A program made the position numbers and the translations under genes. A stretch of 64,000 nt of DNA, from contig NZ_PIPZ01000002.1 of NCBI RefSeq assembly GCF_003987045.1, positions 186,001 to 250,000 of the forward strand, in the 5' to 3' direction. The notes beneath the pieces are model-generated. The model did not search any database, was not told the origin of the DNA, and worked only from the letters and a program-made list of their open reading frames with translations. Origin of the DNA: Pseudidiomarina marina. GTDB lineage: Bacteria; Pseudomonadota; Gammaproteobacteria; Enterobacterales; Alteromonadaceae. Positions 1 through 64,000 of the stretch are shown here, one piece after another (position 1 is the first letter of the stretch; each line of letters opens with the position of its first letter).

Positions 1-622
1 GTAGCGCGATGATGTGTAAGAACACCAAGATAACCAACACTAATGGCAATGCAATCACGTGCAGTGCAAAGAAGCGGTTCAGCGTCGCACCTGAGATTAC
101 GTAGTCGCCACGAATCCATAGTGTTAAATCGTCACCAATAATTGGAATCGCACCGAACAACGAGATGATTACCTGTGCACCCCAGTACGACATCTGACCC
201 CATGGCAACAAATAGCCCATGAAGGCTTCGGCCATTAAGACAAGGAAGATGAGCATACCGAACACCCACAGCAATTCGCGCGGCTTCTGGTAAGAGCCGT
301 ACATCATGCCACGGAACATGTGCAAGTAAACCACCACGAAGAACGCCGACGCGCCGGTTGAGTGCATATAGCGAAGTAACCAGCCGTACTCGATATCACG
401 CATGATAAATTCAACTGAAGCGAAAGCGCCTTCAGCTGAAGGGACGTAGTTCATGGTTAACCAGATACCGGTCAAAATTTGGTTGACCAAAACCAACGTT
501 GCTAGCACACCAAAGATGTACCAGAAGTTAAAGTTTTTTGGAGCTGGATATTGAGCTAAGTGGATATTCCACGTTTTGGTCATCGGAATACGTTCGTCAA
601 ACCATGCAATGAGTTTATTCAT
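1..622 (-). CDS. petB: Cytochrome b of the bc1 complex, partial (3' end outside window)
   Basis: Ubiquinol-cytochrome c reductase cytochrome b, an inner-membrane di-haem protein of the respiratory chain. The minus strand reads from ATG at 622 to the window edge without a stop, giving about 207 N-terminal residues. It opens MNKLIAWFDERIPMTKTWNI, typical of proteobacterial cytochrome b. The haem-ligand helix RYMHSTGASAFFVVVYLHMF and the segment GYLLPWGQMSYWGA are both visible, and the later helix ALHVIALPLVLVILVFLHI is present. The start overlaps the petA stop (ATGA-type overlap), as in the usual petA-petB-petC operon. The C-terminal helices and petC lie beyond the left edge. Confidence 0.96.
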   Translation of the reverse strand, partial: MNKLIAWFDERIPMTKTWNIHLAQYPAPKNFNFWYIFGVLATLVLVNQILTGIWLTMNYVPSAEGAFASVEFIMRDIEYGWLLRYMHSTGASAFFVVVYLHMFRGMMYGSYQKPRELLWVFGMLIFLVLMAEAFMGYLLPWGQMSYWGAQVIISLFGAIPIIGDDLTLWIRGDYVISGATLNRFFALHVIALPLVLVILVFLHIIAL

Positions 623-1212
623 TAGGCTTGCTCCCCATCTTCACCCACCAAAATGGTGTTATCGTTGATGTAGTAATGAGGCGGAACCACCAAGTTATAC
701 GGTGCAGGAACGCCTTGGAATACTCGACCAGCGATATCGAAGGTAGAACCGTGACACGGACAGAAGAAGCCTGCCTGAGCCCCCTCAACGTATTCACCCA
801 TGCCTTGATCGAGGAACTGTGGCGAACAGCCTAAGTGCGTACAAATACCGACGGCAACAAAGAACTCTTCTTTGCGCGAGCGGTGCAAGTTTTTCGCATA
901 CTCAGGTTGTTGTGGTTCATCAGAATTTGGGTCACGGAGTTGGTCGTTCACGGCTTCAAGCGATGCCAACATTTCAGGGGTACGGCGTACCACCCAAACC
1001 GGCTGACCACGCCATTCAACACGAATCAATTGACCCGGCTCGGCTTTTCCAATGTTCACTTCCACTGGGGCACCCGCGTTTTTAGCTTTTTCGCTCGGGT
1101 TCCAAGACGCAATGAAAGGAACGGCAACACCAACCGCGCCCGCTGCACCGACGACAGATGTCGCGACGGTCAGGAAACGACGGCGGCCTTTATCTACAGG
1201 CGCATTGCTCAT
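622..1212 (-). CDS. petA: Ubiquinol-cytochrome c reductase iron-sulfur subunit (Rieske)
   Basis: Rieske 2Fe-2S protein of the cytochrome bc1 complex, which takes electrons from ubiquinol at the periplasmic face. The start at 1212 (MSNAPVDKGRRRFLTVAT) gives 196 aa, the normal family length, and follows a GGAG-type ribosome site. A longer frame to 1287 exists but lacks that support. Residues 9-30 form a twin-arginine (RRRFLT) signal anchor. The cluster-binding boxes are CTHLGC (124-129) and CPCHGS (151-156), with all Cys and His ligands intact. It is first in the petABC operon and overlaps petB by one base. Confidence 0.96.
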   Translation of the reverse strand: MSNAPVDKGRRRFLTVATSVVGAAGAVGVAVPFIASWNPSEKAKNAGAPVEVNIGKAEPGQLIRVEWRGQPVWVVRRTPEMLASLEAVNDQLRDPNSDEPQQPEYAKNLHRSRKEEFFVAVGICTHLGCSPQFLDQGMGEYVEGAQAGFFCPCHGSTFDIAGRVFQGVPAPYNLVVPPHYYINDNTILVGEDGEQA

Positions 1213-1284
1213 CCACTTACTCTCCAGTTTGGACGCTTCGCGAGACATAGCCGCGAAGTCAGTAATTAGCTGCTGCGATAGGTC

Positions 1285-1305
1285 CACCTAAAGTGATTTT
1301 AGGTG
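1285..1305. promoter_or_regulatory. Hairpin in the petA upstream region
   Basis: An 8-bp perfect stem (CACCTAAA / TTTAGGTG) with a 5-base loop, about 73 bases upstream of the petA start. No T-run follows on either strand, so it is not an obvious terminator. It could be a leader structure or an operator; nothing in the sequence decides this. Confidence 0.25.
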
Positions 1306-1366
1306 AACGGCAAAAAAATGCCTTCAGATGATAAAGAAATGCCCTGATTTTTACAAGGATAAAGAC

Positions 1367-1395
1367 AAAAAACCCGGCACAAAGGCCGGGTTTTT
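1367..1395 (-). terminator. Rho-independent terminator after rplM-rpsI
   Basis: AACCCGGC / GCCGGGTT stem with a short loop, flanked by A-runs and T-runs on both sides. It can therefore work in both directions. It lies 24 bases past the rpsI stop and separates the ribosomal operon from petA. Confidence 0.85.
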
Positions 1396-1418
1396 GACGT
1401 AGTCGAGATTCCGAAGAA

Positions 1419-1811
1419 TTAACGCTTCGAGAACTGTGGACGCTTACGTGCTTTATGCAAGCCGACTTTCTTACGCTCAACTTGACGCGCGTCACGAGTT
1501 ACATAACCCGCGCGACGTAAGTCACCACGTAAAGCTTCGTCATATTGCATCAGTGCACGGGTGATACCGTGACGCACTGCGCCTGCTTGACCACTTGCAC
1601 CACCACCTTTAACAGTGATGTATAAGTCGAATTTTTCAACCATATCGACCAACTCGAGTGGTTGACGAACAACCATACGAGCAGTTTCACGACCGAAGTA
1701 TTCTTCTAACGTGCGGTTATTGATGCTGATGTTGCCGCTGCCTGGACGCAAGAAAACGCGTGCAGTTGAGCTTTTGCGACGACCAGTACCGTAGTATTGA
1801 TTCTGTGCCAT
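1419..1811 (-). CDS. rpsI: 30S ribosomal protein S9
   Basis: Small-subunit ribosomal protein S9/uS9. The protein starts [20 protein letters not shown] and ends in the basic tail RKRPQFSKR that reaches the P-site tRNA. At 130 aa it is exactly family length. I chose the ATG at 1811 rather than the one three codons upstream on family length and because GGAG lies at a better distance. It is the second gene of the conserved rplM-rpsI pair, 17 bases after rplM, and a strong terminator follows. Confidence 0.97.
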
Positions 1812-1828
1812 AGTCTTCATGCTCCGTC

Positions 1829-2257
1829 TTAAATTTCAAGTTGTTTTGGTTGCTGAGCAACATGATTGTGCTCTGCACCAGCGTACACTTTCAGTTTACG
1901 GAACATGGCACGACCTAGTGGACCACGAGGTAACATACCTTTCACCGCTTTCTGAATTACCATTTCAGGCTTCTTAGCAATCAACTTCTCGAAGTTGATT
2001 TCTTTGATACCACCTGGGTAACCCGTGTGTGAATAGTAGATTTTGTTTTGCGCTTTGCGGCCAGTTACAGCAACCTTTTCAGCGTTAACGATGATGATGT
2101 AATCACCAGTGTCAACGTGAGGCGTGTACTCAGGCTTGTGCTTTCCGCGCAAACGACGGGCAACTTCAGTTGCCAAACGACCTAAAGTTTTACCTTCAGC
2201 GTCAATAACATACCAGTCACGTTGTACTGTTTCTGGTTTTGCAACAAATGTACTCAT
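1829..2257 (-). CDS. rplM: 50S ribosomal protein L13
   Basis: Large-subunit ribosomal protein L13/uL13, an early assembly protein. It is 142 aa, identical to the usual length, with family segments [29 protein letters not shown] and [19 protein letters not shown]. It is the first gene of the rplM-rpsI operon. A consensus sigma70 promoter lies about 120 bases upstream and a stem-loop sits in the untranslated leader, which could be the site of autoregulation known for this operon in E. coli; that last point is inference. Confidence 0.97.
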
Positions 2258-2310
2258 TGAGAATTACTCTTTCTTTAAGGTTCACGACAGTAGTTCCGGG
2301 CTTCCCCGCG

Positions 2311-2332
2311 AACCACAACAACCGTTGTGGTT
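2311..2332 (-). promoter_or_regulatory. Stem-loop in the rplM leader
   Basis: A perfect 9-bp stem (AACCACAAC / GTTGTGGTT, 4-base loop) in the predicted 5' untranslated region of rplM, some 55 bases before the start codon and downstream of the predicted promoter. It is a candidate L13 autoregulatory leader element. The assignment rests on position only; I could not compare it with a covariance model. Confidence 0.4.
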
Positions 2333-2377
2333 GAGCCACAAATTCGGTTAGTTGTACCTGTAACGTGGGCTGCGCGG

Positions 2378-2406
2378 ATTATAGGGAAAAGCGCTTAAAA
2401 GATCAA
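2378..2406 (-). promoter_or_regulatory. Sigma70 promoter for rplM-rpsI
   Basis: On the minus strand TTGATC (2406-2401), a 17-base spacer, then a perfect TATAAT (2383-2378). Transcription would start near 2371 and give a leader of about 110 bases before the rplM ATG at 2257. Both boxes and the spacing are near consensus, as expected for a ribosomal protein operon. Confidence 0.75.
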
Positions 2407-2408
2407 CG

Positions 2409-2552
2409 GCGTTATTCGTTAATCGTTATTCGTTATTCGTGAGCTTGGCTTGCCCGATAGCTCAATTTACAATTCGCTCACTTTTCGTTGTGGTCATTTT
2501 GGTTTTTCGTTTTTGCTTTTCCGAATAACGAGTAACGAATAACGAATAACGC
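2409..2552. repeat. Family-A heptad inverted-repeat element (copy 1)
   Basis: Two 31-base arms (2409-2439 and 2522-2552) are near-perfect reverse complements, with 2 mismatches. Each is made of tandem 7-mers of the TCGTTAT type. The 82-base interior is T-rich and shares the words CACTTTTCGTTG and TTTTTCGTTTT with the copy at 22.8 kb. The right arm ends 2 bases from the stop codon of the Na/Pi cotransporter gene and the left arm lies just upstream of the rplM promoter. No coding capacity is evident. Confidence 0.85.
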
Positions 2553-2554
2553 TT

Positions 2555-4108
2555 TTAGGTTTTCAGGGCGGTGATGATTTCGGCGCTGCGCTCCCACATA
2601 CTCGCCAACTGCATCAACGCCGCCCCTTCCGTAGGTTCAAGCTCGTTAGCAGCAATTCGATTTAACCACGTATGACGCAATAAGTTACGCGTTGCGCGAA
2701 TAGAGCTGGTAAGTGATGCCCAGTTTGCTGCAGGACGAACTTTCATATCTGCCCCATTTAGAAGCTCAAGTAATTGTTCGCGGAGCTGGTGGTTGAGGCT
2801 TGCGTCAATTTGTTCCGGAGTAGCCGCGCGTAGTTTTTCAACAATATCGCGTAAGTCGCGTAACCGTGCATGACTCGTGTGAAGTTCCGCGAGCAATAAG
2901 GCTTCGTCACCATGTAATTGTTTCTCGCTTAACTTGGTTAGGTACGTTTTTATATGCGCTAATAATTCACCAGTGGCGATATCTTCTTCGGTTTCGGTGA
3001 GCGCAGCCTCGTCCTTTAACAGGGTACGCAACCGCAAAATATACTGGCGTAGTACGCGATTGAGCTCTTGTTGCACAGCGTTGAGACCCATCGCGGGAAC
3101 TTCTAAAACGGTTTTATCTAAGAAACGCGGTTCGCCTGAACGCAGTGGCGGTAGCCGATACCAACTTTCTACTCGGCGGAAAATTCGCTCATCGAGCAAC
3201 CACATCAGGGCCACACCGAGTACATTAAATAATGTATGGAACACCGCGAGACCGGTACTAATATTCGTAACCTGTTCGCCCCCTGATAATAATTCTGCCG
3301 TCCACCACATAGGAACTAACAAAATTAACGCCGCAATTCCGGTGACGGTATTCATTAATACATGTACGGCGGCAAGGCGTTTTGCGTGCGCTGTGGCGCC
3401 AATGCTGGCTAGCAACGCTGTGACGGTGGTGCCAATATTTGCGCCAATAACCACGGCGGCGCCAGCTAACGGCGAAAACACACCGCTGACGGATGCGGTA
3501 AGCACAATCGCCAAAGCGGCGGAAGAAGACTGCACCAGAGCTGTTAATAGCGCCCCTGCTAGTACCGCCAGGAGAATACCGAACGGACCACTAATTGATA
3601 ATTGGCCAACTGGCAAAATCGTGACAAGCTGCTCGAAGGCTTCTCGCAGTGTATCCAATCCGACAAATAGCACGCCGAAACCAGCAACGGCTAGACCAAT
3701 GCTACCTAATGGGTCGGCACGACGCACCAGCTGAAGGAGCATACCTAAGCCAATTAATGGCCAAGCAACAATGCCGATATTCAGCTTCAACCCAATCAGT
3801 GCGACTATCCATGCCGTCATCGTTGTACCGACGTTGCTTCCGAACACCACCCAAGCCGCTTGCTTTAACTTCAACATGCCGGCATTGGTAAAACCGAGTA
3901 AAGCTACGACAACAGCACTGGATGACTGCACTAATGCGGTCACCGTAAAACCTGACAAAGCAGCTCGCAGCCTCGTTTGCGTGGAGCGTTCTAGATAACT
4001 CTGTAAATGACTTCCAGCTGCAGCTTTTAAGCCGTCGGTCAGCAATTGCATGCCGAGCAACAAGAGGCCGAGGCCCCCGAGCGCTAAAGTCCAGTCAGTT
4101 AACATCAT
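2555..4108 (-). CDS. Na/Pi cotransporter family protein with PhoU-like C-terminus
   Basis: Probable sodium-dependent phosphate cotransporter of the NptA/YjbB type in the inner membrane, 517 aa. The N-terminal 310 residues hold about eight hydrophobic helices with two inverted copies of the family signature TALVQSSSA (in TVTALVQSSSAVVVALLGF and LTALVQSSSAALAIVLTA). From about residue 330 the protein is soluble, helical and rich in Leu/Glu/Arg, fitting the PhoU-like domain of this family. The start ATG overlaps the zapE stop (ATGA), so the two are probably co-transcribed. Whether it imports or exports phosphate cannot be told. Confidence 0.88.
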   Translation of the reverse strand: MMLTDWTLALGGLGLLLLGMQLLTDGLKAAAGSHLQSYLERSTQTRLRAALSGFTVTALVQSSSAVVVALLGFTNAGMLKLKQAAWVVFGSNVGTTMTAWIVALIGLKLNIGIVAWPLIGLGMLLQLVRRADPLGSIGLAVAGFGVLFVGLDTLREAFEQLVTILPVGQLSISGPFGILLAVLAGALLTALVQSSSAALAIVLTASVSGVFSPLAGAAVVIGANIGTTVTALLASIGATAHAKRLAAVHVLMNTVTGIAALILLVPMWWTAELLSGGEQVTNISTGLAVFHTLFNVLGVALMWLLDERIFRRVESWYRLPPLRSGEPRFLDKTVLEVPAMGLNAVQQELNRVLRQYILRLRTLLKDEAALTETEEDIATGELLAHIKTYLTKLSEKQLHGDEALLLAELHTSHARLRDLRDIVEKLRAATPEQIDASLNHQLREQLLELLNGADMKVRPAANWASLTSSIRATRNLLRHTWLNRIAANELEPTEGAALMQLASMWERSAEIITALKT

Positions 4109-5232
4109 GGTTTATGGGCGAGTCCTAAGTATTCGTGACTTTGCATTTCTAATAATCGACTAACACAGCGTTTAAACTCAAAATTTAATTTACCTTGCGT
4201 GTAAAGTTCATCCAGTGGCGCTGCTCCTGACATAATTAGCTTCACGCGGCGTTCATAGAATTCGTCCACCAACGCGATAAAGCGCCGAGCCGCATCGTCA
4301 TTGTGCGCGCCCATTTGCGGCACATCGCTAATCAAAACTGCGTGATAACATTGCGCCAATTCAATATAGTCGTTCTGCGAACGTGGGCCACCACAAATAG
4401 CATCAAATGAGAATAAAACGACGTCGTCACACTCCATGCGTACCGGAATATTGCGATTATTCACCACAATGTATCCTCGCTCATCGCGATTGCAATGATC
4501 AGGCGCTAACTCCGTAAAGTATCGCTGGAGGTTTTCATCAGCGGCTGCATCCGCTGGGGCGTGATAAATTTCTGCGCGAGTTAACGTTCGTAGACGGTAA
4601 TCAATACCGCTGTCGACATTGATAACTTCACAATGTTGCTTAATTAATTCGATGGCGGGAATGAAACGCTGTCGCTGCAGGCCATTTCGATAAAGATCAT
4701 CAGGCACAATATTCGATGTAGCGACCAACACAACGTTGCGTTTGAATAGCTCTTGCATCAATGTGCCGAGAATCATTGCATCGGTAATGTCTTGCACGAA
4801 GAACTCGTCAAAACAGACCACCCGAGCTTCGCTAGCCAGTTTATCGGCAATAATCGGCAACGGGTCGCTACGCCCTTTCAATTCTTTCAATTCACTATGT
4901 ACGCGGTGCATAAAGCGATGGAAATGAACACGCAACTTTTGATCAAACGGTAAAGTTTCAAAAAAAGTGTCAACCAAATAGGTCTTTCCGCGTCCTACGC
5001 CACCCCAAAAGTAAATGCCTTTCGGAGTTGGTCTTGCACCGCCTAGCGCTTGCTTTATTCGGGCAAACAATCCCGCCTCACTGTGCGCTTGATGAAATAA
5101 GACCAGTTCGTCATAAAGGCGCTGTAACGCCTCTACAGCACGTCGTTGCGCGGCATCCGGCTGAAAGTTTCCAGTCGCTAAATCCTGCTCATATTTTGAT
5201 AATGGTGTCAGCTTGTTCGTTGTCACTACCAC
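4105..5232 (-). CDS. zapE: Cell division protein ZapE (AFG1-type ATPase)
   Basis: AFG1/ZapE family P-loop ATPase, which in E. coli associates with the Z-ring and modulates FtsZ polymers. It is 375 aa, the family length. The Walker A box GGVGRGKT is at residues 77-84, Walker B is in VVCFDEFFVQDITDAMILG, and sensor-like segments LVATSNIVPDDLYRNGLQR and the C-terminal FEFKRCVSRLLEMQS are typical. It lies beside zapG and rplM-rpsI, the same neighbourhood as in E. coli (yhcM, yhcB), and is transcribed divergently from zapG. Confidence 0.93.
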   Translation of the reverse strand: MVVTTNKLTPLSKYEQDLATGNFQPDAAQRRAVEALQRLYDELVLFHQAHSEAGLFARIKQALGGARPTPKGIYFWGGVGRGKTYLVDTFFETLPFDQKLRVHFHRFMHRVHSELKELKGRSDPLPIIADKLASEARVVCFDEFFVQDITDAMILGTLMQELFKRNVVLVATSNIVPDDLYRNGLQRQRFIPAIELIKQHCEVINVDSGIDYRLRTLTRAEIYHAPADAAADENLQRYFTELAPDHCNRDERGYIVVNNRNIPVRMECDDVVLFSFDAICGGPRSQNDYIELAQCYHAVLISDVPQMGAHNDDAARRFIALVDEFYERRVKLIMSGAAPLDELYTQGKLNFEFKRCVSRLLEMQSHEYLGLAHKP

Positions 5233-5302
5233 TTCGACCCTATTCTGGATTATGCTAGTAGGCAGTAGTTTATCATGCGAAATGCATTTTTAAGGAGTTT
5301 TT

Positions 5303-5719
5303 ATGAGCTGGATTGTTGGAATTTTACTCGTGATAGCAGGCGCAATCGTTGGATTTTTTGTGGCGCGTTACTGGCTTGCCGAGCATACAGATGAAGCCGA
5401 GTTAAACCAGCAAGTCACCCAAACTAAACAACAACTTGCAGATTATCGCCAAGAAGTTGCTGAGCACCTTGCTACTGCCCAAGCACTCGTGGGTCAGCTT
5501 GAAGAAACTCAAGATAAGCTTAAAGCGTATTTGCACCACAGTGCCGACCTATTACAACGTGAGCAAGAACAACCTAGCTTGCCATTTTTTGCCGAAGATA
5601 CCATCCGCGAACTGCGTATGGCGAACAAAGTAAATGGCGAGAAACGTCGCTCGGATGATAAGGCGCCAAGTGATATGCCGCGTGACTACAGCGACACCAA
5701 GTCGGGCCTCTTCAAGTAA
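5303..5719 (+). CDS. zapG: Z-ring associated protein ZapG (YhcB, DUF1043)
   Basis: YhcB/ZapG family envelope protein linked in E. coli to cell division and envelope synthesis. It is 138 aa with one N-terminal membrane helix (residues 1-24, MSWIVGILLVIAGAIVGFFV) followed by a cytoplasmic coiled coil rich in Gln/Glu (about 33-90) and a polar tail. AAGGAG lies 8 bases before the ATG at 5303. It is divergent from zapE and upstream of degQ-degS, matching E. coli gene order. Confidence 0.92.
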   Translation: MSWIVGILLVIAGAIVGFFVARYWLAEHTDEAELNQQVTQTKQQLADYRQEVAEHLATAQALVGQLEETQDKLKAYLHHSADLLQREQEQPSLPFFAEDTIRELRMANKVNGEKRRSDDKAPSDMPRDYSDTKSGLFK

Positions 5720-5723
5720 ATCT

Positions 5724-5854
5724 GCAAGAGCGATATTAGCTATTGGATATTGGATATTAGAAAAGACAAATACCCGTTACATCCTAGTATCTAATAGCTG
5801 ACATTGATTATCGCTCTTGCTTTTCTAATATCCAATATCCAATAGCTAATATCG
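5724..5854. repeat. Family-B heptad inverted-repeat element (copy 1), three-armed
   Basis: A perfect 35-base inverted repeat: 5731-5765 and 5820-5854, built from GATATTA/GATATTG/GCTATTG 7-mers followed by GAAAAG. Inside is a third, degenerate arm (about 5785-5820) that contains TAATAGCT and ends TATCGCTCTTGC, the complement of GCAAGAGCGATA at 5724-5735. Two alternative hairpins can therefore form. It fills the zapG-degQ gap. Confidence 0.85.
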
Positions 5855-6001
5855 TTTTTGTTTTTCGTTTTACATCTTGAAACACATCCGCTGTGAACTT
5901 ATTTAATAATGGTCAGTCTTTAACTGCATCTACCTGAAATTATTCCAAACCCTGCTCGCACCCTCATGCAGCAGAAAATGTGTGTATAGGAGTTAACTCT
6001 G

Positions 6002-7348
6002 ATGAAAGTGAAGTTCATTGCGGTTCTGGCATTGGCAAGTGCATTAATTATTGCGCCTGTTTCAGCCGGTATTCCTTTCTTTGGCGATAAAGATGAGACG
6101 CCAACACTTGCCCCTATGCTTGAGGAAGTCACCCCTGCGGTGGTGAATATCTCAGTTAAAGGGAAACGTGAGGTTCGCCAACGTATTCCAGATATGTTTC
6201 GCTTTTTCTTTGGTCCAGGAGGCCCTCGCGAGCAAGTGCAGGAGCGACCGTTCCAGGGGCTAGGTTCTGGCGTTATTATTGATGCTGATGAAGGATATGT
6301 TGTCACTAACAACCATGTGATTGATGGCGCATCGGAAATTTTAGTTACTTTAAAAGATGGCCGTCAGTTCGATGCGAAAGTTATCGGAACGGATGACCGT
6401 TCTGATGTTGCGTTACTTAAGATCAAAGATGGTGAAAATCTAACCGAGATCAAAATTGGTAACTCCGCTGATTTGCGCGTTGGTGATTTCGTCGTTGCCA
6501 TTGGTAACCCATTTGGTCTAGGCCAAACGGTCACGTCAGGTATTGTTAGCGCGTTGGGTCGTAGTGGCTTAGGTATTGAAGAAATTGAGAACTTCATTCA
6601 AACCGATGCTGCCATTAACAGCGGTAACTCAGGCGGTGCACTGGTGACCTTGAAAGGTGAGTTGATTGGCATCAACACCGCAATTTTGGGGCCAAATGGC
6701 GGCAATATTGGTATCGGTTTCGCTATTCCTGCTGACATGATGAAAAACCTTGTTGCGCAGCTTGTTGAGTTTGGTGAGGTGCGTCGCGGTGTACTCGGTG
6801 TTCGCGGAAATGATTTGACTCATGAAATCGCTAAAGCTCTTGATTTAAAAGCAAACCAAGGTGCGTTTATTGCCGAAGTGATTCCTGAGGGAGCAGCCGA
6901 TAAAGCTGGCTTAAAATCAGGTGACGTGATTGTTGCGGTGAACGGTGAGAAAATTCGCACCTTTGCTGACCTAGGCGCTCGAGTGAGCACCATTGGCGTG
7001 GGCAAAGAACTTGAAATTACCGTGTTACGTGATGGAAAAGAGCGAAAATTTGATGTGGTGCTTACCGCTGACGAGCAAGAAGTAACTGCTGCGGCATTAC
7101 ATCCTGCGCTAGATGGCATCATCTTAGCACCGGACGAACGCGGTGGTCTTAAGGTTACCAATATCGAAGAAGGTTCATTAGCTGAACGATACGGTATTCG
7201 CAAAGACGACGTAATTATTGGCGTTAACCGTAGCCCGATAAATAGTATGAGCGAGTTACGCGAAGCGCTAAGCAATGCAGGTAGCGTGGTCGCGTTAAAC
7301 ATTCGTCGAGGCAATTCCCAGTTGTATCTCGTGTTGCGCGGCGGTTAA
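6002..7348 (+). CDS. degQ: Periplasmic serine endoprotease DegQ (DegP/HtrA family)
   Basis: Do-type periplasmic protease/chaperone, 448 aa. Residues 1-22 are a Sec signal peptide ending VSA. The trypsin-like domain has the triad His105 (VTNNHVID), Asp135 (RSDVALLKI) and Ser210 (NSGNSGGAL). Two PDZ domains follow (about 245-345 and 370-448), as in DegP and DegQ but unlike DegS. GGAG lies 9 bases before the ATG. Its own hairpin terminator separates it from degS. DegQ fits better than DegP because of the short LA-loop region and the degQ-degS pairing. Confidence 0.94.
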   Translation: MKVKFIAVLALASALIIAPVSAGIPFFGDKDETPTLAPMLEEVTPAVVNISVKGKREVRQRIPDMFRFFFGPGGPREQVQERPFQGLGSGVIIDADEGYVVTNNHVIDGASEILVTLKDGRQFDAKVIGTDDRSDVALLKIKDGENLTEIKIGNSADLRVGDFVVAIGNPFGLGQTVTSGIVSALGRSGLGIEEIENFIQTDAAINSGNSGGALVTLKGELIGINTAILGPNGGNIGIGFAIPADMMKNLVAQLVEFGEVRRGVLGVRGNDLTHEIAKALDLKANQGAFIAEVIPEGAADKAGLKSGDVIVAVNGEKIRTFADLGARVSTIGVGKELEITVLRDGKERKFDVVLTADEQEVTAAALHPALDGIILAPDERGGLKVTNIEEGSLAERYGIRKDDVIIGVNRSPINSMSELREALSNAGSVVALNIRRGNSQLYLVLRGG

Positions 7349-7391
7349 TTGGTTGGCGGTGAGGCACCAATTAACTCGGTAAAACCAAAAC

Positions 7392-7419
7392 GAAGGCAGT
7401 ACAATTACTGCCTTCTTTT
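7392..7419 (+). terminator. Rho-independent terminator of degQ
   Basis: GAAGGCAGT (7392-7400), six-base loop, ACTGCCTTC (7407-7415), then a TTTT run. It lies 44 bases beyond the degQ stop and before the degS start, so degS probably has its own promoter. Confidence 0.85.
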
Positions 7420-7472
7420 GTAAACAGTGTTATGCTTTGCTCTATTCTTAAATCAGTAGGTTACAAGTCACT

Positions 7473-8525
7473 ATGCAGCTACGGCAATTTGCTTGGTACA
7501 TTGTTCGCTCGGTCATTCTTGGCCTAGCTGTCGCCGCCATTGTGATTTATGCCTTGCCACAATTGCGTGAGCAATTTAGTAATAATTCACAGCAATCACA
7601 GCAACCTTTGAGTTTTTCTACAGCCGTGCAACGTGCCGCTCCAGCGGTCGTGAATATTTATAGCATCGGCTCGACACGCGATTCTTATTACTCACGCCGA
7701 CCAAATAGCCTTGTTCGATTGGGTTCAGGCGTGATCATGGATAATCGCGGACATGTGTTAACGGCCTACCATGTGGTGGCTGACGTGAACGAAATTCAAG
7801 TTGCGCTACAAGATGGTCGTAACTACAGCGGTCAGGTGATTGGGTTTGACCGTATTACCGACCTAGCCGTAGTGCGTATTGAAGCAGATAATCTTCCAAC
7901 TATTCCGCAAAATGAATCGCTGACCACGCAAGTTGGCGATGTGGTGCTTGCGATTGGTAACCCGCACAACTTAGGCCAAACCATCACGCAAGGTATTGTC
8001 AGTGCAACTGGCGGGCGTATGGGGGTTATTCACTCGCATGCCGACCTGATTCAGATGGATGCGGTCATCAATGAAGGCGCCTCCGGTGGCGCGTTGATTA
8101 ATAGCCAAGGTTATTTGGTAGGCATCAATAATGCTCAGTTTCGTGATGCTCGCGGTCAAGGTATCGACGGTATTTATTTTGCCGTTCCCTACCCGCTCGC
8201 GCGTTCGGTCATGGATACACTCATTCGAGAAGGTGAAGTGGTGCGTGGTTACTTGGGAGTGCAAGTCGGCGAAACGCCACAGTCAAACCCATACACTCAA
8301 CCCGGTATTTTTATTACTGGGGTTGATCCCAATAGCCCCGCAGAACGAGCCGGTTTACGTGCTGAAGATTATATTACTGAAATTAACGGTCAGCCGATGC
8401 TTACCGCGGCTGAGGGTCTTGCCTTGGTTGCGAAAACCAAACCAGGTACAACATTACAAGTTCAGTTTTTACGTGACAATAAAGAAGAAACAACAGAAGT
8501 TACAATTACAAAACTGCAGCAGTAA
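7473..8525 (+). CDS. degS: Membrane-anchored serine protease DegS
   Basis: Site-1 protease of the sigma-E envelope stress pathway; it cleaves the anti-sigma factor RseA when its PDZ domain binds misfolded porin C-termini. It is 350 aa. One N-terminal membrane anchor (about residues 9-28) without a cleavage site, a protease domain with His100, Asp130 and Ser204, and a single PDZ domain (about 245-345) give the DegS architecture. The usual GNSGG around the serine reads GASGG here (Ser204 retained). It follows degQ and converges on murA. Confidence 0.92.
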   Translation: MQLRQFAWYIVRSVILGLAVAAIVIYALPQLREQFSNNSQQSQQPLSFSTAVQRAAPAVVNIYSIGSTRDSYYSRRPNSLVRLGSGVIMDNRGHVLTAYHVVADVNEIQVALQDGRNYSGQVIGFDRITDLAVVRIEADNLPTIPQNESLTTQVGDVVLAIGNPHNLGQTITQGIVSATGGRMGVIHSHADLIQMDAVINEGASGGALINSQGYLVGINNAQFRDARGQGIDGIYFAVPYPLARSVMDTLIREGEVVRGYLGVQVGETPQSNPYTQPGIFITGVDPNSPAERAGLRAEDYITEINGQPMLTAAEGLALVAKTKPGTTLQVQFLRDNKEETTEVTITKLQQ

Positions 8526-8530
8526 CGAAT

Positions 8531-9815
<1,285 letters not shown>

Positions 9816-10082
9816 TTAGCTGAGCATCGCGAGTTTTTTCTCGCGTTGCCATTCGGTAGGGGTGTAGGTGCGAATTGACACAGCATGTAACTCACCGCTA
9901 GCGATTAGTTCTTTCAACGGTGCATACACAACCTGCTGCTTCTTAACCCGAGATAGTTCGGCGAAAATATCGCCAACCACCGTAATATTGGCGTGGCTAC
10001 CATCAAGTTTCACCAAAACCTCTGTTACATCGAGTTCATCCAGCAAATGCTGCTGTATTGATTCTGCTGTCATCATATTCAT
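9816..10082 (-). CDS. ibaG: BolA family protein IbaG
   Basis: BolA/YrbA-type small protein, 88 aa. In E. coli IbaG partners monothiol glutaredoxin in iron-sulfur handling and is linked to acid stress. The invariant histidine lies in the C-terminal segment GELHAVSIRTYTPTEWQREK. Position between mlaB and murA is the same as in E. coli, which supports IbaG over BolA itself. The start at 10082 gives the usual length, though its ribosome site is weak. Confidence 0.9.
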   Translation of the reverse strand: MNMMTAESIQQHLLDELDVTEVLVKLDGSHANITVVGDIFAELSRVKKQQVVYAPLKELIASGELHAVSIRTYTPTEWQREKKLAMLS

Positions 10083-10091
10083 TTAATCGCT

Positions 10092-10406
10092 TTATTTATT
10101 AGTGTGTTCATCAAGTTGCAGTAACGCCTGAACGCCACTCATTTGCACCATTGCGTGCAATTGCTTGCTGGCATGAGTAATCACAAGCTCACGTTGTTCG
10201 GCCAACAGCGCTCGCTTCGCTTCTAGTAACATTGCGACACCTGCGGAATCCACTTTAGTCACGTCCCGCAAGTTAAGAGTAAGTACTCGCTCACCACTAA
10301 GCCAGCTTTTGCGTTGTTTCCACAGTGCAGGAACTGTCATACGATCCAGCTCGCCGACGAGGACAATTTCATTTTGCTCGTTACGCTGCCATTCGCAACT
10401 TTTCAT
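10092..10406 (-). CDS. mlaB: Mla transporter STAS-domain subunit MlaB
   Basis: Cytoplasmic STAS-domain protein that binds the ATPase MlaF in the MlaFEDB lipid transporter. It is 104 aa. The STAS core LTLNLRDVTKVDSAGVAML with the conserved Asp-Ser pair is visible at about residues 45-65. Its ATG shares one base with the mlaC stop (TAATG), so translation is probably coupled. Confidence 0.9.
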   Translation of the reverse strand: MKSCEWQRNEQNEIVLVGELDRMTVPALWKQRKSWLSGERVLTLNLRDVTKVDSAGVAMLLEAKRALLAEQRELVITHASKQLHAMVQMSGVQALLQLDEHTNK

Positions 10407-11071
10407 TAGTCAGCACCCACACCGTCATCATGCGGTTTTACCGATTCTTGGGCTTTTTCTCGCAATAGTGCGATTGTACCATCGATGCCATTGCTACGAA
10501 TGACCGCGCTGATTTCAGCTTGCTTACTATTTAATAAGCTAACACCTTCGACCACTAAGTCGTAAGCTTTCCAAACATCATCGTTGTTGTCATAACGCAT
10601 TTTGAAATCCATGCGCACCGGTGGACGACCGTTCTCAATTAAGCGGGTGTTCACAACAACCATTCGGCTCCCTTTCTCGAACCGACCTGAGTCACCGAAC
10701 TCAATGGTATGCTTGGTTTCATCATATTGCGTAAACGCGCCAGCGTATGTTGTGATTAAGTAATCACGGAAAACGGTGTAAAATTCTTGGCGTTGCTCTT
10801 CAGTGGTTTCAGTTAAGTTACGTCCGAGCACACGCTTTGCCGCATATACGTAATCTACATACGGCATCATTTCTTCACGAATGACAACACGAATATGGTT
10901 AATGTCTTCGTCGATTAAGGCACGGTCTTGCTCGATACGTTCAATGGTTTTGTTCGCCAATTTTTCCAATAAAACGTATGGGTTTTCGTCACGAATTAAC
11001 TCGGCGTGCGCCGCGCTACTTCCGGTGAACCCCACTACCGTAACCAATAGTGCTACCAACCACTTTTTCAT
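10406..11071 (-). CDS. mlaC: Periplasmic phospholipid-binding protein MlaC
   Basis: Periplasmic shuttle of the Mla system, carrying phospholipids between the MlaA-porin complex in the outer membrane and MlaFEDB. It is 221 aa with a Sec signal peptide (residues 1-23, ending SSAAHA). The mature part carries the family run VDYVYAAKRVLGRNLTETT. It sits in canonical order between mlaD and mlaB. Confidence 0.93.
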   Translation of the reverse strand: MKKWLVALLVTVVGFTGSSAAHAELIRDENPYVLLEKLANKTIERIEQDRALIDEDINHIRVVIREEMMPYVDYVYAAKRVLGRNLTETTEEQRQEFYTVFRDYLITTYAGAFTQYDETKHTIEFGDSGRFEKGSRMVVVNTRLIENGRPPVRMDFKMRYDNNDDVWKAYDLVVEGVSLLNSKQAEISAVIRSNGIDGTIALLREKAQESVKPHDDGVGAD

Positions 11072-11080
11072 ACGTACTCC

Positions 11081-11548
11081 TTAATCGTTACCCTGACTAA
11101 ATAGGAACTGCCCAATTAAGTCTTCCAACACAAGAGCTGATTTGGTGTCATAAATTTGATCACCGTCTTTCAACATCTCAACCGTGTCATCAATAAAACC
11201 AGGGTTCAATCCGATATATTGCTCACCTAATAAACCTGAAGTGAGAATTGAGACCGACGTCGTGTCAGAAAATTCACTATATTGCTTGCTGATCGTCATT
11301 TCGACTAACGGCTCATAGTAGTCGCCACTGAGTGAAATTTTGCTCACGCGGCCAACTACAACACCACCAACTTTGACCGGTGAACGCTCTTTTAGTCCAC
11401 CAATGTTGTCAAACTTTGCATAAAGTTTATATGTTTCGCCATTCGTCACAGCACTCGTATTAGCTGCTTGTAAGCCCAAAAATAACAATGCCAGTACGCC
11501 AATAATGACAAAGAAACCGACTGCAAGTTGTGTATTTCTTGATTCCAT
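11081..11548 (-). CDS. mlaD: MCE-domain subunit MlaD
   Basis: Inner-membrane anchored MCE protein forming the hexameric periplasmic ring of MlaFEDB. It is 155 aa: one N-terminal helix (about residues 8-27, VGFFVIIGVLALLFLGLQAA), then one MCE domain with the hallmark AKFDNIGGLKERSPVKVGGV. A short tail follows the domain, normal for MlaD. Confidence 0.94.
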   Translation of the reverse strand: MESRNTQLAVGFFVIIGVLALLFLGLQAANTSAVTNGETYKLYAKFDNIGGLKERSPVKVGGVVVGRVSKISLSGDYYEPLVEMTISKQYSEFSDTTSVSILTSGLLGEQYIGLNPGFIDDTVEMLKDGDQIYDTKSALVLEDLIGQFLFSQGND

Positions 11549-11554
11549 AGCTTT

Positions 11555-12331
11555 TTATCCAAACATCAATGCTGTTAATACGAAGTCGAGGCCGAGTACC
11601 GCTAAAGATGCGGTAACAACGGTCGATGTTGTGGCGCGGCTAATACCAACCGAAGTCGGTGTGCAGCTGTAACCTTTGTGCAAGGCTATCCACGTCACTA
11701 CAAATGCAAAAACTAAACTTTTGATAATTCCATTGACGATATCTTGGCCCCATTCTACGTTCGATTGCATGACCGACCAAAAAGCACCATCATCGACGCC
11801 TAACCAACGCACACCAACAAGATAGCCGCCATAAATACCTACTGCGGAAAACACGATGGCGAGAATCGGCATGCTATAAAAACCGGCCCAAAAACGCGGT
11901 GAAATCACACGTCTTAGTGGATCGACTCCCATCATCTCAAGGCTCGATAGTTGTTCAGTGGCCTTCATCAAACCAATTTCTGCGGTTAATGCAGAACCCG
12001 CTCGACCCGCGAATAACAATGCCGTTACGACTGGGCCCAGTTCGCGAAGCAGTGACAATGCGACCATTGGGCCAAGCGATTGCTCAGCACCAAAATCGAC
12101 CAAAATAGTGTAACCCTGTAAGCCAAGAACCATGCCGATGAACAATCCGCTGACCACGATTATCAACAGCGACAGTACCCCCACCGAGTACATTTGTTGC
12201 ATCAATAACGGCCACGATTTACGCAAATTCGGCTTACCGATCAAAGCTCGCATCAGCATGAAAAATGCCGCACCAGCGCCAGCAATTGTATCCAGTGTTG
12301 TGCGCCCTAAAGCAGCGACTCTATCGAGCAT
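11555..12331 (-). CDS. mlaE: ABC transporter permease MlaE
   Basis: Permease of the MlaFEDB phospholipid transporter. I place the start at 12331 ([18 protein letters not shown]), giving 258 aa, the usual MlaE length, with a GGGGGG-type ribosome site 5 bases upstream. The frame stays open for 52 more codons inside mlaF but that part has no family character. Five to six membrane helices are visible, with the signature [20 protein letters not shown]. It overlaps the mlaF stop by 11 bases. Confidence 0.94.
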
Positions 12332-13184
12332 GGTTTCCCCCCAATAGTTCATCTTCCAGCGACGCTGCTGCATAATGGAATGGCACTGGGCCATCGGCTT
12401 CGCCATGCAAAAATTGATGAACGAGCGGATCGTCTGACGCTTCAAGTTGACTCGGCGTGCCGTGTCCAACCACCTTTTTATCCGCAATGATGTAGACGTA
12501 ATCGGCGATGGTCATTACTTCAGCTACATCATGAGTTACTACAATGCTAGTAAGACCAAGCGACTGATTAAGCTCTTTAATAAGCTTCACAATAACGCCC
12601 ATCGAGATTGGATCTTGTCCCGCAAATGGCTCGTCATACATAATCAATTCAGGATCAAGAGCGATTGCTCGAGCGAGTGCTGCGCGACGCGCCATCCCCC
12701 CTGACAATTCAGCTGGCATCAAATGTCGAGCTCCACGCAAACCCACGGCTTCTAATTTCAGCTTAACGATGGTTTCAATAATTTCTTCAGGTAAGTCGCT
12801 ATGCTCGCGAATCGGAAACGCAATATTGTCGTAAACCGTCATATCGGTAAACAACGCACCACTTTGAAACAGCATACTCATTCGTTTACGCAGTTCGTAT
12901 AAGTCAGAACGCCCTAGCGCATGAATATTCTCATTCGCGAATGTAATTGTTCCTTGCTGCGGTCGCAATTGTGCACCAATTAAGCGTAATAGGGTTGTTT
13001 TCCCGATACCACTTGGCCCCATCACCGCCGTGATTTTGCCTTTTGGAATCCGCATCGATAAACCGCGATAAACTTGGTGAGCGCCGAACCCATGCGCGAA
13101 GTCAATGTTGTCAATAACAACGAGTGCTTCATCCTCAGCGTGAGTTTGTGGCTGGTTGCTCGTCGAATTTTGAGCCGTCTGCAT
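12321..13184 (-). CDS. mlaF: ABC transporter ATPase MlaF
   Basis: ATP-binding subunit of MlaFEDB. It is 287 aa, with Walker A GPSGIGKT (56-63), signature [14 protein letters not shown] and Walker B LIMYDEPF. About 20 polar residues precede the first strand, slightly more than usual. It is the first gene of mlaFEDCB and is divergent from kdsD across 188 bases. In E. coli yrbG lies between these divergons; it is absent here. Confidence 0.94.
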
Positions 13185-13316
13185 CGCCTTGATATCTCCC
13201 TTTTCGAGCCCGCTAGTGTACCAGATTTAGCGCTTTTGCTACAGGTGAAGGCGGTAAAAATTGTGACAAATCGTTAGTTTCTCTGCTTTTTACGTCTGCA
13301 TTTCGCTTTTCGATCG

Positions 13317-13337
13317 GTTATTATTGCTATTAATAAC
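13317..13337. promoter_or_regulatory. Palindrome upstream of kdsD
   Basis: GTTATTA, 7 bases, TAATAAC: a 7-bp inverted repeat 36 bases before the kdsD ATG, in the divergent kdsD/mlaF control region. It could be an operator or overlap the promoter; the regulator is unknown. Confidence 0.25.
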
Positions 13338-13372
13338 ACATCCCAGCAGATTGGGTCGGAGCACAACCAGAT

Positions 13373-14353
13373 ATGACAGATTCCAGTATACGCTCGTTTC
13401 GCGAGCTTGGTGAACGCGTTATCGATATCGAAACTGCCGCCGTTTCTGGCTTAAAACGGTTTCTTGATAACAATTTTGAGCACGCCTGTGAGCTGCTTTT
13501 AAATTGCCGTGGTCGGGTCATTGTTATCGGTATGGGTAAATCTGGACATATTGGCGGCAAGATTGCAGCGACACTGGCTTCAACCGGCACCCCTGCATTT
13601 TTTGTCCACCCTGGTGAAGCGAGCCACGGTGATCTCGGCATGATTACCGAGCATGACGTGGTATTAGGTATTTCTAATTCGGGTGAAACCGGAGAGCTAC
13701 TAGCAATCGCCCCTCTCATTAAGCGTCGTGGCGTCAAACTGGTTAGTATGACCGGAAACCCAAAATCAACATTGGCCGAGCTCGCCGATGTGCACGTATG
13801 TATCGCTGTAGAGCAAGAAGCATGTCCGTTAGGGCTCGCCCCAACCTCTTCAACCACAGCAACATTAGTGATGGGAGATGCGCTTGCGGTGGCATTATTG
13901 AATGCCCGAGGTTTCACTGCCGACGATTTTGCGATGTCTCATCCAGGTGGTAGCCTAGGTCGCCGTTTACTCCTACATATTCACGATGTGATGCATAGCG
14001 GCGAACGTATGCCAATGGTTGCCGAACAAGCAACCATTTCTGAAGCTCTACTAGAAATGTCGCGTAAAGGTCTTGGAATGACTGGTATTGCGAATACCGA
14101 AGGTAAGTTAGCGGGCATCTTTACCGATGGCGATTTGCGTCGTATTCTCGACCAACGCATCGATCTTCATAGCACACCGATTGCCCAAGTCATGACGCGC
14201 AACCCTGTTACCATTCAACCGGATGTGCTTGCGGCGCAAGGGTTGAAGTTGATGGAAGATCGTAAAATTAATGGCCTGTTTGTCGTCGATAACCAAGGCA
14301 TACCGCAGGGCGCGTTGAACATGCACGACCTATTGAAAGCAGGAGTCATGTAA
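13373..14353 (+). CDS. kdsD: Arabinose-5-phosphate isomerase KdsD
   Basis: Converts ribulose-5-phosphate to arabinose-5-phosphate, the first step to Kdo for LPS. It is 326 aa: SIS domain (about 35-175, with IGMGKSGHIGGKIAATLAST and SNSGETGELL) and two CBS domains (about 205-325). The strictly conserved FVHPGEASHGDLGM loop is present. It opens the kdsD-kdsC-lptCAB-rpoN run and overlaps kdsC by one base (TAATG). Confidence 0.96.
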   Translation: MTDSSIRSFRELGERVIDIETAAVSGLKRFLDNNFEHACELLLNCRGRVIVIGMGKSGHIGGKIAATLASTGTPAFFVHPGEASHGDLGMITEHDVVLGISNSGETGELLAIAPLIKRRGVKLVSMTGNPKSTLAELADVHVCIAVEQEACPLGLAPTSSTTATLVMGDALAVALLNARGFTADDFAMSHPGGSLGRRLLLHIHDVMHSGERMPMVAEQATISEALLEMSRKGLGMTGIANTEGKLAGIFTDGDLRRILDQRIDLHSTPIAQVMTRNPVTIQPDVLAAQGLKLMEDRKINGLFVVDNQGIPQGALNMHDLLKAGVM

Positions 14354-14907
14354 TGGCAATGATCAGCACGTGGTATGGCGATATTAACGCAACATTATTT
14401 GAGCGCTTGAAGCAAATCAAGCTCGTGGTTTGCGATGTGGATGGTGTATTTTCTGACGGTTGCATTTATCTTGGAAACCAAGGCGAAGAACTGAAAGCCT
14501 TTAACACTCGCGATGGCTTCGGCGTGAAAGCACTGCTCAATGCTGGCATTCAGGTTGCTGTAATCACGGGTCGGCGTTCAGCCATTGTTGAAAATCGTAT
14601 GACCGCATTAGGCGTAAAGCATATTTACCAAGGCCAAGAAGATAAACTAAGCTGTTTTGAGCGACTACTTGTGACACTGGGTCTCGACGAAGCTCAAGTT
14701 GCGAGCATTGGCGATGATGTTCCCGATGTCGATATGCTTAAACGCAGTGGCATTGGTGTGTCAGTACAAGACGGTCATCCCTATGTGCAGCAGTCAGCTG
14801 ATTATGTGACGGCGCAACGGGGCGGATATGGCGCGGTTCGAGAACTGAGTGATTTAATTTTGTTAGCGCAAGGGCGACTGCAGTTGCACGGGGGCGTCAG
14901 CCTGTGA
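14353..14907 (+). CDS. kdsC: 3-deoxy-D-manno-octulosonate 8-phosphate phosphatase
   Basis: HAD-family phosphatase that releases free Kdo from Kdo-8-phosphate. It is 184 aa, with the nucleophile motif VVCDVDGVFSDG (Asp28, Asp30), ITGRRS (motif II) and GDDVPDVDML (motif IV). AGGAG lies 8 bases before the ATG. It overlaps kdsD and lptC, indicating one transcript. Confidence 0.95.
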   Translation: MAMISTWYGDINATLFERLKQIKLVVCDVDGVFSDGCIYLGNQGEELKAFNTRDGFGVKALLNAGIQVAVITGRRSAIVENRMTALGVKHIYQGQEDKLSCFERLLVTLGLDEAQVASIGDDVPDVDMLKRSGIGVSVQDGHPYVQQSADYVTAQRGGYGAVRELSDLILLAQGRLQLHGGVSL

Positions 14908-15479
14908 ATCGGAATATTCTGGTCGTTATCGGCATTATATTTCTCGCCGCTGCGGTACTTATTTGGCGTCCGTTTGATGATGGTGACGGTGCAGAAGAGC
15001 AACAAGGCTACCGAGAAATAAAACCAGATTTCACGGCTAAGGGTCTCATTGTTCGAGTCTACGGCGAGCAAGGTGAACTTGCGCACAAAATCGCGGCCGA
15101 ACAAATGACTCACTATAGCCCCATTGGGCTAACAGAACTGATGGCGCCTACTTACATTGTTCAGTTGAATAATGGCGGCCCGATGTGGCAAGTTCAGGCT
15201 GAACAAGGTTCATTCTATGCGGATAAAACTCTCGTTTTAGAACGCAACATTGAAATGTTGAGCCTCTCGACAGAAGAGTTTATTGAACGGATTGAAACCA
15301 GTTACCTAACCATTGATACGCGCGAAGAAACCGTTGTCACAGATCAACCAGTTTTAATTATTGGCCGTGACTTTACGGCAAAAGGCGAAGGTCTGCGTGC
15401 CGATATGCGCGCTCAAACATTGGAAATGACGAAACATGTTGAAACGATTTATACCGGTCGTAGCACTCGTAGCAATTAA
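14904..15479 (+). CDS. lptC: LPS export protein LptC
   Basis: Bitopic inner-membrane component of the Lpt bridge that passes LPS from LptB2FG to LptA. It is 191 aa, beginning with a GTG codon that overlaps the kdsC stop (GTGA). One N-terminal helix (residues 4-20, ILVVIGIIFLAAAVLIW) anchors the periplasmic OstA-like beta-jellyroll. It overlaps lptA by 44 bases. Confidence 0.92.
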   Translation: MNRNILVVIGIIFLAAAVLIWRPFDDGDGAEEQQGYREIKPDFTAKGLIVRVYGEQGELAHKIAAEQMTHYSPIGLTELMAPTYIVQLNNGGPMWQVQAEQGSFYADKTLVLERNIEMLSLSTEEFIERIETSYLTIDTREETVVTDQPVLIIGRDFTAKGEGLRADMRAQTLEMTKHVETIYTGRSTRSN

Positions 15480-15969
15480 TCTAGCGTACGTCGGTGATAG
15501 TGCGGCTCAAGGTCGAGAAGATTTTGATAAACCAATTCAAATTAATGCCGATCGTGACTCATTTGATGTCGCAAACAAAGTTGCCGTGTTCGAAAATAAC
15601 GTGGTGATTCGTCAAGGTAGCTTGTCGATTCGCGCCGACCATCTTGAAGTTACGCGTCGTGATGACCAATCCGATGTTTTTACTGCCAAAGGGAGCCCAG
15701 CTATCTATGAGCAGATGCTTGATGATGGCTCACCTATTTCAGCGGAAGCAGACATAATTAGTTACGATCAAAACAAGCAATTATTAACGTTGTCTGGCAA
15801 TGTTAAAGTCTCGCAAGATAATAGTGTGATTCAAGGTAGCGAGATTATTTACAACTTTGCGACGCAACAACTCACAGCCAATCGCGGTGAAAACGAAAGC
15901 GATCGTGTCACCACTATTTTTATGCCAAAGAAAAAGGGCGACAACCAGAATGAGCCGATTAATCGCTGA
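15436..15969 (+). CDS. lptA: LPS transport periplasmic protein LptA
   Basis: Periplasmic bridge protein of the LPS export machine. It is 177 aa with a signal peptide (residues 1-24, ending GDSAAQ) and an OstA/LptA domain: [20 protein letters not shown], then repeated Fxx[13 protein letters not shown] beta-strands. The C-terminus is basic and polar. Its start lies inside lptC and its end inside lptB, an unusually compressed arrangement. Confidence 0.94.
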
Positions 15970-16675
15970 ACACCTAGCGAAATCATACAATAAGCGACAA
16001 GTAGTGAAAGATGTGAGTTTGACCGTTGAATCCGGTCAGATTATCGGCTTGCTTGGCCCCAACGGTGCTGGCAAAACCACCACGTTTTATATGATTGTTG
16101 GCTTGGTCAATAATGATAAAGGCCGCATCCTGATTGATGATGACGATATTTCATTACTACCAATGCACGAACGAGCGCGACGCGGAATCGGCTACCTCCC
16201 GCAGGAGTCGTCAATTTTCAGGAAACTCACGGTTCGCGACAATATTATGGCAATATTGGAAACGCGAAAGGATCTTGATGCCAATGGTCGTGAAGAACGC
16301 TTAGATGGCCTGCTGGAAGAATTTCATATTGGGCACATTGCGAATAGTCTTGGCATGAGCTTATCGGGTGGTGAACGTCGCCGCGTAGAGATTGCTCGCG
16401 CGCTAGCGGCCGATCCGGCATTTATTCTGCTTGATGAACCGTTCGCGGGCGTCGACCCAATTTCAGTATTAGACATTAAAAAAATTATTGAACATTTGAA
16501 GAATCGCGGCATTGGCGTTTTGATCACCGATCATAACGTTCGCGAAACCTTATCTGTTTGTGAAAATGCCTACATTGTTAGTCATGGTGAGTTGATTGCG
16601 ACTGGTGACGCCCATACCATCTTAAATAATCAACAGGTTAAAGACGTGTATTTGGGTGAGCAATTCACCCTTTAG
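15950..16675 (+). CDS. lptB: LPS export ABC transporter ATPase LptB
   Basis: Cytoplasmic ATPase of LptB2FGC, which powers LPS extraction. The start at 15950 ([19 protein letters not shown]) gives 241 aa as in the family. Walker A GPNGAGKT is at 36-43; the Q-loop region is in [15 protein letters not shown]; the signature is [15 protein letters not shown] and Walker [14 protein letters not shown]. The frame is open upstream inside lptA, but that part has no homology I recognise. Confidence 0.96.
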
Positions 16676-16683
16676 GTGGTGCA

Positions 16684-18057
16684 ATGAAACAAGGCCTGCA
16701 GTTTAAATTCTCTCAGCAGCTGTCGATGACGCCGCAGCTGCAGCAGGCAATTAAACTTCTACAACTTTCGACGCTTGAACTGCAACAAGAGGTTCAACAA
16801 GCGCTCGGAGAAAACCCGTTATTGGAATTAGAACAAGCTGAGGCTGAAGGCGAAACGGCCATTACCGACGATGATGATCTTTGGGATAGTCCTTGTTCTG
16901 CGGCACTAGGTCAGTCCAGCTCGAGCTTTGATGGCGAAGACTCAGTGTTTGAAGGGGCCTCAGGCACAACTTTGCAAGACCATTTAATTTGGCAAATGCA
17001 ACTCTCTCATTTTTCGGCTATCGATGAAGCAATTGCCCTCGCCATCATTGATGCCATTGACGATAGTGGTTACTTGGCGGTTTCTCTGGAAGAAGTTGTA
17101 ACCGCCGTAAATCGTCAAACCGATGAACCTGTTGAACTCGATGAAGCGGCTGTCGTATTAAAACGCATCCAACATTTTGACCCCATTGGGGTTGGTGCTC
17201 GTGATGTCGGCGAATGTCTCACCTTACAACTCCAACAATTGCCCCATGATACGCCGTGGCGTAACGAAGCGTTAGCAACTGTGCGTGAGCATTTGGCTTT
17301 GCTTGGATCACGCGATTACCGAACTTTAGCACGTCGATTGCGTTTAAATGAAGACGACCTCGCTGCTGTAATTGACCTCATTCAACACCTTCAGCCGCGG
17401 CCTGGCGAAGCGTTTAACAATAGCGACGATGACTACGTTATTCCCGATGTTTTGGTGCGCAAGAAAAATAATCGCTGGATGGTTGAGCTAAATCCAGAAA
17501 GTGTGCCTAAACTTAAAGTGAACGAAAGTTACATGAAGTTATGCCAAGGAACGCGCCAAACCGACGACATGCAATACATACGCCAACAAACACAAGAAGC
17601 GAAATGGTTTATCCGCAGCCTTGAAAGCCGCAACGAAACGCTGCTGAAGGTCGCGAATGCTATTGTATTGCGTCAACAAGGATTCTTTGAACACGGTGAA
17701 GAAGCAATGAAACCAATGGTGTTAGCGGATATTGCAAGCGCTGTTGAGATGCATGAATCAACTATTTCTCGAGTAACCACGCAAAAGTATATGCATTCAC
17801 CGCGTGGTGTGTTTGAATTGAAGTACTTCTTCTCAAGTCAGCTCGGTACTGATACTGGAGGGGAAGCTTCATCAACGGCCATTCGGGCGTTGTTGAAAAA
17901 GCTAGTTGCTGCGGAAAATCCGAAAAAGCCGCTGAGTGACAGTAAACTAACTGAACTCCTCGCGGAACAAGGTATCCAAGTAGCTAGACGGACCATTGCG
18001 AAGTATCGAGAGGCGCTCAATATTCCGCCCTCGAGTCAACGCAAACGTCTTATCTGA
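16684..18057 (+). CDS. rpoN: RNA polymerase sigma-54 factor
   Basis: Sigma54, which drives -24/-12 promoters with enhancer-binding proteins. It is 457 aa. Region I is Gln/Leu rich (residues 1-50), followed by a short acidic region II (about 52-95). The core-binding domain, the helix-turn-helix (HESTISRVTTQKYMHSPRG) and the C-terminal RpoN box (ARRTIAKYRE) follow. It sits between lptB and hpf as in E. coli. Confidence 0.97.
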   Translation: MKQGLQFKFSQQLSMTPQLQQAIKLLQLSTLELQQEVQQALGENPLLELEQAEAEGETAITDDDDLWDSPCSAALGQSSSSFDGEDSVFEGASGTTLQDHLIWQMQLSHFSAIDEAIALAIIDAIDDSGYLAVSLEEVVTAVNRQTDEPVELDEAAVVLKRIQHFDPIGVGARDVGECLTLQLQQLPHDTPWRNEALATVREHLALLGSRDYRTLARRLRLNEDDLAAVIDLIQHLQPRPGEAFNNSDDDYVIPDVLVRKKNNRWMVELNPESVPKLKVNESYMKLCQGTRQTDDMQYIRQQTQEAKWFIRSLESRNETLLKVANAIVLRQQGFFEHGEEAMKPMVLADIASAVEMHESTISRVTTQKYMHSPRGVFELKYFFSSQLGTDTGGEASSTAIRALLKKLVAAENPKKPLSDSKLTELLAEQGIQVARRTIAKYREALNIPPSSQRKRLI

Positions 18058-18083
18058 ATCTTGGACAACAGAAGGAAGATGTT

Positions 18084-18371
18084 ATGCAAATTAATCTGAC
18101 TGGTCATCACGTAGAAATCACTGACGCATTACGCGAGTACGTCGATAGCAAATTTAGTAAACTCGAGCGACATTTTGACCACATAAACAACGTCCATGTC
18201 ATTTTAAATGTTGAAAAGTTGACGCAAAAAGCGGAAGCTACGCTGCATTTGAATGGCGGCGAAATTTTCGCAGATTCAGAGCACCAAGATATGTATGCCG
18301 CCATAGACGGGTTGATCGACAAACTCGATCGGCAGGTTATTAAACATAAAGAAAAGATGAAACGTCACTAA
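18084..18371 (+). CDS. hpf: Ribosome hibernation promoting factor
   Basis: Short HPF (YhbH) of the YfiA/HPF family, which binds the 30S decoding region in stationary phase and promotes 100S dimers together with RMF. It is 95 aa, the short form typical of gammaproteobacteria. It starts MQINLTGHHVEITDALREYV and contains HLNGGEIFADSEHQDMYAAI. A GGAAG ribosome site precedes it. Confidence 0.94.
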   Translation: MQINLTGHHVEITDALREYVDSKFSKLERHFDHINNVHVILNVEKLTQKAEATLHLNGGEIFADSEHQDMYAAIDGLIDKLDRQVIKHKEKMKRH

Positions 18372-18374
18372 ATC

Positions 18375-18821
18375 ATGGATTTATCCACCTTGTTAAGCCC
18401 CGACTGCACACGCTGTGCAGTCGACGGCTCAAGTAAAAAGAAAGTACTTGAGCTCATTGGTCAAATGGCCGCCCCTCGTCTGTCTGGCACCACCAGCTTC
18501 GATGTTTTTGAGAGCCTGCTTAATCGCGAGCGGCTTGGTAGCACCGGTATTGGGATGGGCGTTGCGATACCTCATGGCAGGTTAGCAAGCGCCAACAAAC
18601 CGGTTGCAATATTGATTACTCTGTCAACACCTATCGATTTTGATGCGATAGACAATCAACCGGTGGATATCATTTTTGCTTTGCTGGTTCCTGAAGATCA
18701 GCACGAACAACATTTACAAACACTCGCGTCAGTGGCGCAGCGATTAAATGATAAAAATTGCACGCGGGCTTTACGTGATGCCCATAGCGATCAAGAATTA
18801 TACGACCTGTTCACGGGTTAA
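18375..18821 (+). CDS. ptsN: PTS IIA-Ntr nitrogen regulatory protein
   Basis: EIIA of the nitrogen PTS, phosphorylated by NPr; in E. coli it regulates potassium uptake and other targets. It is 148 aa with the phospho-acceptor His67 in GVAIPHGRL. It lies three bases after hpf in the rpoN-hpf-ptsN-rapZ-ptsO order. Confidence 0.95.
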   Translation: MDLSTLLSPDCTRCAVDGSSKKKVLELIGQMAAPRLSGTTSFDVFESLLNRERLGSTGIGMGVAIPHGRLASANKPVAILITLSTPIDFDAIDNQPVDIIFALLVPEDQHEQHLQTLASVAQRLNDKNCTRALRDAHSDQELYDLFTG

Positions 18822-18833
18822 GTAGATAACGAC

Positions 18834-19691
18834 ATGCAACTGATTATTGTCACAGGCCGATCAGGCTCAGGGAAAACTATTGCGCTGAGAGTTCTTGAAG
18901 ATCTCGGCTATTACTGTGTCGATAATTTACCAATCACATTAATGCCCACATTGGTGCATGCGGTGATTGATCAATACGATAAAGTTGCTGTCAGTGTTGA
19001 TGTTCGAAACCTTCCTGCGGACCAAAGCGAACTGACCGAAGCGCTCGATTTTTTGCCGAGCAAAGTTAAGCCTGAGATTCTCTACATCGATTCATCAGAA
19101 GCGATTTTGCTCCGCCGCTTTGGCGAAACGCGTCGATTACACCCGTTATCGCAGAAGGAAATGCCTCTCGCCGATGCGTTAGCAGCAGAAGCGGCCATGC
19201 TCGAGCCTTTAGCGGAGCGTGCGACATGGCGAATTGATAGTAGTGATCTCAGTGTTCACCAACTTAGCGAACAGGTTTCCGAACGTGTGCTTGGCAAAGC
19301 GGCTTCTCGATTAATTGTTGTATTCCAGTCATTTGGCTACAAATATGGTCTACCGCCCGATTTAGATTATGCCTTCGATGCGCGAATATTACCAAATCCT
19401 CACTGGGTTCCTGAGCTCAAACCGTTAACCGGCAACGATCCGGCGGTACAACATTTTTTTGAGCAACAACCGCTCGTGACGAAGTTCATCCATCAATTGG
19501 AAGTATTTTTTGAAACTTGGTTACCACATTTCCAACGTAGTAACCGAAGCTACTTAACTATTGGTATCGGTTGCACCGGTGGCCAGCACCGCTCAGTGTA
19601 CATCGCCGAAAAACTTGCTAAGCGATTCACTGAACAACCATTCAAGGTTCAAGTACGGCACCGTGAATCCAGCCGTCATAAAAAGCCTTGA
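18834..19691 (+). CDS. rapZ: RNase adapter protein RapZ
   Basis: Nucleotide-binding adapter which in E. coli directs RNase E to the sRNA GlmZ and so controls glucosamine-6-phosphate synthesis. It is 285 aa, with the Walker A GRSGSGKT at 8-15 and the C-terminal RNA-binding segment containing IGCTGGQHRSVYIAEKLA and a basic tail. Neighbours ptsN and ptsO support the call. Confidence 0.95.
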   Translation: MQLIIVTGRSGSGKTIALRVLEDLGYYCVDNLPITLMPTLVHAVIDQYDKVAVSVDVRNLPADQSELTEALDFLPSKVKPEILYIDSSEAILLRRFGETRRLHPLSQKEMPLADALAAEAAMLEPLAERATWRIDSSDLSVHQLSEQVSERVLGKAASRLIVVFQSFGYKYGLPPDLDYAFDARILPNPHWVPELKPLTGNDPAVQHFFEQQPLVTKFIHQLEVFFETWLPHFQRSNRSYLTIGIGCTGGQHRSVYIAEKLAKRFTEQPFKVQVRHRESSRHKKP

Positions 19692-19715
19692 ACCGAATTT
19701 CCCAAGGGCTACACC

Positions 19716-19994
19716 ATGACTGATGTTATTCGTCGTACCGTGACCATTCGCAATAAGCTCGGTCTCCATGCTCGAGCAGCAACCAAACTCGCCAAACTCA
19801 CTCATGAATTTGATGCGCAGGTATCTATTGTACAAGGTGAACAACACGTCGATGCCTCTAGTGTCATGTGTCTACTGTTGCTAGCGAGTGGTCAAGGACG
19901 CGAAATTGACATCGTTGCCGAAGGTAAAGACGCCAGTCAAGCAGTTGATGCTATTGCAAACTTAATTGAATCTCGCTTTGATGAAGAGCAATGA
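19716..19994 (+). CDS. ptsO: Phosphocarrier protein NPr (HPr-like)
   Basis: HPr-family phosphocarrier of the nitrogen PTS, passing phosphate from EI-Ntr to PtsN. It is 92 aa, with the active His18 in GLHARAATKLAKL. The HPr regulatory serine region reads ASSVMCLLLLASGQG. It is the last PTS gene of the run, followed by mgtE after 36 bases. Confidence 0.94.
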   Translation: MTDVIRRTVTIRNKLGLHARAATKLAKLTHEFDAQVSIVQGEQHVDASSVMCLLLLASGQGREIDIVAEGKDASQAVDAIANLIESRFDEEQ

Positions 19995-20030
19995 TGCGGT
20001 AAACTTCTCATATCACTGAGGGTTTATTGT

Positions 20031-21392
20031 ATGCTAGCTGAAGTTGCCGACAAAGAATTTGCCGAACAACGTATTCAGGAAGTTTCTGAATCGTTAGCTC
20101 GTGGCATGTACGTGCAAGCGCGTCGGCAACTGCACAACCTCCCAGCATGGGACGTTGCTCTATTACTCGAATCCTCTCCTCCAAAAGCCCGTGCCATTAT
20201 TTGGCAACTCGTCGATGCTGACGAGCATGGTGATATTCTTGAAGAACTTTCAGAAGAAGTTCAAAAGTCCGTCATTCGGCAAATGGCGCCAGAGAAATTG
20301 GCAGCTGCAACCGAAGGCATGGATACCGATGACCTTGCTTACGTGTTACGTGGCCTGCCGGAGCAAATTTATCAAGAAGTTCTAAAATCGATGGACGAGC
20401 AAGATCGTCATCGAGCCGAACAAGCCCTGTCATACGCCGACGAAACCGCTGGCGGTATGATGAATACCGACACTATCACCCTGCGTCCAGACGTTACCAT
20501 CGACGTGGTACTGCGTTACCTGCGTCTAAAAGGTGAATTACCGGAAGCCACTGATAAACTCTATGTGGTCGACCGCGACGACAAATTTATCGGTGAGATT
20601 GGCATTACTCGCTTGCTTACCGTTGATCCAACCAAGCTCGTTAGCGATGTGATGGATCAAGATATCCAAGGTATTCCCGTCGAAATGGACGAAACCGAAG
20701 TCGCGAAGCTTTTCGAACGCCAAGACTGGATCTCAGCACCCGTCGTTGACGATGAAAATCGACTACTCGGTCGTATCACCATCGATGACGTGGTCGATAT
20801 TATTCGTGAAGATGCTCAGCACTCCATGCTAAGTATGGCCGGTTTAGACGACGATGAAGATACCTTTGCACCTGTTCTTAAAAGTACGCGTCGCCGCAGT
20901 ATCTGGTTAGGCGTCAACCTGATCACTGCGTTATTGGCTGCAGCGGTAAGCTCCATGTTTGAAGATATTTTGGCGCAAATGGCAATCTTGGCCATTTTGA
21001 ACACCATTGTACCAAGTATGGGCGGTATCGCTGGCTCGCAAACACTGACCTTGGTCATTCGCGGTATGGCTCTTGGTCATATCGGTCAAAGCAACCAACG
21101 TTGGTTGATTGGTAAAGAGCTGGCTATTGGTGCACTCAATGGTGTCATCTGGGCAATTCTAGTTGCCGGTGTCGTTGCGTTATGGAAACAAGATTTGGTG
21201 ATCGGCGGTATCATCGCGTTCGCCATGATGGCCAACTTATTAGCGGCCGGTTTGGCTGGCGTCACTGTTCCGCTTATTTTGAAAAAGTTTGATATCGACC
21301 CTGCACTGGCTGGCGGTGTGATTCTGACTACTGTCACCGATGTGGTCGGTATCTTTGCCTTCCTTGGCACAGCAACGTTATTGCTGGGTTAA
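20031..21392 (+). CDS. mgtE: Magnesium transporter MgtE
   Basis: Mg2+ channel/transporter of the inner membrane. It is 453 aa: the MgtE N domain of helical repeats (about 35-135), two CBS domains (about 140-260) and five membrane helices (about 290-453). The pore-lining segments NTIVPSMGGIAGSQTLTLVI and TVTDVVGIFAFLG are conserved. Mg2+ normally gates it through the N and CBS domains. Its stop codon overlaps the stop of the convergent pmbA in a shared TTAA. Confidence 0.94.
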   Translation: MLAEVADKEFAEQRIQEVSESLARGMYVQARRQLHNLPAWDVALLLESSPPKARAIIWQLVDADEHGDILEELSEEVQKSVIRQMAPEKLAAATEGMDTDDLAYVLRGLPEQIYQEVLKSMDEQDRHRAEQALSYADETAGGMMNTDTITLRPDVTIDVVLRYLRLKGELPEATDKLYVVDRDDKFIGEIGITRLLTVDPTKLVSDVMDQDIQGIPVEMDETEVAKLFERQDWISAPVVDDENRLLGRITIDDVVDIIREDAQHSMLSMAGLDDDEDTFAPVLKSTRRRSIWLGVNLITALLAAAVSSMFEDILAQMAILAILNTIVPSMGGIAGSQTLTLVIRGMALGHIGQSNQRWLIGKELAIGALNGVIWAILVAGVVALWKQDLVIGGIIAFAMMANLLAAGLAGVTVPLILKKFDIDPALAGGVILTTVTDVVGIFAFLGTATLLLG

Positions 21393-22735
21393 ACGCCAGC
21401 AATTCGCATTTCTTCGAGTAAAACTGAACCAGTACGAACGCCATGACGTGCGTCTACGTCACCTGCAATGGCGACAATATTCGCCAACATATCCTTTAAG
21501 TTGCCAGCTATTGTGATCTCTTCGACTGGATATTGGATTTCACCATTCTCAACCCAGAAACCGGCTGCACCGCGAGAATAATCGCCATTCACGATATTCA
21601 CACCCTGCCCCATCAGTTCAGTGACCAATAAGCCCGTGCCCATTTTTTTGCATAATGCTGCCAAGTTTTCTACCTGGTGATTAACTTCCCAAGTGTGAAT
21701 ACCACCAGCGTGACCGGTAGGCTTCATACCAAGTTTACGCGCCGAGTAACTCGTCAATAAATAGGTTTGCAATACACCATCTTTGATAATGTCACGGTCA
21801 TGCGTCGCCAAACCTTCATGATCAAACGGGCTACTCGCCAAGGCACCACGTAAATGCGGCCGCTCCTGCACAGTTAACCAACTTGGTAGAATTTGTTTAC
21901 CCAAATGATCCACCAAAAAGCTCGATTTACGGTACAAACTGCCGCCGCTAATTCCTGCCACTAAATGCCCAAATAAGCTGTTCGCAACATCAGCGCGGAA
22001 AATTACCGGTACTTTTGCGGTTGCAATTTTGCGAGCATCTAGACGCGACACCGTACTCTGCACGGCATCTTCTGCTACCTGATGAGGCGTCCATAAATCG
22101 TCACGATGACGCGCCACGGTATAGCTATAGTCGCGTTGCATAGCCTCACCGCTTTTGGCAATGAGCGAGCAACTCAAACTATGCCGCGATTGCAAGTATC
22201 CAGCCACAAATCCATGACTATTGCCATACACGCGATAGCCAACATGACTGCTATATCCGGCACCATCTGAATTCACAATTCGAGGGTCGAGTTGCAGCGC
22301 ATGTTGCTCGCACGCGAGTGCTTGATCTAAGGCAAATTCAGCACTTTGATCCGCCGGGTGACACAAGTCCAAATCCGGAATTTCGGTCGCCATTAACTCA
22401 GCTGGAGCTAACCCCGCGTAAGGGTCTTCCGAGGTATAGCGAGCAATATCATTGGCCTTTTCCACCGCTGCACGAATCGCCTTGGCGGTCAAATCTGTAG
22501 TCGAAGAAGAGCCTTTTTGCTGACCTCGAAATACGGTAATGCCCAGCGCCCCATCCTGATTGAATTCAACCGTCTCAACTTCACCCAATCGCGTTGCAAC
22601 ATTAATGCCACTGCTGCGGCTCATTGCACACTCAGCCGCACTCACGCCAAGCTGTGTGGCGTAGTTGATTGCGTCAGCTACAGCTTGTTTCACTTCGTGC
22701 AGTTCTGTTTGAAGTTCATTCATATCCGGAATCAT
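21389..22735 (-). CDS. pmbA: Metalloprotease PmbA (TldE), TldD partner
   Basis: Inactive partner subunit of the TldD/TldE heterodimeric protease, which degrades unfolded peptides and in E. coli matures microcin B17. It has no HExxxH motif, as expected. I place the start at 22735 (MIPDMNELQTELHEVK), 448 aa, because AAGGAG lies 5 bases upstream. The frame runs on to 22888 but that part is translated repeat DNA. TldD is encoded two genes away. Confidence 0.93.
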   Translation of the reverse strand: MIPDMNELQTELHEVKQAVADAINYATQLGVSAAECAMSRSSGINVATRLGEVETVEFNQDGALGITVFRGQQKGSSSTTDLTAKAIRAAVEKANDIARYTSEDPYAGLAPAELMATEIPDLDLCHPADQSAEFALDQALACEQHALQLDPRIVNSDGAGYSSHVGYRVYGNSHGFVAGYLQSRHSLSCSLIAKSGEAMQRDYSYTVARHRDDLWTPHQVAEDAVQSTVSRLDARKIATAKVPVIFRADVANSLFGHLVAGISGGSLYRKSSFLVDHLGKQILPSWLTVQERPHLRGALASSPFDHEGLATHDRDIIKDGVLQTYLLTSYSARKLGMKPTGHAGGIHTWEVNHQVENLAALCKKMGTGLLVTELMGQGVNIVNGDYSRGAAGFWVENGEIQYPVEEITIAGNLKDMLANIVAIAGDVDARHGVRTGSVLLEEMRIAGV

Positions 22736-22758
22736 TAGATCTCCTTTAAAAACCTTTG

Positions 22759-22901
22759 AAAGCGTTATTCGTTGTTCGTTATTCGTGAGTTTATCTCGCT
22801 CGAGAGTACGAATACGAATTTGCACACTTTTCGTTGGGCGTGTTTTGTTTTTTCGTTTTGTCTTTTTCGAATAACGAATAACGAACAACGAACAACGCTT
22901 T
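22759..22901. repeat. Family-A heptad inverted-repeat element (copy 2)
   Basis: Left arm 22762-22785 (three heptads of the TCGTTAT/TCGTTGT type) faces right arm 22868-22898 (four heptads), with AAAG/CTTT extending the inverted repeat outward. The interior shares GTGAG, CACTTTTCGTTG and TTTTTTCGTTTT with the copy at 2.4 kb. It fills the divergent pmbA/yjgA control region. Confidence 0.85.
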
Positions 22902-22955
22902 TGTATTTATACGCTGTGTTCGGGTACAATTCGCTCGAAACCACAGAGGCATCCC

Positions 22956-23459
22956 ATGAGCGAATTTGAGCACGACGACGATATCGTCAGTAAATCTGAA
23001 TTAAAACGCGCCGCTGAAGCGCAACAACAGCTTGGCGAAACCCTTGTTAGCCTAGCTGAAGGCAAACTAGCAAAAATTCCTCTCGATGAAGAGCTACGTG
23101 ATGCTATTCATCTTGCACAGCGTATTCGCAACACGCGCGAAGGCTATCGTCGCCAGTTGCAACTTATCGGTAAAATGATGCGCAACCGAGATACTGGTCC
23201 TATCGAGCAGGCATTAGCCGAACTTGAGCATTCACACCATGAGCAAAATGCGTTGTTTCATCAACTTGAGAAACATCGTGATGCTATTTTGGCGAATGGC
23301 GACGAGGCCATTCAGCAGTTCATTGATGCCTACCCGCACGCCGATCGTCAGAAGTTGCGTCAGCTCTATCGCCAAGCGAACAAACAAGCTGAACAAAATA
23401 AGCCGCCTGCGGCAAAACGCGAACTGTTTAAATATTTACGTGAAGTGGCAACCGTTTAA
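22956..23459 (+). CDS. yjgA: Ribosome-associated protein DarP/YjgA (DUF615)
   Basis: DUF615 protein, in E. coli bound to late 50S assembly intermediates. It is 167 aa, highly charged and almost fully helical, with typical segments [32 protein letters not shown] and [15 protein letters not shown] lies 8 bases before the ATG. It is divergent from pmbA, as in E. coli, and converges on tldD with stops overlapping in TTAA. Confidence 0.93.
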
Positions 23460-24901
23460 TCGGTGCCACCAACGGTCATTGCGTCTAATTTCAATGTTGG
23501 TTGTCCAACACCAACAGGTACGCTTTGACCGTCTTTTCCACACACACCAACACCTTGATCTAGCGCTAAATCATGCCCAACCATGGATACCTGACGCATG
23601 GCTTCAGGGCCATTACCAATTAGGGTTGCACCTTTAACTGGGGCGGTAATTTTACCATCCTCAATTAAATAAGCCTCAGATGCTGAGAAGACGAATTTGC
23701 CAGAAGTGATATCAACTTGACCACCGGCAAAATGCGGTGCATAAATGCCGCGCTTCACACTACGAATAATTTCTTCTGGATCATGTTCACCAGCCAACAT
23801 ATACGTAGTGGTCATCCGAGGCATCGGCAAATGGGCGTAACTCTCACGACGGCCATTACCGGTTGGATTCACGCCCATTAAGCGCGCGTTCATTTTGTCT
23901 TGCATGTAGCCGACTAAACGACCTTTCTCAATCAGCACGTTATAACCTGCTTCCGTGCCTTCATCGTCGATTGCCAAAGAACCACGGCGGTCTTGTAACG
24001 TGCCATCATCAACAATTGTGCACAATTCCGAGGCGACCATTTCGCCGATCTTGCCGGCATACGCTGAGGCACCTTTACGGTTAAAATCACCTTCAAGGCC
24101 ATGGCCAACTGCCTCATGTAACAACACGCCCGGCCAGCCGGCGCCTAATACAACAGGCATTGTTCCGGCTGGTGCTGGACGCGCCTCCAAATTAACCAGC
24201 GCTTGGCGAACGGCTTCATCCGCATAAGCTTTCCAGCGCGGCGTTGCGTCAACTTGGGCAGTGAAATAATGGTAATCAACCCGAGCTCCGCCGCCGGCAC
24301 TACCGCGCTCTCGACGGCCATTATGTTCAACCAGCACAGTGCAGTTTACTCGTACTAACGGACGAATATCCGTCGCAAAAGTGCCATCAGTAGCAGCGAC
24401 AAGAATTTCATCGTAACTCCCACTGATGCTGGCAATGACTTCAACAACGCGTGAGTCAAGACTTCGAGCATAAGCGTCGATTTCGCGGAGTAACTCGATT
24501 TTCGCTTGTTCGTTTAAACTGGCTAGCGGATTTACCGCAGGGTATCGCAATCCAACAGTTGACCGTGAGAACGCGTTCACCTGTTTATTATCACCAGCTA
24601 AGCTAATACCTCGAGCGGCTGCAGCGGCTTTTTGAAGGGCTTGCGGCGATATATCATCTGCATATGCAAAGCCAGTTTTTTCACCGTGTACTGCGCGTAC
24701 TCCCAGACCAGCCTCGATATGGAAGCTCCCTTCTTTCACAATGCCATCTTCTAAAACCCAAGATTCATTGACGCTGCTCTGTAAATAGATGTCGGCAAAA
24801 TCGATGGCGCCCGTGTAGAGCGTCGCGAGCGATTGCTGCAGTTTATCACTGTCTAAATCGTATTGATGAAGCAGGTTATGCTCAACGTTCTGTGCTTGCA
24901 T
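23456..24901 (-). CDS. tldD: Metalloprotease TldD
   Basis: Catalytic subunit of the TldD/TldE protease. It is 481 aa; the zinc-binding HExxxH is in [20 protein letters not shown] at about residues 260-280. It overlaps the upstream nitrilase gene by 20 bases, so the two are probably translated from one message together with yhdP, rng, maf and mreBCD further up. Confidence 0.95.
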
Positions 24902-25754
24902 GTAAAACCTTTTTACTACGGTTGAAGTGTTCCGCTACTGGGATATCTTGGCGGATCTTGTGTAAGCTTGCGGTATCAACCAAGGCTGTTGCAATACTTG
25001 GTTGCATGGTTTCTGTTTCAGCTAATATGCGGCCCCAGCCATCAATTACAAGGGCGTGACCATAGGTTTGACGGCCATTATCGTGCTCACCGGCTTGTGC
25101 CGAGGCAACGACAAAACATTGCTGTTCAATGGCGCGAGCGCGCGTCAAAACATGCCAATGCGCCTGCCCTGTCACTTGGGTAAATGCTGAGGGCAATACC
25201 AAAATGTCGGCGCCAGCTGTTCTTAACGCACGAAACAGCTCTGCAAAGCGCACATCATAACATACCGCTAACCCCAATGTGCCGAACTCAGTTGGAACGG
25301 TTACCACAGCATCACCCGCATCAGTCCAATTGGATTCACGATAACTTTTGGTGTTATCCGCAACATCAACATCAAACAAATGCATTTTATTGTAGCGAGC
25401 AACGCATGCACCTTGCGGATTAAATACTAAACTTGCGGCGCTGAATTTCTTATCTTCTGGAGAGTCGATTAGCGGAATAGTGCCACCAACTAGCCAGATA
25501 TTGTAACGTTTAGCTAACTCGGCGAGACCTTGTTGCATGGGACCATCGCCAGGAAGCTCGGCGAGCTCTCGTTGCCGCTTGTCGCCGGCCCCAAAACATA
25601 AGCTTGCTTCAGGCAATACCACGAGTTGCGGACGAAAATCAGGTAGCGTTTTTAGCTGCTGCTCAATTTCCTGTAGGTTCTGTTGCGGATGCGGGCTGCT
25701 CGTCATTTGCAGCGCCGTCAGTTGAACTTGGCTGTTGTTCAGATTCTGGTTCAT
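24882..25754 (-). CDS. Carbon-nitrogen hydrolase (nitrilase/Nit family)
   Basis: Nitrilase-superfamily amidase, 290 aa from the ATG at 25754, which has a strong GGAGG ribosome site. The Glu-Lys-Cys triad is visible: Glu in [10 protein letters not shown], Lys in RYNKMHLFD, Cys in [17 protein letters not shown]. It resembles the NIT1/YafV-like group that repairs deaminated glutathione or hydrolyses omega-amides; the exact substrate cannot be read from sequence. It starts inside the 3' end of yhdP (92-base overlap) and overlaps tldD by 20 bases. Confidence 0.88.
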
Positions 25755-28629
25755 TTTGCACCTCCGGTGGAATTGGCGCATCGCGGCTATCTCGCGCGAT
25801 CTCTTCGATTAGAGGCTCGTCCATTGTCCCTGAAATTTTATATTCGAGACGGCTAATGACTTTCGCATCATGCAACATTCGATCAATGACCAAAGCAGCG
25901 AGTCCTGATGGTGGATTAATCATCCACGCTAAAATAACCGGTAAGCTCGAAGTGACCTTTGGTACAAATTGCAGATCATAATCCAGCGTGCGCGTCATCA
26001 GGTTGGTTTGCCCTTTAACCTCCATGTCGCCTGCTGCGCCATTAAGCTGCGTGTTTTCGGTAGAGACAATTCCGTTAACGATATTAAAGTCACCACTGAA
26101 ATTGGTGTAGAACAAGCCATTGGCGAAAACATCACGAAAATCGAAACGAAGTTTTCGCAAAATACTATCGAGACTCAAAAGTGAGAACAATCGAGCGCCA
26201 CGATCACTCACCTCATTCAGATATCCTTGACCCAGTCTCCAATTTACCGTGCCATTGAGTGAAGTTGCTTGTATCTGTTGTGGCGCCCCCAAATAACTCA
26301 AATCAAAAGCGATAGTTGCATTACTATCGCGAACCATTGATGTGAACTCATAATTCTCCAAAAACTCGCCAAAATCTGGTGAGGTAAACTCCCCAAAAAT
26401 GCGCGTTTGCGGATGCTGCGTTTCTGTTTCCAGCGCCCATGTGCCACTCGCCTTCAGTGTATGGTTGCGATGTTGTGCATTGAAATCAACCAACTCGAGT
26501 AACTTATCTTCACCACGCAAGTGAAGACTCACTTCACCCAAATCATAGATATCATAACGGCAACGCTTGCAGGTCAGGTAGATATCAGGCAGTTTCGCGA
26601 AGCTTCGAGGCAAACTAATTTCTTCGAAAGGTGATGTCTCATCGATCACTTCTTTCGGTCGTTTACCATGCAACTCAATAAACTCGGCATCGAATACGAG
26701 CTGAGAACGAGATCTCTCGCTGTTGGCTGTTGCCAATCGCCACTCGACATCCGTGATGACTTGTTGCGAATCGATTCTTGCGCGCCAACGATCCTGCTCC
26801 GGCCAGCCAACAACCGTCACGTCATTAAGTAACAAGTCACCATAACTCAGTTGTGGACTGATCAGTTGAACGTAATCAGGACGCAATAGCTGCGCTAGCT
26901 CGCTTTCACCTGAGCCTTCAGGGAGAAAGCTTTGCAAATGATGATATTTCTCAAGCCAAACCGCTACATCACTTGGCGGCATATTTGCTTCAACGGTAAA
27001 GGTTGGATTGAGCCGCAAAACGTTCGGATTGGGTGCCCGCGTTAATACCCTTCCAATTCTTGCGTAACCTGACTGCAAAACTTCCGCGCCACCATCGAAT
27101 TGCAATTCGAGCATCATTTTTTCACCGAGCTCAGCATTTACCAAAATACTGTCTTCGCTTCCCGATACACTCAGTTCTAGCTGTTCCGATTCATCTGCAG
27201 CTTTTGATAACGGCGCCGGCACGTTTATTGCGACAGGTTGTAAATCGGCAGTTTGCTGCCAGCGGAACGAATAGCCGCCGTCCTTTGGTAAACTTAAGTT
27301 GAAGTCTGCCTGCCACGGCATTTCCCCGGCCGTAAGCGGGGCAAATTCGTCGAGTTCCCACGTGCCGCTGGCATCTACTTCAACAAAATAATCATCTTCG
27401 CGCTGCGCGCTGTTTAACGTTGCTTGAAGTGGGAAGCCCCGCCAGGTCATGATGAGATCTTGCGCATCGATAACATCATTTCGAAAGTTCACACGCCCAT
27501 GTACATTACGAAAGTTCTCGTTTAAACCTCGAACATACATCGTCACATCGTCCAGTTGCGCATATCCCTGTGCGACAACGTCAGCTGAATTCACCAGCGG
27601 AATAGTTAACTCTAATTCGCTCGCTATTGGACCACTTAACTGAAGTTCGCTAAACGTGGCGCCCAAAGAGTTGGCCAATGGACTTTCATCAAAGATAGGT
27701 TTTAGCTCATTGGCGTTACCGGAAATCGTAGCCGAGATATCTAAGCGAGCTTGTTCACGTGCTAATAAATCCGGTAACACGACATCCGCTTGAGCAATGG
27801 CAATATTGCCTAGTAAGCCATCAGTGGCAGTAATATGCATCCGTTCGTTACGAAAGTTAACCACCGCGGTTGCGTCATAAATTGGTCGCCAATTTGGTTG
27901 AAATTTATAATTCAACTCGGTAATACGAGCTCGTGCTTCGAATAACCCTTGATTATCGTGATACGGAAAGTGCTCAACAGCACCGCGCCAAACCATCGCT
28001 AAATCTTGCGCTTGACCGTCTTGAAGGGCAACACTCAAGTAATCATGTAAATTGTCACCCATCACCACGGGTAAATGACGGCGTAATACCTCAGCATCAA
28101 TAGGTTGCTGATTCAAGCTCTTCGCTACGGCGTCAACGTGTACGGATCTTTCACTCGGGGTCAGCGTTGCCGCAAGGCCTATTTCTAGACCATCCAAGTG
28201 CAATTCACTTTGTGGGGCAACACGTAACTGCCAATCACCATCCTCGAACCATAGAAACTGTCCAGATAAAGCCACTTTCGATAATGGCCAAGGATCATCG
28301 TAGTCTAAAGCACGGCTGATAAATGACGCATTTTCACCATCTAACTGCCAGTGCAACTGATTATCAATGCCCCGCAGGCGCAAATTCACGTTACTTAAGC
28401 CTGGCACACCGGCAAACTGTCCCCAACTTAAGGCCTCGCCCCGTGCGAACCAGCGAGCGCCGTCATCGATATCACTCTCGTAAACGACATCGATAAGACC
28501 TTGTGTATCGCGTTCTGCAAATTGTTCACTTACTTGCGCCCCTTGGCTACCGAACAAATTGAGTAATTCAAGCATCGGCGATAATGGTAAATCATCGACG
28601 CTGACGGCGGTGGTGGTTGGTGCTCCCAA
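25663..28629 (-). pseudogene. yhdP: YhdP, C-terminal part (after frameshift)
   Basis: C-terminal about 988 codons of an AsmA-like YhdP protein, the large inner-membrane anchored protein implicated in phospholipid transport to the outer membrane. It contains the family's C-terminal segment LSLDSILRKLRFDFRDVFAN and the last-domain run DMEVKGQTNLMTRTLDYDLQ. It opens only at a TTG right after a TAG at about 28630, with no ribosome site, so it is the continuation of the frame that ends at 28530 rather than a separate gene. The tail after residue about 950 is Glu/Pro/Ser rich and overlaps the nitrilase gene. If the frameshift is a sequencing error, one protein of about 1,300 aa is encoded. Confidence 0.8.
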
Positions 28630-29597
28630 CTAAATGTTGGCAACGTCCAACTGCGTTGATTATGTTCAATAGTAAGCGGGTTGGAATTGACGCGCCAGCC
28701 GTTACGGTACGGGCGTAACTTTAATTCTCCGCCTGGAATGCGTAATTGATGTTGCTGCTGATCCACTTCCCAAATCAGCGCTTGTTCACCCAGTTGCAAC
28801 AGACCATCGGTAAACTGATTCTGTTTAAAATTGAGCCATAAATTGTAGTTAAAAGCAGCCTTCTTAATTTCTGTGTCGATAATTTGCTGTTGTACCCAAG
28901 GCGTAATATCTAACTGGTTGGCAGCCACGTATACTTGACCACTTAGCGCTCTCGTGTCCGAACCTTGCACATCGATGATAATATCGAGTGTATTATCGGA
29001 TACCGTCGAAAACGCCAGCTTACCAACACCTTGGTGCCGCTGTTGTTGATTAACCCAGCGTAATTCGGTGATTTCGATTGCTCGGGTCACCCCAACTAAA
29101 TTGACTAACTCAAGCGTACTGTCGGCGACTTGAATATAATCGAGTTGATGGAGTAACAAATTAGTTAAATTGGGCGACAATCTAAATTCGCTGTCGGTAC
29201 TACCACCATAACTATCTCGCAAGTCGTAATGGAGGCGCATCGCATCGAGTTGAACGCGTTCAAATTGAATACTTAACGAGCGCGCGCTCGCCCAAAAATC
29301 AATCAACACTCGCGCTTCGTCAATTTCAACACGCGTTGCCTTGTTGGCATCGGGGCGCACCACCAGTTCATGCAATATCAACTCTGGCCCGCTTCGCCCC
29401 CAATCCGCACTAATCTGCGACAACGACACTTCAGTCGCATAATTACTAGCAAGGAATGTTTCAACTTGTTGTGTTACATCGGGGAGTTGCGGTAACAGAT
29501 AGCGCAGCCCACTAATGAGCAGCGCAAAGAGCACCAAAGCTATTGCTACAGTGTATATTAGAGTACGGTAGACAAACCCGAACGCCTTACCCGCCAT
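28530..29597 (-). pseudogene. yhdP: YhdP, N-terminal part (before frameshift)
   Basis: N-terminal part of YhdP (TIGR02099-type, DUF3971). The ATG at 29597 follows the rng stop by 2 bases. One membrane helix (about residues 10-32, LIYTVAIALVLFALLISGLR) precedes periplasmic AsmA-like repeats. Homologous sequence ends near WTLPTFSWEHQ; the last 25 codons to 28530 are out of frame. A -1 change in the CCAACCACCACCGCCG stretch (about 28606-28621) joins it to the following frame. Confidence 0.8.
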
Positions 29598-29599
29598 AA

Positions 29600-31069
29600 T
29601 TACATCATTACCACATCAAACTGCTCTTGGTTGTACAACGGCTCCACGAGCACTTTGACTTGCTTGCCAATAAAAACCTCGAGCTCTGCCAAGGCATGCG
29701 ACTCTTCATTTAAGAGCATGTCCGCTACGGCTGTTGAGGCATAAACCATAAAGTGGTCGGCTGCATAGGCGCGGTTGACTCGAACAATTTCGCGCATCAC
29801 TTCGTAACACACCGTTTCAACCGTCTTCATTGAGCCACGTCCACCACATACCGGACACTCTGAGCATAGTACATGCTCTAGGCTTTCGCGGGTGCGCTTA
29901 CGCGTCATTTCCACCAAGCCAAGCGATGTAAAACCGTTTATCGAGGTTTTGGCACGGTCTTTCCCGAGCGCCTGTTCCAAACTATGCAGCACACGGCGAC
30001 GGTGATCGGCATTTTGCATATCAATAAAATCGATAATGATAATACCGCCCAAGTTGCGTAAACGTAGTTGGCGAGCAATTGCTTGAGTCGCTTCAATATT
30101 GGTATTGAAAATAGTTTCTTCGAGGTTGCGATGACCGACAAAGCCGCCAGTGTTGATATCAATCGTCGTCATCGCTTCGGTTTGGTCGATAATTATCGAG
30201 CCGCCTGACTTCAATTCCACCTTTCGGTCGAGCGCCCGCTGAACTTCATTCTCGACATCAAACAAGTCGAAAATCGGCCGCTCCCCCGCATAATATTCCA
30301 ACGCATTGCTTAACTCTGGAATAAATTCTTTCACAAATTCACTCAACAAGTCGAAGGTGACGCGCGAATCGACCCGAATTCGTTCAATTTGCTCACCGAC
30401 GAAATCTCTCAGGATTCGACACGAGAGATTGAGATCTTCGTATACCAAACCGATATTGCGCATGCCTTTACGACGCTTTTGAATGGTATCCCACAGGCGT
30501 CGTAAAAACTTGGCATCACGCTGCAATTCATCGTCGCTCGCGCCTTCAGCTGCGGTGCGAACAATAAACCCACCCTCGTCATCGCAATAGGGCATCGCCG
30601 CTTGCTTCAGTCGGTTCCGTTCTTTTTCATCTTCAATGCGTTGTGAAATACCCACATGTGGTGATTGCGGCATCAGTACCATGTAGCGAGAAGGAATCGT
30701 AATATCAGTAGTTAACCGAGCGCCTTTAGTACCGAGTGGGTCTTTGACTACTTGCACTAATATTTTTTGGCCAGGACGCACCAATTGCGCAATATCTGCA
30801 GCAGGCATGGTACCCCGAGCAATTCCCTCAGCTTGTTCAAGTTGCGTGACGATATCTGACGCATGTAAAAATGCCGCTTTATCTAAACCAATATCAATAA
30901 ATGCCGCTTGCATGCCAGGCAGCACACGTGACACTTTTCCGACATAAATATTGCCGACTAAGCCACGCTTCGCTTGGCGCTCGATATGAATTTCTTGCAA
31001 AATACCGTTTTCAATCAGCGCAACGCGAGTTTCGGTGGGCGTGACGTTCATTAAAATTTCTGCACTCAT
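29600..31069 (-). CDS. rng: Ribonuclease G
   Basis: RNase E/G family endonuclease, processing 16S rRNA 5' ends and some mRNAs. It is 489 aa, the RNase G length without the RNase E scaffold tail. The S1 domain is at about 37-130 (GNIYVGKVSRVLPGMQAAFI), the catalytic DNase I-like part contains TIDINTGGFVG and IIIIDFIDM, and the zinc-link is CSECPVCGG. Its ATG overlaps the maf stop (ATGA). Confidence 0.95.
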   Translation of the reverse strand: MSAEILMNVTPTETRVALIENGILQEIHIERQAKRGLVGNIYVGKVSRVLPGMQAAFIDIGLDKAAFLHASDIVTQLEQAEGIARGTMPAADIAQLVRPGQKILVQVVKDPLGTKGARLTTDITIPSRYMVLMPQSPHVGISQRIEDEKERNRLKQAAMPYCDDEGGFIVRTAAEGASDDELQRDAKFLRRLWDTIQKRRKGMRNIGLVYEDLNLSCRILRDFVGEQIERIRVDSRVTFDLLSEFVKEFIPELSNALEYYAGERPIFDLFDVENEVQRALDRKVELKSGGSIIIDQTEAMTTIDINTGGFVGHRNLEETIFNTNIEATQAIARQLRLRNLGGIIIIDFIDMQNADHRRRVLHSLEQALGKDRAKTSINGFTSLGLVEMTRKRTRESLEHVLCSECPVCGGRGSMKTVETVCYEVMREIVRVNRAYAADHFMVYASTAVADMLLNEESHALAELEVFIGKQVKVLVEPLYNQEQFDVVMM

Positions 31070-31641
31070 ACGCGCCCCTCAATGGTTTGAATAAGATGTT
31101 CCGTTTCATACATCGGTAAACCAACTACGGCAAAATAACTGCCGTTAAGATGTGTCACGAATTTTGATGCACGCCCTTGGATACCATAACCACCGGCTTT
31201 ATCTTGCGGCTCACCTGATTGCCAATAGTGGTCGATGTCCTCGTCGCTAAGCTCTTTAAAAGTGACCTCAGCTTGGCTGATTACCACTTTTTCCTTGGCG
31301 CCTAGCACCGCAGCAACGGCGGTGATTGCAAAATGGCTGCGCCCCGATAAGCGTCTCATCATGGCAACAAAGTGCTCGAAATTGCGCGGCTTCTCGAGAA
31401 CCTCGTCGTCACAAACGACAATCGTGTCAGCGCCCAACACAAGGCTGTTCGGCTGCGCTAGTTTAGCCCCAGCACGCGCCTTCGTTAGCGCTAAACGTTG
31501 CACATAACTCGTTGCCGACTCATTCGCAGCGCGTTCTTCTGGTACATTTGGTATCACCACTGAAAACGGTCTGTCGAGTAGTTTAAGTAACTCTTGGCGA
31601 CGCGGAGAGCCCGAAGCTAATACAAGTTCATTAGCGAACAA
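31066..31641 (-). CDS. maf: Maf-type nucleoside triphosphate pyrophosphatase (YhdE)
   Basis: Maf/HAM1-like pyrophosphatase acting on dTTP/UTP-type nucleotides; the YhdE subgroup is inferred from the mreD-maf-rng context. It is 191 aa, with VLASGSPRRQELLKLL at the N-terminus and the acidic residue motif LGADTIVVCDDEVLEKP. The start is TTG at 31641, supported by GGAGG seven bases upstream; no in-frame ATG exists near it. It overlaps mreD by 11 bases. Confidence 0.92.
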   Translation of the reverse strand: MFANELVLASGSPRRQELLKLLDRPFSVVIPNVPEERAANESATSYVQRLALTKARAGAKLAQPNSLVLGADTIVVCDDEVLEKPRNFEHFVAMMRRLSGRSHFAITAVAAVLGAKEKVVISQAEVTFKELSDEDIDHYWQSGEPQDKAGGYGIQGRASKFVTHLNGSYFAVVGLPMYETEHLIQTIEGRV

Positions 31642-32113
31642 GGTAATGCCTCCGGTATTTCCGCAAAATTAAGTATACCCACGGCCAGGCGATAGCTGAC
31701 GAAAGTACCGGATATAAATAAGCAAAATTGAAAACTGCATCGTTGAGCACGTGCTCAAGCTCGTAAACGATAACCCGCTTCACGAGGATTAAAACCGCCA
31801 CCACGAATGCTTGTTGGGTAAAGGAATAATTGCGAATACGTTGAAAATGACGAATTGCTGGATAAGCCATAATCAATAAGGCGGTTGCATAAATGCCAAA
31901 AACCGAGCCCATGAGAATATCAGCAATCAGCCCAAGCACGAGCACTGTGCCCATACCGACACGGTGTGGTAGCGCCATCACCCAGTAAATAATGACCAAG
32001 CTGAGCCAATCTGGCCGCCATGCTTCAAGAAACGTTGGCATTGGCATAACCATCAAAACCAAAGCAACAAGATAACTGACAAGAAGCGGTAATAAACCGG
32101 ATTTAATCCACAT
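31631..32113 (-). CDS. mreD: Rod shape-determining protein MreD
   Basis: Inner-membrane subunit of the Rod complex. The start at 32113 (MWIKSGLLPLLVSYLVALVL) gives 160 aa with about five membrane helices, the family norm. GGGGG lies 6 bases upstream. The frame extends upstream inside mreC but only as a shadow. It overlaps mreC by 11 bases and maf by 11 bases. Confidence 0.92.
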   Translation of the reverse strand: MWIKSGLLPLLVSYLVALVLMVMPMPTFLEAWRPDWLSLVIIYWVMALPHRVGMGTVLVLGLIADILMGSVFGIYATALLIMAYPAIRHFQRIRNYSFTQQAFVVAVLILVKRVIVYELEHVLNDAVFNFAYLYPVLSSAIAWPWVYLILRKYRRHYLVR

Positions 32114-32975
32114 TATCAGCCCCCTTCGTATCGTCGTAAACCGGTTGCTCCGTTGCACTAGGCGGCCAAAGGAGTAACACCGTACGAATACGATCGAGTT
32201 GTGCAAAAGGTCGCGCTGTAACGCGGGCATACTGTAGCCGCTCATTACGGTCAATCTGGGTAATTTCGGCAACGGGGTAGCCTTCTGGATAAACACCACC
32301 AAGCCCCGATGACATTAATTTGTCACCCACTTCAAGTTCACTTGAATGTGGAATAAACATTAATTCCAGACGTTGCAAATCGCCGGTGCCTCGCGCTAAC
32401 ACGCGAATGTCGTTGCGCTCTGCTCGCAATGGCAACGCATGGCTCTGATCGGAAATCAGTAAAACACGAGCGGTGCCGCGCCCGACACTCATCACCTGAC
32501 CCAAAATACCGCGATTATCCAGTACCGGTTGACCTTCATAAACGCCGTTGACACTACCTTTATTGATCACAACTTGGTGTGAAAATGGGTCGGTTGCTAC
32601 GGCGACAACTTCCGCCGCCATGCGTCGACTTGCTTGGCGAATATCTGAACCTAATAATTGACGTAGTCTGTCATTCTCATTTTCTAAGAAGTTGAGTCGC
32701 TGCACGGCCATTTGCAATTCTTGCAGCTCTTGTTTTAAGGCTTTGTTTTCTTCGCGCAATGTGGTGCGAGTTGTGGATAAGTAAACCAAGCGATCGAGCA
32801 CTTGCTCAGGTAACACGGCAAGATATTGAACGGGAGCAACAAGGGTCGATAAAAACGAACGCACCGGCTGCATGGTGTTCAGCCGGTGGTCGAGAAACAT
32901 CAACGTACCGGCGCATAATAGCGCCAATACGAGTCGTGTAAGAAGGGTTGGCCCTCGTTCAAAAAGCGACTTCAT
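32103..32975 (-). CDS. mreC: Rod shape-determining protein MreC
   Basis: Bitopic scaffold of the elongasome in the periplasm, linking MreB to the wall synthases. It is 290 aa: membrane helix at about 10-28, coiled coil at about 70-108, then the MreC beta domain with AEVVAVATDPFSHQVVINKG and the conserved MSSGLGGVYPEGYPVAEI. It follows mreB by 8 bases. Confidence 0.95.
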   Translation of the reverse strand: MKSLFERGPTLLTRLVLALLCAGTLMFLDHRLNTMQPVRSFLSTLVAPVQYLAVLPEQVLDRLVYLSTTRTTLREENKALKQELQELQMAVQRLNFLENENDRLRQLLGSDIRQASRRMAAEVVAVATDPFSHQVVINKGSVNGVYEGQPVLDNRGILGQVMSVGRGTARVLLISDQSHALPLRAERNDIRVLARGTGDLQRLELMFIPHSSELEVGDKLMSSGLGGVYPEGYPVAEITQIDRNERLQYARVTARPFAQLDRIRTVLLLWPPSATEQPVYDDTKGADNVD

Positions 32976-32983
32976 AATGTCGC

Positions 32984-34120
<1,137 letters not shown>

Positions 34121-34639
34121 TTAACTGCAACTTCCCACTCGTATGTACCCTTGGCTTTGAACGCAAACACTGCGAGCATTCGCGCCATTTATTTGTAATT
34201 CTACTGCACTTTGACCGCAGTTCTCGGCAGTGGTTGCATGCCCCGTTGAAACCGGACACCCTAGCGCATTGAACCGAAACCCCGTCGCTGCGTTTGGCAA
34301 GGCAGAAACTATCGACAAGGTGTTTTCAGCAGGCAGGGCAACAATACGCGCGTTATCAACGGGTTGGCCACAGTCGTACGGTATCACTTCGGCGCTATTT
34401 AATGTCACGCCATAACACCGATTGACAACATCCTGCATGGCTTGCTGCTGTTGTAAACGCAACAAGCTTAAAAGTTGACGTTCGGTTACAACCTGATCGA
34501 CGCTACCCGAACCAAAAATTCGAGGGCCTGCAGTTACGGCCAAAATACCGACCAATACAATAACAATAATCAGCTCAACAAGCGTGAAACCTTGCTGATT
34601 ATTTACAATTACACGGTGCCTTGTCGGACGTAATAGCAT
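34121..34639 (-). CDS. mshC: MSHA minor pilin MshC (prepilin-like)
   Basis: Type IV prepilin, 172 aa. A 17-residue basic leader ends in Gly and is followed by FTLVELIIVIVLVGILAVTA, giving the cleavage site G/F and the key Glu5 of the mature pilin. The C-terminal half holds six or more cysteines (RCYG, YDCG, LGCP, ENCG, SVCV, GSCS), compatible with disulfide bonds. MshC is assigned because it lies between mreB and mshD; a generic GspH/minor pilin label would also fit. It is divergent from mshD. Confidence 0.75.
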   Translation of the reverse strand: MLLRPTRHRVIVNNQQGFTLVELIIVIVLVGILAVTAGPRIFGSGSVDQVVTERQLLSLLRLQQQQAMQDVVNRCYGVTLNSAEVIPYDCGQPVDNARIVALPAENTLSIVSALPNAATGFRFNALGCPVSTGHATTAENCGQSAVELQINGANARSVCVQSQGYIRVGSCS

Positions 34640-34767
34640 GATTTCGTCAGCTCTTTGTCGTTAATCATTTTGGGCGAACAATTTATGCAGTGTAAACGAA
34701 AAAAGTGTAGTATACAGAACAATATATCAACAAATTATAAGAAAAGTAGAAGCCTCGGAGCTTAGCT

Positions 34768-35328
34768 ATGCCTCGAATGTCGATCACGCAACGGCCAAGT
34801 CACTCAAAACAACGTGGTTTCACGTTGATTGAGATTATTATTGGCATTGTGGTTTTGGGCATTTCGATAGTGCTCCTAACCGTATTGCTGTTTCCTCAAG
34901 CGCAACGTAGCGCCGAACCAATCCTACAACAACGAGCTGCCGCTTTGGGGCAAGCTTTTATCGATGAAATTAGCGGAAAATCATTTGATGAAAATAGTGA
35001 TCGCCAGGGTGGTTTAGTTCGTTGTGGCGAGGGTACAACAACTTGTACCGCCCCAGCCGCTCTAGGCCCTGATAGCGAAACACGTGACACCTTCGATGAT
35101 GTTGATGATTACCATCAACTCGAATTAACCGCACCAACTTTACAAGACGCCTTGGGTGACGATATTGCTGGCCGCTACGTCGGTTTCACCTATGCCATTG
35201 ACGTGTGCTATAGCGATAATTTAGGCGTATGCCAATCAACCATTACTGCGTTTAAACGTATTCGCGTCACCGTCTCTACATCGTTTGGCCAAGACTTTGT
35301 TTTTACCTCACTGCGAGGTAATTACTAA
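34768..35328 (+). CDS. mshD: MSHA minor pilin MshD
   Basis: Prepilin-like protein, 186 aa, with a 17-residue leader ending QRG/FTLIEIIIGIVVLGISIV. After the hydrophobic helix the acidic body contains ALGQAFIDEISGKSFDENSD, which fits MshD/PilV-type minor pilins. GGAG lies 8 bases before the ATG. Its stop shares a base with the mshO start (TAATG). It begins a plus-strand block opposite to the rest of the msh locus. Confidence 0.8.
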   Translation: MPRMSITQRPSHSKQRGFTLIEIIIGIVVLGISIVLLTVLLFPQAQRSAEPILQQRAAALGQAFIDEISGKSFDENSDRQGGLVRCGEGTTTCTAPAALGPDSETRDTFDDVDDYHQLELTAPTLQDALGDDIAGRYVGFTYAIDVCYSDNLGVCQSTITAFKRIRVTVSTSFGQDFVFTSLRGNY

Positions 35329-36170
35329 TGATAAATTATCAGCATAGATCTCGTGGCTTTACACTGGTCGAACTCGTTATCGTGATTGTGTTACTCGCTC
35401 TTACCGGGCTATTTGTGTTTAATTACCTCGGATTCGGTGCACAGATTTTTCGCGACACCACTGAACGTGATCAACTCGTCTCACAATCACGGTTTGCCTT
35501 AAATCGCTTAACGAGTGAGCTGCGCAATGCTGTTCCCCGCAGTGTTCGTGTAAGCGTTGCCGACAGTCAACGTTGCATTGAATTTATGCCGATACTGGCG
35601 AGTAGTCAGTATGTACGCATTCCGCGCCCAGGCCCTCCTTCAGTGTCAAATGTCCCCTTCACAGCCATTGCGCCAACCACACTTGATGGATTAGTCGGCG
35701 GCTATTTGTTGGTATATGCCACTACCACACAGCATATTTATGGCAATGCTACGCAGCGTCGAAAAGAGGTAACCGGCGTTACGCCGCCGGTTGATAATCT
35801 CGTTGATATCAGTTATTCGCCGAACACATTTTTCGTTACCGACAGTCCTGTACGACGCTACTACATCGGCGGCATGCCAATCAGCTGGTGCTACGACGAA
35901 ACCAGTCGCGGGTTGTATCGATTTGAAGGCTATGGTCGATTGAATAACCAGCCCTCTTTCGCTGACCTACAATTATCAACGGCGACAAGTGCCGAACTTA
36001 TGGCCGAAAATATCTATAATGACCTCAATAACAGTGAGTTCCCATTTAAAGTGTTTGAGGCAACGCTCTACAGAAACAGTTTGATTCAGTTTGATTGGCG
36101 CTTCCGTCGTGATGCGGCACAAGAACCGCTCGAGATTTTACACGAGGTGTATATACCGAATGTTCCGTAA
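35328..36170 (+). CDS. mshO: MSHA minor pilin MshO
   Basis: Prepilin-like protein of the PilW/GspJ group, 280 aa. The leader MINYQHRSRG is cleaved before FTLVELVIVIVLLALTGLFV. The body has SRFALNRLTSELRNAVPRSV, typical of MshO/PilW proteins near the helix end. It overlaps mshD by one base and mshP by 11 bases. Confidence 0.8.
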   Translation: MINYQHRSRGFTLVELVIVIVLLALTGLFVFNYLGFGAQIFRDTTERDQLVSQSRFALNRLTSELRNAVPRSVRVSVADSQRCIEFMPILASSQYVRIPRPGPPSVSNVPFTAIAPTTLDGLVGGYLLVYATTTQHIYGNATQRRKEVTGVTPPVDNLVDISYSPNTFFVTDSPVRRYYIGGMPISWCYDETSRGLYRFEGYGRLNNQPSFADLQLSTATSAELMAENIYNDLNNSEFPFKVFEATLYRNSLIQFDWRFRRDAAQEPLEILHEVYIPNVP

Positions 36171-36630
36171 TCGACTGCAAACCTCAGTTTATCGACAACG
36201 TGGCGCCGCACTGGCTGTTGCGGTGTTTATTATTGTTGTAATGAGCCTGATCGGCATGGCCATGGTACGTATTTTAGGCGACGCCACATCGGCTACGGTT
36301 AGCGAAGTACTTGGAGCTCGCGCCCAAGCCGCAGCTCGTAGCGGCGCAGAAACGTTATTGGTCGATTTGTTTCCACTTAATTCAAGCAACGCCGACGAGA
36401 CGATTTGTCCGGAACGAACGAGCAGCGAACCCACCTCCGTAGTGATTCAATCCAGTTTCTCGGTTGACGGACTCGCTAATTGCTCAACAACCGTTTACTG
36501 CGACCAAGCTGAGTTATCGGCGCCCTATTCTGGTATACATTTTCGTATTCTTGCACAAGGTAGCTGTGGTGCTGGCGATTTAACGTATTCAAAGGAAATT
36601 ATGTTGGAGGCAAGTGATGGGGTTTATTAA
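36160..36630 (+). CDS. mshP: MSHA biogenesis protein MshP
   Basis: PilX/MshP-type protein, 156 aa from the ATG at 36160, which lies inside the end of mshO. One hydrophobic helix follows RQRGAALAVAVFIIVVMSLI (residues about 11-31), starting without a canonical FTLIE. The helix is followed by the family-like ARAQAAARSGAETLL. The frame is open further upstream but the family part begins here. It overlaps mshQ by 14 bases. Confidence 0.8.
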   Translation: MFRNRLQTSVYRQRGAALAVAVFIIVVMSLIGMAMVRILGDATSATVSEVLGARAQAAARSGAETLLVDLFPLNSSNADETICPERTSSEPTSVVIQSSFSVDGLANCSTTVYCDQAELSAPYSGIHFRILAQGSCGAGDLTYSKEIMLEASDGVY

Positions 36631-39600
36631 ATCAGTCATCCTAGCAATCGCATTGTTGCCCGCGCTCGCCTTCGCCAATTGGACCCTCCCTGATGACGCA
36701 GTGAATAACGTCGGTGACTTCGCCGGATGCAGCTTCGATGGGGGACAGACTGTTACCTGTAATAGTGACATCACGCTCACCACTGTCGATGCAACATTAA
36801 GCCTCACACAGAATCTTAACTTGGTGATAAATGGCGCATTTACCACCGCTGATGGCATCACGATTAATCCGAATAATAGTTATGTTCTAAACATACAGTT
36901 GGGCAGTAGTAACTTTCTCATGAGCGGTGATAATGCCGTCATCAATGCGAATATTTCCGCCGCGAATATTACCGTTAGTGGATTGGAAACGATTGTGAAT
37001 GGCGATTTAAACGCCCTCGCAAATGTTTCCGTTGCGTCTGGGCCAACCATTAATGGCGATATTATAGCTGGCGGCAGCGTCTCAAATAGCGGTCTGATTA
37101 ACGGCAAGGTGACGACAGCGGGTAACTTCGTTAATAATTCAGGCGCTGTCCTTAGCGGACGCGTCGATGCGTCAGGTAGCGTGCAGAATAACGGTACTGT
37201 TACTTCCAATATTGATGCTGTAGGAGCAGTCACCAACAGTAGTGGCGCAACAGCTGGCAGTATTAACGCCAGCAGTCCGGTGGTGAACGACGGAACCGTA
37301 CTAGGGTATATCAATGCGCCCAGCGTTAGTGGTACCGGTACGGCGCCATATACTTGTAGCATTAATTCTTATGTTGGCCCGTGCCCCGGCGCGCAGGATC
37401 CCGAATACGACTACTGTAGTGAAGTGACACTATTAACCTCGTATGGCGTTGTAGGAAGCGGGGGATTCACCTTTGGCAATGGTTCTGAGATTAACGGTAA
37501 TCCCATCGATGGCACCGGAAACACACCGACACCTATTGGGCAAGTTGATACTGTTGACTTGGAGTATCCGCCACTTGATCCATTGATTTTCCCGACGTTT
37601 AGTGGTGGAGCAGATTTAAATATTAGTAAGAAAAACGATCCGAGTGACATTCCCGCCGGCACTTACGGCACAATCAATGTCGCAGGCGGCAATAATGGTA
37701 ATTTTCTTGGCGGCACTTACTATATTGATCGATTAGAAGTTGGCGCAACAGGGAGCGGAACCGGTATTACACTTGGCCCTGGCGATTACTTTATTCGCGA
37801 AATTGTTTTTCATTCAGGTATCTATGTAAATACCACCAGCGCTGGACCAGCTCGATTGTTTATCGAAACCGGAATTGGCCAAACCAATGCCAACCAGCTC
37901 GAAATTAATAGCGGCGGCTCAGCGTCGAATCTTCAAATTTATCTTTACGAAGGTGCGACGATATCATTGGGTAACGGTAATATGGGTGGCAATAAGGATA
38001 CACTCAACTTTAACGGCACCATATATGGCCCATTCCCCGACAACGATATAACCTTAGGCAACAATAATACGCTACAAGGCAGTATTCTAACTGCTGGAAC
38101 CATTGACGTTGGTACCGATACGGTCTTCAATTACAGTCCGGAAGTACAAGCTGAAGTCACGGCATCGTTAGGCTGTGCGCCGGTCGATTCCGAAGTACAT
38201 CATTACCGTCTCCTCCACCCACAAGTATTGGTTAGTTGTTACTCGGCAGCTATCGAGGTGATCGCTTGCGCTGATGAAACGTGCTCAGCCACTTATGATG
38301 ACCCTGTTACAATTACCGTGAGTTCGAGCGATGCAGACAGTGTCTGGCAAGGCGGTTCTCTCGACTCAACCACAGATGCCGATGCTAACCTATTATTTAG
38401 TAACGGCACTGGTGGCAGTGGCCTGCGTAATATTAATGGTGGAGCGGCAGCATTAACGCTAAGTAATGCCTCACCCACAGCGGTTGAAGCGACGCAGTGT
38501 TACGACAGCAGTGGCACAGTAGCCACCAGTTGTGAAGTAACGTTCAACACCGCCGGTTTAATCATTACCGATATCGATGGCGCTAGCCCATTGCCTGCAA
38601 CCTTCGCAGGAAATGATTTACCTGCAGCTTTACGCGCGGTTGAAACCAATACCACGACAGGTGCTTGCGAAGCGCGATTATCCGGCACTCATACCGTGAA
38701 CTTAGGCATGCAGTGTTTGAATCCGGGCACGTGTCAACCGGGACAATCACTGACAATTGACGGTCAAGCTATTGGCCTCAATGCTGCTGGAAGCAACACC
38801 AACACCCAAGCACTTGCGCTAACTTTTGATGCGACGGGCCGCGTTGAAAATGATTTGGTGGTCAATTATTCCGACGTAGGCCAGATTCGATTATTTGCCT
38901 CACTGCCACTAACGGAAGCACCATCGGCGTCCAATCCGGCTATTAGCGATCCCGATATTGAACTTGTGGGCACCAGTATCAATGACTTTGTAGTAAAACC
39001 GCACACATTAGTGACACGCGCCCTCGACGATGCTGGTGATTTATGGACCAGCACGACAGCAACGGGGCCAGGATTTACCGCCGCGGCAGCGCCGTTTAGT
39101 ATGGTTGTCCAGTCGCTAAACGCTGCTGGCAATCCAACGCCTAACTTCGGCCTAGAATCGACTTCTGCGGGAGTACAAGTCCAATTTCATTCTATGGCTT
39201 ATCCAACCCCCGCAGATATCGATAGCAATGGCTCTCAATTGACCTTGAACAACCCTTTTGTCATTGATCCAACCTATCCTGGAGCGAAGCGCACATCTGG
39301 GGCAATTTGGAAGGAAGTTGGCACCGTCAACTTAACGGCTCGCTTAAGCGGCGACAACTATCTTGGCGCCGGTGACGCATTCTCGCGTCCTCCAAGCCCC
39401 ATCGGTCGTTTTTATCCGAGTCGCTTCACCGTTTCAGCGGCGAACGTAGTCAATGCTTGTAGCGGCTTCAGTTATATGGGACAAGATGCCATTGAAGTCA
39501 CCTACACCGTTCAAGCGTTAAATCAACTGGATGAAGTGACGAAAAACTACGCCAATTCCGGTGGTGTACTCTACAGCGATACTGCGACGGTTCAAATGCG

Positions 39601-40330
39601 CGCCGCCAGTTTAACTCCTGTTGATGATATTGGTGATGAGTTTTATAACCGCCTCGATTTCTTGCCTCAAACCACTTGGTTAGCGGGCGAACTTACTTTT
39701 GCAAGCTCGGCCGTATCATTTAACCGCCGAGTAGATAATGAGCCCGACGGCCCCTACCCTGATCTCCAGCTTGGTTTGCAGTTGCTCGATCCCAGCACAG
39801 ATGCCCGCAATTTCGCGGCCGCCGATCAGTCGATGACCGTCCAGAACGATCCGGCACTGACGTTGCCATCAACCGCCGTGCCAATTGGCGGCTTACTCGA
39901 GCTTCGTTACGGTCGAATGAGACTTGAGAATATCTTCGGCCCCGAAAATGAAGATTTACCGATTGTGATGTACAACGAATACTTTGATGGCAACCGCTTT
40001 GTCCTCAATGATATTGATTCATGTACCACGGTAACCGCCGCAAATCTTAATATCATCGATAATCCAGACGCGATCGATACCGTTGCCGATCAGCTGACGG
40101 GTCCAATTACGTTCAGTAACGGTGAATTGATCTACGGCGACTTGTTCTGGCTTGCGCCCAATGCACCAAATAACTTCGGTGACTTTATCTTCGAATATCA
40201 AGCTGACTCATGGTTGCGTTATGAGTGGGGTCACGATGCAGCTGAAATAAACGAGAATCCACGAGCCACGGCGGGCTTCGGTCAGTACCGCGGTAATGAC
40301 CGCGTCATCTTCTGGATGGAAAGACAGTAG
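36617..40330 (+). CDS. mshQ: MSHA biogenesis protein MshQ with beta-helix-like N-terminal half
   Basis: Very large secreted protein of the MSHA locus, 1237 aa. GGAGG six bases upstream selects the ATG at 36617 over the GTG just before it. Residues 1-20 are a Sec signal peptide (ending ALAFA). Residues about 90-235 are a run of short repeats (NGDI, NSGLINGKV, NNSGAVLSGRV, NNGTVTSNI) like a beta-solenoid or bactofilin-like fold. A second Gly/Asn-rich beta region follows (about 290-510). From about 523 (EVHHYRLLHPQVLVSCYSAA) to the end is the DUF6701-type MshQ domain with many Cys. The function within the pilus is unknown; surface or tip adhesion is inference. Confidence 0.82.
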   Translation: MGFIKSVILAIALLPALAFANWTLPDDAVNNVGDFAGCSFDGGQTVTCNSDITLTTVDATLSLTQNLNLVINGAFTTADGITINPNNSYVLNIQLGSSNFLMSGDNAVINANISAANITVSGLETIVNGDLNALANVSVASGPTINGDIIAGGSVSNSGLINGKVTTAGNFVNNSGAVLSGRVDASGSVQNNGTVTSNIDAVGAVTNSSGATAGSINASSPVVNDGTVLGYINAPSVSGTGTAPYTCSINSYVGPCPGAQDPEYDYCSEVTLLTSYGVVGSGGFTFGNGSEINGNPIDGTGNTPTPIGQVDTVDLEYPPLDPLIFPTFSGGADLNISKKNDPSDIPAGTYGTINVAGGNNGNFLGGTYYIDRLEVGATGSGTGITLGPGDYFIREIVFHSGIYVNTTSAGPARLFIETGIGQTNANQLEINSGGSASNLQIYLYEGATISLGNGNMGGNKDTLNFNGTIYGPFPDNDITLGNNNTLQGSILTAGTIDVGTDTVFNYSPEVQAEVTASLGCAPVDSEVHHYRLLHPQVLVSCYSAAIEVIACADETCSATYDDPVTITVSSSDADSVWQGGSLDSTTDADANLLFSNGTGGSGLRNINGGAAALTLSNASPTAVEATQCYDSSGTVATSCEVTFNTAGLIITDIDGASPLPATFAGNDLPAALRAVETNTTTGACEARLSGTHTVNLGMQCLNPGTCQPGQSLTIDGQAIGLNAAGSNTNTQALALTFDATGRVENDLVVNYSDVGQIRLFASLPLTEAPSASNPAISDPDIELVGTSINDFVVKPHTLVTRALDDAGDLWTSTTATGPGFTAAAAPFSMVVQSLNAAGNPTPNFGLESTSAGVQVQFHSMAYPTPADIDSNGSQLTLNNPFVIDPTYPGAKRTSGAIWKEVGTVNLTARLSGDNYLGAGDAFSRPPSPIGRFYPSRFTVSAANVVNACSGFSYMGQDAIEVTYTVQALNQLDEVTKNYANSGGVLYSDTATVQMRAASLTPVDDIGDEFYNRLDFLPQTTWLAGELTFASSAVSFNRRVDNEPDGPYPDLQLGLQLLDPSTDARNFAAADQSMTVQNDPALTLPSTAVPIGGLLELRYGRMRLENIFGPENEDLPIVMYNEYFDGNRFVLNDIDSCTTVTAANLNIIDNPDAIDTVADQLTGPITFSNGELIYGDLFWLAPNAPNNFGDFIFEYQADSWLRYEWGHDAAEINENPRATAGFGQYRGNDRVIFWMERQ

Positions 40331-40382
40331 CCCGGCGTTTCACGCCGAGTGGCGGTAGCTCGGCGTTCTACGCCGAGTGGCG
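40327..40382. repeat. Tandem REP-like palindromic units
   Basis: Two direct 28-base units (40327-40354 and 40355-40382) match at 25 of 28 positions. Each begins GTAGCYCGGCGT and contains a GC-rich hairpin (CGGCGT / ACGCCG). The mshQ stop codon TAG (40328-40330) lies within the first unit. A further small hairpin, GGCGC/GCGCC, follows. This resembles repetitive extragenic palindromes and may act as a terminator of mshQ. Confidence 0.7.
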
Positions 40383-40413
40383 CGAAGCGCCGTTAATCTG
40401 GAGCTCAAATACG

Positions 40414-40462
40414 GTGTTCGTTATTCGTTATTCGTTATTCGTTGCTCGTTATTCGTTGTGCG
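40414..40462. repeat. Family-A heptad array, single-armed (copy 3)
   Basis: Seven tandem heptads of the TTATTCG type (variants TTGCTCG, TTGTGCG) between the convergent mshQ and mshA. No facing complementary arm is present, so it looks like half of the inverted-repeat element seen at 2.4 and 22.8 kb. Confidence 0.8.
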
Positions 40463-40520
40463 TGCGCTCCGCTGTTCGTCCGTTCGCTTCGCTCACTGTT
40501 CGGTTAAATCACAGACAATA

Positions 40521-40542
40521 AAAAAGCGCCCGAAGGCGCTTT
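40521..40542 (-). terminator. Rho-independent terminator of mshA
   Basis: AAAGCGCC / GGCGCTTT stem with a CGAA loop (TTCG on the transcribed strand), followed on the minus strand by a run of T. It lies 19 bases past the mshA stop. Confidence 0.85.
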
Positions 40543-40560
40543 AAAATGAAAGATCTCTAA

Positions 40561-41085
40561 TTAACAGCCTGTTGTTTCAATTGTAATTGTTGGACGTGAA
40601 CCAGCTGAAGTAACATCTGTATATTCTACATAGCACTCAGTGATAGTTGTATGATCAGCAACATCTAACGTTGCCGATGGCGTTGTACCTGCTGGAGCAA
40701 AGCGCACAACATTTGCTGTATTACCGATATCTGCACTATCAGTATAGGCGATATCCCAGTCTGTTACAGTGATATTTAATGCCGCGGTAATGCCTGCTGC
40801 AGTTGCTGCAGGGTATCCGTAGACTACATCAATACCATCTACAGAAACATAATCGGCTGTTGGAGTCGCTCCATCATCAGCATCACCTTCAACGCCTTGA
40901 ATTGCAGCTTTTCCATACACTAGATCAGCCGCACCATTCATAGAACCCTTCAATCCATTGAGCGTTGACTCGCGAGCGTCAGTTGAGAAGTTAAAGAATT
41001 GCGGAGCGGCAGTGACGGCGAGGATGCCGAGTACCACGATGACGATGATCAGTTCGATCAATGTAAAACCTTTTTGTGTTTTCAT
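40561..41085 (-). CDS. mshA: MSHA major pilin MshA
   Basis: Type IVa-like prepilin, 174 aa from the ATG at 41085; the longer frame to 41214 has no pilin character. The short leader MKTQKG is cleaved before FTLIELIIVIVVLGILAVTA, with Glu5. The body contains the MshA-like NFSTDARESTLNGLKGSMNG and a C-terminal Cys pair (ECYV ... TTGC) that would form the pilin disulfide loop. The shortest leader among the pilins here and its own strong terminator suggest the major subunit. It is last of the leftward mshI-mshA run. Confidence 0.85.
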   Translation of the reverse strand: MKTQKGFTLIELIIVIVVLGILAVTAAPQFFNFSTDARESTLNGLKGSMNGAADLVYGKAAIQGVEGDADDGATPTADYVSVDGIDVVYGYPAATAAGITAALNITVTDWDIAYTDSADIGNTANVVRFAPAGTTPSATLDVADHTTITECYVEYTDVTSAGSRPTITIETTGC

Positions 41086-41131
41086 AGCGCTTTCCCTTTT
41101 AATAAGTAAGGAGTATTCCCCAAAGTATAAA

Positions 41132-41743
41132 CTAATTATTACTAAAAATACTGACCCCACCGGTACGTGGGTTATATACAAACACGTTACCGACAGAGAG
41201 ATAGTCGGTGCCACTTGGCGCTGAAGCCAAGTTTTTAATGGTATTTGCTAAATAATACACGCAAATATCATTGGTTCCGTTATTTTCGCGGGTCACGTAA
41301 TAACGGTTTTCACCCAGCAGGGTAAAACTGGTGGTAGCGGTTGGCGCACCTTGTAAAATGGCTTGCATCATGGTGCGGCAATCTTCACTGGTAATGTTTA
41401 AATCGTGGGCATTAAGATTGTTGTCGCCACTGACTGGGTAGCCGGTGCTTCCATCCACGTTAACGCTAATGCCATCCATGACAACAACGGCGCCTGCGCC
41501 ATCCGCGTTACCTTGTGGACGACCGCGTAGTTCCCATTCAGCACGCACAAGGCCGACCGCGCTGGCAAAGCCTCCGGCAACACCTTCTACGGCCGCATCT
41601 TCGGCATCAGCTGTCACACTGGTAAAGCGTGGCAGTGCCGAGGCTGCCAACAAGCCCAGAATAACAACAACAATAATCAGCTCAATCAGGGTAAAACCCG
41701 ACTGGTTCGCTGTTGAAGTAAGTTTCGTCTGCACTGCTTGCAT
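41132..41743 (-). CDS. mshB: MSHA pilin MshB
   Basis: Prepilin, 203 aa, with a 16-residue leader ending QSG/FTLIELIIVVVILGLLAASA. The following ALPRFTSVTADAEDAAVEGV and GGFASAVGLVRAEWELRG are MshB-like. It lies between mshG and mshA, the canonical mshB place. A Cys pair (EDCR, DICV) may form a disulfide. mshF, normally next to mshG, is not present in the 87-base gap. Confidence 0.82.
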   Translation of the reverse strand: MQAVQTKLTSTANQSGFTLIELIIVVVILGLLAASALPRFTSVTADAEDAAVEGVAGGFASAVGLVRAEWELRGRPQGNADGAGAVVVMDGISVNVDGSTGYPVSGDNNLNAHDLNITSEDCRTMMQAILQGAPTATTSFTLLGENRYYVTRENNGTNDICVYYLANTIKNLASAPSGTDYLSVGNVFVYNPRTGGVSIFSNN

Positions 41744-41830
41744 CCCTTATTCCCCGTAGGTTTATTATGATTTTTATAACAAAACCATGCAAATATTAAT
41801 GGTTATCCACAATTGTTAAATTACGGTTAA

Positions 41831-43054
41831 TTATCGACCCCGATACGCATCCATCATTTCCCACATTGGTAAGAATACACCCAATGCCATAATGGTGATG
41901 ATTACCGCCACAAATACTAATAAAATCGGCTCGATGCGCGCGGTCAAACTCTTGAGATCATAATCGACTTCGCGTTCGTAATATCCAGCCACTTCAAATA
42001 ACATTTCATCGACTCGACCTGTTTCTTCGCCAACGGCTATCATTTGCAATACTAAGGGCGTAAATAGCTCACTATTGCGGGCAGTTCGCGTTAAGCTCTC
42101 ACCGCGCTCAATATTACGTCGCATGTCGTTAATGCGCCCACTCATCCAGCTATTATCCACTGCTTCAGCGACTAAACCTAAGCCTTGCGTTAATGGCACT
42201 CCCGCTTGCAACATCACCGCAAACGTGCGCGCAAACCGAGCTAGCAATGAACGCATGACAATATCACCAACCACTGGCATACGCGTTTTGAATCGATCCC
42301 ACACCATTCTTCCAGGTACGGTTTTAACGTAGTTGATTGCGCCTGCAATCGCCACTACAACCACTCCGAGCATCAGTGGCCACCAATTTACGAAGAAATT
42401 TGATGTGGCGAGAATAATGCGCGTCGGTAATGGTAAATCCACATTAAAATTCGCAAACATTTGCGCAAACGGCGGTATCACCCAAATGTTTATGATTACG
42501 ACCGCAGCCACTAACGCCAACATAATAAACATGGGGTAGCGCAGCGCTGACTTAATCGCTTTACGCGTTTCTTGTTCTTTTTCTAGGTAGTCTGAAAGCT
42601 GCAAAAATGCGCCTTCTAATTCACCCGTGTTTTCGCCAACGTGCACAATTGCAACCAATAGGCGTGGAAACACACGTGGATGAGAGGCCATTGCAGAAGA
42701 TAGCTGGCGACCGCGCTCTAGCTGCTCCACTAAATCTTTTAATACAGCACCAAATCGTTTGTTACTCGTATTCTCCGCTAATCCCTCCATGGCACGAAGC
42801 AGCGGTATACCTGCTTTGGTTAACGAATACATTTGTCGAGTAAATATGATCAGATCAACATGGCTAATGCGTTGTTGAAACAATCCAGAGGACTTGGCTC
42901 CTACTTTGGCTTCGGTCACTTCAATTTGTATCGCCAACGGGGTGATTCCCCGACGCAATAAGCTATCGGCTGCTGAGCTTTCACTCGCCGCTTCAATAAC
43001 CCCCTGCACTGGCTGGCCACCATTATCGCGGCCACGATACTTATAGTTCGCCAT
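41831..43054 (-). CDS. mshG: MSHA biogenesis inner-membrane platform protein MshG
   Basis: PilC/GspF-family polytopic protein that couples the ATPase to pilus assembly in the inner membrane. The ATG at 43054 has GAGGG 5 bases upstream and gives 407 aa; a GTG two codons earlier is the alternative. Two T2SF domains with the repeated ELSSAMASHPRVFPRL / SLTRTARNSELFTPL pattern and three membrane helices are visible. It overlaps mshE by 14 bases. Confidence 0.93.
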   Translation of the reverse strand: MANYKYRGRDNGGQPVQGVIEAASESSAADSLLRRGITPLAIQIEVTEAKVGAKSSGLFQQRISHVDLIIFTRQMYSLTKAGIPLLRAMEGLAENTSNKRFGAVLKDLVEQLERGRQLSSAMASHPRVFPRLLVAIVHVGENTGELEGAFLQLSDYLEKEQETRKAIKSALRYPMFIMLALVAAVVIINIWVIPPFAQMFANFNVDLPLPTRIILATSNFFVNWWPLMLGVVVVAIAGAINYVKTVPGRMVWDRFKTRMPVVGDIVMRSLLARFARTFAVMLQAGVPLTQGLGLVAEAVDNSWMSGRINDMRRNIERGESLTRTARNSELFTPLVLQMIAVGEETGRVDEMLFEVAGYYEREVDYDLKSLTARIEPILLVFVAVIITIMALGVFLPMWEMMDAYRGR

Positions 43055-44804
43055 CGCCACCCTCTGTGGTTGCCGCCGTTATTCGTAGTTCTTTTTCTTC
43101 GACTGTTTCAGCCAAAAACAACACTTCATCAAGAGAAGTAATACCTGCTCGCGCATACTCCAATGCAACGCTCGCTAATGGTTTAAACCCTTCTGACTGA
43201 CGCGCTGCTTGGGCAAACTCGCGCATATTGCTATCGCGTAACGCATCAATCATCGTTTCGTTCATTTCTAGAAATTCGAATACACCAATTCGACCCTTAT
43301 AGCCCGTATGATTACAGCTACGACAGCCCTTACCACGCACAAAACCACTGCCATTTGTCGGAATACTGGGATCCATGCGGCGTAAGAGTGTCAACTCAGC
43401 AACCTCTGGCGTATCGGCTATCTTGCAATTGTCGCACACGCGACGAATCAAGCGTTGTGCGAGAACACCTCGCAAAGCCGCACCAACTAAATATGGTGCT
43501 GCACCCATATCAATTAATCGCAGCGCACTCGTAATCGAATCGTTGGTGTGCAAAGTGGTCAGTACTAAGTGACCCGTAATCGCACCACGCAGACCAATCT
43601 CAACGGTTTCGTGATCACGCATCTCACCCACCATGATAATGTCGGGGTCTTGGCGCAAAGTGGTACGTAATACGTTCGAGAAACTCAGTCCAATTTTGCT
43701 GTTTACTTGAACCTGAGAAATACGAGGTAAGCGGTATTCGACTGGGTCTTCAACCGTGATAATCTTCTTTTCGGCTTGGTTGAGTTCACTTAGCGCGCCG
43801 TACAATGTTGTGGTTTTACCCGAGCCTGTCGGACCGGTCACAATTAACATGCCATACGGACGATGAATCAATCGACGCACACGCTTGAGGATATGTTCTG
43901 GCATACCCGTCTGCTCGAGCTGCAGCAAGCCTGCAGACTGATCCAGCAAACGCATGACGCACGATTCGCCATACTGTACCGGCATCGTCGATACCCGCAC
44001 ATCAATAGAGTGGTCGCGTATTTTAATATTAAAGCGGCCATCTTGTGGTAATCGCTTCTCGGAAATATCCAAGCCAGCCATCAGCTTCAATCGCAACAAC
44101 AGGGCGTTGGCAATATTGGTTTCAGTGAGCACGTTTTCTTGTAACACACCGTCAACTCGCATCCGAATGCGCAATGCACGATCATCTGGTTCGATGTGAA
44201 TGTCTGAAGCACGCACTTGCACGGCATCAGCAAAAATCGATTGTAAGAGCTTGGCGACCGTTGCTTCGTCGTCATCGTCATCAAGCGACAATGCGCCAAG
44301 ATCAAATTCGGCTCCATCCTGGGTTTCGGTTTGCAGCTCTTTTGCAAACTGAGCAATGTCTTTGGTACGGCGATAAAGGTTATCAAATGCCTCAAGCAAA
44401 TCCGCATCGGGCACTACCGCAAGCTTCATTTCGCGTGGCTGCAGATAATGAGAAATAGCGTCTACGGCAGCAAGATCAGCAGGATCGCTCATACCAACGA
44501 GAGCATTCGTTTCATCAGCTTCAATGACTAAGGCGCGATGACGACGCGCCTGAACTTCGGGAATTAGGTTCACCACTTGCTGTGAAATCTTACGGTCACC
44601 GAGTTCAATCAACGGGATGTTCAACTGACGCGCTAAGAATTCAAGCAAATCATGTTCTTCAATGAACCCAAGATCAATCAATGTCACGCCAAGCTTCCGG
44701 CCATTTTGCTTCTGATCGGCTAACGCTTGCTGCAACTGAGACTCTGTAATCATGCCATCTTGAACGAGTAGATCACCGAGGCGCATTTTTAAACGTGGGC
44801 GCAT
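43041..44804 (-). CDS. mshE: MSHA pilus extension ATPase MshE (c-di-GMP binding)
   Basis: GspE/PilB-family secretion ATPase, 587 aa from the ATG at 44804 (GGAGG 9 bases upstream). The N-terminus holds two 24-residue MshEN motifs, residues 8-31 (RLGDLL...ALADQ) and 37-60 (KLGVTL...FLARQ), separated by 5 residues, as described for the c-di-GMP site of Vibrio MshE. Walker A GPTGSGKT is at 324-331. The zinc tetracysteine (CDNC ... CRSC) follows in the C-terminal third. c-di-GMP should therefore favour pilus extension. Confidence 0.95.
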   Translation of the reverse strand: MRPRLKMRLGDLLVQDGMITESQLQQALADQKQNGRKLGVTLIDLGFIEEHDLLEFLARQLNIPLIELGDRKISQQVVNLIPEVQARRHRALVIEADETNALVGMSDPADLAAVDAISHYLQPREMKLAVVPDADLLEAFDNLYRRTKDIAQFAKELQTETQDGAEFDLGALSLDDDDDEATVAKLLQSIFADAVQVRASDIHIEPDDRALRIRMRVDGVLQENVLTETNIANALLLRLKLMAGLDISEKRLPQDGRFNIKIRDHSIDVRVSTMPVQYGESCVMRLLDQSAGLLQLEQTGMPEHILKRVRRLIHRPYGMLIVTGPTGSGKTTTLYGALSELNQAEKKIITVEDPVEYRLPRISQVQVNSKIGLSFSNVLRTTLRQDPDIIMVGEMRDHETVEIGLRGAITGHLVLTTLHTNDSITSALRLIDMGAAPYLVGAALRGVLAQRLIRRVCDNCKIADTPEVAELTLLRRMDPSIPTNGSGFVRGKGCRSCNHTGYKGRIGVFEFLEMNETMIDALRDSNMREFAQAARQSEGFKPLASVALEYARAGITSLDEVLFLAETVEEKELRITAATTEGGDGEL

Positions 44805-44805
44805 C

Positions 44806-45945
44806 TTAGAATCCCTCCAATACAGCAAGACGTTGTTCGATATACGAGCGAGCGTCCTGACCTAAGTCCGGTTGCTTTATCGCTTGATGATAACTGCGAA
44901 CCGCAGCTTCAATATTATCGCCATCTTCGTAAGCGACAGCTGCGGCAAGCCACCAACGACCTTCATTCGATTGCGTCGCAAGCGCGGTATAGTCAGCGGC
45001 AGCCTCATTAAAATAACCAAGCTGCGTTGCCGATGACGCTCTTAATTGCAATAACTCCGGAGTTTCTGGCGCTTGCATAGGAATAACGGCAAGTACCTGA
45101 TACGCCTGTTCAACTCGACCCACTCGCTCATATATTCGTGCTAACAACAACTGCCATTCGGTTTGCTGAGGCTTTAAATCTAACCCTTGTTGTAACAAGG
45201 TGATTGCTCGGCTCGTTAAACCCCGCCCGTACCAATATGCGGCCAGTTCAGAGCGAACTTTTACATGATCTGGTTTAACCACCAATGCTTTCTCGAGTAA
45301 CTCTTGTCCTCTAGCCTGTTCACCTTTCTGGAACGCTTCACGAGCTTTTGCTAGGTTTGTATCGGCTAATTCTTGCGATGATAATTGCACCCGCTCAACA
45401 CTAAACGACTGAGATGAACTTGATGCTGGCGGCTTCTTCGTTGCTTTTGGGGTCGGCTCAGGTGTTGGAGCTGGTTCGGTTATCACGTTAGTTTCCGCAG
45501 GCTCCGACTCTGTCGTAGGCTGCTTCGGTGATTTTTCCGTCACTTCGGTGTCTTGAGTTTTAGGTAACGTTGCCACATCAACAATGACGTTTGGCTTTTC
45601 GACTTTTGCTGCCGCTTCTTGTGATGAGGTTTCAGATTTTGTCGGCGTCTCTTTTCCCACGGTCTCGGCAGCCAACGCCTCCGATTTAGCAATGGATTGG
45701 CTCAGTTCAACTGGGGTCGTTTCAACCGTTGATGCTGACTCAACTTCCGCTGACGCTTGATTTGAGCTGTACATCCACCACAGATTTAATGCCCCGATTA
45801 TCGCCGCTAAGCTCACGACTAAAATGCCAACAATCCATGCCCAATGAATCGGTTGAGGCGCAACCGCCGCCGGTGTATAAGTGCGTCGGTTATTTTGCTG
45901 CTGACGCTGGTCAAGATCACGTAACATCCGATTGATAACACTCAT
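44806..45945 (-). CDS. mshN: MSHA biogenesis TPR protein MshN
   Basis: MshN-like protein, 379 aa. The N-terminus MSVINRMLRDLDQRQQ is cytoplasmic and typical of the family. One membrane helix lies at about 34-54 (WAWIVGILVVSLAAIIGALN). A long Thr/Glu/Pro-rich linker (about 65-170) and tetratricopeptide repeats (about 185-370) are periplasmic. It probably supports secretin or pilus assembly. It abuts mshE by one base and overlaps mshM. Confidence 0.88.
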   Translation of the reverse strand: MSVINRMLRDLDQRQQQNNRRTYTPAAVAPQPIHWAWIVGILVVSLAAIIGALNLWWMYSSNQASAEVESASTVETTPVELSQSIAKSEALAAETVGKETPTKSETSSQEAAAKVEKPNVIVDVATLPKTQDTEVTEKSPKQPTTESEPAETNVITEPAPTPEPTPKATKKPPASSSSQSFSVERVQLSSQELADTNLAKAREAFQKGEQARGQELLEKALVVKPDHVKVRSELAAYWYGRGLTSRAITLLQQGLDLKPQQTEWQLLLARIYERVGRVEQAYQVLAVIPMQAPETPELLQLRASSATQLGYFNEAAADYTALATQSNEGRWWLAAAVAYEDGDNIEAAVRSYHQAIKQPDLGQDARSYIEQRLAVLEGF

Positions 45946-46856
45946 AGGTTACCTCCAGCAAACCATTGCTGTTGATAACCCCAAAATGCTAGCGCGGCGA
46001 GCGCAGCAGCACCTAATACCCACCAATACCAAGTACGTTTCGGCAACATTGCATCTTCTGTATCGTCGACGGCAGTACGCACATGCTTCGGAGTAACCGG
46101 ATACACACCCTCGCCATAACACAGCAATAGCACCTTATGGCATAAAACATTCGCAAGTCTTGGAATACCGCGACTCGCCTGATGTAGCATACTCACGACG
46201 CGGCCATTAAAGATTGGCGCACCTTTATAACCGGCCACATGTAAACGATGGGAAATATAACGTGCCAACTCGTGTACCGTCATTGCTTGCAAGTGATAGC
46301 TAAACGAGATGCGTTGGCGTAACTGGCGATGCTCTCGTGCCGCTAAACGTTCGTTCAGCTCAGGTTGCCCAAACAAAACGATGTGTAAGAGTTTTCGCGT
46401 CTCAGTTTCCAAATTCGAGATCAGACGCAGCGCTTCAAGTGAGTCGCTCGGCAATGCTTGCGCTTCATCCAATACAATGACAACCGTTTTACCCGCAGCA
46501 TTAATCTCCATGAGCCGTTGTTGAATCGCTTGCGTAACTAACTGCTGACTGCTTGCTGATGAAATATCCACTTGTAGTTCGCGAGCAATTTGTGCACGCA
46601 GTTCATCCGGATTTAAAAACGGATTTGGGATGTATGCCGTCACATATGGTTCGGGTAATTCGTTCAGTAACTTACGACACAATAAGGTTTTACCGGTACC
46701 AACCTCACCAACAACTTTGATGAAACCTTCACCGGTACGCAATGCGGTTAACAATACTTCCAAAGCTGCGCGGTGACCTTCAAGATCACAATAGAAACTG
46801 GTATTCGGCGTCAGCGTGAATGGTAGTTCGGTTAAGCCGTAATGCTTTTGATACAT
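45942..46856 (-). CDS. mshM: MSHA biogenesis ATPase MshM (ExeA-like)
   Basis: AAA ATPase related to ExeA/GspA, 304 aa. It starts MYQKHYGLTELPFTLTPNTS, the ExeA hallmark. Walker A GEVGTGKT is at about residue 51-58, Walker B TVVIVLDEAQALP. One C-terminal membrane helix (about 278-295, WWVLGAAALAALAFWGY) would anchor it; there is no peptidoglycan-binding domain. Confidence 0.9.
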   Translation of the reverse strand: MYQKHYGLTELPFTLTPNTSFYCDLEGHRAALEVLLTALRTGEGFIKVVGEVGTGKTLLCRKLLNELPEPYVTAYIPNPFLNPDELRAQIARELQVDISSASSQQLVTQAIQQRLMEINAAGKTVVIVLDEAQALPSDSLEALRLISNLETETRKLLHIVLFGQPELNERLAAREHRQLRQRISFSYHLQAMTVHELARYISHRLHVAGYKGAPIFNGRVVSMLHQASRGIPRLANVLCHKVLLLCYGEGVYPVTPKHVRTAVDDTEDAMLPKRTWYWWVLGAAALAALAFWGYQQQWFAGGNL

Positions 46857-46863
46857 AGCGGTC

Positions 46864-48513
46864 TCAGTTTCCGTACCATTGCTTTAAAATTTCGCTAGAA
46901 CGGTCAAGTTCGTCCTGCCAAGTATCCACGCCAACCACGGTTGGGCGAATCAATATCACCAGCTCTTTCTTCTGTTCGACGCGGCGCTTATTTTTAAATA
47001 GGTTGCCAACGACCGGAATATCGCCCAACAAAGGTGCTTTCGCTTCAGTATCGGTGTATGAGGTCTGCATTAACCCACCCAAGACGACAATTTCACCATT
47101 GCGTGCTTTTACGATCGTGTCACTCTCACGAATGTTGCTTTGCGCTAATGGAAGAACAAAGGTGTCATTGTTCAGCTTAACCACTTTTTCTTGTTCCGTG
47201 GTTTCAACAACGGAAGGATGCACATGCAAAATCACTTCACCGTCTTCACTAATTTGCGGCGTAATATCGAGAGAGATACCAGAGAAGAACGGCGTTAACT
47301 CAATATTCGGTGTCGACGTGGTGGCTGTACCAGTGACCGTCGTTGTTGAAACGTTGGTAACAAAGTATTCGTCTTCACCGATTTTAATTACGGCTTTTTG
47401 GTTGTTTGCTGCACTCACCCGCGGGTTTGACAGTACCTGGACATTTCCTTGAGTTTGCAACAGGTTTAATGCACCAGTGAACTCACCAACGTTCAAGGTC
47501 ATACCGAATACACCGCCGAGGCTGCTACCAGTAATGCCAGAACCGCTCATGCTAATAGTGCCTACCGAGTTACCAGCTTCAAAAATATCGTTCCAATTAA
47601 TGCCTTGTTGATAATCGTCATTCAGTGCAACTTCGACAATGCGCGCTTCAAGAATGACCTGACGTTGTAGACGACGTTGTGCTGATTCCAGAAATTCTCG
47701 CGCAGCGCGAATTTCACTAGGTAATGCGGTGACCGTAACTAATCCAGCTTGCGGCGCAACAACGACACGACGTCCTTCGCCTGGCCCCACAATGCCCTCA
47801 ATAATAGCTTTCAGGTCGCTCCACCAATCGGTTTCAGAAGAGCTACTAATTGAAGAACCGTTGGTTTGCATGCCGTTCAAGTTTTGCGAGAGCGGATTGT
47901 TGTTATTCACACCCCCCTGGTTACCTAATAAATTGTTATTAGCGTTGCTGCCGTACTGGTTGTTACCGCTATTGTTGCGATCGTTGTCTTTTACTCCGCC
48001 TGAGCTGACACTAGTTTGTGAAAGCCCCATGCGACGCAGCGCTAGATAATCAAGTGCAATGGTCTCGCTACGTAACCCTGCTGGAAATACACGAATCATA
48101 TTGCGCTCTTTGCGCACCTGATAACCATAAATATCGCTAATAACATCGAGCGTTTCGGTTAGTGTTACGTCTTTTAAGTTTACCGTTATGGAACCCGAAA
48201 CTTCGGGGTGAACCACGATGTTATAGGGCGAGTCGGCGGTTAATCCTGCAAAAAACTGAGCAGCAGGAACTTCATTTGCGGCAATAGAAAAACGCGGTTC
48301 AGCAAGAAGTTGTTCGCCCGCCTCACGCAATTGATTATTTTGACCACGCAGGCTTTCGCGCACTGAATCAGGCAGTGGTGGGCGTTCACTCGTTGCGCGC
48401 CCTGCCGAACGCTCTTGCAACGCCTGCTGCGCCTCTGTTGGCTTGCGCTCTGGCTGATGAGCGCAGGCGGCCACCAACAGTAAGGCGATGCTAATCAAGC
48501 CTACTCGAATCAT
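46864..48513 (-). CDS. mshL: MSHA outer-membrane secretin MshL
   Basis: Secretin channel for the MSHA pilus, 549 aa. A lipoprotein signal peptide ends LLVAAC with the lipid Cys17. Secretin N domains occupy about 80-260, interrupted by an Asn-rich linker (about 175-215). The C-terminal secretin domain (about 285-530) includes the gate-type VLSNPRVSAANNQKA and the final signature VKARNGEIVVLGGLMQTSYT. It overlaps mshK by 4 bases. Confidence 0.93.
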   Translation of the reverse strand: MIRVGLISIALLLVAACAHQPERKPTEAQQALQERSAGRATSERPPLPDSVRESLRGQNNQLREAGEQLLAEPRFSIAANEVPAAQFFAGLTADSPYNIVVHPEVSGSITVNLKDVTLTETLDVISDIYGYQVRKERNMIRVFPAGLRSETIALDYLALRRMGLSQTSVSSGGVKDNDRNNSGNNQYGSNANNNLLGNQGGVNNNNPLSQNLNGMQTNGSSISSSSETDWWSDLKAIIEGIVGPGEGRRVVVAPQAGLVTVTALPSEIRAAREFLESAQRRLQRQVILEARIVEVALNDDYQQGINWNDIFEAGNSVGTISMSGSGITGSSLGGVFGMTLNVGEFTGALNLLQTQGNVQVLSNPRVSAANNQKAVIKIGEDEYFVTNVSTTTVTGTATTSTPNIELTPFFSGISLDITPQISEDGEVILHVHPSVVETTEQEKVVKLNNDTFVLPLAQSNIRESDTIVKARNGEIVVLGGLMQTSYTDTEAKAPLLGDIPVVGNLFKNKRRVEQKKELVILIRPTVVGVDTWQDELDRSSEILKQWYGN

Positions 48514-48863
48514 AAACTGCTCCCTGCTGACGGGTAATACGGTGTTGCTGAAAAGCTAAACAGCCGTAAGGTTAAATCTTTACTGTTCCGCGTATCTCGC
48601 AAACTTACTTCACTCATTTGGATAGCTGTCACCTTGTACGGTCCAATTGTCTCACCTACAACTTTCCACTGGCCATCAATCAGTGCTTTTCGTTGTTCAC
48701 CAACCCACCGAATAGACTGCAATTTCAATACTTCTGATGCAGGCGTTGGGCTACCAGCACGTTCAAGAACTCGAGGTGGCGCCGTTGGGTCACGCAGTTC
48801 TTGCAGCGCCGATGCCGGTACACTTATGAGTAGTAATATCAGTAATCCATTAGCTCGCAACAT
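48510..48863 (-). CDS. mshK: MSHA biogenesis protein MshK
   Basis: Small PilP/GspC-like periplasmic protein, 117 aa. The ATG at 48863 has GGAG eight bases upstream; a GTG two codons before it is less likely. A signal peptide (about residues 1-20, ending VPASA) is followed by LRDPTAPP, the usual MshK motif, and a small beta domain (LQSIRWVGEQRKALIDGQWK). Confidence 0.85.
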   Translation of the reverse strand: MLRANGLLILLLISVPASALQELRDPTAPPRVLERAGSPTPASEVLKLQSIRWVGEQRKALIDGQWKVVGETIGPYKVTAIQMSEVSLRDTRNSKDLTLRLFSFSATPYYPSAGSSL

Positions 48864-49494
48864 AATCACGCTCCAAGCTGATGGTATAAATTTCTAACGT
48901 CAATTCCGCTTCAGGGGCTTGGAGTACATTGTAATCCAAGCGCTGCCAGTAGAATGACCACTCCAACTTCTCAAGCTGTTGCAGGTAATTACTTAACGAA
49001 AAATAATTACCCCGAATGACAAGCTGTAAACGATGACGAAAGATACCTGTATCTTGGTTCATTTCATCTTGGTAAATAAGTTCAGCCGGTAAGGCTTGAG
49101 CCGACTGTACTTTGACGTTACTTGCTTGATTCAATAAAGCTCGCAGTAAAGCTCGATTGTCGGCAGCACTCACATAATTGGCTTCTTGATTGAGTTGCTG
49201 ATCGACTTCAAGCAGACTTGCCTGCAATTGCTCTAAGCGCCGTCTTTGAGCAGCTTGTGGGTCACCTGCCAAACGCTGATCTATTTGTTTTATCTCACGC
49301 AATAATTGGTCTACTTGGCTTTGTTGCATTTCTTGCTTGGTCTTTTCTGCCTGAATGACGTCAAGAGCTGGACGGAAACCAAACCAATAACTCAAATAAA
49401 TAATTAAGAACAACGCAGCAATGAACCAAATGCGGCGGCGCTTTGCATCAACTGCTTCGAATTTTTGTTGCCACTGCAGCCATTGCTGTTTCAT
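48850..49494 (-). CDS. mshJ: MSHA biogenesis protein MshJ (PilO-like)
   Basis: PilO-type alignment subcomplex protein, 214 aa. One membrane helix at about 23-41 (RIWFIAALFLIIYLSYWFGF), a coiled coil (about 50-105) and a ferredoxin-like PilO domain (about 115-205). Its ATG overlaps the stop of the upstream gene (ATGA) and its end overlaps mshK by 14 bases. Confidence 0.87.
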   Translation of the reverse strand: MKQQWLQWQQKFEAVDAKRRRIWFIAALFLIIYLSYWFGFRPALDVIQAEKTKQEMQQSQVDQLLREIKQIDQRLAGDPQAAQRRRLEQLQASLLEVDQQLNQEANYVSAADNRALLRALLNQASNVKVQSAQALPAELIYQDEMNQDTGIFRHRLQLVIRGNYFSLSNYLQQLEKLEWSFYWQRLDYNVLQAPEAELTLEIYTISLERDYVAS

Positions 49495-50123
49495 CGCGCT
49501 GCCCCCGCATTCGTTCGTGGCTGTGCCAGCAAACTGCTGTGCTGTAGGCTACCCACGGTAAAATCGAGAACACCTGATGTATTAACATCTCGTAATTCAA
49601 AAACGCCGAACTGTCGACCGCTCAACGTGTCGTAATCGGAAAAACTCGCCAACCAAAGCGGCAACGCACTGGCGCTGGCGGTTTTACCCTGCAGCGTCAA
49701 CTGCCCGTTCGAAATCAAGATTCGATGAAGCCAAATGGCATCTGTGTCGGCGCGAGCCAGATCGTCGAGTACGTCGGCAAAACTTGCTGCCTGAGTTTGA
49801 GTCACATTTTGCATCTGTTGCAGCAATCGTTGCCGTTGGGCTAAATCGAGTTCAATTTGCTCAATTTGTTGCGCTACTTTTGCATCATTCATCGCTGCAC
49901 GAAGTTCAGCTTGTTTCGCTATTAGTTGCTGCTGCGACTGGCTAAGATTGTGAGCCATGCGCTGTGTATTAATCTCGGTTTGGTTTGCCCACAACGTCAT
50001 CGCAACCGAACCAAATACGCCGAGAACTAAGACAGCAGCCACCGCAGTCATCACCCGCTTAAAGGTTAACGTTTCATGCTTGGGCCGCAATTCAAGTACG
50101 TAAAGGTTCGCTATTTGCTTCAT
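49491..50123 (-). CDS. MSHA biogenesis PilN-like protein
   Basis: PilN-type inner-membrane protein, 210 aa, with one helix at about 27-48 (VMTAVAAVLVLGVFGSVAMT) and a long coiled coil (about 50-110). It overlaps both neighbours by 4 bases, placing it in the same translational unit. In Vibrio and Shewanella the second of the two mshI-region genes occupies this place (often labelled MshI or MshI2). Confidence 0.82.
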   Translation of the reverse strand: MKQIANLYVLELRPKHETLTFKRVMTAVAAVLVLGVFGSVAMTLWANQTEINTQRMAHNLSQSQQQLIAKQAELRAAMNDAKVAQQIEQIELDLAQRQRLLQQMQNVTQTQAASFADVLDDLARADTDAIWLHRILISNGQLTLQGKTASASALPLWLASFSDYDTLSGRQFGVFELRDVNTSGVLDFTVGSLQHSSLLAQPRTNAGAAR

Positions 50124-51073
50124 GCAACCTCCCGACTTTCAATGCGCAAGCGTTGCGCGAGCAATACCCCTCCAAGCACCGGATAATCCGAGAAATCGCC
50201 CGCCGCTAACTCTTGTGCCCATTGCGGATAATCAGCCCAACGCGACGTAAGCCCAAGATCTTCATCAAGCTGCTGGGTAATGCCTTGGCGATTCTTTGTG
50301 CCAATCGCAATAATTACTTCACGAATGGGTCGCTGCCGTAATTGACGTTCAAAGTAGTCAGCTGAGCGTTGTACCTCGACGCTAAGCGGCGCAGCACCGC
50401 CGAGTTTTATTTCGTCTGAAGTTAACTGAGATAATTGCTCTAAGCTGCGTACTACACGATTTACTTGGAGCCGCCCTTGCTGATACACCTGTAGCAATGC
50501 GGGTTCTAAATCGTGTTGATAAGCCAATACCGCAGGCTCAACTTGCTCTGCGAACAATTGCGCTATCGCTTGTTCTTCAGAAACAATGCCAGCGATATTG
50601 CCACTAATTTGGTGAAGTTCGTGTAATACCGGTTCGAGTACCTTTCTGTCAGCAACAATCGCGTTGATTTTGTCTTGTCCTGCTAGCTGTACCGGCGCGT
50701 CATAGTAATCAGCGATAATATCTGCCGGAGGCAACGTGACGAGATCGCGCAGGTTGTAACGCAAAGCTTGGGTAATTTCTTCAGCAGGGAGATTCGGGCG
50801 CTCTAGTTGCACGCTTTGATATAACGAGGGGCCAAGCACAACGAGAACAGTAGGATTGCCTTTCGTGTAACGCGCATATTTTACCGTCAGAGACTTAATT
50901 GCAGTCGCCCAGTTGCCATCGATAACTTCAAGATGGTCGGAAACAATAAGGGCCGGCGCGTGACCTGCGTCGTCATCAGCAAATTCAGCAACCGCCAGAG
51001 ACACGAACCCTGAGGCCAACGCGTACGTCAGCACCAGTCGATTGTTGTGTTTAGCGCGCCACAAACGAATCAA
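50120..51073 (-). CDS. mshI: MSHA biogenesis protein MshI (PilM-like)
   Basis: PilM-like cytoplasmic protein of the pilus alignment complex, 317 aa. It contains the family segment QALRYNLRDLVTLPPADIIA (about 107-126). The start is TTG at 51073, with AAGGA about 8 bases upstream and no ATG upstream in frame. It heads the leftward msh operon and lies 132 bases from pyrC. Confidence 0.82.
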   Translation of the reverse strand: MIRLWRAKHNNRLVLTYALASGFVSLAVAEFADDDAGHAPALIVSDHLEVIDGNWATAIKSLTVKYARYTKGNPTVLVVLGPSLYQSVQLERPNLPAEEITQALRYNLRDLVTLPPADIIADYYDAPVQLAGQDKINAIVADRKVLEPVLHELHQISGNIAGIVSEEQAIAQLFAEQVEPAVLAYQHDLEPALLQVYQQGRLQVNRVVRSLEQLSQLTSDEIKLGGAAPLSVEVQRSADYFERQLRQRPIREVIIAIGTKNRQGITQQLDEDLGLTSRWADYPQWAQELAAGDFSDYPVLGGVLLAQRLRIESREVA

Positions 51074-51101
51074 GTTGCTTTCCTTTCAAATTATAATTTT
51101 T

Positions 51102-51152
51102 ATTATAGTTCTATTTATAAACCCTCAAGCCATATAAGACCATGTCTTGAGG
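51102..51152 (-). promoter_or_regulatory. Candidate promoter and hairpin of the msh operon
   Basis: On the minus strand TTGAGG (51128-51123) and TATAAT (51107-51102), spaced by 15 bases, lie 30-55 bases before the mshI start. The -35 box overlaps the inner arm of an 8-bp hairpin (CCCTCAAG 51122-51129 / CTTGAGGG 51145-51152). The short spacing suggests a need for activation, or that the hairpin instead terminates pyrC transcription. Confidence 0.4.
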
Positions 51153-51205
51153 GGGATTGCTAGCGTGTTAAATTGTTCAATAGTTTGTTTTTATTTTGTT
51201 AACAA

Positions 51206-52243
51206 TTACTTTAGCTGCCAATTTAATATTTCGCCAGCCCAATATGGCACCATGGGCCCAACGGCTGTCATGACCGTTTCGGGTACGCGCCACGGTTTCC
51301 GTACCAAAGTCACGCAAGATGTTGCACGTGCATACCCGTAAAAATCTGCACCGAAACCACTCGCAAAGTCTGCCAATTTTTCAAGCGCATTCATTTGTTC
51401 AAAAAACTCTGCATACAAAGGTAACGCCGCCGGCGCTGAGTAACAACCCGCACATCCGCATGCCGTTTCTTTTTTTGATTGCGCATGAGGTGCCGAATCG
51501 GTACCTAAGAAAAATTTCGGGTTTCCAGATACTGCGGCTCGCCGCAGTTCAAGTTGGTGATCACGGCGCTTTAAAATCGGTAAGCAATAATTATGCGGTC
51601 GCACTCCGCCTACTAATAAATCATTGCGGTTCATCAATAAGTGTTGCGGCGTTATCGTTGCTGCCACATTCTCACCTTGTTCTTCAACAAATTTTACGGC
51701 GTCGGCCGTCGTGATGTGCTCCAGTACTAACTTCAGTTTCGGGTGACGCTGCAGCAACGGACGTAAGTGTCGATCGATAAACACCTTTTCACGGTCAAAA
51801 ATATCTATATCTGCTGTCGTAACCTCGCCATGTACAAGCAATGGCACTTGGAGTTTCGCCATTTCTGCGAACACATCGTCTAAACCATCGACATTCGTAA
51901 CACCAGCATCTGAGTTGGTGGTTGCACCGGAGGGATACAGTTTAAATCCGATTATATTAGGATCGGCAGCGGCCGCTCGCACCGTCTCTAACGCAGTGTT
52001 TTGAGTAAGATATAGCGCCATCAGCGGCTCAAATTGATTTCCATGCGGACGATTTTCAAGAATACGCTGACGATACTGCTGCGCCAATTCGACGGTTGTG
52101 ACTGGCGGTACCAAATTCGGCATGATCACCGCGCGAGAAAACACTTCTGCGGTCGCAGGCACCGTTGTCGCTAACAGTTCGCCGTCGCGAAGATGTAAAT
52201 GCCAATCGTCGGGAGTGGGAATTGTTAGCTCAGAAACCTGCAT
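51206..52243 (-). CDS. pyrC: Dihydroorotase
   Basis: Cytoplasmic zinc enzyme of pyrimidine synthesis: cyclises carbamoyl-aspartate to dihydroorotate. It is 345 aa, the type II (E. coli PyrC) length. Metal ligands are seen in DWHLHLRDG (His15, His17), the carboxylated-Lys segment GFKLYPSGATTNSD, VHGEVT, LEHITT and GTDSAPH. AGAGG precedes the ATG. Confidence 0.96.
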   Translation of the reverse strand: MQVSELTIPTPDDWHLHLRDGELLATTVPATAEVFSRAVIMPNLVPPVTTVELAQQYRQRILENRPHGNQFEPLMALYLTQNTALETVRAAAADPNIIGFKLYPSGATTNSDAGVTNVDGLDDVFAEMAKLQVPLLVHGEVTTADIDIFDREKVFIDRHLRPLLQRHPKLKLVLEHITTADAVKFVEEQGENVAATITPQHLLMNRNDLLVGGVRPHNYCLPILKRRDHQLELRRAAVSGNPKFFLGTDSAPHAQSKKETACGCAGCYSAPAALPLYAEFFEQMNALEKLADFASGFGADFYGYARATSCVTLVRKPWRVPETVMTAVGPMVPYWAGEILNWQLK

Positions 52244-52293
52244 GTGTACCTCTATAATGTGAAATGTTCGATACGATGATTAATTACGCAATA

Positions 52294-54621
52294 TTATACC
52301 TCTTTTGCAGCAATACAGCGATTACGTCCGTCAGATTTTGCTTGGTAAAGAGCATTATCCGCGCGCGCAAACCAACGGTCGACATCTTTATCGGTCGGGA
52401 GAAGCTGCGCGACGCCAATACTAATGGTGACTGGGATGGTTTTACCTTGCCATTCAAACTCAGTTTCTTCAATACGTTGCCGCACGCGTTCAGCAGCCTG
52501 TAGTGCCTGATTAATATCTGCATGCGGTAATAAAATGGCAAATTCCTCACCGCCTTGGCGTCCTAACAAATCGCCATCACGCAAAACTTCTCTAGTAATA
52601 TCCGCGAATTGTTTCAGCACTTTGTCGCCGGCTGCATGACCATAGGTATCATTTACCTTTTTAAAATGATCTAAATCGATAATGGCGACACTGACTGGCA
52701 GCTCGTAGCGTTGCTGTTCGTTAAATCGCTGCTCAGCGGCCTCGATAAACACTCGGCGATTCGCCACTTGAGTTAACTCATCGATAGTTGCCATGCGCCG
52801 AAGTTCTTCAGTGGCGTTGATTCGTTGCTCATCAATGCGGCGAAAATGCATCAAAGTGCCAAGCGTATTCAAAATAGGTTCGAGAGTGGCTAGGAGTTCT
52901 TGGTTGTAGCCTTGCGCAGAGTTCGCCAAAAGTAATAAACCAACAACTTGACGCTTGAAATAAAGCGGTAATATATAAGCATTTTCTAATGATGGCAGGT
53001 CGAGAGGCTGAAACAACGCTTCTTCATTCTGAACCGGATAAGGACAGAGTTGTGCTTTCCCTTCCGTTAATACTTGCCAAACAACACGACCCGTTACCTC
53101 AACTTCAAGCCCTTGGTGAATTAACTTTTGATATGCTTGGTTCTTTACTTCGTCGTCGCTACGCCGAACACCATGCAACCAAAGTAATTCCCGTGACACT
53201 GATTTGCCTGGAAGTTCACCGATAATGCCTACTTTACTTTGGGTTAGAGCCATTAGTTGCGGTAAAGCGATATCACACACTTCACTGAATTCTTTGACGA
53301 ATAAAAATTCATGCTGAACTGCTGAGACGAGGTTTAGGACAGTTTCTTGTTGCTTACGGCGCAATTCATTCTTAACTTCATCGGTAATATCATGATGAAT
53401 ACCTACCATACGCACCGCCAAGCCATTTTCATCGAACTCTATGACTTTGCCGATGCTGTGTAACCATATAAAATGACCATCAGCATGTTGTAATCGGAAG
53501 CGCGCCTCGAATCGTTCAGCTTGGCCTTTTAGGTGGCGTTGTAACGCATCTCGGGTCGCTTGGTAATCTTCGGGATGAATTAACGTCGCCCAGCGATTGT
53601 TTTGAGCATAACTTTCATCGCGACCTAGTATTTCAGCCCAAGTATGATTAACCGATACGGTTTGCTTGATCAGATTCCAATCCCAAGTCGCCAAGTTTCC
53701 AGCTGCCAGTGCAAGGGCAAAACTTTGGTTCGCTTGTTGTAGGCTTATTTCGAGCTCTTTGCGTTTCGTGCTGTCATGTAAGTAACCACGTACCCGAACT
53801 AGGTGGCCATGACTGTCGCGATCCGCTCGCGCATAATGATGAACCCAACGGACATCGCCTTGAGGTGTAATAACACGGTATTCTAATTCGAGTGATTCTT
53901 GCTCACCATCAAGAACTGCTTGCATACGGGCAAGCAACTCCTCGCAATCAGACTTATGAACAATCGTTTCGTAGTTAACTTCAGGATCTAACAAATAGTC
54001 GCTCGGATAGCCCAGTACGCGCTCAACATTCGATGCCGTATAAATTAAATGTGGAAATGGCTCGACTTGCCACACCACCGCAGCTACCGGCCCTTCAGCT
54101 AGTACTCGTCGTTCTTGTTCAAAATTACTAATCGCATAACGACCAACAAGCTCGTTTTTTACCCATTCTGCAAGAATTTCGAGCCATTCACGTTGCTGAG
54201 TTGAAAAATTCCGAGGGCGAGAGTCCGTAATACATAATGTGCCGACAAAAATATCTGGTGCGATTTCTAGCGGTACACCGGCATAAAAGCGTAAACCATT
54301 TTCGGCAACAACATAGGGATTATCGAAAAAGCGCTCATCCTTTGTTGCGTCCTCTACCACCATAGTCGACGCTTTTTCTACCGCATGACTACAAAACGAA
54401 ACTTCCCGAGGGGTTTCATTTTCTTGAAATCCAATCTTGGATTTAAACCACTGCCGCTCGCTATCAACAAGCGTAATCAACGCAGCATCCACATCAAACA
54501 GTTGTTTGGCAAATTGGGTGATTTTATCAAAAACTGGTTCGGGCTCGGTATCTAGGATGTCGAGTTCATGCAGCAAGTGCAGCCGTTCTACTTCGTTTCG
54601 CGGTAGCGGTGCTGGTTTCAT
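52294..54621 (-). CDS. Diguanylate cyclase with GAF-PAS-PAS-GAF sensory region
   Basis: Multi-domain c-di-GMP synthase, 775 aa. In order: N-terminal GAF domain (about 20-160, with FDVDAALITLVDSERQWFKS), PAS (about 175-295), PAS/PAC (about 300-420, IWLHSIGKVIEFDENG), a second GAF-like domain (about 440-590) and a GGDEF domain (about 605-770). The active site is GGEEF at 690-694. An RxxD inhibitory site (RDGD) lies five residues before it, so product inhibition is likely. No membrane helices are seen: it should be a cytosolic sensor. GGAGAG precedes the ATG. The signal is unknown. Confidence 0.92.
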   Translation of the reverse strand: MKPAPLPRNEVERLHLLHELDILDTEPEPVFDKITQFAKQLFDVDAALITLVDSERQWFKSKIGFQENETPREVSFCSHAVEKASTMVVEDATKDERFFDNPYVVAENGLRFYAGVPLEIAPDIFVGTLCITDSRPRNFSTQQREWLEILAEWVKNELVGRYAISNFEQERRVLAEGPVAAVVWQVEPFPHLIYTASNVERVLGYPSDYLLDPEVNYETIVHKSDCEELLARMQAVLDGEQESLELEYRVITPQGDVRWVHHYARADRDSHGHLVRVRGYLHDSTKRKELEISLQQANQSFALALAAGNLATWDWNLIKQTVSVNHTWAEILGRDESYAQNNRWATLIHPEDYQATRDALQRHLKGQAERFEARFRLQHADGHFIWLHSIGKVIEFDENGLAVRMVGIHHDITDEVKNELRRKQQETVLNLVSAVQHEFLFVKEFSEVCDIALPQLMALTQSKVGIIGELPGKSVSRELLWLHGVRRSDDEVKNQAYQKLIHQGLEVEVTGRVVWQVLTEGKAQLCPYPVQNEEALFQPLDLPSLENAYILPLYFKRQVVGLLLLANSAQGYNQELLATLEPILNTLGTLMHFRRIDEQRINATEELRRMATIDELTQVANRRVFIEAAEQRFNEQQRYELPVSVAIIDLDHFKKVNDTYGHAAGDKVLKQFADITREVLRDGDLLGRQGGEEFAILLPHADINQALQAAERVRQRIEETEFEWQGKTIPVTISIGVAQLLPTDKDVDRWFARADNALYQAKSDGRNRCIAAKEV

Positions 54622-54709
54622 TGACTCTCCACTTTGAACTTGATCAATTTCTATTCAAATAGTAGCAGACTTTTCCCAAAGCAATTGATGCAATTAACTA
54701 TTTTACGGC

Positions 54710-55288
54710 TTAAAGACCTAATCGTTCCTTCCAATGCTTACGGCAACATGAGATATAGCGATCATTGCCACCAATTGCGATTTGGTCACCCGCCTTCACC
54801 GCATTGCCCTCAGCATCAATCCGCAAATTCATAGTCGCTTTACGACCACAGAAACAAATGGTTTTCATCTCTGCCAATTTATCAGCCACAGCTAGTAATA
54901 CAGCACTACCTGGAAAAGCTTTGCCAAATGCGTCACTGCGGATACCGTAACACATTACCGGAATATCAACACGGTCAACCACCTCGGTAAGCTGCCAAAC
55001 CTGCGTTTCGGTTAGAAACTGCGCCTCATCAATCAATACACAGTCAATGTGTTTTCGTTGATGCCGCGCTTCAATTAGTGCGGCTAAATCCGTCGTGTTT
55101 GAAAAGGCCAACGCTTCACGATCAATCCCCAACCGCGAAGCAATACGCCCGTGCCCCGCCCGATCATCAATCGACGGGGTCAGCAGTAACACGTGTTGGT
55201 CACGTTCTTCATAGTTATGGGCAACTTGAAGCAACGAAGTGCTTTTTCCGGCATTCATTGCCGAGTAAGTAAAATAAAGTGAAGCCAT
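54710..55288 (-). CDS. tdk: Thymidine kinase
   Basis: Type II thymidine kinase of the salvage pathway, 192 aa. P-loop AMNAGKST (about 10-17), the DEAQF motif in CVLIDEAQFLTETQV, and zinc ligands in ICFCGRKA and SCCRKHW. It lies next to an adenosine deaminase gene but divergent from it; both act in nucleoside salvage. Confidence 0.96.
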   Translation of the reverse strand: MASLYFTYSAMNAGKSTSLLQVAHNYEERDQHVLLLTPSIDDRAGHGRIASRLGIDREALAFSNTTDLAALIEARHQRKHIDCVLIDEAQFLTETQVWQLTEVVDRVDIPVMCYGIRSDAFGKAFPGSAVLLAVADKLAEMKTICFCGRKATMNLRIDAEGNAVKAGDQIAIGGNDRYISCCRKHWKERLGL

Positions 55289-55292
55289 AGAA

Positions 55293-55417
55293 TCGTTAAT
55301 CGTTATTGGTTATTGGTTATTGGTTATTCGACGTGTTTTTCTAATATCTAATATCCAATAGCTAATATCCACTCTTTTTCTTTCCCACGAATAACGAACA
55401 ACCAATAACGATTAACG
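55293..55417. repeat. Chimeric heptad element: family-A arms enclosing a family-B arm (copy 4)
   Basis: Left arm 55293-55330 (heptads TCGTTAA, TCGTTAT, then three TGGTTAT) and right arm 55388-55417 (complementary, one to two heptads fewer) are family A. Between them 55341-55369 is the right arm of family B (CTAATATCTAATATCCAATA...), as at 5.8 and 63.6 kb, without its left partner. It fills the divergent tdk/adenosine deaminase control region. Confidence 0.85.
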
Positions 55418-55461
55418 CCTTTGTTTTGATATACTTTGTGAAATTCAAATAGGAGAAGCCC

Positions 55462-56691
55462 ATGACCGCACCTTATTCTCACGCCTTCTTAAAAGCTATG
55501 CCAAAAGCCGACCTGCATTTGCACTTGGACGGTAGTTTACGTCCGGATGGCTTAATTGAAATGGCAAAGCGCAGTGGTATTGAGCTACCGTCATACACGG
55601 TTGATGGCTTGTACGACCTTGTGTTTAAAGAGTCGTATCAGAATTTAGGTGAATATTTGAACGGCTTCCAATACACCTGTGCGGTTTTACGCGACATGGA
55701 AAACCTTGAGCAAGCCGCGTATGAATTAGCCCAAGATAATATTGCTGAGGGTGTTATCTACATTGAAGTTCGCTTTGCGCCGCAATTAATGATGGACCCA
55801 GCTAGGGGCATCGATTTTGATACCGTGATGCACACAACGAACAAAGGCTTAAAGCGCGCCAAAATTGAATACAATGCACAGCCTGAGGTTCAGAATGGAA
55901 CTAAACCGCCGTTTGATTACGGCATCATCAACTGCGCTATGCGTATGTTCGGCAAAAAAGGATTCTCGCCTTACTACACCCAGCTATTCCAAATGTTGCG
56001 CGACCATGAGCCAAAGCAAGTGATTAAAACCGCGGCCATGGAAATGATCCGCGCCAGCGTGCGTCTGCGCGATGAAGAAGGCTTACCAATTGTTGGCTTA
56101 GATATCGCCGGTCAGGAAATGGGCTACCCGGCGCACGATTTCAAAGAAGTCTACGAGTATGCACATCAAAATTTCTTGCTGAAAACTGTCCATGCTGGCG
56201 AAGCCTACGGCGCTGAGAGTATTTTTGAAGCACTCACACAGTGTTATGCCGACCGTTTAGGGCATGGTTATTCACTGTTCTCGCCAGAGATGATTCAAGA
56301 CCCGACAATTACCGATAAAGAGGATTATGCGCGTCGGTTAGCGTCGTTTATTGCCGACCGTCGCATCGCTATTGAGGTGTGTATTACCAGTAACCTACAA
56401 ACAAACCCAGATATTGGCGATGTCAGCAACCATAACTTTAAACACATGTATGCGAACCGGTTAGCAACCGTCATTTGTACCGATAACCGACTAGTCTCGC
56501 GTACTAGCGTGACGCAAGAATATGAACTCGCGTTAAGTGCTGTCGATGTGCCGTTAAAACGTTTAAAAGATATAGTTGCTTATGGCTTTAAGAAAAACTT
56601 TTTTGCGGGTGACTACATTGCGAAACGTGCCTACGCGAAGCAGGCACTAGAATACTTTGATAAGGTTGCTGCAGAGCACAGGGTTAGCTAA
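55462..56691 (+). CDS. add: Adenosine deaminase family protein
   Basis: Zinc-dependent deaminase of adenosine/AMP type, 409 aa, longer than E. coli Add (333 aa). Metal ligands His19 and His21 in KADLHLHLDGS, His in KTVHAGEAYGAES, catalytic Glu in the same motif, and the Asp in VICTDNRLVSRTSVTQEY (where canonical Add has TDDP). A His/Glu active pair is in ADRLGHGYSL. Adenosine is the likely substrate; a related purine nucleoside cannot be excluded. Confidence 0.85.
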   Translation: MTAPYSHAFLKAMPKADLHLHLDGSLRPDGLIEMAKRSGIELPSYTVDGLYDLVFKESYQNLGEYLNGFQYTCAVLRDMENLEQAAYELAQDNIAEGVIYIEVRFAPQLMMDPARGIDFDTVMHTTNKGLKRAKIEYNAQPEVQNGTKPPFDYGIINCAMRMFGKKGFSPYYTQLFQMLRDHEPKQVIKTAAMEMIRASVRLRDEEGLPIVGLDIAGQEMGYPAHDFKEVYEYAHQNFLLKTVHAGEAYGAESIFEALTQCYADRLGHGYSLFSPEMIQDPTITDKEDYARRLASFIADRRIAIEVCITSNLQTNPDIGDVSNHNFKHMYANRLATVICTDNRLVSRTSVTQEYELALSAVDVPLKRLKDIVAYGFKKNFFAGDYIAKRAYAKQALEYFDKVAAEHRVS

Positions 56692-56704
56692 AGACTTTGA
56701 GTTG

Positions 56705-56730
56705 AGAGGCGCTGAATTGCGCCTCTTTTT
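56705..56730 (+). terminator. Rho-independent terminator after add
   Basis: AGAGGCGC (56705-56712), six-base loop, GCGCCTCT (56719-56726), then TTTTT. It lies 13 bases past the stop of add and 18 bases before the end of the convergent ssb. Confidence 0.87.
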
Positions 56731-56747
56731 ATTTCTATCTATATGAT

Positions 56748-57326
56748 TTAGAACGGAATATCGTCGTCAAAGTCTTGATCAGGAACGAACGGTTCTTGCT
56801 GCTGCGGTTGCTGCGCAGGCTGTTGGTTAAAGCTTTGTGCTGGCGCTTGACGCTGACCACCTTGCTGACCGCCACCGAAGCCACCCTGGCCTTGTCCACC
56901 TTGTGAGCCGCTTTGACCACCGCTTTGCTGACCACCGAAGCCGCCCGATTGCTGACCGCCACCGTAACCACCTTGTCCGCCACCTGGGCGACCATCAAGC
57001 ATTTGCAGGTCGTTGATAACAATTTCAGTGGTGTAGCGCTCAACGCCATCTTGTCCTTGCCATTTACGTGTTTGCAGACGGCCTTCAACATAAACTTTTG
57101 AGCCTTTTTTCAGGTACTCGCCGGCAATTTCCGCTAAGCGACGATACGCTACACAACGATGCCACTCGGTTTGCTCGCGCGGCTCGCCAGTTTGCTTGTC
57201 TTTCCACGTCTCACTGGTTGCAACTGAAAGGTTTGCGATGGCTGTATTATTTTGCGTGTAGCGCACTTCTGGATCGGCGCCTAAATTACCAATTAAAATT
57301 ACCTTATTAATGCCGCGACTGGCCAT
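56748..57326 (-). CDS. ssb: Single-stranded DNA-binding protein
   Basis: SSB, 192 aa. OB-fold at residues about 1-112 ([20 protein letters not shown] ... [15 protein letters not shown]). A long Gly/Gln-rich linker (about 113-178) is followed by the acidic tip DFDDDIPF that recruits partner proteins. Near uvrA as in E. coli, but with a MFS gene between them, 36 bases upstream. Confidence 0.96.
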
Positions 57327-57362
57327 GCCATCTGCTCCTTCACTATCTCTTATTTTCGATAC

Positions 57363-58748
57363 TTACGTTCGGTACGGCGCTATATGCGCCTCTATTTCAG
57401 AATCATTGTAATCAGTTTTATGAACTTTTAAATACACCGTTTGTTCGTCGGCCACAATGCGAACTTCTTCTACCCCATTCAACTGACTCAATTGTTCGGC
57501 TAAGCCATCGGCTTGAGACGCATTCAATTTACCCAAGGTGAAACTCACACTTTGTTGTTGTGGCGGTGGCTGCATGCCGAAGCTGATTGTAAACCAGCAT
57601 ACTAGCAGTACCGTGCAGAAAATCCCAACACCTAACAAACCAAAATATTGATAAATGGAGCCACCAGCGGCACCACCTACAAACGCACCTAAAAACTGGC
57701 ATGTGGCGTAGATACCGCTTGCACTTCCCTTTCGCCCTGCTGGCGCAAAGCGCGTGAGTGAGCTTGGCAGCGTCGCCTCAAGGAAGTTAAAACCAGTAAA
57801 AAATAGCACAACGGCGATAGCTAAATAAGTCCAATGCGCTGGGATAAATACGATAACTGCCACGGCCAAGATGACTAAGCCAATGGCAACGCGGAAATAA
57901 CGTGGTTGCTGACGTTGGCGCTCGGCTTTTATCAACATCGGAATCATAAAGGCAAAAGATGCAATCAATGTTGGTAAATACAACCACGCATGTTCATCTG
58001 CGGCCAATCCACCGCGCATAAGCTGTAACGGCACCACCACAAAAAACGCCGTTAAGACGCAATGCAGTACCAGTACGCCAAAATTCAAACGCGCTAATTG
58101 GGGGTCTTTAAATAGCTGGCCGAGTTCATTTTTTAATGGAATCAAATCACCGCGCGCTGACTTCTGCGCAACTTTTGGAACGGCCGCAAGAAATACCACA
58201 ATACCAAACACAGCACTTACGGCAGTGAAATAAAATAACCCAGACAAGCCAATTTGCGCGCCAAGCAATGGGCCTAAAACTAGCGCCAAGGCGAACGACA
58301 AACCAATAAACATGCCGATTGCGGCCATTACTTTCGGACGTTGTGAATCGCGCGTAATATCCGCCGCCAAAGCCAATATTGCAGCAGCAATTGCGCCCAT
58401 TCCCTGCAATGCGCGACCGATAACTACGCCGACAAGTGTATCTGCCCATGCAGCCACTAAGCTCCCAGCGGCAAAGACTAACAGACCAGCAATAATCACA
58501 GGCCGACGACCAATTCGATCAGAGAGCATACCCAACGGAATCTGTAATAGCGCCTGTGTTAAACCATAGGCACCAATGGCTAAGCCGATTAACAACGGTG
58601 TGTAATCTGGATACTGCTGACCATATATGGCAATAACGGGCATGATCAAAAATAGCCCGAGCATACGTAATCCAAATACAGTAGCTAAAGCACCAGAGGC
58701 GCGCCGCTCAGTCGGAGTGAGTCGATTGTCTTGGTTTTGCTGTCGCAT
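57363..58748 (-). CDS. MFS transporter with C-terminal YAM domain (YajR-like)
   Basis: Twelve-helix major facilitator, 461 aa from the ATG at 58748; an ATG two codons earlier is about as likely. The A motif between TM2 and TM3 is GMLSDRIGRRPV. After TM12 (near residue 385) a soluble segment with LGKLNASQADGLAEQLSQLN to the end matches the ferredoxin-like YAM domain of E. coli YajR. Proton-coupled export is likely, substrate unknown. It lies between ssb and uvrA. Confidence 0.88.
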   Translation of the reverse strand: MRQQNQDNRLTPTERRASGALATVFGLRMLGLFLIMPVIAIYGQQYPDYTPLLIGLAIGAYGLTQALLQIPLGMLSDRIGRRPVIIAGLLVFAAGSLVAAWADTLVGVVIGRALQGMGAIAAAILALAADITRDSQRPKVMAAIGMFIGLSFALALVLGPLLGAQIGLSGLFYFTAVSAVFGIVVFLAAVPKVAQKSARGDLIPLKNELGQLFKDPQLARLNFGVLVLHCVLTAFFVVVPLQLMRGGLAADEHAWLYLPTLIASFAFMIPMLIKAERQRQQPRYFRVAIGLVILAVAVIVFIPAHWTYLAIAVVLFFTGFNFLEATLPSSLTRFAPAGRKGSASGIYATCQFLGAFVGGAAGGSIYQYFGLLGVGIFCTVLLVCWFTISFGMQPPPQQQSVSFTLGKLNASQADGLAEQLSQLNGVEEVRIVADEQTVYLKVHKTDYNDSEIEAHIAPYRT

Positions 58749-58777
58749 GAACATCTCATTGCTGCAGGAAAAAATCG

Positions 58778-58793
58778 CTGGCCATTGTACCAG
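58778..58793 (+). promoter_or_regulatory. Possible LexA (SOS) box before uvrA
   Basis: CTGGCCATTGTACCAG has the CTG-N10-CAG form of a gammaproteobacterial LexA box, but the usual CTGT/ACAG reads CTGG/CCAG. It overlaps a TTGTAC (58785-58790) which is 19 bases from GATAAT (58810-58815), a possible uvrA promoter. uvrA is a classic SOS gene, which is the main support. Confidence 0.4.
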
Positions 58794-58865
58794 AAGGTAT
58801 CGGTTGTGCGATAATACTCGTTTCATTCAATTGCTTGTCATTGGCAACGGAGAGTTGTAATTCTC

Positions 58866-61691
58866 ATGGATAAAATAGAAATCCGCGGTGCCCGCACCCA
58901 CAACCTGAAAAACATTAACGTGACCATTCCGCGCGACAAACTGGTGGTCATCACAGGGCTGTCTGGCTCGGGAAAATCTTCGTTAGCTTTTGATACGCTA
59001 TATGCCGAGGGGCAGCGTCGTTACGTTGAATCCCTATCGGCTTATGCGCGGCAGTTTTTATCGCTGATGGAAAAGCCAGATGTGGATAGCATCGAAGGTC
59101 TATCCCCAGCTATCTCGATTGAACAAAAATCAACGTCACACAACCCGCGCTCAACGGTCGGTACCATTACCGAAATATATGACTATTTGCGCTTAATGTT
59201 TGCTCGGGTCGGCGAACCACGTTGCCCAACGCACAATGTTACGTTAGCGGCACAAACCATTTCACAAATGGTGGACCAAGTACTTGCCTTACCAGAAGGC
59301 GAAAAACTGATGATTGTCGCACCAATTATTCAGGAGCGTAAAGGTGAGCACACTAAGGTTCTCGAAAATCTCGCGGCGCAAGGCTTCATACGTGCCCGCA
59401 TTGACGGTGAATTATGTGATTTAAGCGATCCTCCAAAACTGGAGTTACATAAAAAACACACCATCGAAGTGGTGGTTGATCGCATTAAAGTTCGCGAAGG
59501 CCTTGAGTTACGACTCGCTGAATCGTTTGAAACCGCGCTTGAGTTGAGTGGCGGGACGGCCCTTGTGGTGCCTATGGAAGACGATTCGAAAATTGAAGAT
59601 ATTGTGTTTTCCGCAAACTTTGCCTGCCCTCATTGTGGTTACAGCATGCAAGAACTTGAGCCGCGCTTATTCTCGTTTAATAACCCGGCTGGTGCGTGTG
59701 GCTCATGTGATGGTTTGGGTATTGAACAGTTCTTTGACCCTGCCAAAGTCGTCACCAATCCAGAGCTTAGTCTTACTGGCGGCGCGATTCGTGGCTGGGA
59801 CAAACGTAATTTCTACTACTACCAAATGTTGCAGTCGCTGTCGCGTCACTACAAGTTTGACCTGAATAAGCCGTTTGCGAGCCTCGACGAAAAACACCAA
59901 CAAGTGGTGTTATTTGGCAGTGGCAAAGAAGAAATAGAATTTACCTATATGAACGATCGCGGCGACCGTGTGGCGCGTACGCATGCGTTTGAGGGGATTA
60001 TTCCTAACATGCAACGCCGCTATCGGGAAACCGACTCGATGGCGGTTCGCGAAGATTTATCGAAGTATCTTGCATCACAGCCATGTAAGAGTTGTGGCGG
60101 CACCCGTTTACGTCAGGAAGCGCGTCATGTGTTTGTGAATGACACAACGTTACCTCAGGTTGTTGAGCGCTCGATTGGCGATGCTCTGAAATTCTTCCAA
60201 GAACTCGAGCTTGAAGGCCAGCGCGCAAAAATTGCCGAAAAAATTCTGAAAGAAATTAATGACCGTCTCGGCTTTCTCGTCAACGTTGGCTTAAACTATT
60301 TGAGCTTATCGCGTAGCGCAGAGACCCTCTCAGGTGGTGAAGCGCAACGTATTCGATTAGCATCGCAAATAGGTGCCGGCCTGGTTGGCGTGATGTACGT
60401 GCTTGATGAACCGTCGATTGGCTTACATCAGCGCGATAACGAACGTCTATTGAGCACGCTCACGCGCTTACGTGACCTCGGTAATACCGTAATTGTGGTT
60501 GAGCACGATGAAGATGCAATACGAGCCGCCGATCATGTCATTGATATCGGTCCAGGAGCGGGCGTTCACGGTGGCCAAGTGATTGCGCAAGGCCATTACG
60601 AAGAAATCATGGCCAACGAAGACTCATTAACCGGTGATTATTTGTCGGGCCGAAAAGAGATTGCGGTACCGAAAAAGCGCCATCAACCTGGCAAACATTG
60701 GGTTAAATTGAATGGCGCTTCTGGCAATAACTTGAAAAACGTCAACGCCGAGATACCTGTAGGCTTGATGACTTGTGTAACCGGCGTTTCCGGCTCCGGC
60801 AAGTCAACGTTGATTAACGACACCCTATTCCGTATTGCCCACCGAGAGCTCAACAAAGCGACAGCCAATGAGCCAGCGCCTTATGAGAGCATCGACGGCA
60901 TGCAATTTTTAGATAAAGTCGTTGATATTGACCAAAGTCCGATCGGCCGTACACCGCGTTCGAACCCAGCAACCTATACAGGCATCTTTACGCCAATTCG
61001 TGAGCTTTATGCTGGTACAGAAGAAGCACGATCTCGTGGTTATAAGGTTGGGCGTTTCAGCTTTAACGTGCGAGGTGGTCGTTGCGAGGCTTGCCAAGGC
61101 GATGGTGTCATTAAGGTAGAGATGCACTTCTTACCGGACGTGTACGTGCCCTGTGACGTTTGTAAAGGCAAGCGCTACAACCGCGAGACCTTAGAGATTA
61201 AATACAAAGGCAAGAGCATTCACGAGGTCTTAGATATGACCGTTGAGGACGCGCGTGAATTCTTTGCACCAATTCCCGCAATTGCGCGCAAGCTGCAAAC
61301 GCTTATCGATGTTGGCTTGTCGTATATTCGTCTAGGTCAAAGTGCAACCACATTGTCAGGCGGTGAAGCCCAGCGCGTCAAATTAGCGCGCGAATTATCC
61401 AAACGTGATACCGGCAAAACCTTGTACATTTTGGATGAGCCGACCACAGGTCTGCACTTCCATGATATTCAGCAGTTACTGACGGTCTTGCATCGACTGC
61501 GGGACCATGGCAACACCATCGTGATTATTGAGCATAACCTCGATGTCATTAAAACCGCAGATTGGATCATCGACTTGGGCCCTGAAGGCGGCTCTGGCGG
61601 AGGTGAAATTTTGACGGCAGGTGCGCCAGAAGATATCGTGACATGTAAAGCGTCACACACCGCTCGCTTCCTTAAACCAATGTTAGGGTAA
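58866..61691 (+). CDS. uvrA: Excinuclease ABC subunit A
   Basis: Damage-recognition ATPase of nucleotide excision repair, 941 aa. Two ABC modules: Walker [10 protein letters not shown] (about 31-39) and GVSGSGKST (about 640-648); signatures [15 protein letters not shown] and [15 protein letters not shown]; zinc modules CPHCGYSM...CGSCDG and CEACQGDG...CDVCKG. GGAGAG precedes the ATG at 58866. It is followed 2 bases later by the glutaminase gene. Confidence 0.98.
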
Positions 61692-61693
61692 TC

Positions 61694-62650
61694 ATGACGA
61701 CAGATGTCATCAGTGGTGGTCAATCCATCCATGCACCAGACAACTTAAAGCCTTTGTTGGAGAGCATTCTTCAACAGGCTTTAACGGTGAATGATGGAAA
61801 AGTTGCTGATTACATTCCTGCGCTGGCTGAAGTGAAATCTGATTATTGCGCGCTTACCGTCGCAACATTAGATGGCAAAGTCACCTCTGTTGGTGATTCC
61901 GACAAGGTTTTTTCGATTCAATCCATTTCAAAAATCTTTGGCCTAATGCTTGCCATGGAACGGCTTGGCGATCCGCTATGGGAACGGGTTCAAATGGAGC
62001 CGTCGGGCCAACCCTTTAATTCTATTGTTCAGCTGGAGTGGGAAAAAGGAATACCCCGTAACCCGATGATCAATGCCGGTGCGCTATTAGTCAGTGACGT
62101 TTTAGTTAGTCATTATTCTGCCAGTAAATCGGCTTTGCTAAGTATGGTGCGCGGTTTGTGCGGTAGTGACGATGTTTGCGTTGATTCGCGCGTGCACGAC
62201 TCTGAGCGTGCGCATGGGGCTCGCAACGCCGCGTTAGCTTACTTGATGAAAAGCTTTGGTAATATTGAAGCGGATGTTGAAGAGGTATTAGACCACTACT
62301 TTTGGCAATGTGCATTGACCATGTCAACGGAACAATTGGCCCGTAGCTTCGCGTTTCTCGCCAACCGTGGTAAATGCCCACGTAGCGGTGCACAAATCAC
62401 CTCACATCGCGACGCACAGCGCATTAATGCATTATTAAGTACCAGCGGCATGTATGATCAATCGGGGCAGTTTGCATTCACGGTTGGGTTACCAGCCAAA
62501 AGTGGTGTTGGTGGCGGCATCGTTGCCATCGTTCCTGACTATGGTGTTATCACGGCTTGGAGCCCGCCACTTAATAGTTATGGCAACTCCGCGAGAGGCA
62601 TGTTTATGATTCGCGAGCTAGCTAACCACTTAGGCTTGAGTGTTTATTAA
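61694..62650 (+). CDS. glsB: Glutaminase
   Basis: Serine-dependent beta-lactamase-like glutaminase: glutamine to glutamate and ammonia, cytosolic. It is 318 aa. The SxxK active site is Ser77-Lys80 in FSIQSISKIFGL; NPMINAGALLVSDV, SEQLARSFAFLANRG-like and VGLPAKSGVGGGIVAIVP are family motifs. It lies two bases after the uvrA stop, so may be read from the same transcript. Confidence 0.94.
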   Translation: MTTDVISGGQSIHAPDNLKPLLESILQQALTVNDGKVADYIPALAEVKSDYCALTVATLDGKVTSVGDSDKVFSIQSISKIFGLMLAMERLGDPLWERVQMEPSGQPFNSIVQLEWEKGIPRNPMINAGALLVSDVLVSHYSASKSALLSMVRGLCGSDDVCVDSRVHDSERAHGARNAALAYLMKSFGNIEADVEEVLDHYFWQCALTMSTEQLARSFAFLANRGKCPRSGAQITSHRDAQRINALLSTSGMYDQSGQFAFTVGLPAKSGVGGGIVAIVPDYGVITAWSPPLNSYGNSARGMFMIRELANHLGLSVY

Positions 62651-62659
62651 TCGACGCCC

Positions 62660-63469
62660 CTAATGGCTGGCCGGTAGTTTAAACTTCTTAAAGATAGCAC
62701 TAAGCCTGCCGTTTTCTTTTAGACGGTCGATTAAATGCTCAACTTGAGACGCATCAACGTTTTTATTTTTATTGACCACAGTGGCCATGTTAAAAACGCC
62801 ATATGGCTTTTTGGAAATTAATAACTGCTCCTTCACTGAACGAGGAACCATCGCCGCCAGATATTCGTCCGAGAGCATGATCAAATCTAATCGTTTATTC
62901 AAAAGCATCTGCAAATTAACTTCGTGAGAATGCGCTAAATAGATGCCGTAATCCTCTTCAAGAATTCGATGGTCTTTTTCATTCGCAGCAAATGGATAGT
63001 GATAACCTACAATGCCACCAAATCTGAGACCTTTCATTTCGAAAAAACGCTGATCTCGGTTCAAGTGTTTTAACGCCACGAAACGCTCTCGACCGACAAG
63101 CAACGGTTCGGTTACATGCAAATCGATGTCTTCATCACGCCAGCCCCAGTCAATATCCTCGAATAACATCAAATCACAACAACCATCAGCACTTAAAGCA
63201 ACATAACGCGCATTCGGAGCGATAGGTTCAAGAGAAAAATGGTAGTCTTGTTGAATATGATTCAAAGCCTTGATGACTTCACCAACCAAGTGCGATTGCA
63301 TTTGTTCAGAGTAATATGGTGGGTACTCGTACGCCGCAACTCGAACTTGAATTGGTTCTGCGGTCGCATGAAAAAACAAACCAGATAGTATTGTTATTAT
63401 AGTTATTATAGTTATTAAGTACTTCAAGACTTCGCTTACTCCGTTAACTCTTGTGTATCCTTCACACAT
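62660..63469 (-). CDS. Periplasmic solute-binding protein (family 3-like)
   Basis: Putative periplasmic amino-acid-type binding protein, 269 aa. A hydrophobic stretch (about 15-35, LKYLITIITIITILSGLFFH) ends in ATAE, a signal peptide. The start at 63469 (ATG with AAGG close by) leaves a long n-region; a TTG at 63427 with an upstream GGAG would give a more typical signal. The body has VRVAAYEYPPYYSEQM and LRFGGIVGYHYPF, as in HisJ/ArtJ-like proteins, but no transporter partner lies nearby. It is likely one of the orphan binding proteins common in this group. Ligand unknown. Confidence 0.75.
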   Translation of the reverse strand: MCEGYTRVNGVSEVLKYLITIITIITILSGLFFHATAEPIQVRVAAYEYPPYYSEQMQSHLVGEVIKALNHIQQDYHFSLEPIAPNARYVALSADGCCDLMLFEDIDWGWRDEDIDLHVTEPLLVGRERFVALKHLNRDQRFFEMKGLRFGGIVGYHYPFAANEKDHRILEEDYGIYLAHSHEVNLQMLLNKRLDLIMLSDEYLAAMVPRSVKEQLLISKKPYGVFNMATVVNKNKNVDASQVEHLIDRLKENGRLSAIFKKFKLPASH

Positions 63470-63500
63470 CAGCCTTCAAAGTCAAGGGAAACTGCAAGAA

Positions 63501-63589
63501 CGATATTAGCTATTAGATATTGGATATTAGTTGAGCGGTCTTGGTCTTTCGTGTTTTCGCTAATATCTAATATCTAATAGCTAATATCG
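63501..63589. repeat. Family-B heptad inverted-repeat element (copy 2)
   Basis: Left arm 63501-63530 and right arm 63560-63589, 30 bases each with one mismatch, around a 29-base T-rich loop. Arms are GATATTA/GCTATTA/GATATTG heptads. The left flank GCAAGAA matches GCAAGAG before the copy at 5.7 kb. It lies between tuf and the binding protein gene. Confidence 0.87.
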
Positions 63590-63608
63590 TTGTTGCCTTC
63601 AAAAACAA

Positions 63609-63632
63609 AAAAGGGAGCCGAAGCTCCCTTTT
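63609..63632 (-). terminator. Rho-independent terminator of tuf
   Basis: AAAAGGGAGC / GCTCCCTTTT stem with a CGAA loop (TTCG on the transcribed strand), then a T-run on the minus strand. It lies 32 bases after the tuf stop. Confidence 0.88.
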
Positions 63633-63663
63633 CATCAATATCCGTTAACGGATACCAAGGCTA

Positions 63664-64000
63664 TTAAGCGATGATCTTAGATACAACGCCTGCGCCTACG
63701 GTACGACCACCTTCACGAATCGCGAAACGAAGACCTTCGTCCATCGCGATTGGGTGAATCAGTTCAACTACGAACTTCAGGTTGTCGCCTGGCATAACCA
63801 TCTCTACGCCTTCTGGCAACTGTACTGCACCAGTTACGTCCGTGGTACGGAAGTAGAACTGTGGACGGTAGCCTTTGAAGAATGGGGTGTGACGACCACC
63901 TTCTTCTTTGGTCAATACGTACACTTCAGCTTCGAACTGAGTGTGTGGCGTGATTGAACCTGGCTTCGCCAATACTTGACCACGTTGGATCTCGTCACGC
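63664..64000 (-). CDS. tuf: Elongation factor Tu, partial (C-terminal end)
   Basis: C-terminal domain 3 of EF-Tu, cut at the window edge. About 112 residues are visible, from [16 protein letters not shown] to the end [34 protein letters not shown] and [20 protein letters not shown] are near-invariant EF-Tu sequence. The GTPase domain lies outside. Gammaproteobacteria often have two tuf copies; which one this is cannot be told here. Confidence 0.97.

Follow-up and report, generated by a model that had tools for sequence, protein, structure and literature searches.

The 64-kb window of the Pseudidiomarina marina genome analyzed here, the whole stretch of 64,000 nucleotides, contains six intergenic elements built from tandem 7-bp words, which raises the question of what they are and how they came to lie between so many genes. 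A preliminary description had assigned them to family A (TTATTCG/TTATTGG) and family B (GATATTA/GATATTG), and the heptads were present at all six places (Table 1). Two complementary arms were likewise found in five of the six, the exception being the single array at 40.4 kb. The arms are tandem 7-mers as described, although the core between them is not always T-rich, and the claimed inequality of left and right heptad numbers applies to two A elements (3+4 and 5+4) but not to A element 1 or the B elements (4+4), four heptads being the usual number. The five two-armed elements fold at z -6.5 to -12.6 compared to shuffled sequences, and folding of the single A array was no better than shuffles (z +1.0). 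GC-rich 'C' words follow that array up to ~40500. The left arm of B element 1 starts 12 bp past the stop codon of the ORF at 5303-5719, and an additional 2-heptad B stretch lies within this element (5732-5853). A scan of the window with Rfam at gathering score gave 0 matches.

Table 1. Heptad arms, cores and adjoining repeats in the 64-kb window.
Feature	Position	Strand	Basis or remark
A element 1, left arm, 4 heptads	2411..2439	+	heptad word match
A element 1, asymmetric core, 82 bp	2440..2521	+	homologous to cores elsewhere
A element 1, right arm, 4 heptads	2522..2550	-	heptad word match
B element 1, left arm, 4 heptads	5732..5760	+	right arm fully complementary; z -12.6
B element 1, right arm, 4 heptads	5825..5853	-	heptad word match
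A element 2, left arm, 3 heptads, divergent gap	22764..22785	+	heptad word match
A element 2, right arm, 4 heptads	22868..22896	-	heptad word match
Two tandem GTAG-headed REP-like units, adjoining single A arm	40327..40382	+	
Single A array, 5 heptads, no hairpin	40420..40455	+	heptad words, folding
A element 4, left arm, 5 heptads, divergent gap	55295..55330	+	heptad word match
B right arm nested in A element 4	55341..55369	-	
A element 4, right arm, 4 heptads	55388..55416	-	heptad word match
B element 2, left arm, 4 heptads	63502..63530	+	heptad word match
B element 2, right arm, 4 heptads	63560..63588	-	heptad word match

Genome-wide searches excluded chance as the source of the repeats, as the A 16-mer (≤2 mismatches) had 547 matches compared to 34 for a reversed control and the B 23-mer (≤3 mismatches) had 134 compared to 0. 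Period-7 arrays numbered 109 in 446 kb of DNA from this genome (the window plus 20 stretches), a density biased upward since 18 of the 20 stretches were picked around heptad matches; periods of 5, 6, 8, 9 and 10 gave 0, 6, 0, 6 and 1 arrays in the same DNA. Two-armed elements were found 52 times, versus twice in reversed sequence, with identical polarity in 51 of the 52; when single two-heptad arrays were also counted, the numbers were 70 and 27. Four heptads per arm predominate (33 of 70 A arms, 49 of 55 B arms), where heptad conservation was measured on arms selected by those same words. Most simple B cores measure 14-29 bp, and the T-rich strand can be either of the two. Families A and B have a common architecture, polarity and heptad skeleton and similar outer ends, supporting the single origin suggested previously. 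On C1 and C3, exact A arrays seemed to be biased toward one strand, but this was rejected as a listing artefact because the window's own reverse-strand arm (~2536-2551) was absent among the matches listed. A comparison with integron attC sites was dropped because the words do not fit.

The elements are dispersed as units. The core of A element 1 matches that of the element at 22764 (80% over 50 bp) as well as copies in L072, L073 and L080, and G011 and G020 have a core similar to that of B element 2 where the orthologous site lies. More generally, unrelated sites share homologous asymmetric cores, in either orientation, so whole units have spread. Such cores are not explained by slippage-grown hairpins, in which 7-bp words expand in place and template switching copies the other arm, even though the longest arrays reach 10 heptads and a 7-nt polymerase contact proposed by Mrazek is cited in passages of PMC4679880 and PMC4692102. 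The fixed polarity and the tie to one gene described below also argue against growth in place, an already disfavoured explanation that we regard as very improbable, although slippage may still tune heptad number.

One copy in this genome carries a gene. Outside the window, at G000:C1:1115837-1116302, an S23p gene (PF05635/TIGR02436) lies inside B arms between neighbours that read as protein genes, and the copies in the window are without an S23p ORF. Across the genus, PF05635 is present as one gene in 17 of 26 genomes, usually between heptad arms whose words differ between genomes, and 26 of 34 S23p flanks contain period-7 arrays. In G025, by eye, the gene lies between two outward-polarity elements and not within one. 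The threshold for inverted arms was reached at 12 of 17 genus loci versus 38 of 136 cross pairs, the latter passing because words are shared within the genus. The idea that the B core is an internal-deletion derivative of the S23p element found no support, as its similarity to the S23p leader or tail was not significant.

Gene and repeats also co-occur. A-word matches ranged from 8 to 416 in the 17 genomes with the gene and from 1 to 17 in the nine without (p 4e-5). In blindly placed stretches, any-word period-7 arrays numbered 8 in 400 kb from eight genomes with the gene and 1 in 400 kb from seven without (p 0.03), with 0 arrays in the blind stretches of G004, G010 and G025; the same contrast over all stretches (p 5e-4) is inflated by several stretches picked at element sites. 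Presence of S23p changes six times on a uvrA tree, at least four of these changes being forced by well-supported branches. Dispersed words fit the S23p arms of their own genome better than permuted pairs (19 of 10000), with own arms the best match in just 5 of 15 genomes.

The pairing of gene and arms recurs in other bacteria. Among 369 Gammaproteobacteria, PF05635 was present in 7 of 9 genomes with GGGAAT heptads versus 70 of 360 others (p 3e-4). With the reversed word included, the counts were 14 of 17 and 63 of 352 (p 4e-8, on post hoc pooling), with three of the 17 heptad-word genomes lacking PF05635, six resting on one match, and the matches in G184 largely being its S23p arms. At loci not selected for heptads, inverted arms reached the threshold in 14 of 29; the corresponding counts were 5 of 232 for cross pairs and 1 of 25 for displaced pairs. 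Direct repeats between flanks pass the same threshold at 4 of 29 and 5 of 30 loci. Seven was the best period for 41 of 58 flanks, and all other periods fell short of the cut, while a strict threshold left 7-bp arrays on both flanks at just 7 of 30 non-genus loci. About half of the sampled non-genus PF05635 loci have strong inverted arms made up of short tandem repeats, usually of 7 bp and with varying words. PF05635 was found in 45 of 50 other heptad-bearing genomes and was missing from five, counts with no unselected Bacteroidota comparison. In the opposite direction, S23p was near 4 of 114 heptad stretches (at least two of these from the genus), a scarcity expected if gene-less copies are the majority, but also weak as evidence. 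With gene and arms paired, this pairing recurring elsewhere, gene and repeats co-occurring and elements dispersed as units, a link between the heptad elements and the S23p gene is well supported.

That S23p is a passenger trapped between the arms of an ordinary MITE, dispersed by an unseen transposase, would be in keeping with the terminal inverted repeats, asymmetric cores, nesting and copies in both orientations. The passenger would then, however, be one protein family inside arms of differing words across phyla, and two widely spaced arm pairs inspected in this genome enclosed S23p in one case and lacked a clear gene in the other, making this reading improbable.

A closer likeness is found in REPIN-RAYT systems, in which a single-copy gene is flanked by palindromic arms like those of many dispersed intergenic gene-less copies, with long vertical persistence. 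Here one S23p gene is flanked by the dispersed arm type, S23p standing in RAYT's place, but the protein is PF05635 rather than a Y1 transposase and the arms are tandem heptads rather than GTAG-headed imperfect palindromes or hairpins. RAYT itself (Y1 transposase, PF01797) was ruled out as partner in this genome by 0 matches in G000; PF01797 has at least one match in 19 of 26 genus genomes, and separate GTAG REPs are present in G000 beside the heptad elements. The gene-bearing copy also resembles the 23S rRNA intervening sequences of Coxiella and Leptospira in having an inverted stem around the S23p family, but the elements here lie between protein genes instead of in 23S rRNA and include many gene-less copies. 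Passages of PMC4990558 describe heptameric repeats upstream of the ORF in the Coxiella sequence, term it selfish, and mention that mobility by its ORF product was once proposed.

Among published heptads, the GGGAATC repeats of Xanthomonas and Nostoc are intergenic and mostly of four units; two species have 70 and 75 inverted pairs in convergent orientation, the majority between the same genes in both (passages of PMC4692102). The S23p of X. campestris, XCC0516, is also the nearest solved structure to the S23p studied here (2GSC, E 1e-22), but these repeats were interpreted as G-quadruplex repeats with no gene partner named in those passages. TAACTGA heptads of Beggiatoaceae, Cyanobacteria and Bacteroidetes are mostly intergenic 7-bp arrays with a patchy distribution across phyla, but are mostly direct and in a single orientation upstream of starts, with one inverted case (passages of PMC4679880). 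Long simple sequence repeats of 7 bp share the tandem units, but the shared cores and polarity found here go beyond a simple repeat. The earlier statement that the elements match no named family is correct for the element as a whole but not for its parts, given the inverted heptad pairs of Xanthomonas (PMC4692102) and the heptameric repeats of the Coxiella intervening sequence (PMC4990558).

Orthologous sites in related genomes behave as fixed slots with exchangeable content. Across 81 clean comparisons, 33 sites held the same heptad family, 36 another and 12 a REPIN-like palindrome, with 0 empty slots, where two word matches counted as filled so that some filled slots are degenerate (e.g. A4 in G024). 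A second set had no empty slot in 35 clean comparisons. Stretches L227-L246 had been selected opposite element clusters of this genome. Set aside as not clean were 14 comparisons beside the 81 and 2 of 37 in the second set, and single-armed elements were excluded from both. The preliminary description had proposed comparing empty and filled sites for target duplication, which is unreadable since the clean comparisons include no empty site. The S23p gene, the fixed slots and the family switching are all additions to that description. Family switching could quite possibly reflect homologous allele exchange between species via conserved flanks, as opposed to element conversion, which is compatible with the other readings. 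Flanks are often alignable to ~15 bp from the arms, and the close relatives G012 and G018 differ in content at several slots, but such exchange leaves unexplained how different families first came to one point.

Persistent slots would also be expected if S23p were a host-adopted nucleic-acid-binding protein and the elements its functional sites, such as insulators or hairpins that stabilise or process RNA, with selection retaining a hairpin per slot and tolerating any family. The lack of empty slots in both clean sets, the strong RNA hairpins of five of the six window elements, the closeness of elements to mechanically called ORFs (median distance 12 bp at stops and 21 bp at starts) and the ability of REPIN-like palindromes to occupy the same slots all agree with such a role. 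However, genomes without the gene are viable with few A words and few arrays in sampled DNA, copy number varies widely inside the genus, and 33 slots were distributed over tandem (23), divergent (8) and convergent (2) gaps. In addition, the A4 gap had, by eye, no two-armed element in G007, G009 and G016, the 3 of 20 further genomes in which both anchor genes were located. We consider functional sites unlikely; among binding proteins, S23p would be the best candidate, instead of the nucleoid protein suggested earlier.

Homologous cores at unrelated sites and the B-armed gene-bearing copy favor another option of the preliminary description, a non-autonomous element. We lean toward the window elements being non-autonomous partners of heptad-armed S23p elements, with S23p helping to copy them into existing slots, an arrangement that would operate as REPIN-RAYT does but through an unrelated protein. 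The gene-bearing form would comprise a heptad arm, the gene for a four-helix-bundle protein (S23p, PF05635/TIGR02436) and a second heptad arm. S23p, a homopentamer in a solved relative, may read tandem heptads with one per subunit; along an arm of 29 nt, five G residues are spaced 7 nt apart. If S23p assists in copying elements into slots that already exist, those slots would persist while their content changes, with heptad numbers drifting afterwards by slippage. We infer this copying or maintenance, and to our knowledge no transposase-like activity is known for PF05635, nor was any mobilisation seen; slots also switch to REPIN-like palindromes, for which S23p need not account. Once transcribed, the arms would pair into long stems, which RNase III may cleave as it does those of 23S rRNA intervening sequences, and such cleavage would make elements between genes largely harmless. 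Tentatively, these elements might represent a new class of mobile DNA in which a pentameric, Avd-like S23p reads 7-mers by geometry and not by word, drives slot replacement (homing) and accounts for the 7-bp repeats of many phyla, with the intervening sequence of 23S rRNA as a special case. Avd, the related protein, works with a reverse transcriptase.

PF05635 proteins are common across the genomes searched and are described in a passage of PMC4990558 as having no known function, while the parts of the heptad literature considered here attribute the excess of 7-bp repeats to polymerase slippage. No paper linking PF05635 with dispersed heptad repeats was among the top matches of a literature search whose scope lay mostly outside subscription journals. 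The S23p-heptad link makes both the function of PF05635 and the cause of 7-bp repeats testable, and could account for the 7-letter repeats of many bacteria. It is also unusual for slots to stay fixed while their content is exchanged, and such slots would shed light on how hairpins between bacterial genes persist. In viral contigs, the B 29-mer was not found, and 12 stretches contained three A heptads, with no S23p detected in them by a genus-built profile.

In the window, C3:186001-250000 of P. marina (G000), the six intergenic sites that a preliminary description had assigned to heptad families A (TTATTCG/TTATTGG) and B (GATATTA/GATATTG) were all present with these 7-bp units, and the two complementary arms claimed for five of them were likewise found, the sixth site being one A array. 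Predicted RNA folds of five of the six lay far below those of shuffled sequences (z -6.5 to -12.6), and the single-armed site folded no better than shuffles (z +1.0). Among elements with two or more arms, the usual arm was four heptads plus one base, or 29 nt (49/55 B arms and 33/70 A arms). Among 52 two-armed elements in 446 kb of P. marina DNA, 51 shared one polarity, with a left arm approximating GNTRYTN in the inward direction and a complementary right arm; a reversed-sequence control gave two chance elements with two arms, and in neither were the arms oriented this way. Constancy at heptad positions 1, 3 and 6 was 96% or higher in A and B alike, as measured on arms picked by the A and B words themselves, while position 2 and in part position 7 told A from B. 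By eye, the outer ends of A and B were similar, roughly GCAAARRCG.

A proposed check for enrichment across the genome gave 547 matches to an A 16-mer compared to 34 for the reversed word, and 134 matches to a B 23-mer compared to none. Arrays of period 7 numbered 109 in P. marina DNA, with 0, 6, 0, 6 and 1 for periods 5, 6, 8, 9 and 10. Across 59 genomes, P. marina included, the A word clearly exceeded its control only inside the genus, at 1 to 416 matches per genome. Elements also lay within about 350 bp of the end of three draft contigs, so the P. marina copy number may be undercounted. Among the matches listed, the core of the A elements starting at 2411 and 22764 resembled cores found in either orientation at stretches L072, L073 and L080; the B core, some 29 bp long, recurred likewise at other sites, and some elements were nested or in tandem. 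Growth in place was rejected, since similar cores recur at separate sites in both orientations. Sufficient surrounding sequence was available for 33 two-armed elements; judged against mechanically called ORFs of at least 100 aa, 2 of these lay mostly within an ORF. All three gap types named in the preliminary description were represented (tandem 23, divergent 8, convergent 2), and the median distance to an ORF was 12 bp where its stop faced the element and 21 bp where its start did.

For 24 two-armed P. marina elements, the orthologous gaps of as many as five relatives were examined, giving 81 clean and 14 unclean comparisons. The clean slots held the same heptad family in 33 cases, a different heptad family in 36 and a GTAG-headed REPIN-like palindrome in 12; the contrast of empty and filled sites suggested earlier thus found no empty slot among the 81. 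When two-armed elements of four relatives were mapped onto C3:40-130 kb of P. marina, 35 of 37 were clean, with 32 falling on a heptad element, three on a REPIN and none on an empty site. The flanks could often be aligned up to about 15 bp from the arms. At the 2411 slot, for example, P. marina carries A, G011 and G020 carry B, and G012, G018 and G024 have A plus GC-rich words, all between the same flanks. More distant genomes can be without an element: both genes adjoining A4, the fourth A element, were located in only three of 20 further genomes (G007, G009 and G016), and by eye none of these gaps held a two-armed element.

One P. marina copy outside the window bears a gene. In stretch L069, two B arms 400 bp apart enclose a 118-aa frame that a profile search assigned to PF05635 (E 2e-34) and to TIGR02436, 'four helix bundle protein' (here S23p), with a weak match to the DGR protein Avd (E 0.0013, below the Avd cut-off); a likeness between PF05635 and Avd is pointed out in PMC10053308. 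The nearest solved relative of the P. marina protein, XCC0516 from Xanthomonas campestris (E 1e-22; 2GSC, with five chains), is described as a toroidal homopentamer in PMC4990558. PF05635 was single-copy in 17 of 26 genus genomes, flanked on one side by a conserved stretch beside rpsT in 16 of the 17 and on the opposite side by murJ in 13 (names read from translations). Another gene took the place of murJ in G009, G010 and G012; G025 had neither flank, and its gene lay between two elements, not inside one. In G012, the S23p match (L286) covered only profile positions 51-103 in an open frame of 82 aa flanked by GC-rich heptad arms, as if decaying.

Arm words at the S23p gene across the genus, and coordinates of other features
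Feature	Position	Genomes
S23p arm word B		G000 (P. marina), G011, G023
S23p arm word A, or A + GC-rich words		G003, G012, G013, G015, G018, G020, G024, G025
S23p arm word GATGTTT-like		G004
S23p arm word GCTATTT/GCTGTTC		G017
S23p arm word TTATTGG		G010
S23p arm word CTAGCAA		G005
S23p arm words mixed or degenerate		G002, G009
S23p match L286	C9:498669-498827	G012
Element A4	window 55295-55416	G000
REP/REPIN-like palindrome	window 40327-40382	G000
Heptad elements near contig ends	C1:165-194; C4:166-292; C7:51405-51476 (of 51745)	G000

The link between this gene and the repeats is probably real. Genomes with the gene held 8-416 A-word matches (n=17) and those without it 1-17 (n=9; p 4e-5, kinship ignored), although genomes using other words score low because the A word is that of P. 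marina. Period-7 arrays of any word had a median of 6.9 per 100 kb with the gene (n=16) and 0 without (n=9; p 5e-4, with several stretches chosen at element sites and kinship ignored), and blindly placed stretches gave 8 arrays in a total of 400 kb from eight genomes with the gene and 1 in a total of 400 kb from seven without (p 0.03, kinship ignored). Presence of the gene changes six times on a uvrA tree, four of them forced by well-supported branches, so the pattern is not one event. Array density in G010 and its neighbour G022 runs against the pattern. Dispersed words fitted the S23p arms of their own genome better than they fitted permuted ones (19 of 10000), but own arms were the top-ranked match for only 5 of the 15 genomes, and the fit was poor in G003, G005 and G020.

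Outside the genus, one genome per species was scanned for three A heptads, which gave at least 114 stretches, 80 among the matches listed, where many were Bacteroidota. Other 7-bp words stood beside A heptads in several of 30 stretches inspected; Bacteroidota loci including L105, L109, L133 and L134 had TTTTAGG, CTTGCTT, TTGATAC and ATCCCTA near A heptads in one region. PF05635 was found in 45 of 50 heptad-bearing genomes searched, part of the 58 distinct non-Idiomarinaceae genomes among the matches listed, at up to 19 copies, and was absent from 14 of 14 control genomes. It occurred in 77 of 369 Gammaproteobacteria, including 7 of 9 with a Xanthomonas-modelled word compared to 70 of 360 others (p 3e-4). 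The reversed word, intended as a control, occurred in eight genomes, five of which had at least five matches, and seven of the eight had PF05635; pooling both forms after the fact gave 14/17 compared to 63/352 (p 4e-8).

Arms also marked the gene itself when the best PF05635 match per genome was examined. At 29 Gammaproteobacteria loci, strong inverted arms occurred in 14, compared to 5/232 cross pairs and 1/25 displaced pairs; direct repeats occurred in four, and period 7 was best in 41/58 flanks with other periods all under the cut. At 30 loci from heptad-bearing non-Idiomarinaceae genomes, strong inverted arms occurred in 15, compared to 0/240 cross pairs and 0/27 displaced pairs, with direct repeats in five and a best period of 7 in 18/60 flanks, 8 in 11/60 and 9 in 2/60. 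Within this second set, arms of 8-bp period were seen by eye at L296, L297, L299, L303 and L310. L198 has a PF05635 gene with A-like arms between frames reading as nuoG and nuoH, and a Candidatus Kaiserbacteria MAG supplies a further armed gene (L135, the same gene as L301). Twelve viral contigs (L215-L226) contained three A heptads.

As in REPIN-RAYT systems, one gene is paired with many gene-less copies; the partner here is a helical bundle, a five-membered ring in the solved relative, whereas the REPIN partner is RAYT. A 29-nt arm, with five G spaced by 7, would suit a ring making one contact per subunit, which would fix the period and leave the word free; the period is kept while the word varies across phyla. 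S23p may act to copy or maintain the elements, a tentative reading for which doubt slightly outweighs belief. Replacement at fixed slots would resemble homing, a process that Avd serves in DGRs. Published accounts describe heptads in inverted pairs, usually with four units, in Xanthomonas (PMC4692102), TAACTGA arrays in Beggiatoaceae and others (PMC4679880), and heptameric repeats in the Coxiella rRNA intervening sequence (IVS), whose ORF was once suggested to serve mobility (PMC4990558); among the publications listed by our literature search, none was seen to join the three. RNase III is reported to cut IVS stems (PMC4990558), and this likeness only suggests similar cutting of heptad-element stems.

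GTAG-headed REP/REPIN-like palindromes (GTAGCCCGGCGT...) lie in the window and in P. marina stretches L070, L071, L073 and L074. PF01797, the RAYT family, had no match in the P. marina genome and at least one each in G011, G012, G018 and G020, so the P. marina REPINs have possibly outlived their RAYT.
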